Position numbers and translations under genes: made by a program. DNA of 64,000 bases, from NCBI GenBank assembly GCA_038087015.1, contig JASBNA010000073.1, forward strand, positions 124,001-188,000, read 5' to 3'. The DNA is from Cerrena zonata. Taxonomy: Eukaryota > Basidiomycota > Agaricomycetes > Polyporales > Cerrenaceae. The notes under the pieces were generated by a model. The model had not been told where the DNA came from. It saw nothing but the letters and a program-made list of their open reading frames with translations, and made no database searches. Of the stretch, positions 1 to 64,000 are shown piece after piece; position 1 is the first letter of the stretch, and the number at the start of each line of letters is the position of its first letter.

Positions 1-145
1 CCACGAATCGTGAGGGGGATGAGAGTAACAATGTGGTTGATGATATCTTGCGCTGGTTGTAAGCGCAATCAGATAAGAGTTATCGTGGGATATTAGAGAC
101 ATGTACTCTTATTGAGACATATCCCGTTTGTTCTCTCTTTATACC

Positions 146-1061
146 ATGCCTCCAAAACCACGATCCTCAGCTGCGACCCGAGTTGCCAGGGGCAGGGGCG
201 GGAGAAAGAAGTATTCCCCTACATCTGCGGTCGTAACTGATGTGCTTGCTGTTGATGAGCAGGAGGTATGTACGCTGTTTAACCTCTCACTCACTCACAC
301 TAACGCGTTCGCTTTCCTTTCCTGAATAAGACTGCTACAGAGCAGGTAACTGTTGTACTTTCAGCTCAAGAGGCAGAGACCTCCAATGCAGGTATGCGAC
401 TTTATGCTGCCTTCCGTTACTTGTCCCAATGAGACAAGGTACTGTAGGCTCTACGAAACATCCACTATCCGACCACTCAAGTCCCGACCGGCCATTGAAA
501 GTAAGCATGTTATTTTGTCTAGATCCATCGCGCTAAGATCGAATCTTTCTGCTCTAGACTTCACGAACCATTGAGTTGCAATCTATAGAGCCACTTGGTC
601 TTCAATTGACGAGTGCATTTGTTGTCGACCCGACGGCAATGGCCGACTCATCTGGTGACGATTCAAATAATTCTGATGATGGATCAATCTTGGCTCCGCT
701 TCGGGCTGTGCCATCATCACCATTGCCCAAGCGATCTAATCCTGAGGTTCCTGGGGATATTGCCCCCCCTCCTGCGGTGGCGACAGCATTTGAATCTACA
801 TTGTCTCCATCTACAGAGGCAATACGACCTCCTTCTTCTTCCCCTGCACGTCAACAAGCATTGAACGAGCCAACTGTAACACCTCTACCAGCATCGTCTC
901 CACCAGTGTCGTCATCAACACACCCCACAGGATTTTTGGCGGTGTACGATCAGGATATGGAGAGAAGACGCAATGAGATGTATCGCGCCATGTCTGATGC
1001 ACTCAGAATTGGTGAGGCATTGGCTGAATGCCGTAGAGAGATCACAGCCTCTCGTTTTTAG
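146..1061 (+). CDS. hypothetical protein of a transposon-like element, four exons
   Basis: I do not recognise a family. The exons I can read are 146-265, 331-391, 448-500 and 558-1061, all with GT-AG borders and consistent phase, giving about 245 residues. The N-terminus is short and basic (RVARGRGGRKK), like an AT-hook or nuclear-localisation patch. The middle is rich in Ser, Pro and Asp. The C-terminus (about residues 205-245) is a charged, probably helical segment with the core DMERRRNEMYRAMSDALRI. The start is the ATG at 146, because the upstream in-frame ATG at 128 has a less convincing context. The gene ends just before a minisatellite terminus that is also found next to a KDZ transposase at the other end of the window, so I infer that it is cargo of the same element family. 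The function is unknown. Confidence 0.6.
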
Positions 1062-2132
1062 TTTCAATGCTTTACTACATCATTTCGCATGTTTTTAACA
1101 TAGTTTATTTGCCTATCTGAATTTATTTTTGTCGCAATGTGCAATATGATCTCCCCTGTTACGTATCCTTCTGTGAATTCATGTTTCGGTGGAGTCACAT
1201 GCTGGAGTAGCATGCAACAAGTCGCGATTGCAATTACAGTCGCGGTCAACATATATGAAAGGTTCGAGTTGCGACTTCTCAAAGTAGTTTCCCCATATGA
1301 GTGAGCGTATAGTATACCGTAATGAGTTTTGAAATGTTTTCAATCACAATTTTGAGTGGCTTGACATATGTCCTCCTCGACCTCCCAAAATACATAAGTT
1401 CCGTTTTGTGCTCTAATATGAGTTTCCAGCATATACGAGCTGTTTTGACAAACTTTGTAAAATTTTGAGAAAATGATATTCCCAGTGTATATACATACAC
1501 TCACAATGCGATACAGTATACATAAATAAATATCGGAAAAACGAAAGAAAAAGAAAAACCAAACCCCAATTTAGCCCCTTGTGATCAACCACTCACCACG
1601 GCCAAAGGAGTCCCCTGAGGTCAGGGAACTCCCTTGCGAACGATAGTCAATCACGATCAAGAGAGTCCCCTGATGTCAAGGGACTCCCTTGAGCACGAAC
1701 CCAGAAAACCCACCCACCACGACCAAAGGAGTCCCCTGAGGTCAGGGAACTCCCTTGCGAACGATAGTCAATCACGATCAAGAGAGTCCCCTGACCTCAG
1801 GGGACTTCCTTGAGCACGAACCCAGAAAAACCACTCACCACGACCAAAGGAGTCCCCTGAGGTCAGGGAACTCCCTTGCGAACGATAGTCAATCACGATC
1901 AAGAGAGTCCCCTGACCTCAGGGGACTTCCTTGAGCACGACTGACTATTATACCTACCACGACCAAAGGAGTTCCCTGACCCAGAGCATACCTGGCCAGG
2001 GAAGTCCCCTGGCATACCACGATGCTCAAGTGACTCCCCTGGCCCGTTCAGAATGGGTTTTCGGTGGTGTCCCGGGGAGTCCCCTGAGTACATTCGCAAT
2101 GGGTTTTCGGTGGTTCACCCGGCCCTTTCCAA
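1062..2132 (+). repeat. family-2 element terminus with 121-bp minisatellite
   Basis: Three units of about 121 bp have equivalent points at 1604, 1725, 1846 and 1965. Each contains the inverted motif GTCCCCTGAGGTCAGGG. The stretch ends with two GGGTTTTCGGTGG-containing segments and CCGGCCCTTTCCAA at 2119-2132. From about 1590 to 2132 the sequence is nearly identical, in inverted orientation, to 58725-59290. The part from 1062 to about 1590 matches 59300-59640 more loosely. Similarity to the right-hand copy stops at 2132, which I take as the element boundary. No protein gene is seen here. The reading frames in this stretch are by-products of the repeat. Confidence 0.85.
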
Positions 2133-2363
2133 TCGTGACCTAAGGACTGAAGGCGCTGGCGATAGCCATGCGTAATGGTCAGCGGGCCCGGCAAGTGTGC
2201 CACAGTACGAGTAGGAAGGTTGGAGTTTCTGGAATATGACTTCCCAAACCTCGGCAGGTATACGACGTGTGATGTGATGATTGCGTGGGCTGTTGCCTTC
2301 GCCGAGGTCTTTGAGCATAGTGAGTGTTTCGTCATCCATACTTCCAAGTTGATCTGTGGTCAA
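2133..2363 (-). pseudogene. F-box protein relic cut by the family-2 element
   Basis: The minus strand reads an F-box-like segment (IPAEVWEVIFQKLQPSYSYC) that closely matches the F-box at 5496-5807 (VPPEVWEVVFQKLQPSYSYC). The similarity breaks off near 2160, next to the outer end of the repeat at 2132. No LRR region follows. It appears to be the N-terminal remnant of an F-box gene truncated at or near the insertion. The next 250 bases (2364-2614) hold nothing I can recognise. Confidence 0.6.
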
Positions 2364-2614
2364 CGTTCGAGAGGATGTTGTCGGGTGAATACTAGACTAG
2401 TTACTTATCTTTATATCATCGAGACCGCTCGATATCCGGGATAGAGAAATGGTCAACTGAGGGGGAGCCAATTCCAGACAAGGACGACAATGTATTTTGA
2501 TGAATTCAACAATGTCATACGCGCCCTTGGCCTTGTTTGTTATACAAGAGCCAACCCATAAGGACATCTAAGCTTGTATCATGATAAGGTCATGGTGTAG
2601 GTAGTCCTTGTTAT

Positions 2615-3013
2615 TCAAACACAAAAGAATGATGACACTAGTTGAGAGATTGGCCGCCCGGGGGAGAGTACAGCCGGAGGATTACGGGTCCTTTGCTCCA
2701 TCATCAAATGTCTAGCAGCTTGAACCACAGTAGACATGCCATATTCTTCTGCTGTTTTTCTCACTCTGGCGACGAGTGGAACAGAGCAATAACATGGCTT
2801 TACATAGGACTCCGCGAATGGATAACAGAGTTCAAGAAGTGTGGCCAGAGTCCAGCCATCCTCGTCGAGGCTAATCACTGGTGAGGTTTCTTCTCTCTTC
2901 CTTAATATTGTCATGGTATGTGCAGGAAGATCAACATGATCGATAAATTGGATTGTGACATCCGAAATAGGGAAGTCAACGAATGGGTAACTCATACCTA
3001 GATCATTTGGGAG
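2615..3013 (-). pseudogene. BTB/POZ-domain protein, partial
   Basis: The reading frame contains a degenerate BTB/POZ domain of the basidiomycete type: SDVTIQF, then LPAHTMTILRKREE, then DGWTLATLLELCYPF, then VRKTAEEYGMSTVVQAARHL. BTB domains mediate dimerisation and often act as CUL3 substrate adaptors. Basidiomycetes have many such proteins. A plausible acceptor site lies at about 3014, but I cannot find a convincing first exon upstream (3100-3440 shows nothing), so this is probably a C-terminal fragment or relic. It lies between two F-box fragments, a typical setting for decaying adaptor genes. Confidence 0.5.
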
Positions 3014-3440
3014 GAGCTGGGAACCTATAAATAAATAAATAAACGTAGGGTACCCGATTAGGTTAGTCGTTTTACAGTGAATGTGATATGCTAGTGACAC
3101 TTAGATAATCCCATTCAACGGAATTTTAAGGTGAAGGAATAGTCAAAACACTTTAAACGGAGACTTGTGGTCAAAAGTCATGGTAGCTTGGAGGAGGATA
3201 ATAATATCCTACCCTCACGAAATTCGGTCGTAAATTCGAGTGGCCCAGTCAAGGTCAATACCGGAGGTGACAATTCCACTGTGATATTCCACCCAGGACC
3301 CCATGAGACGTACTGACACCACAACTTCTTAACGTAGTTCATTCTGTTTCGAAACATCGAAATGACCTAGCCATAGGCTAGTAAGGAAACCTGGTGTTTT
3401 CAATTTAGTTGTAAATCATAAGAGTCAATACATGGGTTAC

Positions 3441-4640
3441 TCACCACATGTTATCATCAACACCATTTTGCACAAGACAATACCCAAGAGTGTCCTCAAA
3501 CCAAGATGGCCAATATTTATGATGTTGAGGTAGGAGATCGCACTGGCTGCGAAGATGCTCCTCCGTCAAGTCACGGCGCATTTGAGCTAAGGACCAAGGT
3601 TCCACAGACACATGTTCGTTATTTTTGCAATGTTCGTAGATGCTGATTATCTGATCTCTGCGAGAAGGGTCTTTGTATACTTTCAGACGGATTCGTAGGG
3701 ATTTAGTTCGTTTATCATTCAGCGTGAGAAGTGTTTCACAATTTGTTGTGACGTTGGCATCATCTTCGGAGGGGTGAATCAAGATGTGAAGTTCTTGCAA
3801 AGAGGAGGGCAACCATTGGAATAATCTCTGTATCCAAACAGAGTTATACCACATTGCCCTCGTGCATTGGATAGTTAAGAGTGACAAATTCGACGCAGAT
3901 CGCAGCCAACTCTGTGTAGTATAGCCCAGACCGAGAAGCCACAATCGTTCGAGGCGTGCGAGATGTCCCGAACGTGCCATTGCACTTAGGACACCGTCTG
4001 CTGTATCTGTACCGTGTTCCGCAGGAAGGGCAATACTATACGCAACTCCAGGGCCGCTGAGGCCGATCCGCGTTGATCTGCGTTTGAACGCAGAAACAAA
4101 GGCATCGGTATACCCACTACGTCCTTCGGGAACCGACTTGGTTATTAACCGATTGATCTTTACTGATGGGATATATTTTGGCCAGCCCGAAATTCTGTCA
4201 ATCAGAATGGCGAGGCCATGCGTGTGTTTGATGAGCGAGACGATGGTTCGAACAGCTGCACTTTCACAGCGGTGGAAGGCGAGTCGTTTGAGTTTGTGGA
4301 GGGAATGTGGGGTAATTTCCGAAGGGTCAGGTTCTTCGTCTATGAATGCTCTAACGAAGATGAGCTCTTCCAAGAGTGGATGGGCGTGTAAAAGGGCGGT
4401 GATCTTAGTCGGGGCGAGACGAATACTACGATCCGTGACGGAAGATCCGATAAATAAAGAAGTGAGGTTGGGTAGATGATTAATCATCTTCAGTAAAGGG
4501 GGCTGGAAAGAGGCGAAGTGAAGATTGGGACATTCAAGCTTCGTGAATGCGGTGTCGTTGAGAGTAGATCGATGTATTAACGTTGTTAGTATGGGGAAAG
4601 ACCCTAGGCCATCAGCAAACCATCGGGTTTCTTTTTTAGT
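3441..4640 (-). CDS. F-box/LRR family protein, C-terminal leucine-rich part
   Basis: A long open frame of about 400 residues continues upstream of the ATG at 4487 to about 4640, where it reads FADGLGSFPILTTLIHRS. It consists of irregular leucine-rich segments (MINHLPNLTSLFIGSS, HPLLEELIFVRAF, LARLERLWLLGLG, LPSSLQELHILIH). This is the usual architecture behind the F-box in basidiomycete F-box proteins, which are thought to recruit substrates to SCF ubiquitin ligases. No F-box is present in this part. The nearest one lies 850 bases upstream on the same strand at 5496-5807. The two may be one gene with poorly visible connecting exons, or two relics. The strand 3014-3440 downstream holds no gene. 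Confidence 0.6.
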   Translation of the reverse strand, partial: TKKETRWFADGLGSFPILTTLIHRSTLNDTAFTKLECPNLHFASFQPPLLKMINHLPNLTSLFIGSSVTDRSIRLAPTKITALLHAHPLLEELIFVRAFIDEEPDPSEITPHSLHKLKRLAFHRCESAAVRTIVSLIKHTHGLAILIDRISGWPKYIPSVKINRLITKSVPEGRSGYTDAFVSAFKRRSTRIGLSGPGVAYSIALPAEHGTDTADGVLSAMARSGHLARLERLWLLGLGYTTQSWLRSASNLSLLTIQCTRAMWYNSVWIQRLFQWLPSSLQELHILIHPSEDDANVTTNCETLLTLNDKRTKSLRIRLKVYKDPSRRDQIISIYEHCKNNEHVSVEPWSLAQMRRDLTEEHLRSQCDLLPQHHKYWPSWFEDTLGYCLVQNGVDDNMW

Positions 4641-5495
4641 GCTTTTTGTGACTTAAATATACTTATTTCCAACTTATGATAACTTATGAGTCTTATCCAA
4701 TTCAAGTAGATCCCTCATAGAAAAAGTCCAACTAAGGCCAAAAAGACAGACAAGTTGATTAAGGAGATAGGTCCTACCTAAGTACATTAAGTCAGATATA
4801 AGTTGTAGGTCCATAGATTCCTGATCTACAAATAGGGAAGCAATGGGATCGAGAAGCCGAATAACGAGCGCAAATAGGCTTAACGAGTGTAAAGTACTTA
4901 GAAGGACAGTCGATCACCTGTGGAATAAATGTATGAGTCTAGTGTGGGAAACAACGGTATAGTGGTTGGCATACCTGAGAGGTTATTCAACATCCAGGTC
5001 CTCATTTCCAACTCGGAGTCCTGGGAGTTCATGTACCCACTATACCTGACTTGATTTGGATCAAGTCTGCTTCAAGTCGGAGGGAGATTGAAATCTGTTG
5101 GAGGCGGGACTGAAGTAGTTTTGGCGGAGGTACGCCCAATGTAATCGGTAGTCGTCCGCGTGGGGTAAGCTTGGTTCACTCCAAGTCGGAACATCACCAG
5201 AATGCTTGTTGGCATTGGTGACTCGAGTTCTGTGGGTCTTCATATTATGAGTGGTGAGTGTTCACTTGGAAGTGTACTGCCAGTGGTGGACCGAATGGAA
5301 GAGGAGTTACAAGGTGGATCATCGTCCATGGATCCTAATATCCCCAGTGATGGCTGTGCTTGTTGGCAAGGCCCGGGTATCTGCGCTCACTCGAGGCCGG
5401 TTTCAACGACTGTTGCCCCTGGTAACATCACAGCAGTACGTTTATTGACTTGGTGCTTTAATGACTTAGTTTACTTAGATTGAGGTTGGTTTTGA
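4641..5495. other. spacer between LRR and F-box parts
   Basis: No convincing gene is seen. On the plus strand 5251-5448 there is a 65-residue frame (QWWTEWKRSYKVDHRPWILI and onwards) with protein-like composition but no family that I recognise. It may be a relic. On the minus strand I could not connect the F-box at 5496-5807 to the LRR part through clear splice sites. Confidence 0.4.
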
Positions 5496-5807
5496 TTAAG
5501 TTACATAAAGAAGGAAAAAGTCCCAAAAGCAAAACAAAGTCAGCCGACAGTTTGCTGATGCCCCCATGTGTATGCATGTCCATAAAGTGGAACATCCCAA
5601 GGCAACATCACGGAAGAAATGACAGACCAACAGTGCTGATAACCATTTGTAATGGCTGGCAGGCCTGTGAAGTGGTTCGCAGTACGAGTACGAAGGTTGG
5701 AGTTTCTGAAATACGACTTCCCAGACCTCAGGAGGTACGCAATGTGTGATGTGGAGATCGGTTTTTTCACTAGTGTCTTGAGGCACAATTAGGGAGTTGC
5801 CCTCCAT
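5496..5807 (-). pseudogene. F-box N-terminal fragment
   Basis: From the ATG at 5807 the frame reads about 40 residues and then an F-box (VPPEVWEVVFQKLQPSYSYC), followed by WLSALLVCHFFRDVALGCSTLW. This is the typical fungal pattern in which the F-box is followed by a conserved CxxWxxVA-like helix. After CIHMGASANCR the frame becomes hydrophobic nonsense and stops. It is either the first exon of the gene whose LRR part lies at 3441-4640 or an isolated relic. It is a close relative of the relic at 2133-2363, which suggests a local tandem duplication. Confidence 0.5.
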
Positions 5808-6049
5808 TACTTGTGGTAAATGATGATCAGTGTTCATAAGGACGATGGAGACTTGAAAGAGTTTCAGTTGGGAGGCGCAGTGGTGGCCGATCATAAGTAC
5901 ATCATTGATCGACGATGGATCGAGATCGCAGTCTGAATTGCAATAGAGTAATAGCAAAGATCATGGTAGCTAACAACACCTTGACATTACACCACCATCA
6001 GCATCTATACAGGATCTCACGCAAGCAGCCATAAAAGAGGCGCAGGATA

Positions 6050-8639
6050 ATGTCCTACAAGGCGAATCATATCTACCCCTGCAATCCTGCTACTGCTCGT
6101 GGTACATCTACGAAACTCAGTGCGCACAAAGATAAGATCGTATACACAAATGGTCGGACTGTGATTGTAAGTGAGGTTCGCCGTGCACGTCATACAAAGC
6201 AACTAATCTTATGCCCCGTGCCGTCAAGATTCGAGATCTGAAGGTACTGTCCTCAGAGCGACCAAGTACTAGGTGCTATGGCTAAGCATAACAGAACCCA
6301 GGATCTGTGATTGCGAACGCTGGCCATGTTCATAATGCTACTGTCGCGAAGATATCACCTACTGGATATTATTGCGCGTCAGCAGACATCACAGGCACAG
6401 GTATGAATTTCTTTTACATTGATGCATGTCATGTCATTTAGAACCTGCTTTCAGTCCGAATTTGGGATATTGTCGGTGAGGACCAAGCACTGAAGGGCGA
6501 ATACAAGGCTCTTGCCGGAAGAATGTAAGCCCAAGATACCCATAATGTTATGCAGATAGCTTAACAACGATTCAGAAACGACCTCGAGTGGGACGGTGAA
6601 AGCAAGCGTATCATCGCAGTCGGCGAGGGTAGAGACAAGTAAGCAGTGCTTGATTGTCTCTGATACAAAGCTCATGTCAACCAGATTCGGTCATGCTTTC
6701 ATGTACGATTCTGGGTCGTCCACAGGCGAAATCATGGGCCATAATAAGGTGATTAACGACTTGATCACCTCTGGCGTACATTATTGATACATGAATGTTC
6801 GGAAAGGTCATCAATGCTGTCTCGATACGGCATCAGAGGCCATTCAGAGCCGCTACTGGAGGTGACGATACCACCATCGTATTCCACCAAGGTATTTTTG
6901 ATTTTTCTGGCACCCTGTTTTTCTTGCTGAATACGACGGTCTATAGGAGCACCGTACAAATATGTCAAAGTAAAACGATATTTACAAACCTGACCAACCT
7001 GATGTCTCACACGTCTGCCTTATAGACTTTGAAGACTCATACGAAATTTGTTCAAGATATTAAATATGCGCCGTCAGGCAATCATTTTGTCTCAGTCGGT
7101 TCTGATGCAAAGATATTCCTTTACGATGGAAAAGAAGGAGACTCGCTTGGCGAGTTTACCGAAAGTCCTCACTCCGGAACTATTGTAAGAACTCCTCATC
7201 CTTTTCTCCACGTTGGGGTTTTGACATGCATTTTGCTTTTATTACTAGACGGCGGTCAGCTGGAATCCAGAAAGTAACTCCATCACCACCTCTTCTGCCG
7301 ATGGTACAGTCAAATTATGTAAGATATTGCTTTAGAGATCGATCTCTATTAATCTCACGATCATCTATGAACAGGGGATGTCGAGAGCCGCAAAGCGACA
7401 AGTACATGGACCCTAGGTTCTGGTGTTGATTATCACCAAGTTGGTGTTGTTTGGACCGGCGGCGATGAGATCGTCTCTGTATCTCTCTTCGGTGATCTAA
7501 ATGTCTTTGACAAACGGGTTGGCGATAAACCTTCTCGTATCCTCCATGTAAGCACCGTATTCAATACATTTCATTCGCATCATTCATGGGGAATATTACT
7601 ATAGGCTCCGACGAAAGGAATCACTACTGCTCTCTCGCCTCCCAACACTACCAACACTTTCATTGCTGGAACCGCAGACGGTCGTGTGCTCTCTCACTCT
7701 GGAGAGGCATACGAATACGCTAGCGGTCAAAGCCATACTGCCTACGTTTCCAGCTTAACAGCTACCTCTGATGGTCAACAGATCTTCTCTGCTGGTTATG
7801 ATGATCGCGTGCGTGAAATCGACCCACAAGGACTTCAGTTTGTGTAAGTATTGTTCAGACTCGGGTTTGTTACCGCCACTCATCTAATGGACTCCGAACA
7901 TCAGACCTGCAATATTCTCGGCATCCTCACAACCTCGCTCCCTCGCCACCACATCTGACTCAGCGATTGTTATCGCCGAGAACTCGTCCATTGAGGTCAT
8001 CAAATCCAACCAGAAGGTTTTCGATATCGCTTCACCTAAGTTTACCCCTAGTTCCGCGGCGGCATCTGGATCCACTGTCGCGGTCGGCGGCGAAGACATG
8101 AAAGTGAGACTGTACGATTGGGATGGGAAGACATTGAAAGAAGGTGGAATCTTGGAGAATAACAAGGGTGTGGTCAGCGCATTGGCATTTAGTCCTGATG
8201 GGGCTTGGCTGGCCGCAGGCGATGTGAATATACCTTTCCCATTTACTGTTCTGAACTCTACTAACCTAACGTTTCATAGTCCACGGGTAGAATCGTTCTC
8301 TACGATGTCAAGGAGAAATCGGTAGGTTTTCTGTATAGTTCTTCTGTAGAAACTAGCTCACCTCACACTTCCCATATACAGATGAAGACCGCACGTTGGT
8401 CTTTCCATACCGCCCGAGTAAACTCACTCGTCTGGACTGCAGATGGCAAACATGTCGCTTCAGGCTCCCTTGACACTCACATCTATATCTGGAGCCTCCA
8501 AAACCCGATCAAGAATATCGCTATCAAGAACGCTGCTCCTGGTGGTGTCAATGGTGTGTTCTGGGTTGGAGAAGGTAAGCTTGGGAGTGCAGGTGCTGAT
8601 GGATGCGTCAAGCTGTGGGATGTTACATTCCACCAGTGA
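6050..8639 (+). CDS. AIP1: actin-interacting protein 1 (WD40 repeats)
   Basis: AIP1 is a two-propeller WD40 protein that binds cofilin-decorated actin filaments and speeds their disassembly at cortical patches. The spliced frame gives about 600 residues. Exons I can place are 6050-6166, 6229-6243, 6295-6400, 6455-6524, 6576-6638, 6685-6748, 6807-6891, 6947-6969, 7026-7184, 7249-7318, 7375-7547, 7605-7843, 7905-8223, 8280-8321 and 8382-8639, all in phase. Family signatures include the N-terminal KIVYTNGRTVI, the GHNKVINAVSIRHQRPFRAATG stretch, and WD-type blades ending in VRIWD, VKLWD and a final VKLWDVTFHQ. The start ATG at 6050 fits the family's usual short leader. One exon is only 15 bases (6229-6243) and another only 23 bases (6947-6969). 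Coactosin, another actin regulator, lies 6 kb downstream. The identification is secure. Confidence 0.93.
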
Positions 8640-9575
8640 GATCATAGTGACGGGATGTACGGGGCGGAACGGACAAATGTTTGACGGACTAGTTTGAAAC
8701 TGTAAACATTCTGAAGAAATCATGTCACGAAGGCTGAATAAATGTAAGATTATCGTAATGAAAGTTGTTAGAAAATTAGTGATCAGATTGGCTCTACCTT
8801 TGTGAGCTAAACCGGAGGCGAAAGTGATCTGCTTGTGAGGCAAGTAGGCAAGTAGATCACCACCGCGGTTTGCAATAATCTGAGTCCAGTTCGGTCAGAC
8901 CATAAAGGCTCGGCGTCGATACGCCCCAAAGCACTTTCTTGCTCGATTTAGAGCAAGCATCTCCCGGTCCAACTAGAGACACCCAAATTGCCTCAAGCGT
9001 CAAATACTGGCGCCAGTTATCTTCGTGAGGTCCAACTTGGCACCCATTTTTCTGACGATATGCAAGGTTGTGCTTGGTATTGTTTATACACGCTTGGTGG
9101 GCGCTCCTTTGCGTTGAGACCTTCTTTGGACCAGCATGCTTATGTAATCGCAACCATACTTACTGGGTGGTAGACAGCAAATGACTCGGAATCGGGCAAG
9201 CCTTATCAAAACCAGCCAACATGGGGAATGAGGCTGGGTCCTGAGATGTGACTGACTGTTGGTTTAGTACTTGAGCGGCAACCATGCGCTGAATTTGATG
9301 TCAAATCAGAACATTGTCTATAAAAAAAGGTGAGCGGAATGAGACGCTGATCAGAGACGGGACTCCAATTAATGCGAGCGTTGGCCGAGAGATGGCATGG
9401 GCAGCGTAAACGCCTCTATAGTCACATCAAGACAAGTCAGTCTCGTACGAGGGCGGGTTCAAAAATGTACTCTTATTATATCGTATCCTTGTTTACGATC
9501 CTCCTCCAAACTCGAGTTCCCGTTGTAGTCCGAATTTAGAGAACGACAGAAAAACAAAAATCGAGAAAGGGATGC
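8640..9575. other. intergenic region
   Basis: This lies between the ends of two convergent genes (AIP1 on plus, the AT-hook gene on minus). I see no conserved frame, RNA gene or repeat. The frames of about 60-100 residues in 8857-9173 look like chance openings, with no coding character or splice context. Confidence 0.6.
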
Positions 9576-10254
9576 TTATTTCTTCTTCGGCGCATCCGGT
9601 TTACTGGTACTCGATCCAGCCGGTTTCTTTGTGTCGACCACTTTCGTGGCTTTAGAAACAGAGCCACTGGGTGTTGAGGCCCTGGAAGGTGAAGCCTTGA
9701 CTGCGAGTGGCGGTCCACCTATTCGTTTGTCTGGTCGACCGCGAGGTTTGAGGGCTCCCAGTGATATCTGGATCAGACTGAAGACATATATTCGTCAGTA
9801 CCAGGCAGGAGGGAATAGACAGGAAACCACTCTTACTCGGGTTGACCGGATTCACCATCTTGACTGAGAGACGATAATGTTGACTTTTCGAGTTCTGGAC
9901 TTGGCGAGTCTTGTGTTGTGTCCGGTTCCGACTCAACAGCGTCGGTAGAAGTGGAAGCGAGGGCCGTAGAGGCCTCTACGGCTTGAATGACTTGGGCTGA
10001 AGGCGACCCGGGGCCCGGCTCGGAGGTAGTATCTTGCTCTTCCCCTTCCTCAGCCCCCGGAATGTCTATGTAAACCTTTTCTGAGCGTAGTTCCAAGCCT
10101 TCTTCTTCCGCCTTATTATCATCCTGCCTTTAAGTACACCTGTCAGAAATGCCAAACCGACCAGCAAGCAATAGACGAGGTTATCAACTTACCCCAATAC
10201 CGGTGTAACAGCTTCGAGGGGATGACTTGAACTGTCCTCGTGCGAAGACGCCAT
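9576..10254 (-). CDS. small AT-hook protein
   Basis: Three exons are readable on the minus strand: 10254-10193, 10127-9837 and 9777-9576, in consistent phase, coding about 184 residues. The first two exons give an acidic, Ser/Thr/Pro-rich region. The last exon contains a canonical AT-hook core, LKPRGRPDKR, followed by a Ser/Lys-rich tail ending DAPKKK. AT-hooks bind the minor groove of AT-rich DNA, so a nuclear chromatin role is likely. There is no other domain to refine this. The gene starts MASSHEDSS and its 5' flank (10255-10420) is open. I have no evidence for a named orthologue. Confidence 0.8.
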
Positions 10255-11342
10255 GTAGGTTTATCTAGCAAATTGAACGTTGAAGTCGATTAGGGAAGGG
10301 AGTTGCGCCAACGAGGGCTCAAGAATGGGAATAGGTAGTCAAGGTGTCAAAGTAACAAGCTCTCAAGCACCTCGCAGTCAAAAAGGAACCTAAACGCTTT
10401 AGTCACCCACGAGTCATCATCTAATCCTTTCTGAGTTGGAATCTCCTTCGGTCACTTAACAACATTTTGTGCCCTTCTCCACCCGAGAAGGACGTAAAAA
10501 GCCACTCGTATCTCCTATATATGGAAAGAAAATCAGTAGAAACCGCAGAGAGATGAGCGAGACAATGTGTTATCAGCCAAATTCGGGCGATCGTTAGTCC
10601 CCGTGAGCACGTTGAGAAGTGGGAAAGTCGAAGAGATCGGAGACTTACGAGACAGCGCAGAACGAAAATAAAATGAAGGTCGAAAGATGGGAGTTGTTGT
10701 GTGAATATGATCAATTTCGGGTAGGGGCTTGGCGTCCATCAAAGATAAACTCATGGTCCAATTTGAGGGGATTGTCAGCAATGTCAAGTTTGTGGTCTAG
10801 ATGTCGAAACCTGTTGGGGGGATCTCAGTGGCGAGGAATTGTAATGATGTTTCTGTATAATTTAGGAGCTCCTTGGAGCAAACTTCTCGTAGAGCCAGTA
10901 GAGGGGTGGTGATCGCGTCATCGAGAGACCTAAAATAAAGAGCGAGAAGGACGGACCTTTCATAATTCCAGTTAATGCAAGAGAAAGCGACTTGAGGATG
11001 CATCTGATGAAGTACCACACGGGCGAGGCACCTGATGTTCGTCTTTCAAGTTGCCCGTTGATGTCGGAATGAACGAGAGACAATCATAATCATGATCATG
11101 ACTTTGAACGCTACCGAAAACGTCCTGACATTGACAGTATCGCTCAAAGGGAGATGCTTTCTACCAAACGGAAGATCTGTTGGAGAACGTTAAATTGCAC
11201 TGAGGGATGATGTTTTAGACGGGACCGCGTGAAACTTGAAGAAGTTCTCACCTTTCATCTTCTGTTGTGTACAACATGTGCCATTTCTACTTTACATTGT
11301 CATTGTCATCCATCTTTGTTTATGCATCCTCGTTCTTTGGGT
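10255..11342. other. intergenic region
   Basis: The stretch lies upstream of the AT-hook gene and downstream of the acetyltransferase gene. Several overlapping frames of 70-97 residues occur on both strands between 10421 and 11083, but none has recognisable motifs or splice partners. I see no RNA gene or repeat. One isolated octamer TCGGGCGA sits at 10583. Confidence 0.55.
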
Positions 11343-12263
11343 TTAATTCTGACCCAAAGCAAACTTCCTGAGATTCTCGATCCCGGCTTCTTCAAGTCTC
11401 ATACCCATCCATTCGGACATGGGAATAGCGTCTAGGGTCTTTTCGTAGAAATCGATCGAGGGTTGATTCCACTGTATCACGAGTCAAGGTTAGAATATTA
11501 GATTGAACGTGATGAGAGTGAAAAGTGACAGACTTTGAGGACAGACCAGTCGATACGACCACAGTTCTACGAAACCCATAAGCCTTTGCTAGATGCAAGA
11601 AAGTGAGAATAGGTAGGGTTTACCTTCTCCTGTGCGATCTTGCCTAGTTCACCGAACAAGGCTTTTCCGACACCTAGACCTCTGGTTTCGGGCTTGACGA
11701 ACAGATCTTCCAACTACCCAGATTCAATCAGATTGAGCTGAACATGATGATCTTGCTTTACTTACAAAGATTCCAGGACGCCCCGTCCAGGTAGAAAAGT
11801 TATAGAAATAAAGTGCCATACCCACAGCTCCACCCGGAGCCTCAGGGGTTCCGGTGAATGCTAGAAGGGTGTTGGCATATGGGGTTTCGAAGAGATTCTT
11901 GCGGAGCTGGGAGGGATTTCGTGAAATTGAAAGTTATTATTCAAAACACTGATTCTGAACTTGTAAATGTAGAAAAGAACATACGAGGTCTGGTGTCGCC
12001 TTGACGGAATCGGCAGCTTTTTCGTATGTTGCCTAAATGTCGTTCAAGTTAGAAGAGGATTCAAAGACAGAACTGTGTCCTCTGCGGCGAGAGGATGGAA
12101 CATACGAGGTCTACGACTAACTGCAGTATAGTTTCCTATATGTCGTTTCGACGTTAGAGTGCCATCCCGGTATAGATTAGAGCTGTAAATTGCACACGGA
12201 ACGACACATACCACATCGGAAGGTTGTGCAGGTCTGATGAAAAAAGAAAGTTTAGTAGACATT
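11343..12263 (-). CDS. GNAT-family N-acetyltransferase, diamine-acetyltransferase-like
   Basis: The spliced minus-strand product is about 170 residues, starting MSTKLSFFIRPAQPSDV and ending RKFALGQN. It shows the GNAT fold in order: the N-terminal FFIRPAQPSDV strand-helix; GAVGMALYFYNFSTW in the middle; LEDLFVKPETRGLGVGKALF, which holds the acetyl-CoA pyrophosphate loop (RGLGVG); and the C-terminal NCGRIDWSVLK / WNQPSIDFYEK motif typical of spermidine/spermine acetyltransferase-like enzymes. A 33-base exon (NCGRIDWSVLK) splits the last part. The enzyme probably transfers acetyl from acetyl-CoA to a small amine, but the exact substrate is not shown. It is transcribed divergently from NAC-beta across 485 bases. 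Confidence 0.85.
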
Positions 12264-12748
12264 TTGCTTCGGGAGGTCGAAAGGAGATATGTATACGAGA
12301 AGCTGAAGGATGCTATATATACAGCAATTGGCAGCTCTGCTGACAACGGAACTCTTTAATTAACTTTGGGGGTATGACTCGAGTTCACCACGGTCACGGT
12401 GAGGGTGGGTAGTTCCATAGAATCGACGTACGTGCGTCTCCTTCGGTTAAAATTGGATGTTGCAGCTGAAATTAGAAGACTCTGTTCAAGTTCAAGTTTT
12501 TCAACCCTCAAGAACCTCGAGAGACGTGCTACAATGCAAACGCAGGGGGCAGGAGTCGAACCAACGACACCGTGACGAGATGTCGAAGAGAGCGCTCTGG
12601 ATTGTGGGATTGTGTGTGCATGTTTGTAGCCAAGCGTGAACCTTAATCTCCAACTTTTTACGACGACGACGACGATTACCGAAAAATCGCTCAACGCTAA
12701 GCGTAACGGCCGACGCTCCCATCCCATCCAACAACCCACCCGCTCACC
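12264..12748. promoter_or_regulatory. shared upstream region of divergent GNAT and NAC-beta genes
   Basis: The two start codons face away from each other over 485 bases, so the promoters of both genes must lie here. A tRNA-like stretch at 12545-12610 lacks a matching acceptor arm, and I do not call it as a tRNA gene. I cannot identify specific factor sites. Confidence 0.45.
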
Positions 12749-13589
12749 ATGGACCCCGCGAAATTGGCAAAGCTCCAGGCCCAGGCGGCTGCTAACAGAA
12801 TCGGTGCGCCCCCTCTCTGTTTTTGGTTATGGAGGGCGTATTCGGGATTCGAGAAAGGCACTGACGCGGCTTCTTTGGTTTTGGTTTTTTGAATAGGTGG
12901 AAAGGGCACAGTCCGTCGCAAGGTCGTGAGGAAGACCAAGCCATCGACAGCCCAAGACGACAAAAAGCTCCAGGGCGCGTTGAAGAAACTCAACGTGCAG
13001 CCTATTCCGGGTGTGGAGGAAGTCAACATGTTCAGGGAGGATGGTAACGTGTTGCACTTCAGTGCTCCCAAGGGTGAGTTTCAGTCTTGTTGCTTTACTT
13101 GATCTTGCTTTATCCTCCCTCGATTCGTGCATCTGTGTTTTGTTTCTTAATTGACTCCTCCCACTTTATTACTGCTTTCGGCAACATGCCATTGTGTCCA
13201 TCTTCACCTCTTCCACTTCTTTCTCGTTTATGTTTATATATGATCTTACTAACCCATGCCCTCCAACAGTCCACGCAGCAGTGACCGCCAACACCTTCGC
13301 CATCTACGGCGTCGGTCAAGTGAAAGAACTCACCGAGCTCGTCCCCGGTATCCTCAACCAACTCGGCCCCGACTCCCTCGCCTCCCTCCGCAAACTTGCC
13401 GAATCCTACCAGGCTATCCAACAGAGCCAACAACGACAGAGTGCCGTTGCTGGAGGTGCCGCTCCTGAAGACGATGACGACGATGATGATGTCCCCGATT
13501 TGGTCGAAAACTTTGATGCGGTGGAGGATAAGCCAAAGGAGGAGGAGGAGGCTAAGGAGGAGGAGAGTAAGTTGGAGAGCCTTGAGTAG
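12749..13589 (+). CDS. EGD1: nascent polypeptide-associated complex subunit beta
   Basis: NAC-beta (BTF3/Egd1) pairs with NAC-alpha at the ribosomal tunnel exit and shields nascent chains. Three exons (12749-12803, 12897-13073, 13270-13589) encode about 183 residues. Diagnostic segments are the N-terminal ribosome-binding helix [31 protein letters not shown] (about residues 1-31), [23 protein letters not shown], and the NAC domain VLHFSAPK / [14 protein letters not shown] followed by [15 protein letters not shown]. The C-terminal tail is acidic (a run of Asp followed by a Glu-rich end), as in other fungal homologues. The first intron falls just before the GKG of the ribosome-binding motif. 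Short, early-placed introns are normal for this highly expressed gene. The call is secure. Confidence 0.95.
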
Positions 13590-14602
13590 AGGAGTCTCGT
13601 TGAGGGATGAGTGGATGAGTACGGACGGGATGGGGGAGGTGGTGGTGCGGCTGAGATTTGGGGATGTACAGGATGTTGAAAGATGGGGTTTATGGCGGTG
13701 GACTTGGTTTTTGGATTCCAAAAAATCTCAGAGTATCTTGCTCTTCTTTTTCATCCCCTTCCCGCTTTCTCTCTCGCTCTCTGTCTGGGTCATAGCATAT
13801 CACATAAAATCTTCTTTTTTTGCTCATGTTCTTCTCTGCTCTCGATAACTCGCTTCGCCTTCTTCGTTACTTCCTGACCTCGTTCCCTCATCCCGATCCT
13901 TTACTTCTGCTCTGTCCTACCTTACCTGACACCTCCCTGCTACTTTACATGCTCGATCATCCATGTTCCCTTACTTTCCGCGCACGACGTCTTCTCCACA
14001 TCCCACATATGCATGCTCAGTATTCAGTTGCTCCGAGTCTCAGTCCGCAATGATCAATCTGCACACACTTTGATCATTATTGTATCAGATCGCATCGGTA
14101 TGACGAAATTGATTGAGTAGACAGTCGTCGAGATTGTGTCTTCTACAGTGAATGCTAAACTACGTATTGCACACGGAACAGGCGGACACTATCAACACTG
14201 TATACATGATGATATACACGACATAAATGTTCGACTCGATCAATTGTCACCGAGGATGCCTTGAACTCGGTGTCTGTCTGCGCTTTATATTGACCTTATT
14301 CTGTGTTGATCACGGTTATGGAATGATCCACAAGTCTCAATACCAATATACATCGGGAGCAGTAAAAAACAAGCGTCAGTGCCAGTGGTATTGATACCAA
14401 TACTACTACCAGAAGCACTAGAATATCAATCGCGTGCAGTATCCTTGAAGTGGCTTATATGCACAGAGAGATGTGATTTAACTTCTTTCGATTGCATTTG
14501 GATTGGATATTGGAATATGTATGTGTATGTGTGTATGTATGCGTACGCGCATCGTACTCTGTCTCCCTTGAGTGAACTAAGATCGGCGCGAGAGGGAGAG
14601 GG
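13590..14602. other. intergenic region between convergent genes
   Basis: This is the 3' flank of NAC-beta and of coactosin. It contains a pyrimidine-rich stretch (13735-13970) and a short ATGT/GTAT microsatellite at about 14515-14545. I see no additional gene. The open frames seen here (for example 13820-14053) have the skewed composition of UTR sequence. Confidence 0.55.
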
Positions 14603-15779
14603 TTATACACCATCGTAACTCGCTCCACCAGCCTACATACCCATCCCATCAGTCAACATACTTAAACCCAAGTGAGGAAATAATGAGAGCAGAAACAGAC
14701 CTTTCGAAGTTTAACGACGATAGGATCAGACTTGAGGTCGTCCTTCTCCCTCGCGGGGACTTCGATTGAGAATGTCTTGAGCACTTGTTTCACATCTGCT
14801 GTGTGTACCGAGATCTACAGGCGCATGTTTAAGGTCAGTCCACACTCCACACTCTACAGTCTTTCCCCACTCCACTCAACAGAGCGAAAGTGAAAGTAAC
14901 AGCACAAGAAACTCGGACGAACCTTGGCCTTCCGCATAACCTTACACCCCGGCCCAATCCACACTACAAGAATAAACTTCTCCCGCTTGCTTTCCTTGTC
15001 GTTAGCATATTGGACACGGACATATGCGAAAGAGGCTTTGTTGTCGTCTAGTTGGTCTCGGAGTTCGTCGAGACCGCCTGTTCCGGTGGATGTGAGGAGC
15101 AGTTTGTCTGAGCGGTCGCTCTGTGTGGGTTTGTGCGTTGTGGTTGTGTTGAGGAGAGAATGGAGGTGGGAGGAGGTGGGAGGCGAGGGGAGAATGGAGA
15201 AGGAAGGGGTTAGCTGCCGAGGAGAACGAGTGGGATGGAATGAACGGTACCTCATAATCAGCCAGAAGCCAGTTAGTCTCCGTCTTGTCCGACCGGACAT
15301 CTTGGTATGCTACAGAAGAAAACACAAGCAATGGTCAGTCACCGACCCCGGTATATGAAATGAGGAAAACGGGAGCAAAATAGGTTCGATTGAGGAACCA
15401 TCCCTTCCATTTCATCCATATTCAATATCGAGCCTTTACCGCGATTCTTCGGGTCCATCTTATGGTCCACGCTCCCGTCAAGTCCGATATTGAATATGGA
15501 TATGGAGTCTAACGAATTCCCGAGTGATCGACTGTAGGGCTCGATCTCGTCCTCCGTGCTCGTGAAAGTCCGAGTCTTGTGCTGATCGTGATAACCCATG
15601 CCTCGATTGGTATAGCACACAATACCACACAACACACCATACGACTAGAACCCCGACTACACCATACCCCTCGGAAACCGAGAGCCACCACCAAGGATCG
15701 AGAACGAATGTCCATGGTAACCACTGAACCGGTACAACTACATACCTTCCTCGATCTTTGGATCAGAGACGTCGGCCAT
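14603..15779 (-). CDS. coactosin-like actin-binding protein (ADF-H domain)
   Basis: Coactosin is a single ADF-homology protein that binds F-actin without severing it and slows capping. The minus-strand exons give about 150 residues: MADVSDPKIEE (15779-15746), AYQDVRSDKTETNWLLADYE, SDRSDKLLLTSTGTGGLDEL through GPGCKVMRKAK, ISVHTADVKQVLKTFSIEVP (14814-14701) and the tail AGGASYDGV (14632-14603). Family hallmarks are NWLL, GGLDELRDQL, FAYVRV, KFILVVWIGP and the KTFSIEV helix. The product ends close to the usual family length. It shares its actin role with AIP1 at 6050-8639, but the two are not clustered in an operon sense, as this is a eukaryote. Confidence 0.92.
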
Positions 15780-16047
15780 GGTGAACGTATGAAGCTTCAG
15801 AGGAAAGCACAAGAAGCGGGTAGGAAGGGAAGAAGAAAAGGGTTTGGGGTAGGAGAGAGTGGTGAGCAAGTAAGGAGAAGACGAACAAGTGGAATGCTAT
15901 GAGGGAGAGAGTAGGTGGTGATACAAACACGATAGATACTAGATAGCATTCATCGCCTATTGGCTCTCGGTAATCTATCACCCAATCCCAGCGACTTTTC
16001 GGCGACTCAATCAACAAAAGTAATCAATCTATGTCAAGATATATTAA
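15780..16047. promoter_or_regulatory. upstream region of coactosin and tRNA flank
   Basis: This is the 268-base gap between the coactosin start codon and the 3' end of the tRNA. It must hold the coactosin promoter. I see no clear factor site. Confidence 0.35.
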
Positions 16048-16154
16048 TGGACATGTCCGGGATTGAACCGGACCCCTCTCGCAGGCAGGTTCACCATACA
16101 GCCCTGTTGGTGTTCATGCTAAGCGAGCGTGATAACCAACTACACCACATGCCC
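16048..16154 (-). tRNA. tRNA-Ala (AGC) with a 33-base intron
   Basis: The minus strand folds as a complete cloverleaf. The acceptor strand GGGCATG (16154-16148) pairs with CATGTCC (16055-16049), followed by an A discriminator. The anticodon stem CTCGC pairs with GCGAG, the anticodon AGC lies at 16120-16118, and the T arm TCCGG-TTCAATC-CCGGA is perfect. An intron of 33 bases (16116-16084) sits one base after the anticodon, the canonical position for nuclear tRNA introns. Removing it leaves a normal length of about 74. It lies 128 bases downstream of the MFS gene stop on the same strand. Confidence 0.92.
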
Positions 16155-16282
16155 GTGTCATGACAACGTCTCTTGACATATTCTACGCGCAGAGCCCTAG
16201 TGTTTCCACAGTAGATCTATTGTTTCGCAGATTCAGAGCTACAGAGTAATTTCTTGAATAGATTGTCGAAGCAACAACACAG

Positions 16283-18489
16283 CTAGGGAATATATCGGAA
16301 CATAGGAGCCTATTAAACAAGTCCCAACATCAATATTACACGATACCAACTCGATGTGTCCAAACAAATTAAATACCCACCTTGTCTGCCAACTCGTCTG
16401 TGTCAACTTCTACATCCGGATTGGGTATTCCATATTTCTTATTCTTGCGTCTGTTATCTAGTCTATACGAGACCTAGACGAGTGAGTGGTCAGCAGCATC
16501 GAACTCGCCGGGTCGAGCTCCGAGAAGACTAGGAAAGGAAGGAAGAAAGGGATAGCAAGAAGAATACACACCGTCAAAATAATCCCACAAATAGCAGCCA
16601 GAAACTCCAACGCACACGATATCGCAAACCCCTTGATATACCTCGGGCCTTCAGTCGACGGAAATATATGTGAGCCTAGGACAGAACCACATTGGCCGAT
16701 AGACATGTATATGGGCATGCCTGTCGCTTTCTTGGTTTCCGAACCAAAATTGTTTGTCGCTGTTGTTGTTCAAGCAATTTTGAGTCTATAATTTTGGAAT
16801 TAATGTAAGGAGAGGAGGGAGACGCACTCCAGGCGATGAGGATCCCGATACATGTATACGTCCCGCTGATGACGCAGAATACGGCAAAGTACCGCACGTG
16901 GACGTTTTCGTGGACTGTTAGGAGGAGTCTTTTGTGTCAACCAAGGTTAGTTCGTTCGAAGGGGTGATATGAATATCTCAGTGAAAACAAAAGAAGGAAT
17001 ATACTGACAGATGCCCAATTGCGCCTACGGTAGCAGCAGCACTAACAAAAATCCCTCTAGTCTGATAATGGTCCGAGAAGTGTGAGGTCATGATTAAGAC
17101 AGCGGCACCAACGGCGTATGGAGGGACGGTTAGGAGTTGGGCACTTGCATCAGCTGTTCATTGAAGTCTCGTTAAGCCACTACAGTACGGAGAGGAAAGT
17201 GAAATTAGGACTTACAGACACCGAATGTCTTGAGGATTGTCGGCAGAAACGCAGCGATGGCGCCAGTTGAGCAATTAGCCATGAGCTGGATACCTCCAGC
17301 AACATATACCCTCCAATCCTTGAAAGCATACAAAGCATGCTCTACCACATAGTCATAATCAGCTCAAAAAGAAACCAAACCCAAACCCCACAAAAACAAT
17401 AAACTCACTCTTCACAAGAAACCTCCCCACATCCGGCTTAACCCCCCTCGAACTCCTCTCCCTCTGAATCTCCCTCTCCTCCCCACTCAAAAACCCCGTC
17501 TCCTCCGGTCTATTCGGCAGAAACACCAACGTGAGGAGCCCAATGAGGACAGTGGCGATCCCTTCGACGATGAAGAGGAGACGCCAGTTGGATATGGTGG
17601 TGTGGGCGTTTTGGATACCGAATGCGATGAGACCGCCGAGTGCACCGCCTATGGTGGAGAAGCTGAACCAGAAGGCCATTCGTCTGCCCATTTCGTATCT
17701 TGTGTACCAGAAGGCTAGAAAAGTGTGAGGGTTGTGAGAGAGGAGGAGGGGGAGAAGGGGAGAAGAGTGAGATGAGGACTTACAGCAGTATACTGGGACG
17801 GCGGGTGTGAAGCCTGCTTCGAAGATGCCTACGAAGATTCGGGAGATGAAGAGACCGGAAAAGTTGAATGCGGCTGCCTACTCCATTGTAGTTAGAGGAC
17901 GAATCGAAAAGCTAAGTCGAGGCTTGAAATGTAGAGCTTACCCCCAAAGTAGAAGCAAGGCCCCATCCCATTATCGCACAGCCGAGCCATATACGAGAAG
18001 GAAACAATTTGAGAGCAACTGTTGCTGGAATCTGACAAACAATCTAGTATACGAACGTTAGTTTCGGAAAGAATTGAAGCAAAAACAGAGATTGTACGTA
18101 CGTAGGAGAGGAAGAACCCAGAGGATATCAAATCGAATAATTTACCTGTGGGATCTCCATGTAAAACATCCTCCGGTAAACCCTGTAATCGTCCGTTTCC
18201 TGGGTTCGATCGATCCAAAACTGAATACGTAGTAAGTAGCATCAATGCGTCGTCGAACGACCAACTCACAAGCAAAGAAGTATGCGATACAGGTGAGCGG
18301 CATAATTCGCATATCCAATTTCCTGACTAGCCTCTTTTCTGCGGTTGTACCAGCCCAAGACGTCGCGTTTTCAGCTTTTGTGTTTGTTGAGACTTCCTTG
18401 GTAGACACGGAGCTCGAGTGTTTCATGGAGCCCTTCTCGGAGTCCACGCCGACATCTTTTTCCCGGTCTCGCTCGATTACCAGAGGCAT
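16283..18489 (-). CDS. MFS transporter, anion:cation symporter (allantoate/nicotinate permease-like)
   Basis: A multi-exon gene encodes about 490 residues, from MPLVIERDREKDVGVDSEKG at 18489 to APMFRYIP at 16283. A hydrophilic N-terminus is followed by an MFS fold. The first membrane region ends at YFFAF and runs straight into LDRSNPGNGRLQGLPEDV, the DRxNxGNA-like signature of the Dal5/Tna1 (ACS) family. The central part has GRRMAFWFSFSTIGGALGGLIAFGI and LLFIVEGIATVLIGLLTLVFLPNRPEETGFLSGEE, the conserved segment preceding the long cytoplasmic loop. The C-terminus KYGIPNPDVEVDTDELADK is also typical. It should sit in the plasma membrane and import an organic anion, such as a vitamin or ureide, but the substrate cannot be told. 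No disruption is seen. Confidence 0.88.
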
Positions 18490-19714
18490 CTTCGGGTCGA
18501 ATTTCGTCTATGGTACACTTCAGAGGTGACGATAGCAGAAGTTAGTAGGATAGCCTGGTAAAAGCGTCCCCATCCATCCCAATTTCAGTGATCTTATACC
18601 AGAGTTTCTCTCGTCATTGCTTCTCTTCAGGGACGAACATCTAAGAGCTATAACGAGAATACCCAAGGAAAGCGCAGTTCCAGCCTTCTACCTCGAGTCA
18701 GTTGACAAGTCAGAGTGTGGAAAGACCGGGATTTCGGATCCCCGAGATCGCGTTATGCTCAACGAACACAGAATCCTCGAAGTGTGCTTCAAGTTGGTAG
18801 GATTGAGAGTAAGATACCTCTCCGTAGGACACAGTTTTATAGCACGAGACTGATTGAATTGGTAATACCTGCAACAAGTTTTGAAAGTACTAGTTGAGTG
18901 ATATGTGGAAAGGGTAAGTAATGCGTCTTACAGAAGTACCAGTTCGACGTGGTTGCTTGATTAGTCCGTAGAGTAAATATACCAAGGAAGAGCTAAACAC
19001 AGGACGCACACACGTCGGAAACCTATATTTGTCCACGACAAAAGTAAAATAGACTCGAGTGCACGAGAGAGTGACCTATGATTGGTGTCTATTATTTGAG
19101 TGAGTAGGGACTGCAGGAGGATAGCGAACCCTTGGGTCAGCAGATGGGGTTGTACGAAATATGAGGTATCTATGGAAAGACTGGTCGCACGGTGCGAGTC
19201 TCAGAGGTAGCACTGGCAACCCAACTGGAAAGTATCGGCACATGATGTTGCTGAAGCTGAAGAAGCACCTGTTCAATGTACTTACGAAAACTGAGGCAGA
19301 TAGTTAGACCGTCATGAACTTGAAACAGCTTCCAGTTGGTATAGTAGTAAGCATCAGCGGTGTAAAATTTTCTTACATTTCCTGCCGCGAGCTACCCGAT
19401 TTGGCAGGAGAACGTCATTAGCGCTCGTAGCCTCGTGTCATGATGATATGGTACTGCTAGTGCGAACCGAATTCAAGTTGCCAAGGAGTTCTGGCGTTCA
19501 AGTTGAAGCTTTTCAAGTTACACAGTCGTTGAAACGTTGAAGGTTTAAAACACACTCGGCACTATATCGATACTACACGTTCTGCCAGTGATCCGACTCC
19601 GACACTGCCGTCAAGTTTTTGTCCACAGTCCACGTTTCGAGTGAGCTTCAATGATTTCGTTTCGCAGTATTCCAGACTCAATGAATACTCCGAATTTGCA
19701 CCTGCAATTCCAGA
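18490..19714. other. intergenic region
   Basis: These 1.2 kb lie between the starts of the MFS gene (minus) and the F-box gene (plus), and so include both promoters. I find no convincing reading frame, RNA gene or repeat. Short frames at 18617-18897 and 19076-19276 lack motifs. Confidence 0.55.
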
Positions 19715-21418
19715 ATGAACCATAATCGACCTTATCTCGATGCCAAAGCAAATGTCTGTGCTCAGACTATTTACGCCCTGAGGGCGTATTATAACGAGTG
19801 GACGATTATCAACACACTTCCTGATGATGTGCTGTCACGTATATTCCTCCAGCTGCGCGCCATTGTGTGTGATTTGGACTCGGAATCCCGAAAATGGATG
19901 TGCACTGCGTCTGTTTGTCGCCATTGGCGTCGAGTTGCCCTGGCCACCCCAGAATTGTGGACATACAATGTGCTAAGGATACCGGAGCTCGTCAAGGTAT
20001 TCACTCGTCGTTCTGGATCTCTCCCCATGACCTTCAGCTCATTCGATAAATATGGCAATTATCCTTTCATTTGCAGTCCAGACATGACCGAACTTCTTAA
20101 GTCTCATCGTCATCGGATTTGCCACGTGAGGTTCTCTCGCCATACCCCCTACTCCCATGATGATGGACCTGAAGATATTCTTAATACGGAACTGCCCAAC
20201 CTTGAATCCGTCAAGATGAGCAGTCATTTCAGATATAATACTCGGCGCGATATTAGTTGCAAGTGGGTATATGATCCCATCATCGCTCCCCAGCAGCAAC
20301 CACTTCGCAGTCTCTACCTCGATCAAGTCTTTACACCTTGGAGTTCATTTATCTTTGCGGACTTGCGTCGTTTGGATCTACGAGCCCAAGTACGGGATCA
20401 CACGTCGACCGAGGCGCCGAGTATGGACACATTCCTAAACGTATTAGAGCATTGTCCGGAGCTGAAATATCTGCGTCTCCAACACTCCGGCCCTACTCTC
20501 AATCCTGATGAGCCCGACCCACCTGCGACGGGGCGCAAAGTGATCCTACGCAACCTGGAGATGATCATACTCATGAATGAGCCAAGAGACATGACTCGCT
20601 TGCTCCAACATCTTGTAACACCAGAAGACACCCACCACATTCTCTACTATAGCCCGAGCCCAGACTTCAGTAATGTTGGATTAATGAAACCAACTTTGCA
20701 GAACCTGGATGATGTGACATCCATTTATTTTGGTTCAACCAACGAAATACGGAATGACATTGACCTAGATGACATTATTGATGACATTCTCGTTGACGTC
20801 AACTTTGGACCATTCGTGAGGGACTCGCTGGTGTTTCATGCTTCCGCAGAGTCAAGTGCCAGTCGATTGAGTGCGATCTTCCAAACCATGGACCTTCGGG
20901 ATGGAGATCATGCCACACTATGCGTCTGCAATCAGTCAAAGGCACTCTTTGAGGCATTACCCATGATGCTCCCAAATATTGCCCTCGAGGAGTTACTGGT
21001 GACAAGCAGCTATGCAAAATTTACGACTGCAAGCTGGCGCAGCGTGTTTGCCCATTACCCAACGCTTCGAACGATCAGAGTCCAATACCCAATGACTCTC
21101 AGTGACGACTCGAATGACACCGATATGTCCCATTTTCTTCCCATCTTGCTGGATGCCATCAACAATTTGCAGGCTCCCAATATGCTCCTCTGTCCTAACC
21201 TCGAAGAGTTGGACTTGATCGGTATGGAATTAAACGATGACTTCGAAGGCATAATTCGAATGTTCTTGCAGGTTCAATTGGATGCTGGACGAGGGTTGAA
21301 GGTCCTACGGATGAATTCGCCTGCAGTATGGAAAGGTACTCGGGAATTTACATGGCCAAACCTTGGAGATGTATTGCCTTTACCCGAGATAGAGGAGGAT
21401 GATTCCGATGAGGAATAG
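19715..21418 (+). CDS. F-box/LRR-like protein
   Basis: A single uninterrupted frame of 567 residues. An F-box is at about residues 33-75 (INTLPDDVLSRIFLQLRAI then ASVCRHWRRVALATPELW), the classical fungal F-box followed by the CRxWRxVAxxTPxLW helix. It is followed by irregular leucine-rich segments (PNLESVKM, LRRLDLRAQV, CPELKYLRLQHSG, LCPNLEELDLIGMEL) and an acidic tail EIEEDDSDEE. Such proteins link substrates to SKP1-CUL1 ubiquitin ligases. The substrate is unknown. It is a close paralogue of the gene at 26508-28085, sharing motifs through the whole length (for example LRLQHSGPTL versus LRIQHSGPTL). No intron is needed. Confidence 0.88.
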   Translation: MNHNRPYLDAKANVCAQTIYALRAYYNEWTIINTLPDDVLSRIFLQLRAIVCDLDSESRKWMCTASVCRHWRRVALATPELWTYNVLRIPELVKVFTRRSGSLPMTFSSFDKYGNYPFICSPDMTELLKSHRHRICHVRFSRHTPYSHDDGPEDILNTELPNLESVKMSSHFRYNTRRDISCKWVYDPIIAPQQQPLRSLYLDQVFTPWSSFIFADLRRLDLRAQVRDHTSTEAPSMDTFLNVLEHCPELKYLRLQHSGPTLNPDEPDPPATGRKVILRNLEMIILMNEPRDMTRLLQHLVTPEDTHHILYYSPSPDFSNVGLMKPTLQNLDDVTSIYFGSTNEIRNDIDLDDIIDDILVDVNFGPFVRDSLVFHASAESSASRLSAIFQTMDLRDGDHATLCVCNQSKALFEALPMMLPNIALEELLVTSSYAKFTTASWRSVFAHYPTLRTIRVQYPMTLSDDSNDTDMSHFLPILLDAINNLQAPNMLLCPNLEELDLIGMELNDDFEGIIRMFLQVQLDAGRGLKVLRMNSPAVWKGTREFTWPNLGDVLPLPEIEEDDSDEE

Positions 21419-21980
21419 TTTATGTATCTTCCGAAGGCTGGGGTAGCTTGTAATGCAATTCTTGATGACCCTACACTCACTCTGGCATCCTCTATCAAAG
21501 ACCTATTTGCTAGTAAGCTAACATAGTGAAAACATAAGACAGTTCTGGCAGCTCCGATTGAATTTCGGCGATCTTTATCGCAGTCAATGTTTTGGCGCTT
21601 ATAGTACCAGTGCCCGGGTTAGTACTACGTCGAACTATCTTAGCAGTGAGTGCAAACCACCCAAAAACACACACGCCGACGCACGGCACTCAAGGCGGTG
21701 TATGTTACTTGAAAGGAATTGCAGGTACCCGTTCATTGCGATGTGATCCTAGTGTCTTCGCCTACCTGGGTTGCGCTCACTTCGATTTTAGCTCCTCCAA
21801 CTTTATTCTACGCCCCTCTGACTTTTTTATATTTCCTGATATGGAACTTATTGAACCCCGGAGGAAGCGAACTGCACCGTGTGTACTCGATAACTGATCT
21901 TATCCAACACAGAAGATGCTGCACTCCATCATAATAGCCTTATTTCGGCCCTAGAGTATTCTCATAATAAAGTCATCTTC
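21419..21980. other. intergenic region upstream of the WW-domain gene
   Basis: No gene is recognised. Short plus-strand frames at 21558-21934 may include an unrecognised first exon of the WW-domain gene, but I cannot connect them by phase. Confidence 0.4.
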
Positions 21981-23791
21981 GTGGCCTTAGCAGCAAACAA
22001 CCTCAGCTCCATGGAATATACAACGGCCTCTAAGCTGTCTTTAGTGGAGGATCATCCCCGACCGAAGGACGTAGTCCTCAATATTCAAAATAATTCACCC
22101 CCTACCATCCCTGCATCCCCTTGGGATATCTCTTATTGGCAATATGGAAGGGCACTACTGTACGTGCCATTTCTTGAGACTGTCTGGCCCATTCTTGCTA
22201 ATACGACTAATACTTTAGGGGAAGTGAAATCAAAGGTATACTACAAATCAAACCAATGATGACGGATATGTCAAGGTGAGTAAAAACAGCTTCAACAGTT
22301 CTGGATGCATCCTGATCCAAAAAGATATGCTCCCGTGGGATGGGAAGCTTGCGAGAATCCAGACGGAAAACTGTATTTCTGACATGAGGAGAATGTACGT
22401 GCCACCCATCCCCAGACAAATAATCTCTAATGTATATGTCTAGTGCATATTAATGAATACGGACGTTCGTGTTCCGGGGAAGCTAATCAAGATTAATGAG
22501 GCATTCCACTCTATTCAAACCAAGATTCGCGCATTGCCCCACAATCATATACCCGACGATCTTGAGTATGTGATACATCTCAGAGAGCATAGATATCAAG
22601 AGAAAACCAGAAGAAGGACGTGGACTACGAGGGGACGTACACAGTGCGAAGATGAACATGAAAACACATGTTACTACTATCTCGCTTCTTGGCAGAGTCG
22701 TGTTGTGATATGGCCAGAACAGATCGGACCCGAATGTTTGACAGTCAACTATAGGATTGTTTCAGAGCTTGAAGATCTCCGTAAGCCACATGTTTCGATA
22801 TACCAATGACTCATTCCACATGTACCTAACAGAACATGCAATGAAATGCCAGTTCTGGTAATTTCAACCTGGCTATAAGTGCATCTTTTTACACACTCTT
22901 GCCTCCGAATGGTTACTAATAAGGTCCTCTATTAGGCACGGCTAGGATTTATAACGATTTTTGGCAGGACTCATGTCTCAATGTTTCCCAAGAATCGCAC
23001 AATCTCAAAGATAATCATGAACGAGTTGATGGGGATGTTAGCCTTCAGATGGAATGGTTTTCTCGATTCAACTTTCACATGAACTCTGGGCGATGTACTA
23101 ATGTATTGATAGATCTGATGACTTCCGAGAACTCTACTGTATCGTACAGAGAGGAGCACATCCAGGAACTATCTCAAATATTATCTAAAATGCCACAAGG
23201 TAATGCTACTCACTGACCCACTGGGTACACAACACGCTAAATCATTTGTAGCAGCATCGGAGACCCCAACTGATGACCATTGGACGTTCGTAATCGGTAG
23301 GTTTTCTTGTATGACATGTAAACACTCTGAATACGATCCTATTTTGTAGCGTACAACATAATGGTGATCAGTGAGTGTCATCATCATATTCTAGGGTCTT
23401 TCGCACTCAGCTAACGCTAACATATGTATACTTCTACCGAGGCATGGGCAAATTTATCAATTACCACGGCCATTCTGCAGTACGATTCGAAAGCAGCGAT
23501 CAAGTCAAGGCAAGAAAGGGAGTTCGCTCCTAGTGGTTTTGGATTACATCACCCCTTCTCTTCTGGATGCCTGATGTATACATCCGTTCCCTGGAAGATA
23601 TATGGATTGATGACGACAACTACGATCGACTCAACACCAATCTTTGGAACGAGTTCATCCAATCTCTCAATGCGGACTGGAGCGACTCGACAACTCCGGT
23701 ACATCCAGAATTAGTGACTGTACGAGGTCGATTTCTGAAATCGTTCTGCTCAGGCAACAGTCCTGTTGTCCGCTAATGTCGGGTTGTTCAT

Positions 23792-25797
23792 CAGGGAAAA
23801 CCTCCATCTCTAATTAGAGCTAATTATATTAAATTAAGTGCAATAGGAAGAATATCTCTAATTGGGTCTATTTAGACATGTGTCAAAATAACGCAAAATA
23901 TATAGGTCTAATTAGAGCCTATTAGGTCTCAGTTAGAGCTAATAAGAGGTAAGTTAGATTAGTATTAGATGCAATTAGAGCTAATTGGATATAATTAGGA
24001 GCAGTTGGATAATATAAGAGTTAGTTCCTAGCACTCAGACTATCACACAATTGAAAATAGTTGGGAAAAGCACTGATAATTGAGCTATTATTACAGATTT
24101 ACTCTATGTTATTTACCAAAAATCTAATCTATAATACTACTGGTGAGTTAAGTAATAATAGAAGTGATTGTTGGGGATGGTAAGCAGATCAGAAAAAGAA
24201 ATGAGTTAGAATATACAAGTCTTCTGAAATAAGCACTGTGCTTTTGAGAAGCAAGTTAGTGAGAGATAAACTGAAGTAAATCAAAGCTCACCTTATTTAT
24301 AGATATGATCTGCATAGATAGGGAAGAGGAGAAGGAAGAAAAGAAAAGAGTAAATGAGAGGAAAGAGTGAAAGAGAAAGAGAATGTGGGCGAAGTTTCAA
24401 AGTCAAATAGCGACGTGGCAGGGCGCTTATGGCGGCGTTGGAAAGCCGTGATCCGGGGCTTTCCGACGCACTCTCAACGGCGCAGATCGGAGCACAGGAA
24501 CATGAGATATGATTAGATTAGTCCTAGATTATCTTCAATCACCTAAGCAACTTAGAAATAGAGAATCCTTGCTGTTTCTCTATATTATAGGGACATATTA
24601 TATATCATTAGAAACAGATTTTCAAGGAGATTCTTAATATCATGCTCACATGTCAAAATCATGGATACTGTATTAGCTACTCCAGAATTATCATTATAGG
24701 AATTCAATAGGTAGCTTGTCTGAGTATCAGTTCAACATCAGATATTTATAAAGCACCACCCTACCATAATATATAATTAACTTGTGTATGGACTATTCTT
24801 TGCAGGTCAGTTTTAGCATATTAGCAACACAGAAACCTCATGAGAAAAGAATAATAAGAAATATTGAAATAAGTTATAGATTTTAGTTGTAAAATAAGGG
24901 TATGGTAATAATAAAAATAGAAGTAAAAAGTAGAGACTTAGCTCTATAAGATATCTCAAAGTGTGGATAGCAAATGAGTGTGTCAATTTAGTACTAATTT
25001 GTAGATTTTTTTTGGTGATATTTTCAATTATAACAGAATAGCTTCTAGGTTATAGTTTAATGATACTATATCAGAGCAATGTAACATATATAAAAGGTTT
25101 CACTAGCAAAGATACATTCAATATTGTTATCCAGCTTGAATAAACCTTAAATAATATGGTTTTATAGCTAATACAATTGTTTCACAACTATGAGAGCATA
25201 ATGATAAATATAAGAAACAATATACAAAATTAGTAGAGTTGGTAAGATTATCTGATAACAAGCACTCAATTGTCCTATAGTTAGCAAGGTTATTCTAGAA
25301 TAAGAAGCAATATGTAAAGTTAGTGAGAATATATCAGATTATCTGATAGTAAGTACTGACTTTTTCTAAAGTTAGTAGAATTACTTCATAGTTAGTACAA
25401 TAAGAAACACAAGAAATAATATATAAGATTAGTAAAATTGGCAAGATTATCAAATAATAAGCACTCAATTATGATATGGTTAGCAAAGTTATTTTATAGT
25501 TAGTACAATAAGAGACAGTATGCATGATTAGTAGAATTAGTAAATTTATCTAATAATAAATACTCAGTTATTTTGTAGTTAGCAAAGTTATTTTGCAGTT
25601 AGTAAAATAATAAATAATAGAAAGGATTAGTAAAATTGGCAAAATTATTGAACAATAAATACTAAATTAGCTATTATAATATTCACATTAGATGTTATTA
25701 GAAAATTGAGAAAGATTAGATTGATTAGTAGTCAATTAGAGCAATTAAAGTTGGGTGAGCTCTAATGAGCACTAATTATAAAAGGGGGTTTTTCCTG
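23792..25797 (+). mobile_element. 2.0-kb AT-rich non-autonomous element inside the WW-domain gene
   Basis: The ends are imperfect inverted repeats: CAGGGAAAACC at the left, and GGTTTTTCCTG at the right, whose complement is CAGGAAAAACC. The host frame reads TTC-AT before and AT-G-TTG after, so either the dinucleotide AT is duplicated or the insertion lies between A and T with element ends TC...CTGA. The second reading matches the Helitron rule (5' TC, 3' CTRR, A/T target, no duplication). The interior is AT-rich, with repeated TAATTAGAGCTAATT-like and AGTTAGTAGAATT-like phrases, and no coding frame. One GC-rich island lies at about 24390-24490. No transposase or Rep/helicase is present, so it is non-autonomous. 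Confidence 0.75.
24435..24469. other. GC-rich hairpin inside the AT-rich element
   Basis: The arms GCGTTGGAAAGCC (24435-24447) and GGCTTTCCGACGC (24457-24469) pair over 13 positions with one T-G wobble around a 9-base loop. It sits in the only GC-rich part of an otherwise very AT-rich element. The role is unknown. It is too far from either end (over 600 bases) to be the 3'-terminal Helitron hairpin. Confidence 0.6.
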
Positions 25798-26507
25798 ATG
25801 TTGGCTATTCAGAGTATTGATACCATGCACCCAGACAAGTCGGCTGCTCAAATTGCGTCATACGCTTCTACATCCTTCAGCCTAGCAACATATGTAATAT
25901 TCCAGATCTTGGTCCGTCAGCATCATCCGATGTCGAAGCGGAAGGGATTCTTTTTCGATACTAGAGAAGAGGTGATCTGAGTCCCCTCTGTATTTCGCTT
26001 CCTTGAGACTCATCTTTGATAGACTGGGGAGTACCTGAAGAGGCATCGGTCATCTCTAGGTCTGGAATACTTAGCAATTGCTTTCAGTATTCCTATGGGA
26101 TGTTTTATCTGGAGGTACTAGTCATCACTTATTGTTCTTGATGACCACTTGCTGATGTTTCGGGGTTATGCAGCATGCTAACATTTTTACTGGCGATGTC
26201 CTGTGTGTTCTTCTCTAACACAGGTCCTGTTACACGGTCAATCATGGGGGCTATCTATCTCTTCATGGTAACCTTGAGTGCAATAGTTCTATATAGAGAC
26301 TGGGGCTCGCACCCCTAAAGACCTTGATGGTTGACGTGTGGACTTATACAGATGATTACAACTCTCGTTTGATAAAAATCATAAATCAGAGATGGCATCT
26401 ACTCGGGTAGTCAAAGTAGCTATTAGTCGGAGAGGCGATGTTGAAAATATGATGCCAGTCATGAGGTTTTCGACAAATCGCTATTCGTTAAAAGTTGGTA
26501 CATACAT

Positions 26508-28145
26508 CTAATTTTCTAATTTTTCAAACGAATCAACAAGATCTTCCACGAGGGGCCACGCGAACTCTCCAGTGCCTTTCCAAGTACTCGGCCTACCCAT
26601 ACGCAAGAGCTTCAACTTAAGACCAGCATCCACACGAGCCTGCAAGAAAGTTCGCAGTGTCCCCGCGAAATCATCCCCACACGTCGAATCAAGCAGGTCT
26701 AGCTTTTCGAGCTCTGGACAGAGTAGCATGCCGGGGGATGAAGAGCCATTGATGGCCTCCAGCATGGTCGGAAGGTGTGTCGCATTTGCTTCATGATCGT
26801 TGAACGGAAACTCAACTACCAACTTCTGCAATTTCGAATAACAAGAGAGCACGTTATGCCAACTTTCCCCGGTAAACTTGGCGTAACTAGCCATTATGGC
26901 CAGCCACTTGAGAGCAGCATTCGTTAGCATCTGCGGCAAAGCTTCGAATAGCGCTTGCGATTGACTGCAACCACAGAGTGTCTCATGGTCATCTGGATCT
27001 TCCATCGATTGGAAGATTACAACAAGTTCACCATTAGACTCTGTGGACGCGTGCAACATGAGGGACCACTCGAGAAATGGCCCAAATTCGATATCGATGC
27101 CAGGCGGGCCATCTGAAACCCAACCGAGGTGAACAAAGATCACATCGTTAAGAATATTTATGCTAGGTAGCATTCCTGCAACATCGCTAAAGTCCTTGCT
27201 CGGGATGAGGTATATGGTGTAATGGGTGTCCTCGGGTACTTCGAGGCGTTGAAGTAAGTCGGTGATGTCTCTTGTTTCATTCATCAGTACGATATTCCTC
27301 AGGTTGCGCAGAGCGACCTTGCGTCCGACAGCAAGAGGAGTTGGATCATTTGGATCTAGAGTTGGACCGGAGTGTTGAATACGCAGGTATTCCAATTGCG
27401 GACAGCGCTCCAATACATCGAGAAATGAGTCCATACTTGGGACTCGATCCGAATTATGATCACGTACTTGACCACGCAGATCCAAGTGACGCAAGCCGGC
27501 GAAGATGAATGAGTCCCAAGGTATGAAGACCTGGAAGAGACAGACACCGCGAAGTAGTCGTTGCTGAGGGGCAGAAACCGGATTGTACGTCCAATAGCAG
27601 TCGACTCTATCTCGGCATGCATCGTATGTGAAGATACTCTTGAGTTCGAGGGACTCAAGATTGGGCAGCTCCGTCTGCAAAGGTTCCAGCAGGTTCCACA
27701 TTGAAGTAAGATAACAAGCGAATCGGACATGGGCAATGCGTAGATGATGAGGTTGAATGAATTCTGTAAGAATGCTACCACGGTAGAAACCCAAAGAATG
27801 GATATGACTAGATGGGCTCCATGAGCTGATGGTCATGGGGAGCGTTGCAGACCGGCGGACGAAGATGTCGACGAGTTCAGTCTTCTTAAGTACATTGTAC
27901 GTCCACAGTTCGGGTGTAGCTAATGCAACATGACGCCAATGACGGCAGACACTGGCTGCGCGCATCCATCCTCGCGATTCCGGGTTGTCTGCTTGCACAG
28001 ATGCACGTAGTTCGAGGAGTACGAGGGATAGAGCATCCTGAGGAAGTTTGTTGATATCTGCACATTCATTGTGATATGCCTGAAGCACACCTGTCAGTGA
28101 GTTTTTACCATGTCCTATGGTACAAGTAAGGCGCCTAATACCCAT
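26508..28145 (-). CDS. F-box/LRR-like protein with repeat-derived N-terminus
   Basis: A frame of 545 residues. The F-box region reads INKLPQDALSLVLLELRA, followed by ASVCRHWRHVALATPELWTYNVL. Leucine-rich segments follow (LPNLESLELKSIF, LRHLDLRGQV, CPQLEYLRIQHSG, LCPELEKLDLLDS). It is a paralogue of 19715-21418, and similarity begins at about position 28085 (LQAYHNEC versus LRAYYNEW). The first 20 codons (MGIRRLTCTIGHGKNSLTG) have no match in the paralogue but match a repeat at 56955-57015. I infer that the original 5' end was replaced by the terminus of the large element starting at about 28088, so the true start is uncertain. Like the paralogue, it would be a substrate adaptor for an SCF ubiquitin ligase. 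Confidence 0.8.
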   Translation of the reverse strand: MGIRRLTCTIGHGKNSLTGVLQAYHNECADINKLPQDALSLVLLELRASVQADNPESRGWMRAASVCRHWRHVALATPELWTYNVLKKTELVDIFVRRSATLPMTISSWSPSSHIHSLGFYRGSILTEFIQPHHLRIAHVRFACYLTSMWNLLEPLQTELPNLESLELKSIFTYDACRDRVDCYWTYNPVSAPQQRLLRGVCLFQVFIPWDSFIFAGLRHLDLRGQVRDHNSDRVPSMDSFLDVLERCPQLEYLRIQHSGPTLDPNDPTPLAVGRKVALRNLRNIVLMNETRDITDLLQRLEVPEDTHYTIYLIPSKDFSDVAGMLPSINILNDVIFVHLGWVSDGPPGIDIEFGPFLEWSLMLHASTESNGELVVIFQSMEDPDDHETLCGCSQSQALFEALPQMLTNAALKWLAIMASYAKFTGESWHNVLSCYSKLQKLVVEFPFNDHEANATHLPTMLEAINGSSSPGMLLCPELEKLDLLDSTCGDDFAGTLRTFLQARVDAGLKLKLLRMGRPSTWKGTGEFAWPLVEDLVDSFEKLEN

Positions 28146-28600
28146 GCTGTATGGGGTGGTCGGCTCCAGCTGGGTATTTGTAATAGTTCATAGTGAATGG
28201 AGTAGTAAGGTATACTGATGGTACGCATGAAAGGTGGGGTTAGCTGGATGGTGCTGGGGTGGGGTGGGCATATGGGATCATTTCAATGAGTCATGTACAG
28301 TGGGAAGGTGGGGCTCACCAGTGGATTAACTGTAGGCATGAAAGGTGAGGTAGCTAGGTGGTGCTAAGGGTAGGGTAGTCATGCAGGAGTCTCTAGCGAG
28401 TCATGTAAGGTGGAAAGGCAGAGCTGACTACAGGCCTTGAGGGGTCCATGGAGGATGGCAAAGTAGACCATACCTATGAGGTCTATCCATATGAAATGGG
28501 CGGGTACACCCAATCAGCGTATATGAAAGGGGTCCATGTGGAATGTGTTAGCAGGAAAATCAGGGATGGATGGTTATATTGTTACGGTCTTAGGTTTGGT
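28088..28600 (-). repeat. left outer inverted repeat of the giant element
   Basis: Read on the minus strand, it shares ordered blocks with 56560-57030: CCCATTTCATATGGA followed by a related CTCA..ATGG..(C/T)AC stretch, then ACCCAGCTGG, then ATGGGTATTA(A/G)GC and TACTTGTACCAT. Within it, 28205-28320 and 28325-28430 form two degenerate tandem copies of about 110 bases with GCATGAAAGGTG and GAGTCATGTA in common. The stretch 28601-28905 beyond it holds no gene that I can recognise. Confidence 0.65.
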
Positions 28601-28905
28601 ATTGATAATACGTAGCGTAGGTGAGGTAGTGTATAGAATATTATGAGTACTTTTAAATGTAGTCACTCACCTACCAAGTACAGCAATAGAGCAATGATAC
28701 CAAAATATAGCATAGATGAAGTCTGGACCTTGAGGTGGACCACATCTATCTCATGACCAAATGCGATTTTAGGTATGCAAAGACATTGTTTCTGTTGCAA
28801 TTGTGAGTAGCGAGATGGGAATAATAGTATTGTGGACAACTGTGTTATAGAGCAGCAGCCACAAAATATCATCATGTTCGTGCGACAGGCTTCACCGCTC
28901 ATACA

Positions 28906-29619
28906 CACTGGACCATAGCCCAAATTTTGGGCTCCATAAAAGTAAAGTAAAATTTTATAAAAAGTCTCTTACAAAACATACTTTTTAGACCCAAAAAATG
29001 ATATAAAAATTCAGAATTGCAGCAGAATTTGATGAATCACAAAAACCTATATAAATTCTGACTTTTGTATCTAGTTTTTAGAGTTCAAAAAGGTTCAATT
29101 TTGATATATTTTTTGTTAGAGCAAAAATTGAAATACAAAATTCAAAGTTTTGACATACATTTATTTTTCCAAAACTGATATAAAATTTAAACTGCTGAAT
29201 TGGCAAGATGCATAGTATTGTATACCAAAATACCTCCATCAAATACTCTTATTGACAGGGACTATAATGTACTAAGAATAGTAGTCTATATCTTCTCTTT
29301 AGGCTGTCTATTTATGAAACTTTATTTTAATATATACAATTATATTATAATTTTTGACAAAATAAAAGTGTATCAAAATGTTGAATTTTGCATGCTGAAT
29401 TTTGCCCTAGCAAAAATATATGAAAATTGAGCTTTTTTGAACTCTGAAAAGTAGATACAAAAGTCTGAATTTGCACAGGTTTTTGTGATTTATTAATTTC
29501 TGCTGCAATTCAGAATTTTTAGATCATTTTTTGTGTCTGAAAATCATCTTTTGTAAGAGACTTTTTATAAAATTTTACTTTACTTTTATGGAGCTCAAAA
29601 TTTGGGCTACGATCCAGTG
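28906..29619 (+). mobile_element. CACTG-ended non-autonomous element, copy 1
   Basis: A 714-bp element starting CACTGGACCATAGCCC and ending in the inverted sequence GGGCTACGATCCAGTG. It is flanked by the 3-bp duplication ACA (28903-28905 and 29620-29622). Long, imperfect terminal inverted repeats extend about 300 bases inward, so most of the element can fold back on itself. The CACT(G) ends and 3-bp duplication are those of the CACTA/EnSpm superfamily. A 76-residue frame at 29200-29430 is conserved only because the copies are nearly identical. There is no transposase. Confidence 0.88.
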
Positions 29620-29714
29620 ACAGATGGGATAATCGGGTCAGATGCTGTCCGAGCTCTATTTCACACATCTTGTATGTGCTTAAGTTTTTCAACCGATGCA
29701 TCATAAATCGGACG

Positions 29715-30428
29715 CACTGGACCATAGCCCAAATTTTGGGCTCCATAAAAGTAAAGTAAAGTTTTATAAAAAGTCTCTTACAAAACATACTTTTTAGACC
29801 CAAAAAATGATGTAAAAATTCTAAATTGCAGTAGAAATTGATGAATCACAAAAACCTGTGCAAATTCAGACTTTTGTATCTACTTTTCAGAGTTCAAAAA
29901 AGCTCAATTTTCATATATTTTTGCTAGGGCAAAATTCAGCATGCAAAATTCAACATTTTGATACACTTTTATTTTGTCAAAAATTATAATATAATTGTAT
30001 ATATTAAAATAAAGTTTCATAAATAGACAGCCTAAAGAGAAGATATAGACTACTATTCTTAGTACATTATAGTCCCTGTCAATAAGAGTATTTGATGGAG
30101 GTATTTTGGTATACAATACTATGCATCTTGCCAATTCAGCAGTTTAAATTTTATATCAGTTTTGGAAAAATAAATGTATGTCAAAACTTTGAATTTTGTA
30201 TTTCAATTTTTGCTCTAACAAAAAATATATCAAAATTGAGCCTTTTTAAACTGTAAAAACTGGATACAAAAGTCAGAATTTGTATAGGTTTTTGTGATTT
30301 ATCAAATTCTGCTGCAATTTAGAATTTTTACATCATTTTTTGGGTCTAAAAAGTATGTTTTGTAAGAGACTTGTTATAAAATTTTACTTTACTTTTATGG
30401 AGCCCAAAATTCGGGCTATGGTCCAGTG
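29715..30428 (-). mobile_element. CACTG-ended non-autonomous element, copy 2 (inverted)
   Basis: A second 714-bp copy in the opposite internal orientation, 95 bases from copy 1. The target duplication is ACG (29712-29714 and 30429-30431). The central part is identical in translation to copy 1 over 76 codons, so the copies are recent. Copies 1 and 2 together make a palindrome of about 1.5 kb. It lies between the left outer repeat and the TCGG array of the giant element and so is younger than that repeat. Confidence 0.88.
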
Positions 30429-30476
30429 ACGGAGCAGTCAGTAGCCAATCCTCGAGACAAATATCGTACTAGAATG

Positions 30477-31063
30477 TCGGGTAGAGGAACCTTGACCCTA
30501 CATCGGGTGATGGTGTCGGTAAGTGGTGCTCAAGATTATTCTCGCCAAAGTTAGTCGGATAGAAGAACTTTGACAATACATCGGATGGCAGGGTCGGCGG
30601 TCAATATTTAAGACAAATCGCGCGTTAGAAAGTCGGATAGGGGAATTTGGCCATATCTCGGGTAGGATAATCGGTAGCCAGCATCTTACACAAATCTTGG
30701 CTTAAATAATCGGATGTAGGAACTTGAGCTTCATATCGGGTGGCAGAGTCGGTAGGTCCTATTTACAATGAATCTCGCACTGGAAAGTCGGATAGACAGA
30801 CTTTGGTCGTACATCGGGTGATAGAGTCGGTAGGCAACACTCAAGGTTATTCTCGCCAAAGTTAGTCGGATAGAAGAACTTTGACAATGCATCGGATGGC
30901 AGGGTCGGCGGTCAATATTTAAGACAAATCGCGCGTTAGAAAGTCGGATAGGAGAATTTGGCCATATCTCGGGTAGGATAATCGGTAGCCAGCATCTTAC
31001 ACAAATCTCGGCTTAAATAATTGGACGCATGAGTTTGAGCTGTATGTCGGGCGTCCCAGTCGG
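30477..31063 (+). repeat. left 13-bp-phased TCGG array
   Basis: TCGG sites lie at 30477, 30503, 30516, 30555, 30581, 30594, 30633, 30658, 30671, 30710, 30736, 30749, 30788, 30814, 30827, 30866, 30892, 30905, 30944, 30969, 30982, 31047 and 31060. The steps repeat as 26, 13 and 39 (with single-base deviations), so every site falls on a 13-bp lattice and the unit is 78 bp (two 39-bp half units, one of the four sites being degraded to TCGC). Longer-range copies 311 bp apart (30541 and 30852) are nearly identical. The array is the mirror image of that at 55746-56138. The spacing suggests binding sites for a protein on one face of DNA. That is inference. Confidence 0.85.
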
Positions 31064-31668
31064 TAGGCAATATATGAGATGAATCTCAGAAAGCATCTGT
31101 CTTGGGGCCTAGTTCGGGCGATAGTATGACTACTCGGTCGGGTGGAGATTTCAGACTGAAGGACATCCGACGCGAATCGGACAACCTGGCAAGACGATCG
31201 GTAGAAACTCAGTAGTAACCATACGTACACTAAATACGTCAAAACTTAGGGTTTTAGTGAGCGTAGTCCACCACTTCTGCAACAGCCGGCTTGGATCCGA
31301 TCTCGGGACTCGGACTACTAGGAGGCACACGTAAGGGCTAAGAGCAAGCATTGGGCATAGTCTAGTCGGGGTGGTGGAGAAGGTTTCGTTCAGTCAGGAG
31401 ACTGTCTTCAAGTAATCCTGATTTGGCTGCATATAACGACATTATTTCCAATTACTTCGCTCGCATGACTCACCTCGACGACCAATATACCTATCAATGG
31501 TTGGTATGAATTACAGCCTTGTATGATGCTCCCGAGACCCTCAAACTCGTTCGCCCGATCATGATCTCCGCCAATCAATTTATTAGCGGTTCAAACTCAG
31601 GGTTCAAACTCTCGTATGCGCAGCTGCTCTTTCCCCTTACCTTCACCCATTCCTCTTTCCTCATAGAC

Positions 31669-32323
31669 ATGGCCAACGCTGAAGAAAAAAACTACTACGA
31701 ATTGGTATCATTACAACTCACCCAATAACTAGAAGGTCTATCGCTGATATCTCTGTAGCTGCAGGCAGAGCCTTCCTTCAGCGACCGGATGATTGAAGCA
31801 GCTTGGAAAGATGCTGTTTCCAAAGTAAGTGGCTTCATATCTTCCTATAATACAAGATCAATTATAGAGACTACAGCATCACCCTGATCGTGGATGTACC
31901 GATACGATGGTCCGATTAATAGAGTGAGTCGTTTTCCTTCACAAATACAAACATATACTCTAAGTGTTTCGTCATACAGCCATGCCCATGAGACTCTGGG
32001 GAACAAGGTATGTACGACTAGGACTAGAAATATGTCCTTCTGATAAGAAGAAATGATAGGAAGCGCGTTACTTCTACGACTTGAAGACATTCGGCCGATC
32101 ATTCAATCGAAGGGACATTGAAGACAACTCGGTGGAATGCCCTTGCCCTCCAAAGGAAGGTCGACGTGGTGAAGAGTGTTCATTCTGCTTCTATCGCTCT
32201 CTCTGCCACTATAACCACACCCACATGTGTACGGCCTGTCCTAAATGTAAGCGGTGTGATAGACACATCGCTCACATTGACAGTCATGTCGACTGTTGTG
32301 AGTGTTACCGGACCGCCAACTAA
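31669..32323 (+). CDS. small J-domain protein with Cys-rich tail
   Basis: Five exons (31669-31704, 31759-31824, 31868-31923, 31980-32007, 32060-32323) in consistent phase encode 149 residues. Residues 1-70 form a J domain: NYYELLQAEPSFSDRMIEAAW, the hallmark HPD in RLQHHPDRG, then LIDHAHETLGNKEARYFYDL. J domains stimulate Hsp70 ATPase activity. The remaining 75 residues carry about 13 Cys and several His in close pairs (CPCP, CSFC, CTACPKCKRC, HIAHIDSHVDCCEC), which probably bind zinc. There is no Gly/Phe linker and no DnaJ-type CXXCXGXG repeat, so this is not an ordinary DnaJ. It lies just inside the left array and is one of the likely cargo genes. Confidence 0.8.
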
Positions 32324-32925
32324 AGGAGCAATAACAAGCGTTATAAATATGATGACTACAGGCTAGTGACTGACCATCCAATCTATTGGATAAAATATGC
32401 GTTAACCTCAAGTGTGTCTTTAGATCTCCAAATGCCAACAAGTTGTATACATCGTACTGCTGCTAGATAGCAGCATATTGTACACCTACTGCACCTGATA
32501 CATGACTTTTCGACAAAGATTAATCATTACTATTGTATGAGGTTGCACGAAACAGCGTGCATTGGATGATGCTGCTGGAATTTCTTGTGGTCAGCCGACT
32601 GAATCAAAGTCGAGACCGGGCAAAGTTTCAAATACAATGCCACTTGGCACAGGTGTCTAGGCCTCATTAACGAGATCTGATCAGATTCAGGGTAGGTATC
32701 CAGCGACGGCCGCATTGTACGCCACTCGGAAGCAAATTGATGATGCAATTGCGGGTGACGCCGCTGATGTCCGTTCGCATGAGATAAGACGAGAGATCGG
32801 GATATATTAGGTATCTCGATGAACATTGCATCCGAGTGCCTAAGCTCAGGGCAGACCGGGAGTGATCACCATGGTTCAATTGCAATGAGATCGCACGTCT
32901 GTCTCTCTGCTTCTGATTTCTCCTG
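32324..32925. other. intergenic region
   Basis: I see no gene here. The short minus-strand frames at 32530-32885 lack motifs. It lies between the J-domain gene and the coiled-coil gene, both on plus, and should contain the terminator of the first and the promoter of the second. Confidence 0.45.
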
Positions 32926-33983
32926 ATGGAGTCGCAACAAGAGCCTCAAGTTGATGCACCCAAATATCAAGGTAGTTGGAAATCGTCGTTTACTCACTGG
33001 GCCAACACAATGTTGGATCTCCACCGGTCGGGATCGTTGGAGACACAACAATGGTTTGAGCGTGTTCTCCCAATACTGGTGTGTTTTTCATGATACAAAC
33101 ATTTATCAGTTTAGGGATGATTATCTATCTTGCCCAATAGACCGACCAAAACCTTACGGAAATGCGCAGGAAAGGAACATACAAGGATGTAGATGGCGGT
33201 GTAGAACTGTTGCAGAAATATGTATCAACAAACTGGAGCGAGGATTGGAGATCGTTTGCTGGCGTCTTGTCACCAGTGGATAGTTCGGCTCGGGGACCTT
33301 GCAGATGAAAGTCGGCCGGAAACTTTCAACTCGGCTTACCCTATACTGGCCCTTTAACGCGAAAGCGAGCTCGACAGCAAACAGGAATAAAGGAGGACGA
33401 AGATACTTTACCTACGAAAGCCCCATCTCCATCGAAGCAAGTCACTGTGCCAGCCTCGGCGAAGAGGATGACGATGGTAGTGGAGGTCCCAAAATTTAAG
33501 ACGACTGTACCAAGTACGCTCGCTTCTCATTGTAATGACATTACTCAGAAACTGACATTAAGCTTTGCAGGATCTCCAAAGGCTAGTTCGAACTCCCCTG
33601 AGTGGGACGAGCTACGTACAAAAGAATGGGTTTTAGAGCAACAATCTCTTTCTAGATCCAGACTGCATGAAACAATCCCCACGTCCGATGCTATACCAGA
33701 CTATCTTGACATACCTCTCCCCAGTGGATCCTACCAACAAAAAGATCTCGAGAAGCGACTCGAGCAACAATATCAAGAACTCCATGAGCTAGAGCTCCAA
33801 CAGATGCATATTGAAGTGTTGCAGCGAGCAAAGGTGGAGAGTATTGCTAAGATTGAACATCTTCTCCAACAGGGGCAGACTTCGGGCTTCAGAGAAGTGG
33901 AAGAGGTGCTGCAAGAGAGGGGCCCTGGGTCGTCAGTAGGGAACCAACTGGAATATCGACTGAGGTCATCAAAGCAACTCTGA
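32926..33983 (+). pseudogene. coiled-coil cargo protein, paralogue C, with in-frame stop
   Basis: This is a paralogue of the genes at 52119-53404 (A) and 54026-55025 (B). Exon 1 (MESQQEPQVDAPKYQG, then HWANTMLDLHRSGSLETQQW) and exon 2 (DVDGGVELLQ, NWSEDWRSFAGVLSPVDSS) match A almost residue for residue. After SSARGPCR there is an in-frame TGA (33304-33306), and the same frame then continues as KSAGNFQLGLPYTGPLTRKRARQ and SAKRMTMVVEVPKFK, again matching A, which has about 25 more residues at this point. The C-terminus is a predicted coiled coil (KDLEKRLEQQYQELHELELQ, AKVESIAKIEHLL). Unless the stop is removed by splicing, the copy is broken. The function of the family is unknown. Confidence 0.7.
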
Positions 33984-34216
33984 TTAGCGAAACAAGCTTG
34001 GTACACATTTCCTGTTTGTAATTAGTATTTCTTGTCCTGTATTCTCTACTTGTCCGACCTTATTTCAAGGAATTCACAGCAAGGGTTGAAAATGCACAAA
34101 AGTCAGACGACACGATTGGATATCCAAATCTAGATCGATGTGCTCCACCCAGCTCTACACCTGTTTGCATTATCCGCATATTAACATCTAATCCTTAGGA
34201 CATTTACTATGATGCC

Positions 34217-34947
34217 TTAGAAGTTAAGAGCCTCTACATCAATGGATTCACCAGCGACTACATGAGCAAGAATTACCCTCGCCCTACTCAAGACCTCTGC
34301 CGAATCCGAGATCGCACCAACATACCGCCCGAGAAGGTCTCGCGGTACTCGCACTGCATACAGCCATTTCTTTCAGAGGTGTAAGCGCAAAAATGAGGAA
34401 GATAATCACTTATACGCACCTCCTTAACCGGCTGAAACCACCATGCTGGCTTCCCCACATCCGTTTCGGGCTCTTCCCACCAATGCAGAAGGGTGGAAAG
34501 ATAGTTCGAAGCATAACCAAACATCCATGGCAGGCAAGGGACAGGCGGTGGTGAGTCATCTTTACCTCGAGGGATTTTATTCCAGCGAATGACAGGCGGA
34601 AATGTGGAGAGGATATCCACCCAGGCTAGCCTTTTGGCTATTTCCTTGCTGAGCTCGGTGGTCATCAAACCCAGCATGCATGCGTCCGCCATGACATAAC
34701 GAAAATCCTCCTGTGAGTAGGATTAGTAAAGAATACAACACTCACGTTAAAAACATACCAGTTCCAAAACAAGGCCAATCTCCCAACGCAACGTCATCTC
34801 GAACAATTTCTCGTTTTCCAAGTGATAGGGGAAGGAGCGTGCCGCAGTATCAAGTCTCCAAAGACGATACGCAAATCGGGCAAGACAGATGCGCTCCGCC
34901 GTCTCTGGTACTATTATATCATCCACTGATGATGGTGGGCTTGACAT
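34217..34947 (-). CDS. hypothetical cargo protein
   Basis: Three exons on minus can be joined: MSSPPSSVDDIIVPETAERI through LRWEIGLVLEL; EDFRYVMADACMLGLMTTEL through WWFQPVKE; and KWLYAVRVPRDLLGRYVGAI through ESIDVEALNF, ending at 34217. The start could also be the in-frame ATG at 34980. The total is about 210 residues, rich in Trp and aliphatic residues. I do not recognise a family. There is no signal peptide and no clear membrane segment. It is encoded on the opposite strand to the coiled-coil gene just upstream and is followed by a CACTG-ended element. The last intron is my choice because the spliced reading gives a longer and more regular C-terminus than reading through. Confidence 0.55.
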
Positions 34948-35115
34948 GGTGGTATTGAAGCAAGATGATACAATCGACATCTGATCGTGATAGCGTGTGA
35001 TTCTTCAAGACTACGTATCCCTCATGCTCCACGTCACCTTTTTAGTTTCGGGCACCTGGAACTTCTCGGGCGACTGGAGCCTCTCAGGCGAATAAGATCG
35101 CTGCCACGGGTCCAT

Positions 35116-35830
35116 CACTGGACCGTAGCCCAAATTTTGGGCTCCAGAAAAGTAAAGTAAAATTTTATAAAAAGTCTCTTACAAAACATACTTTTTAGAC
35201 CCAAAAAATGATGTAAAAATTCAGAATTGTAGCAGAATTTGATGAATCACAAAAACCTATATAAATTCTGACTTTTGTATCTAGTTTTTACAGTTTAAAA
35301 AGGCTCAATTTTGATACATTGTTTGTTAGAGCAAAATTTGAAATACAAAATTCAAAGTTTTGACACACATTTATTTTTCTAAAACTGATATAAAATTTAA
35401 ACTGCTAAATTGGCAAGATGCATAGTATTGTATACCAAAATACCTCCATCAAATACTCTTATTGACAGAGACTATGATGTACTAAGAATAGTAGTCTATA
35501 TCTTCTCTTTAGGCTGTCTATTCATGAAATTTTATTTTAATATGTACAATTATATTATAATTTTGAATAAGATAAAAGTATATCAAAATGTTAAATTTTG
35601 CATACTGAATTTTGCCCCAGCAAAAAATGTATGACAATTGAGCTTTTTTAAACTCTGAAAAGTGGATACAAAAGTCTGAATTTGCACAGGTTTTTGTGAT
35701 TTATTAATTTCTGTTGCAATTCAGAATTTTTAGATCATTTTTTGGGTCTGAAAATCATCTTTTGTAAGAGACTTTTTATAAAATTTTACTTTACTTTTAT
35801 GGAGCCCAAAATTTGGGCTACGGTCCAGTG
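35116..35830 (+). mobile_element. CACTG-ended non-autonomous element, copy 3
   Basis: A 715-bp copy with the same ends (CACTGGACCGTAGCCC ... GGGCTACGGTCCAGTG) and the 3-bp duplication CAT (35113-35115 and 35831-35833). It is in the same orientation as copy 1 and somewhat more diverged: the central frame differs at several codons. The flank 35834-36202 up to the transposase stop holds no gene that I can see. Confidence 0.88.
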
Positions 35831-36202
35831 CATGTCAATTTCTTTACCCTGATACCCGACTGTTTTGTCCTGAAAGTCCATTTTCCAGGATTAATTTTCT
35901 ATAAGATAGCAGGACTATGTCAAGCTCGAAATACATATATTCTTGATCCGACCGATGCAATCTGGCATAACAAGCGAAACATCGAGCGATGTACAGAGTA
36001 AAAAGTGAAAGCAAAATTCTTACTAGCATAACAAAAAAGTACAGAGTGCAACTAACTAGAGTATGTTGAGGGACGAAGGGGATACTATCTCTAGTGCGTT
36101 GTTTGCTTGGCTTTCCAGCAGGCACCAGGTGTTTGCTTGTCTCAGTGCATAATGCCTGTGGGCGGCGATAGCGTCGTCAGTAGCATGCGCATACCCATTC
36201 CA

Positions 36203-39200
36203 TTAGGATGATTTGTGTTGATAATAGAGCTTTGTCCAATGCAGCTCCGATTTTATCAATTCCAATTCTTCATCCCACCGATCTTTTCGACACTTCGCCC
36301 GAAGCCAGTTGACCCGATACACTATATTCGGGAGTTCAATATACAGCTGATGGTAAGTAGCAGGAATGAGAAACGTACATTCCTGTATCCAGACTGGGTC
36401 CTCTGTGGCTGAGTGGTGACGTTGCCATATCCAGGACAGCGTTGCATTCCGCTGTCCGGCTGCGTTAAAATTGACAATCGCGGTGTTCGCTCCGACATCC
36501 GATTTGTGTAATACTTGATATTTTGACATTGTCTCATCGGATGCATTGAGGGATATCATAGCCTTGTGTGCAGACATATACACCTTTGCAAGGTAATCAA
36601 TTGTTCCTCCGATCGTCTGCACCTCCGCATAGTTTCTTAGACGGTCATGGTAGCCAGAGTTGGGATTCGTATGTCCTTTGCGAACCTTATTTCGAAATAC
36701 AAATGATTTTTGTCCAATCGCAAGGCGTAGAGCGTGTAAAGTATCGTTGGCCTGTCCTGTCCTGATTGCAAGCTCTACTTTTGTGATATCCTTTAAACGT
36801 CCAGCGCATTCCCCCCGCCCGAAAGCGGAGGGAAGGAGGAGCGTCTGTTTTTCAGCCGGAAGGGAGCTGTTGGGCAAATCGACAATGCCTGGATCCAACT
36901 CAACATCCTCTGGGTAGCTTCCTGGAACGACAAGCTCTCCTTCATCATCAAGCTCCCAGTCAGAGTCTTCGCGGGGGTCTATGGGTATGATAGAGTCGTC
37001 GTTAGCAGGCGGGAGATATATGTTTGAACTCCTATGAAATTCATCAATGCGCTTCTGAAGCTTAACACGCTTGTCATGTATCGCGGACTGGCGGTCGGGC
37101 GAAGGACGGCTGCCCGACTTGCGAATGTCCATGGCGAGTTCCATTCTTGGGGAAATATTAATATTTTCATTAAAAATATATGAATGCTGCCTACTGTTCT
37201 TCAGAGATCTGTATACCCGACGATATCCACTTTGCTGAACCTGGAAGTATTCCATTCATGGGGTCAATTTCCTTTCGAATCCACAGGCCTGCAGTGGCTG
37301 CCTTTCCAAGCTCTGCGATGCACTGAATATTGGTCAAAGTATCCGAGAATCGTACAACATACCTTTCTCATCCGAGATATCAAAGTTGTCCATGACCGAG
37401 ATATCGTTCTCACGCTCGACTTGTAGCTTTTCTTCGAGCTCAGTCCATCTTCGAGTATTCTCTGGGCTGACGGTCTCGCAAAGCGCCTCAAAATATGCCG
37501 TCGATGCGTGTACTTGTTTGACGGCTAATTCCCAATTCTTGAATAACGTGGGTACTGCACTAGCTCTGAGATGGCTGATGATAACAAAATATATAGGAAC
37601 GTACCCATATTGATCAATTTCTTCCAGTTGGAATCGCCGACATGTGTGTCAATGTACTCCTGCCTATGGTGCCATGACATTGCTTGCGCACTACTTGCGG
37701 TATGATTCAAGGGATTCCAGAGGGTTTCGATGATCTCGCCCACCAGCATTCCAGCTCCTCTAATAAATGTCGGAGCATACCTTGCAAAACATTGCTTCAC
37801 ATGGCCATGGATGTGAAAGAGGCCGATAGCCTTCTTGATTTTGATGTTAGGAGGCAGTGATAGATAGTTGCTAACGCTAGATACCCGTCTTTTGAAGTTG
37901 AGGAAGTACTGGCACATGATATCATAGATCATCATGACCATACTAAGGCCAGCGATGTAATTTATGGCGTTGACAAAGGCATAATCCATATAACGTTGGC
38001 TGGATATATACGCATCTTAGTCCAAATACAACAAAAGTTTTGGAATAGCCTTACCCCTCTCCTTTTCGAAAATTCACAATGCTGTTAGGGTAGAAACAAC
38101 CATGTCTACCACATGCAATTGCCCCTATTCCAGTGATGTCCAAATGTGCCTGCGTGTGGTTTTGTTGGCTGACAGCACGATGCTCGTGGCATGTTGATGA
38201 CTAGGATTGAGTTAACATCGTTGAAGGAGGGACTGGACTCAGTGATAATCTTACCAGGGCCTTTACTATAGGAGCCTCTGTAATATAGGCATCAAAACGC
38301 TTTCGGGAGACCATGTATGCCAGGCCATCGTTCAGAGCGACATCATCAAAACCATTTTTCATGGCGAGGTGGTCTTGCTTGAAGTTGCCATCGGCAAGTA
38401 ATGTGGGCATATATTTCCACCTTATTTAAGTGTCAGACTAGCAACAAAGACGGAAAACATTGTCTTACTGTTTCGGGTCATCTTTCCAGTTCTCCGGTAA
38501 ATTGACACCCGGTTGGGGACATGTCGGACAGAATAGGGCAAGGCCACCGGGCGATATTTCAGCATCTGGGATAACAAAGGGATGCCCTGCACGGCGTCGC
38601 AACATTAAATCTCTCCATTGACGAGATGCTCTCATCAGTTCCCGATACCTATTTGGAACTGTCTTCGGAAAGACATTGGAGGTCAAGCGAATAAGACAGT
38701 TATAGTATGTATACGCGGAGACCTTGCCCTCCAAATTGGAGATGTCAAAGTGCTCAAGAAGACCAAAGGTAAACGCTGTCCGTGTCTTTTTCCGAGATGC
38801 AGGAAAGAGACCCATCAATTGAAGTTGTTTATGTAAGGGATTGGTTGTGAGAGAATGACACCGACAAAATCTGACTCTCAGTTTGTGAACGCCTGTCATA
38901 TCGACGATAGTCATAAGAGGACATTGAAATTTGTCATATGATTGGTCGGTATGCTGTGACTTCAGTGCGATACTTGTATTTTGAACAGAAGCAGGTTCTT
39001 CTCCCTCGTCCTCGCTCGATCCTTGATAGAAAGGATCCTCGTCTGTGACAATTTCGACGAGCCGCCTCCGAATCCGATAGTGAGTCGCACGCACTTGATG
39101 AAAGATGGGTTTGGGCGATGATCTTGGAGGTGGTGGAGATGAAACCGGTGGGGTGGTTGATCGACTGGATTGCTGTAATGGAGGAACAGGAGGCGTCTGT

Positions 39201-40108
39201 GACAACGGTTGCACAGGGAGAGAAGGGGGAAGCTGCAAAGGGGAGGTTTCATACAAATTGAAATCTTCGTATTCCCAAAATCTGGATGGGATTGGCTCTG
39301 GGGTTGGAATTGATATTGGGGTGCCATCGACCATCGGTATGGTACGACTGATGGGTGGACCTTCGGGCGAGGTATTTCCATTGATATCGGGCGAGTGATG
39401 AGTATTCTCAATGTCTTGGGAGGGGTGGTGGGTCCGCTCAGGTAGTCCTTGGTGACGCGATCCATATTCTGGACACAATGATCCACCGTGTCCGAGATTG
39501 AGGGTAAGGCCCGCATCGTGCAGAGTTGAGGGATAAAAATAGTTTTCATTCCAGCACGATATATGATGAAATGGTTGTTGTTGATGAGAGTCGCAGAGAC
39601 AGATAGTGCAAAATACTGGTTCTCCGAAGCAACTGTGACACCTCCACTGCATCGACCTCGCGGGATTAATCGAATGGCAAGAAAGACATTTCTGAACGGA
39701 GGGTGGTGCATCTCTTGCGACAATGTCATATAGGATGTCTTGCCTAGACTCGACGTATTCTCGCATGTAATCATTTGGTGACTGGAACACATCAATCAAT
39801 ATAGAGTACAATTGTGAAATGAACCTGTGCGTTACCTTTCCTTTCACTGGGAGACTTCCAACAGCATGATGTACTGCATCCGATATATCAGGCGCTGACG
39901 TATCGGGAGGATGCTGCAATGAGTTTAACAGAGTGTTGGACTCATTAACATTGAGGGTTGGTCGGCGAGGAGAATGCGCTGGGCCTGGGACTGGAACCTT
40001 GGTGTATCGGGTTTTCTTTGATTTTCTGCTGCGAGGACCGGGATCGAAATAAGTATTATTCAGGGCATCCTCCAGGACAAGTTCTCTATTCTGTTTTTCA
40101 CACGGCAT
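36203..40108 (-). CDS. KDZ (Kyakuja-Dileera-Zisupton) transposase with CxC2-type Cys cluster
   Basis: A spliced gene of about 1,100 residues, starting MPCEKQNRELVLEDALNN. The order is a low-complexity N-terminus, a zinc-binding Cys/His cluster (CLSCHSINPARSMQWRCHSC, FCTICLCDSHQQQPFHHISCW), a Pro/Ser-rich linker, a second conserved block (CRCHSLTTNPLHKQLQLMGLFPAS ... LALFCPTCPQPGVNLPENW), and then the RNase-H-like core: LLADGNFKQDHL, HGCFYPNSIVNF, MDYAFVNAINYIAG, MIYDIMCQYF, HIHGHVKQCFARYAPTFIRGAG and GEIIETLWNPLN. The Asp of DGN, the Asp of YDIMC and a Glu of GEIIE are candidate catalytic acids. The C-terminus YRVNWLRAKCRKDRWDEELE ends at HKSS, about 40 residues earlier than the copy at 61436-64000. 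It moves DNA by cut-and-paste. No internal stop is seen, so it may be active. Confidence 0.9.
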
Positions 40109-40170
40109 GATAAAGAGAGTTTACAAGGACCCAATGTAGTACCGTAGAGTACAAGTTCCAGGTACGTAGT

Positions 40171-41861
40171 CTACATCGAAAGGCAAACTTTGTGGCTGGC
40201 GCTACCAATATGCTCTCTGTACACAGCCTGACTCATCGCATTCGCCGGCTCAACAGCTTCTCCCTCTCTGATATTTTCTCTGAGATACCAAGCGAGGGAT
40301 ATGCGCGACTGGCTACATTTTCGAACTCCGTGCCAGAAGGCAGCACCGCTAAATGCACAGATTGTTCCTGCACGGTTATCGACCCGGATCCCAATAGGAG
40401 AGAGATAAAATGGTGCTTTATCATATGGCCCAATAGACATAAGTATATCATACCAACTCATTCTGCTTTGATCGTCCCGATGAAAGGGAGTCTCCCGGTT
40501 GGAAATGATAGAAAGCGCTGATTGGACAGAGGGCCAGTTACGGATAGCATCGGCACAGCAACCTCTTCCTCTCATCTTCATATGTATAGCCCTGGCCATC
40601 TGATACTGCTCTGGGTGTACAATAAACAAGACGCCCGACATAATTGCAAATGCGTCACGTGCTGTGTGAAGGAATTGTCTTCCTATTGATTGCCTTAAGA
40701 CAGGAGTCGTACGAGGTTCGTCCGATTTGTGCTAAAATGAGCTCAGATTTAGCGTTCAATGCTGAGAGGGAAAATCTCACTGAGCGGCCAGACATATACC
40801 AGGCAGGAGAGAGATTTGCAAACCTGCTTCGGATATAGTCTGAATCTGGGTTGAACAGTCCAGGAGATGATCTCCAAGACGTGCTATCTCGAGCGCTCCG
40901 AAGATTTGATGCAAGAGTCCCTTCAAGTGACTTTGTGGCTAAATACACTTCCTCCTTCGCACGAGATTAGTATAGCATATTTACATATAAGAAACACAAC
41001 GCACTTGGTATTTTTGAGGAATGACTTTGGGCAGGATCCAGGTCATTATGATACCTTTCCGATCTACAACCGTTCTAGGAGTATCAATCCTCATGGTCCC
41101 TCGGGTTTTCGGTCCCCATTTCTCACGGAGCTTACCCTCTTTGGCAGAATTATCGCCATGTGCCACTTTTACACCGCGGCATTCGGCACAATATTCCTCA
41201 TAATCCCAATTGACATATACTAAATAATGAACCCCCTTGTTAGCATTTTTCGGAGGACGTAATGTCGCCCTTACTTGGGTTGCAAAATGCTGTGATGCAC
41301 ATCTCGATAACGGACAGGCAAGCCCGTAGTAATTCCTCCCCCATAGACACAGGCGGTGTTGGTTTTTTTGGGACATCAGGGTGTGATGTAGTGTTAGCCA
41401 GACAGTATCGAAATTGCTCATGCATAAACTTTGCGATAGTATGGGAATAGTCGTTGAGATCCATTGAGAATAATGAAATGAGGAATAAGGAGGAATGGGA
41501 CTCGGAGAACACCTACAACAGATCTCGTGCTGGCAGTCTGCCAGCACATGCGTACATATTGATCTCAGGCTTCAGCGGTAGGCGGCTGTTGTCAACACCA
41601 CATCGGGAATACTTAGACGCTGGAACATCGGTGAGAGTGATCGCACCAAGGTAATGGAAGTAACGACTGTCTTACTTTCTTGAGGTCTGCAAAGGAGACT
41701 ATACCTGAGGATACATTGTGTCCTTTGAAAGTAAATAGGGACAAATTCTTATGAGCAACACTTTCTATCCGCGACTTAGGCCTCAGGCGAAGGCAGCAAA
41801 GTAGCTTTTGGGTGATCCCCGTCTCCATGGTTGATGGGTCTTGATAACGGATCAGAGACAT
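40171..41861 (-). CDS. TET/JBP-family 2-oxoglutarate/Fe(II) dioxygenase
   Basis: The C-terminal half holds the catalytic core: NRETPFHRDDQSRMSWYDIL (HxD iron ligands), FYLSPIGIRV, GTICAFSGAAFWHGV (distal iron-binding His) and RISLAWYLREN (Arg contacting 2-oxoglutarate). All key residues are present. Upstream exons give KFMHEQFRYCLAN, KPTPPVSMGEELLRACL and a DYEEYCAECRGV segment. Several introns are present, and the exon joints at about 40660-40690 and 41500-41600 are uncertain. TET/JBP enzymes oxidise methylated bases, and basidiomycete members act on 5-methylcytosine. The gene ends 62 bases before the transposase start on the same strand, the arrangement described for KDZ elements. The start is MSLIRYQDPSTMETG at 41861. 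Confidence 0.85.
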
Positions 41862-41942
41862 ATATACCGCCTGGGGCCCCTCCGGGGGCCCTCTACCCTT
41901 ACATTCTCAGGTAGAAACGCCTCTCTCCAAGTCACTATCACC
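41862..41942. promoter_or_regulatory. 81-base divergent promoter with GC hairpin
   Basis: This is the only space between the divergent start codons of the TET/JBP gene (41861) and the gene at 41943. It contains a perfect 7-bp hairpin, GGGCCCC-TCCG-GGGGCCC (41874-41891), next to a TATATA run. Both genes must be driven from here or from within the neighbouring first exons. Confidence 0.6.
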
Positions 41943-44836
41943 ATGCCCAAGCAACCTCGCTATACTTTCACACAAGTCCAAAGCGAGTTTCTGGAGGACT
42001 ACCTTGAAACGTACATCGATGCATTGTACACCGAGGATAGCGCTGGTGAATGCGAGAAAGTGATCAAGACTGCCCAGGACAATCTCACTGAAAAGTTTGA
42101 GCTTGGTACCGATCAAGCTGATGCAATAAATCAAGTAGGTGTCGCACTTGTTCGATTTAAAGTGACCCCTGCCTGAATTCAGTACGATAGTCTTTGAACG
42201 CTTGGTTCCGCTACAAATCGAACAAGTCGATCAAGAAAAAGCGGGTCGCAAAGCCTATTCGAGTCACGGCTCGGAAGGAGTTTCACCATAAGAACTGGGA
42301 ATCTCTTATCCGACCCCAGGTTGTGGCCGCACTGGGAACTGAGGATGCCTCTCATCGTTTCTGGCTCAGTACCATGAACAAGACAGAGAAGAAGGAGTGG
42401 GAAAAACTGAGCATTGCGGAGAAAAGAGTCTATGAAAAGATGGCGAAGGAGAAGAATGAGGGGACAGCGGCGAAGGAGACCCAGATCGCGTATAAATTCC
42501 TACGATACTTAGCTTCTTGAAGCTCAATATCTTTACTGTAGCTTTGCAAACAAGAACTTTCAGTCGCAGTTCAAGAAAGTTATCAATGACACTGCTAAGA
42601 TGTTCAACACCAGAATAATTGCGATAGCGGCAAGAGAAGGCATCGAAGGAAGGAAGCTGGTTTCTGTGTAAGTGATTGAGCCGACAAGTCTTGGTGAACT
42701 GACCCGAACCTTTGCATCGATGTAGGCACGAAGACGACAATGGCCCAAAATTCTTAAGGTCGCTTGATGACTCAACGTTGCTCAAATGGAAAGCGGAGGG
42801 GTATGTTGGCTTTGTTAAAGGCCTGAGCGAAATCTCTCCCCTCAAAGTGGCCAGCAAGAAGTCAGAGTACGTCCTAAGATTCGATTCGGCCGGCGACCCA
42901 GTGCTGCCTAGTTGGAGTACTCATTCAAGCATCGATAACTGGAGGAGAATGTTTGGAGAGTACCTCAGAATTCTTTGGGGTTTGTATTCTATCCGATAGG
43001 ATCTCCTACCATCAATACTGATACCAAATAAATAATCAGCCCGATCGCAGGGAGCGTCGGGTGAGAAACGGCCACCCTACAAAACGATAAACAAGAATAT
43101 CTCAGCATACGTGGAAGCTCAATATCTGCCACCACGAGACGCGATTACCAGTGATTTCAAGATGGAAAAGTCTACAGATATGGAGAAATCCATGTTGAAA
43201 GCATGGATCCTCCACCTCCTGGCTCGACAAGACCTCAAGAATCAAGGCCACCCGATCAAGGTGTTTGAATGGAAATCTCAAGAGAAAACTCAGGAGAAAT
43301 CCAAATCCAACAATACCGAGAAGAAACGCACGAAATCCGCCAAGAAGGGGAAAGGGAAGGCCGCAAGTTCGGACTCGGACGATGGTGAATCTGAATTTGA
43401 GGAGATAGAGATTGACAAGGCGCTGGAGGGATGGGACTCGGACGATAATGGATCGGACAGGTCAGACATTGAAGAGGTCGATACATTTGTTGAAGATCTT
43501 TCTCAACATTCGTCCTATCAGGAGCTTTTGTCCTTGCTTGTTATGTCCCAGGTAAAGCATCCTATAACCCTTTTCTACTTATCTAACATGTGGACTTATA
43601 GCAAGAATCGCGGGCACGTAAGCCACCTGGAGATCGATTTTCCTCAGGATGGGCGACGTGGTCAAGCCGAACTCGGTGGCTTCCAGAACATGTACACAAA
43701 TCGGGTGATGAAGCTGGAGATCTATCGGGCGATGAAGCTGAAGAGCGATCGGGCGATAAATCTGTCAGCGGCGTTGTGGCAAGCTACATCAAACTATGGG
43801 AAAAGAAAATTCAGGACTTAGCTAACTCAGGGCCCCATGTAGAGCACCTTCTACTAACATCAGGGCTGATCCTTCGGGATATTCATGACATGCAATTTTC
43901 TCTTCGTGACCCTGAGGATGCTGAGCCGGTAGAGATTCCAGACTATGCGCAGGGATCAAGTCTAACCCTCGCAACCGAAGACAAGCTCCTCAAACTGCTA
44001 ACGACAGTTTTAAAGATGTTTGATAAAGGATCCACAGGTAAGGAATATATTACCCATACAGAAAGATACTGCTCAGATGTCCTCTGACAGGTCACGCATC
44101 GGGCGAGCTGAGAACATCTGGACAGCAAGCAACCAAGCAACCAACCGCAAAGAAATTAAAGGTGAGAAATCTTTCATATCTACATTAGCCACAATGAAAA
44201 TATCAAACCATTTAGGCACCGAAGCGAAGTAGAGAATATCAAGCCACCGCATCTGACAAGAATTCAACTCAAGTCCCAACATCCACGACAACGACCGATC
44301 CAAAAGATGCAGCCTCCCAAGAAGCGGAGTCGGATGCCATTGTGCCCCCACCAAGACGGATCCCGAAGCCATCCAAACCACGGCCAGATGCATTGTCGCG
44401 CACCTTTGATCCCTCAGTGGTGTTACCCACCCGACCATCAAAAGGACGTAGTCAAGCAGATCAACAAGCTCCAACCTCCCAAGAAGCGGAGTCGGATGCC
44501 ATTGTGCCCCCACCAAGACGGATCCCGAAGCCATCCAAACCACGGCCAGATGCATTGTCGCGCACCTTTGATCCCCCAGTGGTGTTACCCACACGACCAT
44601 CAAAAGGACGTAGTCAAGCAGATCAACAAGCTCTTCCCTATGCTGTTAATTCCAATACCGTGGAAGAGAGTTCTCGGCAGAGTGGACGGTTAAAAGACAA
44701 GGGTCGAGCGGTATATACCAAGGGAGGGGAGATCTTCAGGAACGGCAAGCAAATTGCAGGCGAGCTCCCTGATGAGAGTGCCCCGACGAAACGAGTTGTC
44801 CTAGACGTTGGGGGTGGGAAATCACCCACAAAATGA
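41943..44836 (+). CDS. hypothetical chromatin-like protein, divergent partner of TET/JBP
   Basis: A spliced gene starting MPKQPRYTFTQVQSEFLEDY. The second exon (from 42192) has NAWFRYKSNKSIKKKRVAKP and then a helical basic block, FWLSTMNKTEKKEWEKLSIA / EKRVYEKMAKEKNEG, with a spacing reminiscent of an HMG-box-like or histone-tail-binding helix bundle, but I would not assign it. Later exons give VHEDDNGPKFLRSLDDSTLL, a Lys/Ser/Glu-rich region (KKRTKSAKKGKGKAASSDSD), a region with SGDEAGDLSGDEAEERSGDK, and a C-terminus with a perfect-looking 54-codon tandem duplication ending GGGKSPTK. A nuclear location seems likely. The exon structure between 43550 and 44260 is only partly resolved. Sharing an 81-base promoter with the dioxygenase suggests coexpression. 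Confidence 0.6.
44315..44632 (+). repeat. 162-bp in-frame tandem duplication
   Basis: Two copies start at 44315 and 44477 and differ by only a few bases. The period of 162 equals 54 codons, so the duplication preserves the frame. Each copy encodes AESDAIVPPPRRIPKPSKPR and then DALSRTFDP(S/P)VVLPTRPSKG. The low divergence suggests a recent event. Confidence 0.85.
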
Positions 44837-45088
44837 ACATCCAAGCCCCAGTCAAGGCGAGGCCATAGGAAGTAGTGCAATACTATGTATTTTATAGAAA
44901 GAATCGTTGACTTGCAAGCAGACTTGAATAGCATGAATTGTATTGGTAGCAGGAAGTCGGGTAATAACAAAGGTACATGATATCGGGCGAGATGTAAAAT
45001 TCATGTCGCAAAGCGGACAAAGCCAGGAAGATCGACAGATTACGGAGGTTTCAACTTACACCAAGTTCTCATACAACTCCACCATACG

Positions 45089-48000
45089 TCAGACGGAAGC
45101 GGTGTCATCACCACTTTCGCCGGATTCACCTTCCTTCTACATCAGTGAGTGTTAAACTAGAACATTCGCAAATTAACAAAATGCGTACCATCACAATGTC
45201 CGGGTTGGCATTTGGTTCCGTTGAAGAGGGATCATGAGCTTCCTCATCCTCCGGTAACGTGAGGTTCGCGTAAGCACTCGCCCGAAGTCCATCAACATCA
45301 ACATCTTGCACCTGCAATGCAGGAGCATGTGCATCCAACAAATCTCTCTCTATTTCTTCATCTTGCACTAGAGCTCCAAGGGGCCGCCGTGTGGAACTGA
45401 TTACGGGAGTGTCAACTTGAACGTGACCTTTGTTGGATGAAATGTGAGAGACGACCACTTCGCGGGAGTCCGAGAGGCTACCCTTGTCGGGTGTCTGCAC
45501 TTGGCTTGCCGAAGCACCGTCATGAGACTGTTGAGAGGAGTGACTGTGCTGACCGATACTCTGTCTTTCCTCAAGATCCTTTGCGATTTGTTGCAATGGA
45601 AGCATCTCTTGTCTGATGCTCGAAATGACCATCTCCTCGATTCTTCGGGCGACACTCGTGACTTGGTCTTCGGACAGAACCGCTGTTGTTGGGGGTGTAT
45701 TACGGGCAATCTGCTGCTTGATGACCTCCAATGATACAGATATACCATCGACCTTTACCGACAAGGCTTTCAGGAGCTGCGTATTCGTTTTGCCGATAAT
45801 CAAGGCACATTCAAGTTCGCCAAACAGCTGCTTGACTTCCTCCTTTAGTTCGTCAAACCGGCCCTTCATGGTCTTCCGATTCTTTTCCCATCCGGCGACA
45901 AGCTTCTCTACATTGTCGCAGACTATTTGGACCTGTTGGCGGCTTCGCTCGTCATGAGCTGTTTCCCGATTGAAGTTTGCATTGAGTGTCTCTAGTGAAT
46001 GACGGATATTTTCAACCAATGGCTTTGATAGCGTTCTCCGATAGTTAGAGACATGTATCTAGCAGTGGGGAGGACTCCCACCTTATAAAATGCCGCAAGC
46101 CATGTATCTGAGGAACCCGAACTTGAACTTGCTCGGGATCCGCCGGCGCCTTGTCCTGATTGCCCCTCTTCCTTAGATGATTTTGCCAGAGTCGCAATGA
46201 GGTTGCCGGGCGAGGGAAGGGATGACGATTGGTATCCGACATCTATCAAGTCAGCATCAGTCGGGTCAGCAGCTGCGTTCGATGGACCTGCTGTTGCCGC
46301 CAGCATCATGCGTTCCTCAAGGGTCATTGCCTCCTCTACATTGGTGGCCCGAATTTAGTACTGGAACCAACACCAACACCTGACCGGATCGGACGAAATA
46401 GTACATACCTTCATCCTCTTCGGTGTGAGATGGCACTGGTGTCAGCTTGTGTGTCTTGGACGTGGCTGGTTTGCTTGATGTGGCGACCTGCTTTCCTGCC
46501 TTGGACTTCACCGGTGGGGCTTTTGCGATTTCTTTCACTTTCCCCTTCCCCTTTGCTGTCGGAACAGGGATTGCCTTCGCCTTTCCTTTCTCCTTGGCAG
46601 TACTACTGGCCAACATCTGTATTGGCAAGAGAGAGGTACTTGGGCCTGTAAGTCTGAACCCATCATGGTAATCTGTTGCCCAGATCTGTGGCAGGAGTCC
46701 AGTTTTGATATTCGCATATATTACCGTCAGTCTGCGCCTCACTTCTTGGTTAGGTCCGAGCTTCGGCCACCGTGCTCGAATCGGCCGATCGTCCTTAAGT
46801 GCTTTGAGCATCGAATGAGGGACAGCGTAGTAATTGGGGTCTTTGATGAAGCTCAAGGCATCCTTCCAAATTTCCTGAATTTTCTCCGCCGATAAGGTAC
46901 GCTTCAAGAGCGGCGCGAGTCTCTTAGGGAATGGGGGCAATACAACCCCAGTGTAGTCGGGGAGGACTTCAATAGGTCCTTTTTCGGACTCGAGGCCTAG
47001 GACCGCGGCAGCATGGTGAATGATGGTAATAAAGCGACACCAGCCAGCATCCTTCATGTTACCCTTACCGACCTTAGGACACAAGGAACACCCTTGAGAC
47101 CGTGTTTTACAAAGCACGCATCCATGAAAATACGCCAAGGCGACAATGCAGGGTTGTTGTGCAGAGACACAATTGCGACAGGCTACAGGCTACAGACTGG
47201 TGAGAAATAGATCCTATGTGTTTGGTTAGGACTTACCGAGATTTGAGTAACAACAAGCGACTTAAGGAAGGGATTCTGTTCCAGGAAAGCCAACGAGGCG
47301 GCTATAACAAGGGGAATCAGAGCCTGGTTAGCGTCGCATGGTGTAGAGTAGCACTGACTGAGGCTATTCTCGTCCCAATTGTGATTCGGCCCTCCTTCCA
47401 ACTGGTACAAATCAAATGAGAATCAAATGAGAAAGAAGGGACAATATCCATAAACTTCTTTGCTTACATGGAGGTGCTCTACGTCTTCAACTTCGTCATC
47501 TTCGCGGAGGAATAAGTTCCTCTTTTCCTTCGGCGGCTCTATCTCTTCCACCTCATCCTCGATAATTGCTTTCGACTTCTTCTTCTTCTTCTTCTTCTTC
47601 ATCTTCTTCTCCTCCACCTTCGGCGGCTGTATCTCTACCACTTCATCATCGTCTGTCCCTGTTAGGGTGGTCAAGGCGACCAATAAGCAATAACGTAACA
47701 AACAAGGATTGGGATATTTTACCTTGTTCCTCAACAACACCCTTGCTATCTTCAGGATCTTCATCTAGTCGATCTTGATGATCCGCCTTATGCAATGGCT
47801 CTGTATCGTCCTCGTTGTCCAACTCCAGATCGCTCTGCGCTTCTTTATTCCCTGGTAAGGCTTCTTGGTCTGCAGGAGAGGTCTGCACCTGGTCATAGGA
47901 GCCCGTAGATTGATACTTCTGGTGGTCCAGCATCACTCGACTGGATGAGGGTTCGGGAACCTCTTCAACTTGGGCGTCCGACGGAGCGAGACGAACTCGC

Positions 48001-48989
48001 TTCATGGCTGGTTTACCCTGGGGAGAATCGGAAACGCCTACCAGGTCTGCCTGTGGTACGGATGGCTGATCCCTCTCACTAGCAGTTGAAGCACGAGGAC
48101 GTTTTTCTAACATAATATTAGCCACACACCCTAATTCTGAAAAGAGGATCATACTTCGTAGATCGGGTTGTACCTCCTTGCCCTCCTCTTGACTTTCTGA
48201 GTTCACGTTGTCTACCTCCATCGCGTCTTTGGCTCTGAATACCATCTCCGGCTGGTCCCACACAAGATGAATATCTTCTACAATAGCCCACCCTGCAGGT
48301 GATCCAGGTATGTAGGCATAACGCTGCAAGAGATCTTCTTTACTGTAGAGATATGTCCACGCAGTGGCACGTGTGTACGGATGTACGTTGGTAGAAAATA
48401 CAAGTTCTTGGCCACCATTGTTCTTTCTGCGGGTGTTGAATTTTTCGACTGTCCACAACATAAGCAACGAGCAGACTGGTTAAATGTAGAACGCTTACCG
48501 AGCCTCAACCAGAAGGCGTCCTCTGCACGAATAACGTCATCAAAACACCCGAGACATTGGGGCCCGACTAAAATGTTCTTAGTGCTACTCAACACCTCGC
48601 CTTTAACTTCGAATACGTTCAGATAGTCGACCTTTCGGGCTGGATCATTCCGAGCTAGTCCCCTGTTGTGTTCGTGGAAACAGGCCACAACGATATAGGG
48701 AAGCCGCACTCGGATGGGACATCCATCAGTTACGTCCGGACTGATAGCAGAAGCATATTGCGATTTCTAAGCAGGTATTAGTATCACTCGTTACTGTTAG
48801 CATCTATAAACCTACAAGGAATACTACCAGGGCTTTAAAGTAAGAGTCGGCCTCTTTCTTTGACATGTTGTCAGGAGCAAGTAAAATAGCTTCCCTCGCA
48901 ACGAAGCTTGCTCTCCACAATGCGACTTCTGCTCCCCTCCAATGGCTTCCGCCTTCCATATTCAAGCCTTGATGATTGCGGATAGACAT
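45089..48989 (-). CDS. large Cys-cluster and coiled-coil cargo protein
   Basis: I read this as one minus-strand gene of roughly 1,000 residues, from MSIRNHQGLNMEGGSHWRGA to GESGESGDDTASV. The order is a region with LGCFDDVIRAEDAFWLRLG and YTRATAWTYLYSKEDLLQRY; an acidic Ser/Glu/Lys linker with a Lys run (KMKKKKKKKKSK); a zinc-like cluster in which CRNC, a further Cys, CVLC and CSLC lie within about 35 residues; a basic region (KEKGKAKAIPVPTAKGKGK); and a C-terminal coiled coil (NIRHSLETLNANFNRETAHD to LPLQQIAKDLEERQSIG). It may instead be two or three genes. The joints near 47200-47450 and 46330 are the weak points. The family is not recognised. A DNA- or chromatin-associated role is likely from composition only. 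Confidence 0.5.
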
Positions 48990-49252
48990 TTCTAAAGGTT
49001 AAAAACTGGTATAAGAGAGAAACTAGAGTATTTCAGATGGCGGTAGCTAGGAAAGTGTGAGCGGTCAAATTACCTGCCGATCATGGTCAGCCAATCAGAA
49101 TCATCCCCCTATCTGACTACATTTGGCTATCGCTAAGATCAGTACACTTCCTGCTTGCGTTTCTACCTTGCACCACGATGTGAACTCGATCTCATGACAA
49201 GAAAGGGCCCGCACAACCTCCCCCACCAGTCAAACACAAACGACAACCGGTA

Positions 49253-51506
49253 ATGTATTTGGCTCGGCTTGAAGAAGAACTCCTGGCCAGTGCGCAGCGT
49301 CATAAGTTGGGCACTGTGTTCAAAGCGGGAGACAGGGAAACATTAGGTGACCGAATTCTCCCTCGACAGCCTAGTGGATCCAATGTTGGACCAATCCCAC
49401 CAAGCGGTCAGTTGTTCCATGTTACAATAATGCGAAAAGACTCACGTTCATGACTGTAGCTGATGTTGTAGAGTCTGATGACTCTGAGGATACCGATGAG
49501 TAGGTTACCAATCTGGAATAAACAGAGCCTTTCACCATAAGCTCACGCTATCCTTTAAAATGTAGCCATCAGCAATCCCCATTTCTCTTCGATGCACACC
49601 CTCTCCCTACTTCTGGAACACTCACTTCACATGAAGTGGCTATTTTCCATAGCGGAAGTGTACCCGACAGAGAAGAGACGGCATCTAGATCATCCACCCC
49701 TCCTTCATCTCGATTCAAATTTCGCAATATTGCTGCATCTTCAGGCGGAGACCAGTCTCCAGCTTCCTTCGTGAGTTCCTAATGATGTAAAGCAGTTCCA
49801 GCGAGACTAATTTACTTCTCATTACAAAAGTCTCTCCCACATCCGTTGACTCCCCTCAGTCTCCAACAGGTCAGACCTCCAAGCCCCTTGAATGACCTCA
49901 TCGATCGCGACTCGGGTGACTCCAGTGAAGATGGTCAACCTAGCCCATTTACGTTTACACCACAACATTCCGACGCCGAGAGCAGTGGTCCTGCTAGCCC
50001 GGTGAACTTGGACATTATATCTTTTGACAACGAGGTTAATCCCCCAACCCAGTCAATTTCCGCTGACCAAGACTCAGGCGATGATAGCGATGACAGCCTC
50101 CCAAGCCCATTCCATTTCTCTTCCCAGCACTCTGAGGATGAGAGCGACAATATCCCTCAAAGCCCATTCCGTTTCCCTGGCAACCAGTCGGCTGAGGAAA
50201 GCGATGATACCCCTCCAAGCCCATTTCGCTTCACTCATAACTTGGGCGGGGAAAGCGACAATACTCCCCCAAGCCCATTTCGCTTTGGTCACTGCTCGGG
50301 CGAGGATAGTGACGACCACTTGGGCGAGGATAGTGACGACCACTTGGGCAAGGATAGTGAGGAACCTCCAGCAAGCCCATTCTCCTTCTCGGATAAAGGC
50401 GCGGACGACGATGCTGATAGTCACCCTCCGAGTCCATTTAATCTCTTGGGCCAACACCGGGGTCATGAATTCGATGATCCCCTCGAACATTCTTCCAACT
50501 TAGACAACCAGGTGGCAGATGAAGACAGCAGTGATCGCAATCCGAGTCCATTCCTTTTTGCGACTGGGAACAACATCCACGGACGCCGTGCTGCCTCAGT
50601 AGGCGACGTCGGATTCAGTTTCATTTCTGGACACCCATCTTCTACACTTCGGGCATCCCCTGAGCCTGAGAATGTTTTATCGGACGAAGATCTCCGGATC
50701 CATGCAATTGAGATCTGGCACCAGCGGTACAAGCATATGTTCCCTGAAAAGCGCTATCCTTCCTCACACGTGAATGCTCCGGAGCCTCTGCTTTCAAAGG
50801 TATCCAGCAGGGATATCGAGCAACACCAAATGTCATTCCATAGGTACCTCGAATACCTTCGCCAACGAGACTTGTCAGGTGTTGGTAGGCAAGATGAGGA
50901 GGATAATGCGGTAATGATTATTCATGACTCAACCACCACTATAATTTATAACTTACATCATTTTAGCATCCCGAATCCGGTCGGAACGTTAACTCTGAGG
51001 ATAAGGGGAAGGGAAAGCTTTTTGTAAGGGTTATTTCACTACAGCACAAGCATTTATGTGATGAATCTCACTCTTGCAGGATGAGGAATATATCCTACAT
51101 GACAGTACGTCGGCCGATAGGAGAATAACCCCAGTAAGTTAAGCTGATCTCAAACACTTTTTGCTAGTCTAACAAAGTTGTAAAGCGACCCGACTCTACA
51201 TTATGGTCCGATTATCTTCAAGGCGTCGCAGGTATTCACTCCCTAAGTATGTTGCATTGCTTCAGCGTTAATCCTGGAGCATTGCAGGAGGATTTTGAAA
51301 TCCCATACTGCACCCTCAAACGGCGTCGCTCCAATTCGTTGTTGGACTTACCTCGGGCTACCAGTCATAGTGAAGCAATCTCCAACACGATTGCACTCTC
51401 AGAAGACCTTGAGGATCGCCTGTCTTTGCTTCAGGATCGCACCTTCGAACAGTTTAACTATTCTGTCTTGGCTCGTCTTGATACTTATAAGGACCTGAGA
51501 ATGTAA
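49253..51506 (+). CDS. acidic SPF-repeat cargo protein
   Basis: A spliced gene starting MYLARLEEELLASAQRHKLG. The main exon (about 49830-50925) encodes at least nine imperfect repeats of about 20 residues built on a core SPFxF, preceded by acidic Ser/Asp stretches (for example ESDDTPPSPFRF, ESDNTPPSPFRF, DADSHPPSPFNL). After this come IHAIEIWHQRYKHMFPEKRY and HQMSFHRYLEYLRQRDLSG, both probably helical. Further exons end in TLKRRRSNSLLDLPRATSHS and LEDRLSLLQDRTFEQFNYSV. No enzymatic domain is seen. Regular acidic-Ser-Phe repeats resemble disordered interaction motifs, possibly kinase or chromatin-factor docking sites, which is inference. A start at 49253 is the first in-frame Met that splices in phase. 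Confidence 0.6.
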
Positions 51507-52118
51507 TTTAATGTATTATACGTCAAATAGAATGTGAACTATGCCTTTAACATGAGGGAATTGGGGACACTACAGATCCTAAAGATAATGACTGGCAATG
51601 GTTTTTAAACACGAGTAAGTCGTCGGTATAGGCAAGTTTTCCTCTCGGGTCACACCAAACAAGTTTGCAGATTCCTCGGCCAAGAGCACGGTCTGAATAG
51701 GCTCTCTAATTATACCAGAAAAAAACCCGCTCAGAATTCATCTTCATCCCGAACGCCAACTTCGTCCGACCGCCTGCGTCCTTTGTGATTTGTCTCGTTT
51801 TACCGATCTTATCATCATCGCTATATTCTATCCGCTTTCGCATATGAAGATGTATATTGAATGACTGATTTCATTCTTTCGCATCCCTTGGTCCAGCTTA
51901 CATTGGTGTTATGGATTGTGTTCATGCCGCGATCTCATATTCTCTATTACTTGGCGACTACAAAATCGCTATGTTCCTTTGACTCTCTCATACGCATCAG
52001 GAATACTTTTCTTGGTTATACCCCTGTAATACATTGGAGAATAGATTACATTAGACTGTCTCTACACATTGAGCGAATCTGAACTACCTGACATAGAATA
52101 TATCATGAAGGAGCTACC
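51507..52118. other. intergenic region between convergent cargo genes
   Basis: I see no gene. A 73-residue hydrophobic frame at 51861-52082 lacks splice partners and motifs and looks like chance. Confidence 0.45.
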
Positions 52119-53404
52119 CTACTTTCTTACCGTTTTCTTTCCTCTTCCTTGAGACTTTATGTTATCTTGCAAAAACGGGTTAGACTCTCCGAAAACTTCA
52201 TTCTGTGGGGTTTGTGAGCTGTGTTGAAGGTATTCCTCGATCTGAGCGATACTCTCCCTCCTCACCCGCTGCTCTACCTCTATCTCTAATTGTTGAACCC
52301 GTAGCTGGAGGAGTTCGTGTTGTTGCTGCTCGATTCGCTTCTGCAATACATCCCGACTGAATGCAGCCAGCTCATTCGACCGATTTAGGGTGTGTGAAAG
52401 CGCTGCAGGTGCGGATGAGGATGCTGTGAGACGAGGTGCTTGCAGAGGTACTTGTAGAGCATGGGAGAGAGGCTGTTGGGTTGCACTGTGCTGCGAATGA
52501 GGGACTGAAGACATAGGCCCGAAGTCGGGAGCCATGAAATTACTCGGGGTAAGATTGTATGGACCTGGTTGACGTTCCACCGACTTGGAGGAATGGAGTT
52601 GTTGCTTTGGCATGATCGACAGATACGGTGAGATCTCGTTCAGCGCTGTCGAAATAACGCGACTTGGAGGGCCTATGCGAAGAACCGGAGAGCCTGCAGT
52701 GGTAAGTCGGAGGCAATGAAATGAGACCAAATCATATGCGTACTTGTGGGTTGCTTGTACTTTGGGATCTCCACCGCCACGGTCATTCTCCTCCCTGCTG
52801 AAGATGAAGCTGATGAAGTGACTCGCTTCGGTGGAGGAGGGGCTCTTGATGGTGAGATATCCTCGGCCGCTCCTACGCCCGACTGCTCACGAGCCCGCTT
52901 TCGTGTTACAGGGCCGGTATAGGGTGAGTCGACTTGAATGTCACCGGCTGACTTTCGTCTTCGAGCTCCCCGAGATTGGGACAACAGACCAGCATCTCCG
53001 GTTTGAGCCATAGGGCGAGACGAGGGTATCTGTTGACCGTTCCGCGAACTATCGACTGGTGCCAACACACCAGCAAACGATCTCCAATCCTCGCTCCAGT
53101 TCGAGGATACGTATCTTCGCAACACTTCCAGACCGCCGTCTACATCCTTGGATGTTCCTTTACTGCGCATTTCAGTAAGGTTTGCGTCGGTCTATGGGGT
53201 AAAATCAGATCTTCGGCTCCGATCTACTAGATGATTCGAGAACGAAAAGCATACCAGGATTGGGAGAACACGCACAAACCATTGTTGTGTCTCCAACGAT
53301 CCTGACCGGTGGAGATCCAACATGGTGTTCGCCCATTGAGTAAATGTCGATTTCCAACCACCTTGAGGCTTGCCTCTGTCAGTTTGAGGAATGTCTTGTG
53401 ACAT
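52119..53404 (-). CDS. coiled-coil cargo protein, paralogue A
   Basis: Exon 1 (from ATG 53404) reads MSQDIPQTDRGKPQGGWKST then TQWANTMLDLHRSGSLETQQ. Exon 2 reads NLTEMRSKGTSKDVDGGLEV, NWSEDWRSFAGVLAPVDSS, SPYTGPVTRKRAREQSG and RRMTVAVEIPKYK. The last exon has a Pro/Gln/Ser-rich region and a coiled coil (SRDVLQKRIEQQQHELLQLR, EQRVRRESIAQIEEYL), ending GRGKKTVRK at 52119. It is the intact member of a three-gene family (with 32926-33983 and 54026-55025). The in-frame ATG further upstream (53536) is less likely because the paralogues begin at this point. The function is unknown. The basic patches suggest nuclear localisation. Confidence 0.7.
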
Positions 53405-54025
53405 TGGTTTCAGCTTCAAGCGAATGTAGGGATATGTAGATGGCACGATCTCGGGATTGGCTTCCACTGAGGTTCGGGTCAATATTATAGTTACCGGCCG
53501 GCCCTGGGTCCCGCTACTCAGACCTGTTGGAATCAATAAGGCAATATTAAATTAAAGTGTTTCTATATGTACGTGATCATAAATCAGTCATTCGGGGTCC
53601 CAATGATAGCTTTGCTTAAGTAGAAACCATTTCCATGCGACTATACATTTCAAGGACTACGTAAACAATGTATAATAGTATCAGTAAGGGAATAGTACAA
53701 GCGGTGTATAAGAATTATTGGAGGAGGTATATACAATGCAAGCAACGACTGTGGAATCCAAGAAATAAGCGGTACAACTGTTATTACAATTCAAGAAATG
53801 AGTATTAAGATCAAGAAGCTAAAGTGGCACCAATGTTCATAAGTGTGGAGAGTTGTAGATGTATTGGGAGTTTACTGTCAATATCTATCAAGAAAATGGC
53901 GGAAGTTAGCGTAGTGGGAGGGACTGCATCTGTAGCGTTTGAAAGACTGTAAGCGGATGTTAGCGGAATGAGACAGCGAGCGACCATCGATAAGATACAT
54001 ACCTTCCACAGCAGTCGCAAGAGAA
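53405..54025. other. intergenic region
   Basis: This is the promoter region of paralogue A and the 3' flank of paralogue B. It contains no gene or repeat that I recognise. Confidence 0.45.
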
Positions 54026-55025
54026 TTACTCGCTGTCCCACTCTGTCTCCTCCTCAAGTTTCACCTCGTGTTCCTCATCGCTCAACTGCAAGTAAGATCG
54101 AATGTTAGAGATACTTTCCCGTGTGGCATGCTCTTTGGTATCCAAGTCCATTCGGGTTAGTTCGAGCTGGAAAATCTTGCTCTCTTGTTTTTCGAGTTGC
54201 TTGTGTAACGCATCCCGACTGAACCTTCCCAACCGCATCGGGTCCGATGGTCCAGCTCGTGATGAAGAGCCTTCCATAGGGTCCGGACGAGGTTGGTGAG
54301 ATGTGGACGCAGTCGGCTCATGGGACCGTGCAACTCTAACACCTGGTCGGGATGACTGACCCGAGCCACTCTTGGTGAATGAGATTGCACGTCGCCCTCT
54401 AGAGATCGCTGGTATGGCGATATAAGTGCGCGTTATGGAGTCTGGATCAGAATACGTACCGACTTCATCTTCCTCGTCGTTGGATGCGATCGTCGCTCGT
54501 TTTGCAAGTCCTCTCAGTAGTTCTCCGCGAGCTCGCCGTTTGGACTGAATGTCTTCCTCGCGTTCGATTCGCGCACGCTCGGCCGATCGTCGTCTTTCTG
54601 CAAAGCGACGCGGCGGGCCTATCCGCATGGTGCCACCAGCTGGGGCGGGAGAACGAGAATCGCGACGCTGTTCCAACGTTCGGTTTTCTAAGTTGGGAGC
54701 CAAACAACCAGCGTATGGCCTGTAGTCCTCCACCCAGATGTCTTCCACATGTCCACACAGCAGCGTCATCCCCTCCTCTACTTCCATCTGCGTGCCTCTG
54801 TCTCTGAAGCGATTCAAGTTCGCTTCAGTCTGATTTTCGTAGTGTGATTAGTTGTTATTATTCTAGCATGAGAACACTTACCACCATGGGTAGTACGGAT
54901 TCGAAGAATGTCAGGGCAGACACGGATCCCGTGCGGTGGAGGTGGACCATCGCCAGTGCCCAGGTTTCGAAAGTGGTCCTCCTGTTATCACGAATTAGAT
55001 CCGCCTCAGATTTGATTCGTTGCAT
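54026..55025 (-). CDS. coiled-coil cargo protein, paralogue B
   Basis: Two or three exons encode about 290 residues. The N-terminus (MQRIKSEADLIRDNRRTTFE, then LHRTGSVSALTFFESVLPMV) aligns with the first exon of paralogue A. TEANLNRFRDRGTQMEVEEG follows in the position of A's TDANLTEMRSKG. The middle is Arg-rich (RRFAERRRSAERARIEREED). The C-terminus has the family coiled coil (SRDALHKQLEKQESKIFQLE, HATRESISNIRSYL) and an acidic end EEETEWDSE. It is more divergent from A and C than they are from each other. I choose the ATG at 55025 over 55136 from this alignment. Confidence 0.65.
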
Positions 55026-55280
55026 GTCGATCGGAGATGAATTGTAATAGAGAGGATGGTGAAGAGATGGTGGTTTATTCTTCGAAACGTTGCCGCGCAG
55101 CTTAGCGGTCTTGATCCTGATACAGTCATGACTCATATCCCACTACTAGTGCACTACGTCATGGGAGAATCGCGCCGATCACTTACCGGATACTGCCGGA
55201 TACGGGCGGTATAACCATACAGGGCCTTATGTCAGGTAAATGAGTAAAGGAGTAACGGGGAAAGCCAACCCGAGCGTACG

Positions 55281-55370
55281 TATGTCGGACGAGCACATGT
55301 ATGTCGGGCGAGCATATGTATGTCGGGCGAGCATATGTATGTCGGGTGAGCATATGTATGTCGGGCGACA
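55281..55370 (+). repeat. 19-bp tandem repeat containing TCGGGCGA
   Basis: Units start at 55281, 55300, 55319, 55338 and 55357 with the consensus TATGTCGGGCGAGCATATG. The array is contiguous, with no spacers, so it is not a CRISPR array. It supplies three exact copies of the octamer TCGGGCGA and lies just inside the right CCGA array. Confidence 0.9.
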
Positions 55371-55745
55371 GGTTGAGCTGGTGACTAATTTGAGACAGGT
55401 CGTCAATCGCCCGACCGTTGACCTGAAGTCAACATCGCTCCAGCTCTGATCGTACTACTGACATCCGAGATTCTACCATTTGAGCCTGCTATCCATTAAC
55501 TAGGGCAAGCAGAGATATAGAGGCGAGAACTAGTCAAAATGCTTCCTCCCAACTTAATTAGCCGGCGTTCTCTCAAAGTTAGTCTGGCCGAATATACTGT
55601 CCGACTTCTGCTCGATATTGAGCAATCCGTGTGTGCTACGCGAGTTTTGCTTTGAACTCAGACAGACCGAGAGCGACAGCCGATAATATTCTAATCCGTC
55701 ATCCGCGCGACTCAACCATCCTAATTTTCATGATCAAGGTCAGTT

Positions 55746-56138
55746 CCGAAGTACCAATCCGAATTTGACTTCTAAACGCCAAGATCCGAGTCTGCTATCC
55801 GACATTTGTCCCAGTCGTGGTTGACCGAGAAATTCATCCGAAAACTGTTCGAAATGTAATCTCCCGAGCTAATCATCCGACAGCGTCTCACATTGGACTA
55901 TCCCGAAGATTTAATCCGAAGGTAACTCAATATCATAATGTCCGAGTCTGTCGTCCGAAATTTGAGTCAACTTGGACCGACCGACATTTGTTGCCGAAGA
56001 CGAATTCAGATACGTTTCCCCGACTGAATTACACGACATATTCAACCATGTAGTAGTACCCGATGCTACAATCCGAGGTCACCTCGCGATATTTGTACCC
56101 GACTAGACAAAGTGGTACAGACCGACTGATGTACCCGA
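55746..56138 (-). repeat. right 13-bp-phased CCGA array (mirror of left TCGG array)
   Basis: CCGA sites lie at 55746, 55759, 55786, 55799, 55825, 55838, 55864, 55877, 55903, 55916, 55942, 55955, 55981, 55994, 56020, 56060, 56073, 56099, 56122 and 56135. Pairs 13 apart (CCGA-N9-CCGA) recur every 39 bp. Less regular CCGA sites extend back to about 55600. The flanking sequence between sites is largely different from the left array, so the spacing is better conserved than the bases. No gene is seen in 55371-56559. Confidence 0.85.
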
Positions 56139-56559
56139 CTATCGCCCCCACTGCTCTCGTCGACTGTCTACCAGTAACATGCTCGTGTCATAGCTACATT
56201 GTGTCGCTCTCCACCTTTCACATCCGGTGACATGTTGTCGAACGTATACTGTCGTCCGATGCAGTTCCACCCGACTGAAGATTGAACCCGACTAGCGAAC
56301 TGTAGGCTGGGATGGAATTGAATTGTCCTGCTGCAGTACCTTGGGATCATTCTCCCCATATTACTACCTATATTGACGGTTGGAATATCATTTTCCGATG
56401 TTCGAAATCATATCCAATCGCAAGATAGACCTTGCCTACCTCGATGTCGCATCTGATTCATGCTGTATTTTTGCCACTATGCCATGTTTACATATGCATA
56501 CGACTGATATGTGACAATAATAATTTCAACATTCTTATACAGTACTCCACCCATACCAA

Positions 56560-57030
56560 ACATTACAGATATAAAGGTACAGAGCAGCCCATTCACCCTG
56601 GTAGACCCCTCTAATCCACCTCATATGGATGGGTTCGCAGGTGTTAGGATGATCCATCAGCCCATTTCATATGGACCAATCTCACGAGCATGGCCCACCA
56701 TATCATCTGCTGTGGGGACTGTCATCTTGCTAGCTGACCTAGTCATTCCACGACCAGTGGGTTGGCTCAAGGAATTATAAAAATCTCCCCCCTCTGTCCA
56801 TCATAGATGGTGTCCTGGTATATATCCTCATGCAGTAGCAGGACCCACCTACTCATTGTATATGACGGTGTGAACCTTACTTTAGGATGGCCAACTACTC
56901 CATGTATAGTGGCGCTACTGGGAAACCCAGCTGGGCCCTACTACCTCATGGTACATGGGTATTAAGCACCCTACTTGTACCATTGTACATGGGAAAATGT
57001 CATTGAAAGGGCTGTGTGTGACAGTTGAAG
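56560..57030 (+). repeat. right outer inverted repeat of the giant element
   Basis: This matches the minus-strand reading of 28088-28600 in order: CCCATTTCATATGGA, then ACCCAGCTGG, then ATGGGTATTAAGC and TACTTGTACCAT, ending near 57030. The similarity is patchy (clear blocks separated by divergent sequence), indicating an older pair than the family-2 termini. The 56140-56559 stretch between the array and this repeat holds no gene. Confidence 0.6.
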
Positions 57031-57050
57031 ATCCGCTGATTTGCTGCTTG

Positions 57051-57072
57051 TATCGACCGAATTCGGTCGATA
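57051..57072. other. 22-bp perfect palindrome
   Basis: The arms TATCGACCGAA and TTCGGTCGATA are exact complements around a GAATTC centre. It lies about 20 bases outside the right outer repeat, and a related imperfect palindrome (TTCGGTCGAATTCAGTCGAA) follows within a few bases. The function is unknown. Confidence 0.8.
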
Positions 57073-58724
57073 TGTTTCGGTCGAATTCAGTCGAATATCC
57101 CCCTCCAGGAGACGTTTTCAACTGTTATCCTGGCGCTCTTTCCCGGTCGGTTTTCGACGTTTCACGTGTGATAAACGACTTCTAAAAGTGACCGATTTCC
57201 TGTCAATTACACACTGTCCATGATGTCGAAAATGCGGTGTTTTTTCTGTTTAAAATGAAATGTTTCACTGTTAACCAATACGTTGTAACCTTGGGTGGGG
57301 GCGGACCAGATAATAACAAATAATGTTGAATTATAATTAGAAATAAATGAAGCTAATACAAAGTGGTAGGTATACTAATGGAATGCTTAGCCTGAGGGTG
57401 TATTATGATCGGAAACCTGATAGTTCCTGTGGCTGTGCGTGCTGTTCCAAACCCCTTCAGACACTTTTCTGAAAAAGAACTAGACAATCCTATATGGTGG
57501 TGCTATTTAACAAGATCAGTTGCTCAGATGTACTTGAGTTTCCTTGAGATGAAGTACTGACCATATTAAGAGGGTAAGTGATGCTACAGACCTTTGGCGG
57601 GTTACTTACACCTGTACATCATGCCAAGTGACATGGCAAGAAACACAGATGGACACTTACTAGCGGATCGGTATGTATAATGTGGAATACTGGGGGTCAG
57701 TAGAAACTGGAATCACAACAAAAGAAGATGACAGTTAGCTTACTATCATTCCGTCCTGCATTCCCTGCCCCACTCTGCAGACTCTTGGTTTCTTGATCGC
57801 AACGCGTCGCTCGGGATGCTGTACTGCTGATACCACTGCTCGATCACACGCACCTTACTATGAAAGAGCATCATTTGCGAGCCGGTAAGACCTGCTTGTT
57901 TAATGAGTAGTACTTACCTCTGCGGCGTCGTAGCTCATTCTGCCACCTTGGGTCAAGCTTCCTGAGTCACTTTGATTGGGGAGAAGGGCTATGAATACTA
58001 CTCACTTTCAGTATCGAAACCTGGCAGACTATCGCAAATGGATCTGGTGAGTGGCAAAGGGAGAGATGGGCGTTGAAGTTGAAGTCCTAATAGTAACAAG
58101 AGCCACTGCCGCGCGTATGATATATATACCGTCCTTGCCACTCTTCGTGACTCGGCCTCCGGGTCTCGCGCCGTCGTGCACCTGGTTTCCTGTTTTGGGA
58201 TCTCATTGCAAGCCATGAATGTCATTCAAGTCGAACTTCCCAATGTAAAGGTCTACTCTTGGTGGAGCACTCCATTCAACGATTGGGGGTTCTCCATCCA
58301 TGTCCTGTCCCCTCAACTTTATAATTAATCATTTCTGAGACATATACCAAGCCAGAAAACAGAGACTCACCGTGACAGTAGATATCGCTACTTTAAGTTC
58401 TGTGTAAAGTCTATTAGGTTATGTAGCATACAGTAGAGGTTTTGTCACGTTAATGAAAAGTAGAATTTCATCAAAAGATGCAGAATAGTTACAACATGTT
58501 GTCTGTCTAGCGAATGTTGACAATCAACCGATTTTCGGTCAAAGGGCGTGTGGGCGTCTGTGATCTGTTCTGTGTCACAAAAATCGACCGAAAGTGAGTT
58601 TCAATGGATATCGCCCATCATTCGGTCGATTGTGACATGATCAACCGGTTTCGGTCGGTTTTCTGGCGAAATTCGCACGTTCTGGTCCTCATAGTGTTCA
58701 CACATTTCAGTCCTTATTGCTCGT
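57073..58724. other. non-coding stretch between two elements
   Basis: These 1.65 kb lie between the right end of the giant element and the terminus of the family-2 KDZ element. I find no supportable gene. A 75-residue minus frame at 57998-58225 has no motifs. Sequences built on CGGTCGA and its variants occur at both ends (57050-57170 and 58520-58670), with AT-rich, low-complexity sequence between. Confidence 0.45.
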
Positions 58725-59640
58725 TTGGAAAGGGCCGGGTGAACCACTGAAAACCCATTGCGAATGTACTCAGGGGACTCCCCGGGACACCACCGAAAAC
58801 CCATTCTGAACGGGCCAGGGGAGTCACTTGAGCATCGTGGTATGCCAGGGGACTTCCCTGGCCAGGTATGCTCTGGGTCAGGGAACTCCTTTGGTCGTGG
58901 TAGGTATAATAGTCAGTCGTGCTCAAGGAAGTCCCCTGAGGTCAGGGGACTCTCTTGATCGTGATTGACTATTGTTCGCAAGGGAGTTCCCTGACCTCAG
59001 GGGACTCCTTTGGTCGTGGTGGGTGGGTTTTCTGGGTTCGTGCTCAAGGGAGTCCCTTGACATCAGGGGACTCTCTTGATCGTGATTGACTATCGTTCGC
59101 AGGGGAATTCCCTGACCTCAGGTGAGTCTCTTGACCATGGTGAGTGGTTTTCTCTTCGTGATCATCGTTGATCATTATTCGTGGGGGACTTACCAGATCG
59201 CAAGGAACTCCTTTGGTCGTGGTAAGTAACACCTAGTGTCTGATTTGCAAGGGAGTCCTGTGAGGTTAGGGACACCTTTGACCGTGATTCGCAGGAGACT
59301 CCTTTGATGATAGTGAGTGTAGGGGGTGAACTTAGGTTTTTTCTTTTTTCTTCTTTTTTGTATAAATACTGTACCGTATTGTGGGTATCTGTATGTAGGG
59401 TCGGAATATCATTTTTTCAATGTTTCACAAAGTTCATTAAAACAACTCGTATATGCTGGAAACCCATATTAGAGCACAAAACAGAACTTTTGCCTTCTGG
59501 GAGGTCGAGGAGAACAAATGTCAAATCACTCAAAATTGTGATTAACAACATTTCAAAACTCGTTGCCGTATGCTATACACTCACTCATGTTGGGAAACTA
59601 CTTTGAGAAGTTGCAACTCAAACCGTACCAATTCTTGATC
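58725..59640 (-). repeat. family-2 element terminus, inverted copy
   Basis: Read on minus, this repeats the left terminus: GGTTCACCCGGCCCTTTCCAA ends at 58725, preceded by the minisatellite with GTCCCCTGAGGTCAGGG units. The outer 250 bases differ from the left copy at hardly any position. One 66-codon stretch (58758-58958 versus 1899-2099) is identical. The inner part (59300-59640) is clearly homologous but diverged. It marks the downstream end of the KDZ-2 element that runs past the window end. Confidence 0.85.
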
Positions 59641-59742
59641 ATGTCTGTGATTCGCGACTGGGACAACTATTTACAATGCATCTCGAAAGCAAGAATATAT
59701 ATGTTGAAAACCAAAAAAATTCCGACTTGATAAGTAATAACG

Positions 59743-60431
59743 TTACGGCGAACCGTATGTGTCCATCCCAATGCGCCTGAACCGCTCAAGCATAATGCCT
59801 GCAGCATCAAGGGACTCCTTGATTTTCTCCATAGTATGACATGGTACACGTTGTTCAGGAAACCATTCCTACATAACGTATATAGCATGTTAGACCAGAG
59901 GAAAGTGAAAAGGTATGTACGAACCTGAACTGTGTCCTCCGTGACATCCCACCACTCGGGACGTTGTACTCCCAAAGTTTGTCTCCGGTCATCCCATAAC
60001 CACCACTCATTCAGAGTGAGTAGTTTCCTGTTGACACGAGGGCGGAATGTTGGTAGTGGAACAAGGGAATCCATATGATCAGGAAAGCGGGACCAGGTGA
60101 TAATGAAAGTATCATCGCGAGTACAGTCAAACCAATCAAAGGTTCGAGCAAAAAAGCTACCACCTTGGCAGCCATTGAGCATGAGGGTACCAACCGCATC
60201 CTTCATCGCGGTCTGAAAGAATAGCGAGTCGAGTAATAAACATGCACAGCGATGAAACAAACTTACCACCTCCAAATACAATCCTATACGCCACCGTGCT
60301 TTGGAATTCTCATTGGGAAGTTCTCGGGGGAAAGCATTAACAGCCATACAAATGCGCCAATGGAAGTGCAGAACAGTCGCGCAAAGGTCGACATTGACAT
60401 TACCATCGAATAACTGCTCGCCGTTGAACAT
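59743..60431 (-). CDS. hypothetical element-linked protein, tandem paralogue 2
   Basis: Starts MFNGEQLFDGNVNVDLCATV at 60431. Exons give FHWRICMAVNAFPRELPNEN, a joint near 60210-60265, TAMKDAVGTLMLNGCQGGSF, FDWFDCTRDDTFIITWSRFP, LNEWWLWDDRRQTLGVQRPE and WWDVTEDTVQ, then a final exon EWFPEQRVPCHTMEKIKESL ending MDTYGSP at 59743. The length is about 190 residues. It aligns throughout with the next gene upstream (60618-61298), including intron positions. No known domain is recognised. Conserved Trp, Asp and Cys residues are spread evenly, suggesting a compact globular fold. It sits between the KDZ-2 transposase and the element terminus. Confidence 0.7.
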
Positions 60432-60617
60432 CTGGGAGGCTTGAGAGTGTAGAAGTTGGGGAGGAGGCGAGGGGACAACACTAAGTAACCTCTACATCTG
60501 CAAATCGATGATCATAAAGTCACTGATCGTGACATGGATGTGACATGACCGCTCGCGAGATGCTCAACTGCGTGATAATGATTCATGATACGAGTATTAT
60601 ATACATGCATACGGTCC

Positions 60618-61298
60618 CTAAAGTTCTTCTTCTGCAAGGGGGAATACAAGTTCTTCGATTCCATCAAGCAACTCATTCATCAACTCCCTAGCCCACGCGA
60701 TGTTGTGGAATGGAACATGAAGCTCAGGTGCCCAATCCTACCGTAACCACACGTTAGTCAGATTTTGTAGATATTTCAGTAGTCGTACCTTTGTGGTATC
60801 TCGTGTAACATCCCACCACTCTGGACGAGTCACATTTGAGTGGTGAGCCTCCCCATCCCATAACCACCACTTGTTCAAGCGGCGATGAGCATCAGTGAGG
60901 AGGTGTATGATATGGCGTGGTGCCACGAATGGTTCCATGTGTTCAGGAAGGAGGTGCCAACTTATCGCGAAGCGATCTGGCCTAGTAGTGTCAAACCAGT
61001 CAAAATTTTGCTCAAAAAAAGCTCCTCCACGGCAACCGTTTAACATAAGAGTTGAGATCGCGTCTCTCATGCATGTCTGCCACCGATCGTGAGTCAAAGT
61101 CGCGAAGAATATAACCAGTAACACAGTGCCTACCACCTCGCGATAGAGTCCTACATGCCATCTCGCAGTGCGCTGATCATTCCAAGGTTGGGTGTGGAAC
61201 TTGTTCACAGCTTGACAGATCCGCGAGTGGAAGAAAAGCACTGGTGCACATAAACCATCGTTCATGTGACCATCAAACAGTTGTATGTCATTGAACAT
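60618..61298 (-). CDS. hypothetical element-linked protein, tandem paralogue 1
   Basis: Starts MFNDIQLFDGHMNDGLCAPV at 61298 and ends FPLAEEEL at 60618. It matches the downstream gene at FHSRICQAVNKFH, ARWHVGLYREVV, CMRDAISTLMLNGCRGGAFF, FDWFDTTRPDRFAISWHLLP, LNKWWLWDGEA and RPEWWDVTRDTTK. The last exon (DWAPELHVPFHNIAWARELM) is reached by an intron that starts after DTTK, in the same position as in the paralogue. It lies 137 bases after the transposase stop, on the same strand. The family and function are unknown. Tandem duplication inside a transposon is unusual for a neutral passenger, so a role in transposition or host defence is possible but unproven. Confidence 0.7.
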
Positions 61299-61435
61299 AG
61301 TGTTAATCCAGAAATGGTTTTACAAGGAGAGTGAGAGAAAGAACGAGGAAGCGGCAAGGTGGTGTGGCAACATAAATACATTTGATCATGGGATAAACAA
61401 TATCAAATATGTTACCCCATGTCCTACATACAATA

Positions 61436-64000
61436 TTACGGTCCATTCACTACTCGTAGTGCCCGGTTTGCTTCCCGAGCAAAGTTCCTCCAAGTGTTCG
61501 CCTGCCTGGAGGCATGGCAACTGTGTCCGGGTGTTGTATGCATCGACCGTTTGGTCCATTGCTCAGCTCTGTGAGTGAAGAAACGGTGAGTCCATGTGAG
61601 TTCCGATTGGAGGAGTACCTTCTCCTCTGCCCACCGATCGCGACGAGACTTGGCTCGTAACCAATTTACGCGGAACACTGAACATAATATTTGATTAGAC
61701 CCAGAAATAGATAAATAATGCAGCAAATACATACTTTCGGTAACAAAGACTGGATCGTCAGTCCCCGTGCGTGATGTTGTATGCCAGATCCATGAGAGTT
61801 TCTGCTTGCCCTGACCAGCCTCATTTGAGTTCGCGACAGCAGTGCTTGCGGTAAGGTCCTCGCGTTTCAACAGCTGGAACTGATCAAGGAGGTCGTCACA
61901 GGCGCCAAGCATCACCATAGCCTTCCGTGCCGTGGTATAGATTTTCGCAGCATTGTCGATAGACATTTGAATGGCATGAGCATCACCATAACTACGCAAT
62001 TGCTTTGCATAGTTGGTCGTGGGTGCATTGTTACGAATTCGCGAGCAATAAATAAAGGACTTGTGAGCGATCGCGACTCGCAGGAGATGCAAAGCATCGT
62101 TCGCCTGTCCTTCTCGCAGTTGGAGCTCACAGGATGCGATGCGATGCAAAGGACCAGAGCATTTCTCCTTGCCATATGAGGATGGAAGAGGGAGAGACTG
62201 TTGTTCAGGAAAAGTTGTCTCCACGACCACTGGTACATCAGAGGCATTCATGGTGCTTGGAATCGCCATGTCGTCATCATCGTTGACATCAAACCATTCA
62301 TCATCGTTGACATCAAACCATTCATCATCCAGAGTATTCGAAGGCAGCGTGACAAGTTCACCAAGATATTCTGAACCGCGACGTGTGAATGCATCAAGTC
62401 GTGCCTGCAGACGTCTCCGGCGTTCCTGCAGTGATAGTTGTTGTTCGACAGTTGGCTTTGTCCCAAGCGACCGTACGTGCTTCATCAACTCAATTCTAGG
62501 TATCACGAGTTAGATGATACATGATGTCAGAGGAATCCAAAATACGTACTGTTGCTCTTCTAGTTTAAGGCCTAATCCACGCAGCAGACCCAGGCGAGAT
62601 GTCAGACTGCAATTCAGAGGCCGCGAGCGTCAGCTGAACATCTGCCTTACCCGGTGCTGATGTTGATATCATGGAAGGTGAGCAATAGGATGTTAAATAT
62701 GGGTAAATACATACTGGCACCGTCTTTAACATCCACACTGTCCATTACACTCACATTCGACAGTCGCTCATGCTGCAACTGTTCCTCTTCCAGTGTATAT
62801 TGGGCAGTCAACTCGGGACCTACCCGTCGGCACAGCTGCTGAAAATACTCTTCGCTATCTTCGACTTGATCAAGACAGGCCTTCCATTTGCGCATAATAC
62901 TGGGAACTACAAAGAAAATATCATGAGTATGAAATTACGTGTGATAAAGGTCACGAGTTGCACATAAAATATCAAACCGCGACCTTGTAACCCAGCAAGG
63001 TAAAAAGATACACACCCATACGAACGAGTTTCCTCCAGTTTGAATCTGCCATATGGGCATCCAAATACTCCTGACGATGAAACCATGACATTGTTCGCGA
63101 GCTGCTTGCGGTATGGTTCAATGTGGCCCACAAGGTCTCTATCACTTCGCCATCTACCTGACCGGCACCTCTGATGAAAGTAGGAGCATATCGCGGATAA
63201 CATTCCTTGACGTGACCATGAACGTGGAAAAGACCAATCCCTCTTCGGATAGTGAGAGTGTTTGAGAGAGTGAGGTACGGGAAACACAGGTCTATCCGCT
63301 CCAGAAAGTGGACCCAGTATTGACACATGATATCGTATAGCATCAGGAGAAGGAGCAGGAAGGGAATGTAGTTGATAGCATTGACAAACGCATAATCCAT
63401 ATAGCGGTATCTTCGAACAGTTTAGAAATTAGCAGATGTCCGAGATCAGGCAACACAGCACACACCCTTCCCCCTTCTCAAAATTAATGACAGAGTGAGG
63501 ATAGAAACATCCATGATGAGCACAAGCAATGGCACCAATTCCGGTAGCATCAAGATGGGCACGAGTGGCATTCTGGCTCTTTACCGCATCATGCTCGTGA
63601 CATGTCGATTTCTGATTTTTGGAGGTGAGATATAATAACATATAAGGATCTTCAAGGACATACATGGGCTTTCAGATGAGGAGCATTTGCAATATACTCA
63701 TCGAAGTCGCGCTTCCCAACGAAATATCCATGACCATCACTCAATGGTACATCGTCTTCAGGATACTTCATCTTGAGATGTTCCTGTTTGAAATTTCCGT
63801 CGCCAATGAGAGTTCGCATGAACTTCCACCTATAGGAGCCAATTAGCAATATTAATATTATACAAAACATGATATACAACCCACTTTTCACTGTCAGCCT
63901 GCCAATCATCGGGAAGATTGATACCAGGCTGTGGACAGGCTGGGCAAAACAGAGCGAGACCACCACCCGTGACCTTGACATTGGCATCGTGAGCTACACC
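61436..64000 (-). CDS. KDZ transposase, second copy, N-terminus beyond the window
   Basis: The order matches the copy at 36203-40108: GGGLALFCPACPQPGINLPD at the window edge, then LIGDGNFKQEHL, STCHEHDAVKSQNATRAHLD, HGCFYPHSVINFEKGEG, MDYAFVNAINYIPF, MLYDIMCQYW, HVHGHVKECYPRYAPTFIRG, GEVIETLWATLN and the C-terminal VFRVNWLRAKSRRDRWAEEK, ending at VVNGP (61436). Candidate catalytic acids correspond to those of the first copy. An 8-codon in-frame tandem duplication (WFDVNDDE, about 62286-62333) lies in an acidic, variable region. The C-terminus is about 40 residues longer than that of the other copy, suggesting that the other is slightly truncated. The two transposases differ at many positions, so they represent distinct families. 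Confidence 0.9.

Follow-up and report, generated by a model that had tools for sequence, protein, structure and literature searches.

The window, a 64,000-nucleotide stretch of the Cerrena zonata genome, contains a large element with a KDZ transposase gene, a TET/JBP gene, and further genes between paired terminal structures (Table 1). The window copy sits on contig C73 (other contigs are written C31, C103, C53, C7, and so on), and the genome searched for copies comprises 55.5 Mb. The first-pass annotation had proposed a KDZ element at 28088 to 57030; the element was confirmed, and its termini, placed where copies cease matching (copy boundaries C31:12242 and C103:72630), were corrected to 28086 and 57014. 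The outer repeats described as mirror images proved to be imperfect terminal inverted repeats (TIRs), in which 28090-28175 and 57010-56925 align at 77.9% over 86 nt. When the outer 150 nt of the ends were aligned locally, with the sequence of the C31 copy as the left end, the score was 106, and none of 60 shuffles exceeded 29; for nucleotides 150 to 1500 it was 82 versus 46 in shuffles. Similarity between the reverse-complemented left end and the right end thus exceeds the short blocks listed earlier, though it is weak. Two CACTG insertions are present near the left end as claimed, and a third lies further inward. Without these three nested 714-bp insertions, the element measures ~26.8 kb. A 57-kb outer inverted repeat (1261-2151 versus 59624-58706) was also considered as the boundaries of a single larger element, but this reading was rejected because the two sequences are the right end and the left end of two 17.8-kb KDZ elements, which are 98% identical and in direct orientation.

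Table 1. Features of the element and its flank in the window
Feature	Position	Strand	Details
Whole element	28086..57014	.	28.9 kb; termini 5'-CACACC ... GGGCTG-3'
Left TIR, imperfect, ~120 bp	28086..28206	+	
Nested CACTG..CAGTG element	28906..29619	.	Duplication ACA; absent in C31
Left subterminal TCGG array, 13-bp grid	29620..31220	+	31 sites; R(13)=0.78
Second nested CACTG element	29715..30428	.	Duplication ACG; absent in C31
Left terminal gene, 297-aa model	32926..33983	+	Relatives in C53
203-aa model, 9 Trp residues	34288..34947	-	No Pfam match; 50% identical in C53
Third nested CACTG element	35116..35830	.	Duplication CAT; absent in C31 and C103
KDZ transposase with CxC2 cysteine cluster	36203..40108	-	Pfam KDZ 2.7e-27, CxC2 5.3e-24
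TET/JBP dioxygenase, 351-aa model	40171..41464	-	Pfam Tet_JBP 1.8e-11; PDB 7vpn 1.2e-7
Centre gene, 836-aa model	41943..44836	+	38% identical in C53
Zn2Cys6-like protein, ~1140 aa	45089..48989	-	Six-Cys pattern, profile matches, annotated relatives
Acidic SPF-repeat protein, 591-aa model	49253..51506	+	Relative in C53
Right terminal gene, 390-aa model	52119..53404	-	Paralogue of left terminal gene
Outermost right terminal gene, 396-aa model	53811..55136	-	75% identical in C53
Right subterminal TCGG array, 13-bp grid	55364..56314	-	30 sites; R(13)=0.65; inward-facing
Right TIR	56894..57014	-	
7-bp target duplication TGTGTGA	57015..57021	+	Partner is left flank of C31 copy, not 28079-28085

KDZ-TET/JBP linkage in basidiomycetes was reportedly described by Iyer et al. 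in 2014, and both genes are present here as claimed (Pfam 2.7e-27 for KDZ and, in a scan of open frames, 1.9e-12 for Tet_JBP). The transposase consists of two gene models linked over an intron with an AAG acceptor, the intron having been read directly. The TET/JBP model aligns with CcTet, its closest PDB match, across the HRD and HGV motifs, and it may be fused to the transposase; gene prediction for the comparison with C53 gave one fused TET and transposase model. The left terminal gene and its right paralogue form the expected mirror-image pair, being inverted and 83.9% identical in DNA over 322 nt. No confident Pfam match was obtained for the first 326 residues of the centre gene, the SPF-repeat model lengthens to 632 aa under a relaxed acceptor rule, and a possible relation of the 203-aa gene to a gene of the 17.8-kb family has an E value of 0.051. 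A J-domain protein had also been listed among the cargo, but Pfam scans of 20 open frames gave no such model, nor did scans of another 5 proteins (4 from the element); HPD occurs only once in the gene models, close to the beginning of the TET part. No tyrosine recombinase (Starship captain) model was found among the same 20 open frames.

About ten cargo genes had been proposed. Most of the genes constitute a set that recurs in KDZ elements rather than random cargo. A collinear 45.6-kb relative on C53 holds nearly the whole gene set. Genome-wide, 48 of 53 TET matches lie within 15 kb of a KDZ locus, as do 25 of 31 matches to the Zn2Cys6 gene, 17 of 18 to the centre gene, 9 of 11 to the SPF C terminus, and 11 of 15 to the right terminal gene, with an expected share of at most 4.6% (the part of the genome within 15 kb of KDZ loci); these counts include near-duplicate contigs, where matches are not independent. 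The order KDZ - TET/JBP - centre - Zn2Cys6 - SPF-type gene is found, whole or partial, across the KDZ elements of the genome, and the spacing is also similar in many of them. The terminal genes were matched only in the 29-kb family, C53, and the C1/C37 elements. Judged by this recurrence in sequence, most of the nontransposase genes belong to the element rather than being host cargo. In comparison with C53, dN was 0.27 for the TET and KDZ model and 0.55 to 0.78 for the centre, Zn2Cys6, and SPF models (dS saturated and not computable), and the two right terminal genes gave dN and dS values of 0.73/2.79 and 0.11/0.26. Homologue searches in protein databases returned only C. zonata proteins and one 282-aa protein; because the search retrieves only sequences sharing 5-residue words, this result does not demonstrate restriction to Cerrena.

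The proposal of a single KDZ unit that moves in its entirety is supported. A genome search for further copies with the same ends identified, in addition to the C53 relative, which has the same terminus types, a second copy that is ~99% identical, is split over C31 and C103, and has the same termini but other flanks; the contigs end inside the copies. The C31 copy on its left and the window copy on its right are flanked by an exact 7-bp duplication, which was thus put together from two contigs. When joined, these flanks align to C7:657087-657265 at 72% across the junction with no net gap, the C7 match being an uninterrupted paralogous site. Taken together, the different flanks of the second copy, the duplication, and the uninterrupted site indicate that the unit transposes. 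No 7-bp duplication was found for the C73 left/C103 right pair or for the C53 relative. The two flanks of the window copy do not match each other; they derive from different insertions, the copy having recombined or been misassembled, and an empty site joining 28087 to 57031 is therefore expected not to be found. In the 17.8-kb KDZ family, 7-bp duplications were CTGCACT (C12), GCGATAG (C73), and ATGTAAA (C17 with C59), while the other in-place pairs (the second C73 copy and C17, C59, and C153 each with its own other end) had none. Three copies of the 29-kb family were at one point suspected (C31 and C103 align at 99.6%), but C31 and C103 differ by 11 substitutions over 10357 compared positions, gaps left out, and the count is therefore two plus the C53 relative. 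In 8 gene models, 30 synonymous and 67 nonsynonymous differences separate the window and C103 copies; strong constraint is not seen between recent copies. In this comparison, which also covered C31, TET and transposase were taken as one fused model, the centre gene was covered over 2220 of 2511 bases, and the C31 row for the gene at 52119 was left out because it matched the paralogue instead. For the fused model, two new stops and 27 inserted bases appear in C31 and none in C103.

The paired phased arrays, also predicted to be mirror images, were recovered near each end as inward-facing TCGG sites spaced on a 13-bp grid. Array limits were set after the sites had been seen, and those of the left array, which one CACTG copy interrupts, are approximate and were carried over from the C31 copy. 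The left array contains 78- and 311-bp tandem repeats and is partly a tandem duplication, so its phase is inflated. All four ends of the 29-kb element and the C53 relative carry 22 to 31 mostly inward-facing sites on a grid of ~13 bp, while end-to-end blastn between the two elements aligns the outermost 93 to 163 bp only; dinucleotide shuffles gave at most 15 TCGG sites. The C53 left array is less sharply phased (R(13)=0.40, reached by 142 of 5000 random sets). The ratio of observed to expected CpG is 0.19 to 0.40 in the outer 500 bp of the four ends and 1.17 to 1.43 in the arrays. A genome-wide grid search (three consecutive TCGG sites, one mismatch allowed) was uninformative, with 134 matches versus 97 in the control. 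The 17.8-kb family has the Zn2Cys6 protein and no TCGG array, with strand-biased TCGT instead.

The protein described earlier as a Cys-cluster/coiled-coil protein does have a Cys cluster, which is Zn2Cys6-like, whereas the downstream coiled-coil and bZIP matches (ODAD1_CC, 0.0013; bZIP_1, 0.0057) are weak and below the cutoff. Its spacing, C-x2-C-x6-C-x9-C-x2-C-x6-C, fits the Zn2Cys6 pattern C-x2-C-x6-C-x5-12-C-x2-C-x6-8-C, as do the C53 relative and the 17.8-kb family. Of 12 aligned sequences, 10 have the complete pattern, among them that of the 17.8-kb family, with 24% identity; the other two are the annotated models P0001 and P0003, and the DNA behind P0001 carries the full pattern. All four PDB profile matches at an E value of ≤10 are Zn2Cys6 factors (E values, 0.28 to 0.9), covering half of the Cys cluster, and Pfam Zn_clus matched 4 of 8 members (best, 0.0026), the window member having no match. 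Zn2Cys6 proteins usually carry basic residues between the cysteines, and these are missing from the window copy. The predicted structure of the region was unusable (pLDDT, 39.9). The pattern and its recurrence suggest that this is probably a Zn2Cys6 DNA-binding protein, although the assignment is weak by profile alone. The best PDB match, Pho7, binds TCG(G/C)(A/T)xxTTxAA (PMC5559640). The gene lies near 23 of 45 TET+ KDZ loci versus 2 of 41 TET- KDZ loci.

The KDZ domain (PF18758) with a CxC cysteine cluster, together with movement as a unit, defined ends, and target duplication, assigns the element to the KDZ superfamily. The 7-bp duplication and the 5'-CA..TG-3' termini (CACACC..GGGCTG) agree with TET+ Kyakuja, and the imperfect TIRs depart from Kyakuja-1_LB and -2_LB; we take TIRs as variation inside Kyakuja rather than as a defining feature, so the label is provisional. 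The best fit is probably a TET+ Kyakuja (KDZ) transposon of a variant not described before. CcTet is placed near AG-type TET by Kojima 2025 (PMC12730594). Our favored explanation, in which we place reasonable though far from full confidence, is a TET+ Kyakuja-type element with a core gene set and Zn2Cys6-bound arrays kept unmethylated by TET. Such an element would be a large cut-and-paste DNA transposon whose transposase would cut at the CA..TG termini, giving the 7-bp target duplication. The Zn2Cys6 protein would bind the 13-bp grid, which contains CGG, at either end and help to assemble or activate the ends, and the TET dioxygenase would keep the CpG-bearing array sites free of 5-methylcytosine and hence bindable. 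More tentatively, and with low confidence, we suggest self-targeted demethylation: the Zn2Cys6 protein may read the TCGG grid of its own ends and bring its own TET, so that each KDZ family would clear only its own ends and protein and grid would coevolve, the 29- and 45.6-kb elements having TCGG and the 17.8-kb family TCGT.

Other readings of the arrays were weighed. They could be upstream activating sequences only, driving the outermost inward genes with no role in end recognition; each array does lie upstream of the first inward-reading model, the right one at ~0.2 kb, but the left one is ~1.7 kb from its gene and the near-terminus position recurs in the C53 relative, and this reading is rather unlikely. 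Somewhat less probable is that the transposase itself, through CxC2 or another domain, binds the arrays while the Zn2Cys6 protein acts elsewhere. CxC2 is part of the transposase, and subterminal repeats are bound by other transposases; however, CGG triplets are the target of most well-studied Zn2Cys6 proteins, and the best PDB match of this one, as far as the available source goes, binds TCGG. That the arrays are leftovers of tandem repeats under no selection, as the repeats inside the left array might suggest, is improbable given that the four ends keep their gridded, mostly inward sites despite so little alignable sequence and that shuffles fall well short of their number.

As for the unit as a whole, contig breaks inside the copies and the chimeric flanks of the window copy could point to segmental duplication or haplotype variation instead of transposition, but exact termini shared by the copies and C53, the 7-bp duplication, the uninterrupted paralogous site, and the transposase make this extremely unlikely. 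The genes could also be passenger cargo taken up by one element in the manner of Starships, since the element is large and some genes belong to no known family. For the core genes this reading is contradicted by their recurrence, similarly ordered and spaced, in many KDZ elements and the collinear relative, and overall it is very unlikely. The transposon reading with a core gene set suggests that large multigene transposons of this kind are more than a transposase with a passenger. Fungal TET/JBP genes ride KDZ transposons, and the question is how the enzyme would be directed; the recurring DNA-binding-like partner gene and the CpG-bearing end arrays make targeting of TET directly testable. 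Kojima 2025 speculates that the element TET acts without target specificity (PMC12730594).

Among known systems, Starship giant transposons are likewise large mobile elements of fungi and carry many genes, but they have variable cargo, in place of which a KDZ transposase and recurring genes are found here. Their captain gene encodes a tyrosine recombinase. En/Spm-type CACTA elements have an unrelated transposase, a TnpA that is not a Zn2Cys6 protein, and no TET, and VANDAL is a plant element without a TET dioxygenase. In En/Spm-type elements, TnpA is a second element protein that binds subterminal repeats and is required along with the transposase (PMC2613891). VANC of VANDAL is an element-encoded, sequence-specific protein that induces loss of silent chromatin marks, and its noncoding targets are rapidly diverging tandem repeats; binding has been shown for VANC and would be predicted here (PMC10398659). 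Cryptococcus neoformans KDZ1-3, which have been shown to move, similarly have a KDZ transposase with a CxC cluster and TIRs; they are 9.2 to 11 kb long with 139- to 241-bp TIRs and duplications of 8 bp (KDZ1) or 4 to 8 bp (KDZ2 and KDZ3), versus 7 bp here, and the accessible part of that report makes no mention of TET (PMC12810828). Closest are the TET+ Kyakuja elements, which share the KDZ transposase with TET/JBP, 7-bp duplications, and 5'-CA..TG-3' termini and whose hosts are Agaricomycetes, including Polyporales, as here (PMC12730594). In the accessible part of Kojima 2025 (PMC12730594), no TIRs are reported for Kyakuja-1_LB and -2_LB, whereas imperfect ~120-bp inverted repeats occur here, and no further Kyakuja genes are named. 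Unlike Kyakuja as described there, the elements analysed here have a recurring multigene core, lengths of 17.8 to 45.6 kb, and 13-bp phased arrays.

The 29-kb KDZ element is a unit with defined ends, a 7-bp target duplication pieced together from two contigs, a recurring gene set, and phased terminal arrays. In searches of the 55.5-Mb genome (171 contigs, with the window at C73:124001-188000), the right-end query matched contig C103 with an identity that rounds to 100%, the match stopping at window position 57014, and the left-end query matched contig C31. Extended comparison of the copies set the left terminus, CACACC, and the right terminus, GGGCTG, and both types recur in a more distant 45.6-kb KDZ element on contig C53. 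With one mismatch allowed, 58 right-type termini were found in the genome versus 16 for a control pattern; a KDZ match lay no more than 20 kb inward of 24 of the 58 and no more than 20 kb outward of 4, and these figures, first obtained with part of the KDZ list, were the same when recounted with all 141 matches. Contigs C31 and C103 each end within the element. Because their overlap contains only 11 substitutions in 10357 compared positions (gaps not counted), whereas 149 differences in 24871 positions (~6 per kb) separate the window from C103, the sequences are most simply read as one copy split between C31 and C103 (copy A) and another in the window (copy B). Divergence between the window and C103 drops to 0 to 2 per kb across the last 3 kb.

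No match was found between the two flanks of the window copy or between the C31 left flank and the C103 right flank. The C31 left flank ends in TGTGTGA, the same 7 bases with which the right flank of the window copy begins, and these two flanks, when joined, match a C7 stretch over 179 bases (query positions 57 to 235, 72%) that span the junction; besides recovering the two flanks, this query gave only one other match, on C26, to one side of the junction. The C7 stretch appears to be a paralogous uninterrupted site. The shared heptamer and the match across the joined flanks therefore indicate that copies A and B have swapped right flanks, whether through recombination, given how nearly identical the right ends are, or through an assembly error. 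The reciprocal pair, C73 left and C103 right, showed no 7-bp repeat, nor did the flanks of the C53 element. Among the separate 17.8-kb KDZ elements, 7-bp duplications were found in place for the C12 copy and the first C73 copy, and the duplication ATGTAAA was found between the C17 left flank and the C59 right flank, at which these contigs may join; the second C73 copy and those on C17, C59, and C153 showed no match between their own two flanks, in a comparison that covered one end of the C19 copy. Contig ends in or near the 17.8-kb elements are consistent with misjoined repeats. Contigs C17, C59, C73, C153, C31, and C103 have ends inside or within ~1.5 kb of KDZ elements.

The window copy contains three CACTG..CAGTG elements of 714 to 715 bp, each with 3-bp duplications. 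All three are absent from the C31 copy; they inserted into copy B once it had separated from copy A. On each side the 29-kb element is bordered by a 17.8-kb KDZ element, and these two neighbors share 98% identity and lie in direct orientation; the first of them, when examined, also contained TET, a relative of the centre gene, and the six-cysteine protein. The neighborhood further includes two related, inverted stretches (66% identical), an AT-rich region (32% GC) with tandem repeats of 91 and 99 bp, and a frame with an F-box-like match just under the cutoff, which overlaps the left terminus of the 29-kb element.

Coordinates of the elements, genes, and neighboring features
Feature	Window position	Contig position
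29-kb KDZ element (copy B)	28086-57014	
Copy A, left-end match		C31:11423-12240
Copy A, right-end match		C103:72630-74084
First 17.8-kb KDZ element	1-2158	C73:108405-126158
Second 17.8-kb KDZ element	58699-64000	C73:182699-200413
Related inverted stretches	19807-20686, 27171-28056	
AT-rich region	24001-26000	
Frame with F-box-like match	26508-28187	
Centre gene (+)	41943-44836	
Tandem duplication in centre gene	44297-44620	
Zn2Cys6-like gene (-)	45089-48989	
SPF gene (+)	49253-51506	
Right terminal gene (-)	52119-53404	
45.6-kb KDZ element		C53:206096-251752
Long inverted repeats of 45.6-kb element		C53:208040-212891, 243778-248851
Putative chimeric fragment and the stretches it matches	39090-39615, 53649-55250	C53:213322-215442
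Large element at 2.15 Mb on C1		C1:2153534-2176907
Putative uninterrupted site		C7:657087-657265

All gene models were predicted from codon usage and splice rules. The nine models (ten when smaller open frames are included) encode, from left to right, proteins of 297 and 203 amino acids, a KDZ transposase with CxC2, TET/JBP, a protein of 836 amino acids (centre gene), a Zn2Cys6-like protein of ~1140 amino acids, an acidic protein with SPF repeats, and a further two terminal proteins. In an alignment that runs through HRD and HGV, the TET model matches CcTet (PDB 7vpn, 1.2e-7). When an AAG acceptor was permitted, the gene finder merged TET and the transposase into a single model, which keeps one fusion protein among the candidate readings; since a separate stop codon closes the TET frame, we treat the two as separate predicted genes. 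Compared with C103, no new stops were found in eight models (TET and transposase fused), and the Zn2Cys6 model has gaps in four codons. The centre gene contains a 162-bp tandem duplication of in-frame length, and the C103 copy appears one unit shorter.

The C53 element carries nearly the same genes in the same order, the whole set being inverted, with protein identities of 28 to 75%. Genome-wide, the 141 KDZ matches merged into 86 loci. Within 15 kb of these loci, a span covering at most 4.6% of the genome, lay 48 of 53 TET matches, 25 of 31 Zn2Cys6 matches, 17 of 18 centre-gene matches, 9 of 11 matches to the SPF C-terminal exon, and 11 of 15 right-terminal-gene matches (all 15 within 25 kb); these counts overstate the number of independent families because they include the window and its copy, one gene can yield several matches, and some contigs are near duplicates. 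Many clusters share the order KDZ, TET (~+2.4 kb), centre gene (+5.0 kb), Zn2Cys6 (~+8.6 kb), and SPF exon (+12.4 kb), and in 34 clusters KDZ is unaccompanied by any of these genes. A Zn2Cys6 gene was present within 16 kb of 23 of the 45 TET-positive KDZ loci versus 2 of the 41 TET-negative loci (Fisher test, 1.2e-6, ignoring duplicates and phylogeny); one of the two exceptions is the C53 element, whose TET was missed by the family search. That element offers a second case of mirror-image ends, in the form of long inverted repeats close to its two termini. Matches to two separate stretches of the window adjoin there at 75 to 87% identity, in what appears to be a chimeric fragment. The large element on C1 has its KDZ-TET-centre block inverted relative to the block of Zn2Cys6, SPF, and terminal genes.

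Both ends of the 29-kb element carry arrays of TCGG sites, with spacings of mostly 13, 26, and 39. The left array, read on the C31 copy, has 31 sites ~0.8 to 1.7 kb from the end, compared with 3 in the opposite orientation, and the right array has 30 sites 0.7 to 1.65 kb from the end, compared with 0 in the opposite orientation; the C53 element has 22 and 26 sites at similar positions, and dinucleotide shuffles gave no more than 15. With array limits chosen after the sites had been seen, the period-13 phase statistic was 0.78 and 0.65 for the 29-kb element and 0.40 and 0.63 for the C53 element. Of 5000 random placements, none reached the observed phase for the first, second, and fourth arrays, and 142 did so for the third, which fits a period of 13.2 best. 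CpG is strongly depleted in the outermost 500 bp at each of the four ends (observed/expected, 0.19 to 0.40), with TpG and CpA somewhat raised, and is enriched in the arrays (1.17 to 1.43; median, 0.90 over 948 windows, elements included). This pattern is consistent with methylation and deamination at the ends and protection of the arrays, but selection for the motif alone would produce the same picture. No TCGG array was found in the 17.8-kb family. Its most strand-biased word is TCGT (15 to 0 and 15 to 1), a counterpart that is only suggestive because the sites sit within tandem repeats.

The cysteine spacing x2, x6, x9, x2, x6 of the Zn2Cys6-like protein occurs in 10 of 12 aligned sequences and is kept even in the 17.8-kb family, where identity falls to 24%. 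The two sequences lacking the full pattern are the annotated models P0001 and P0003; the DNA frame underlying P0001 does carry it, and the protein read from C98 is 100% identical to P0001. A 42-position profile, built from eight sequences selected for having the pattern, gave four PDB matches at E<=10, all to Zn2Cys6 transcription factors, Pho7 and Leu3 (E, 0.28 to 0.9, with alignments covering a half-cluster). One is listed under a systematic name that we take to be Pho7. Pfam Zn_clus matched four of the eight members (best, 0.0026), the window member not being among them, and one relative is named Zn(2)-C6 protein in UniRef. The element protein is thus probably of the Zn2Cys6 type, mainly on the basis of its cysteine spacing.

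In the mechanism that we propose, the Zn2Cys6 protein would bind the TCGG arrays and TET would keep the CpG of each TCGG unmethylated. TET-positive Kyakuja elements are described as having 7-bp duplications and CA..TG termini and no terminal inverted repeats, and no further Kyakuja genes are named in the sections consulted (Kojima 2025, PMC12730594). Among the papers listed in literature searches of limited coverage, we saw none that describes phased arrays in KDZ elements or a gene core conserved among them. Pho7 is reported to bind TCG(G/C)(A/T)xxTTxAA (PMC5559640), and parallels are provided by TnpA of En/Spm (PMC2613891) and VANC of VANDAL elements (PMC10398659).
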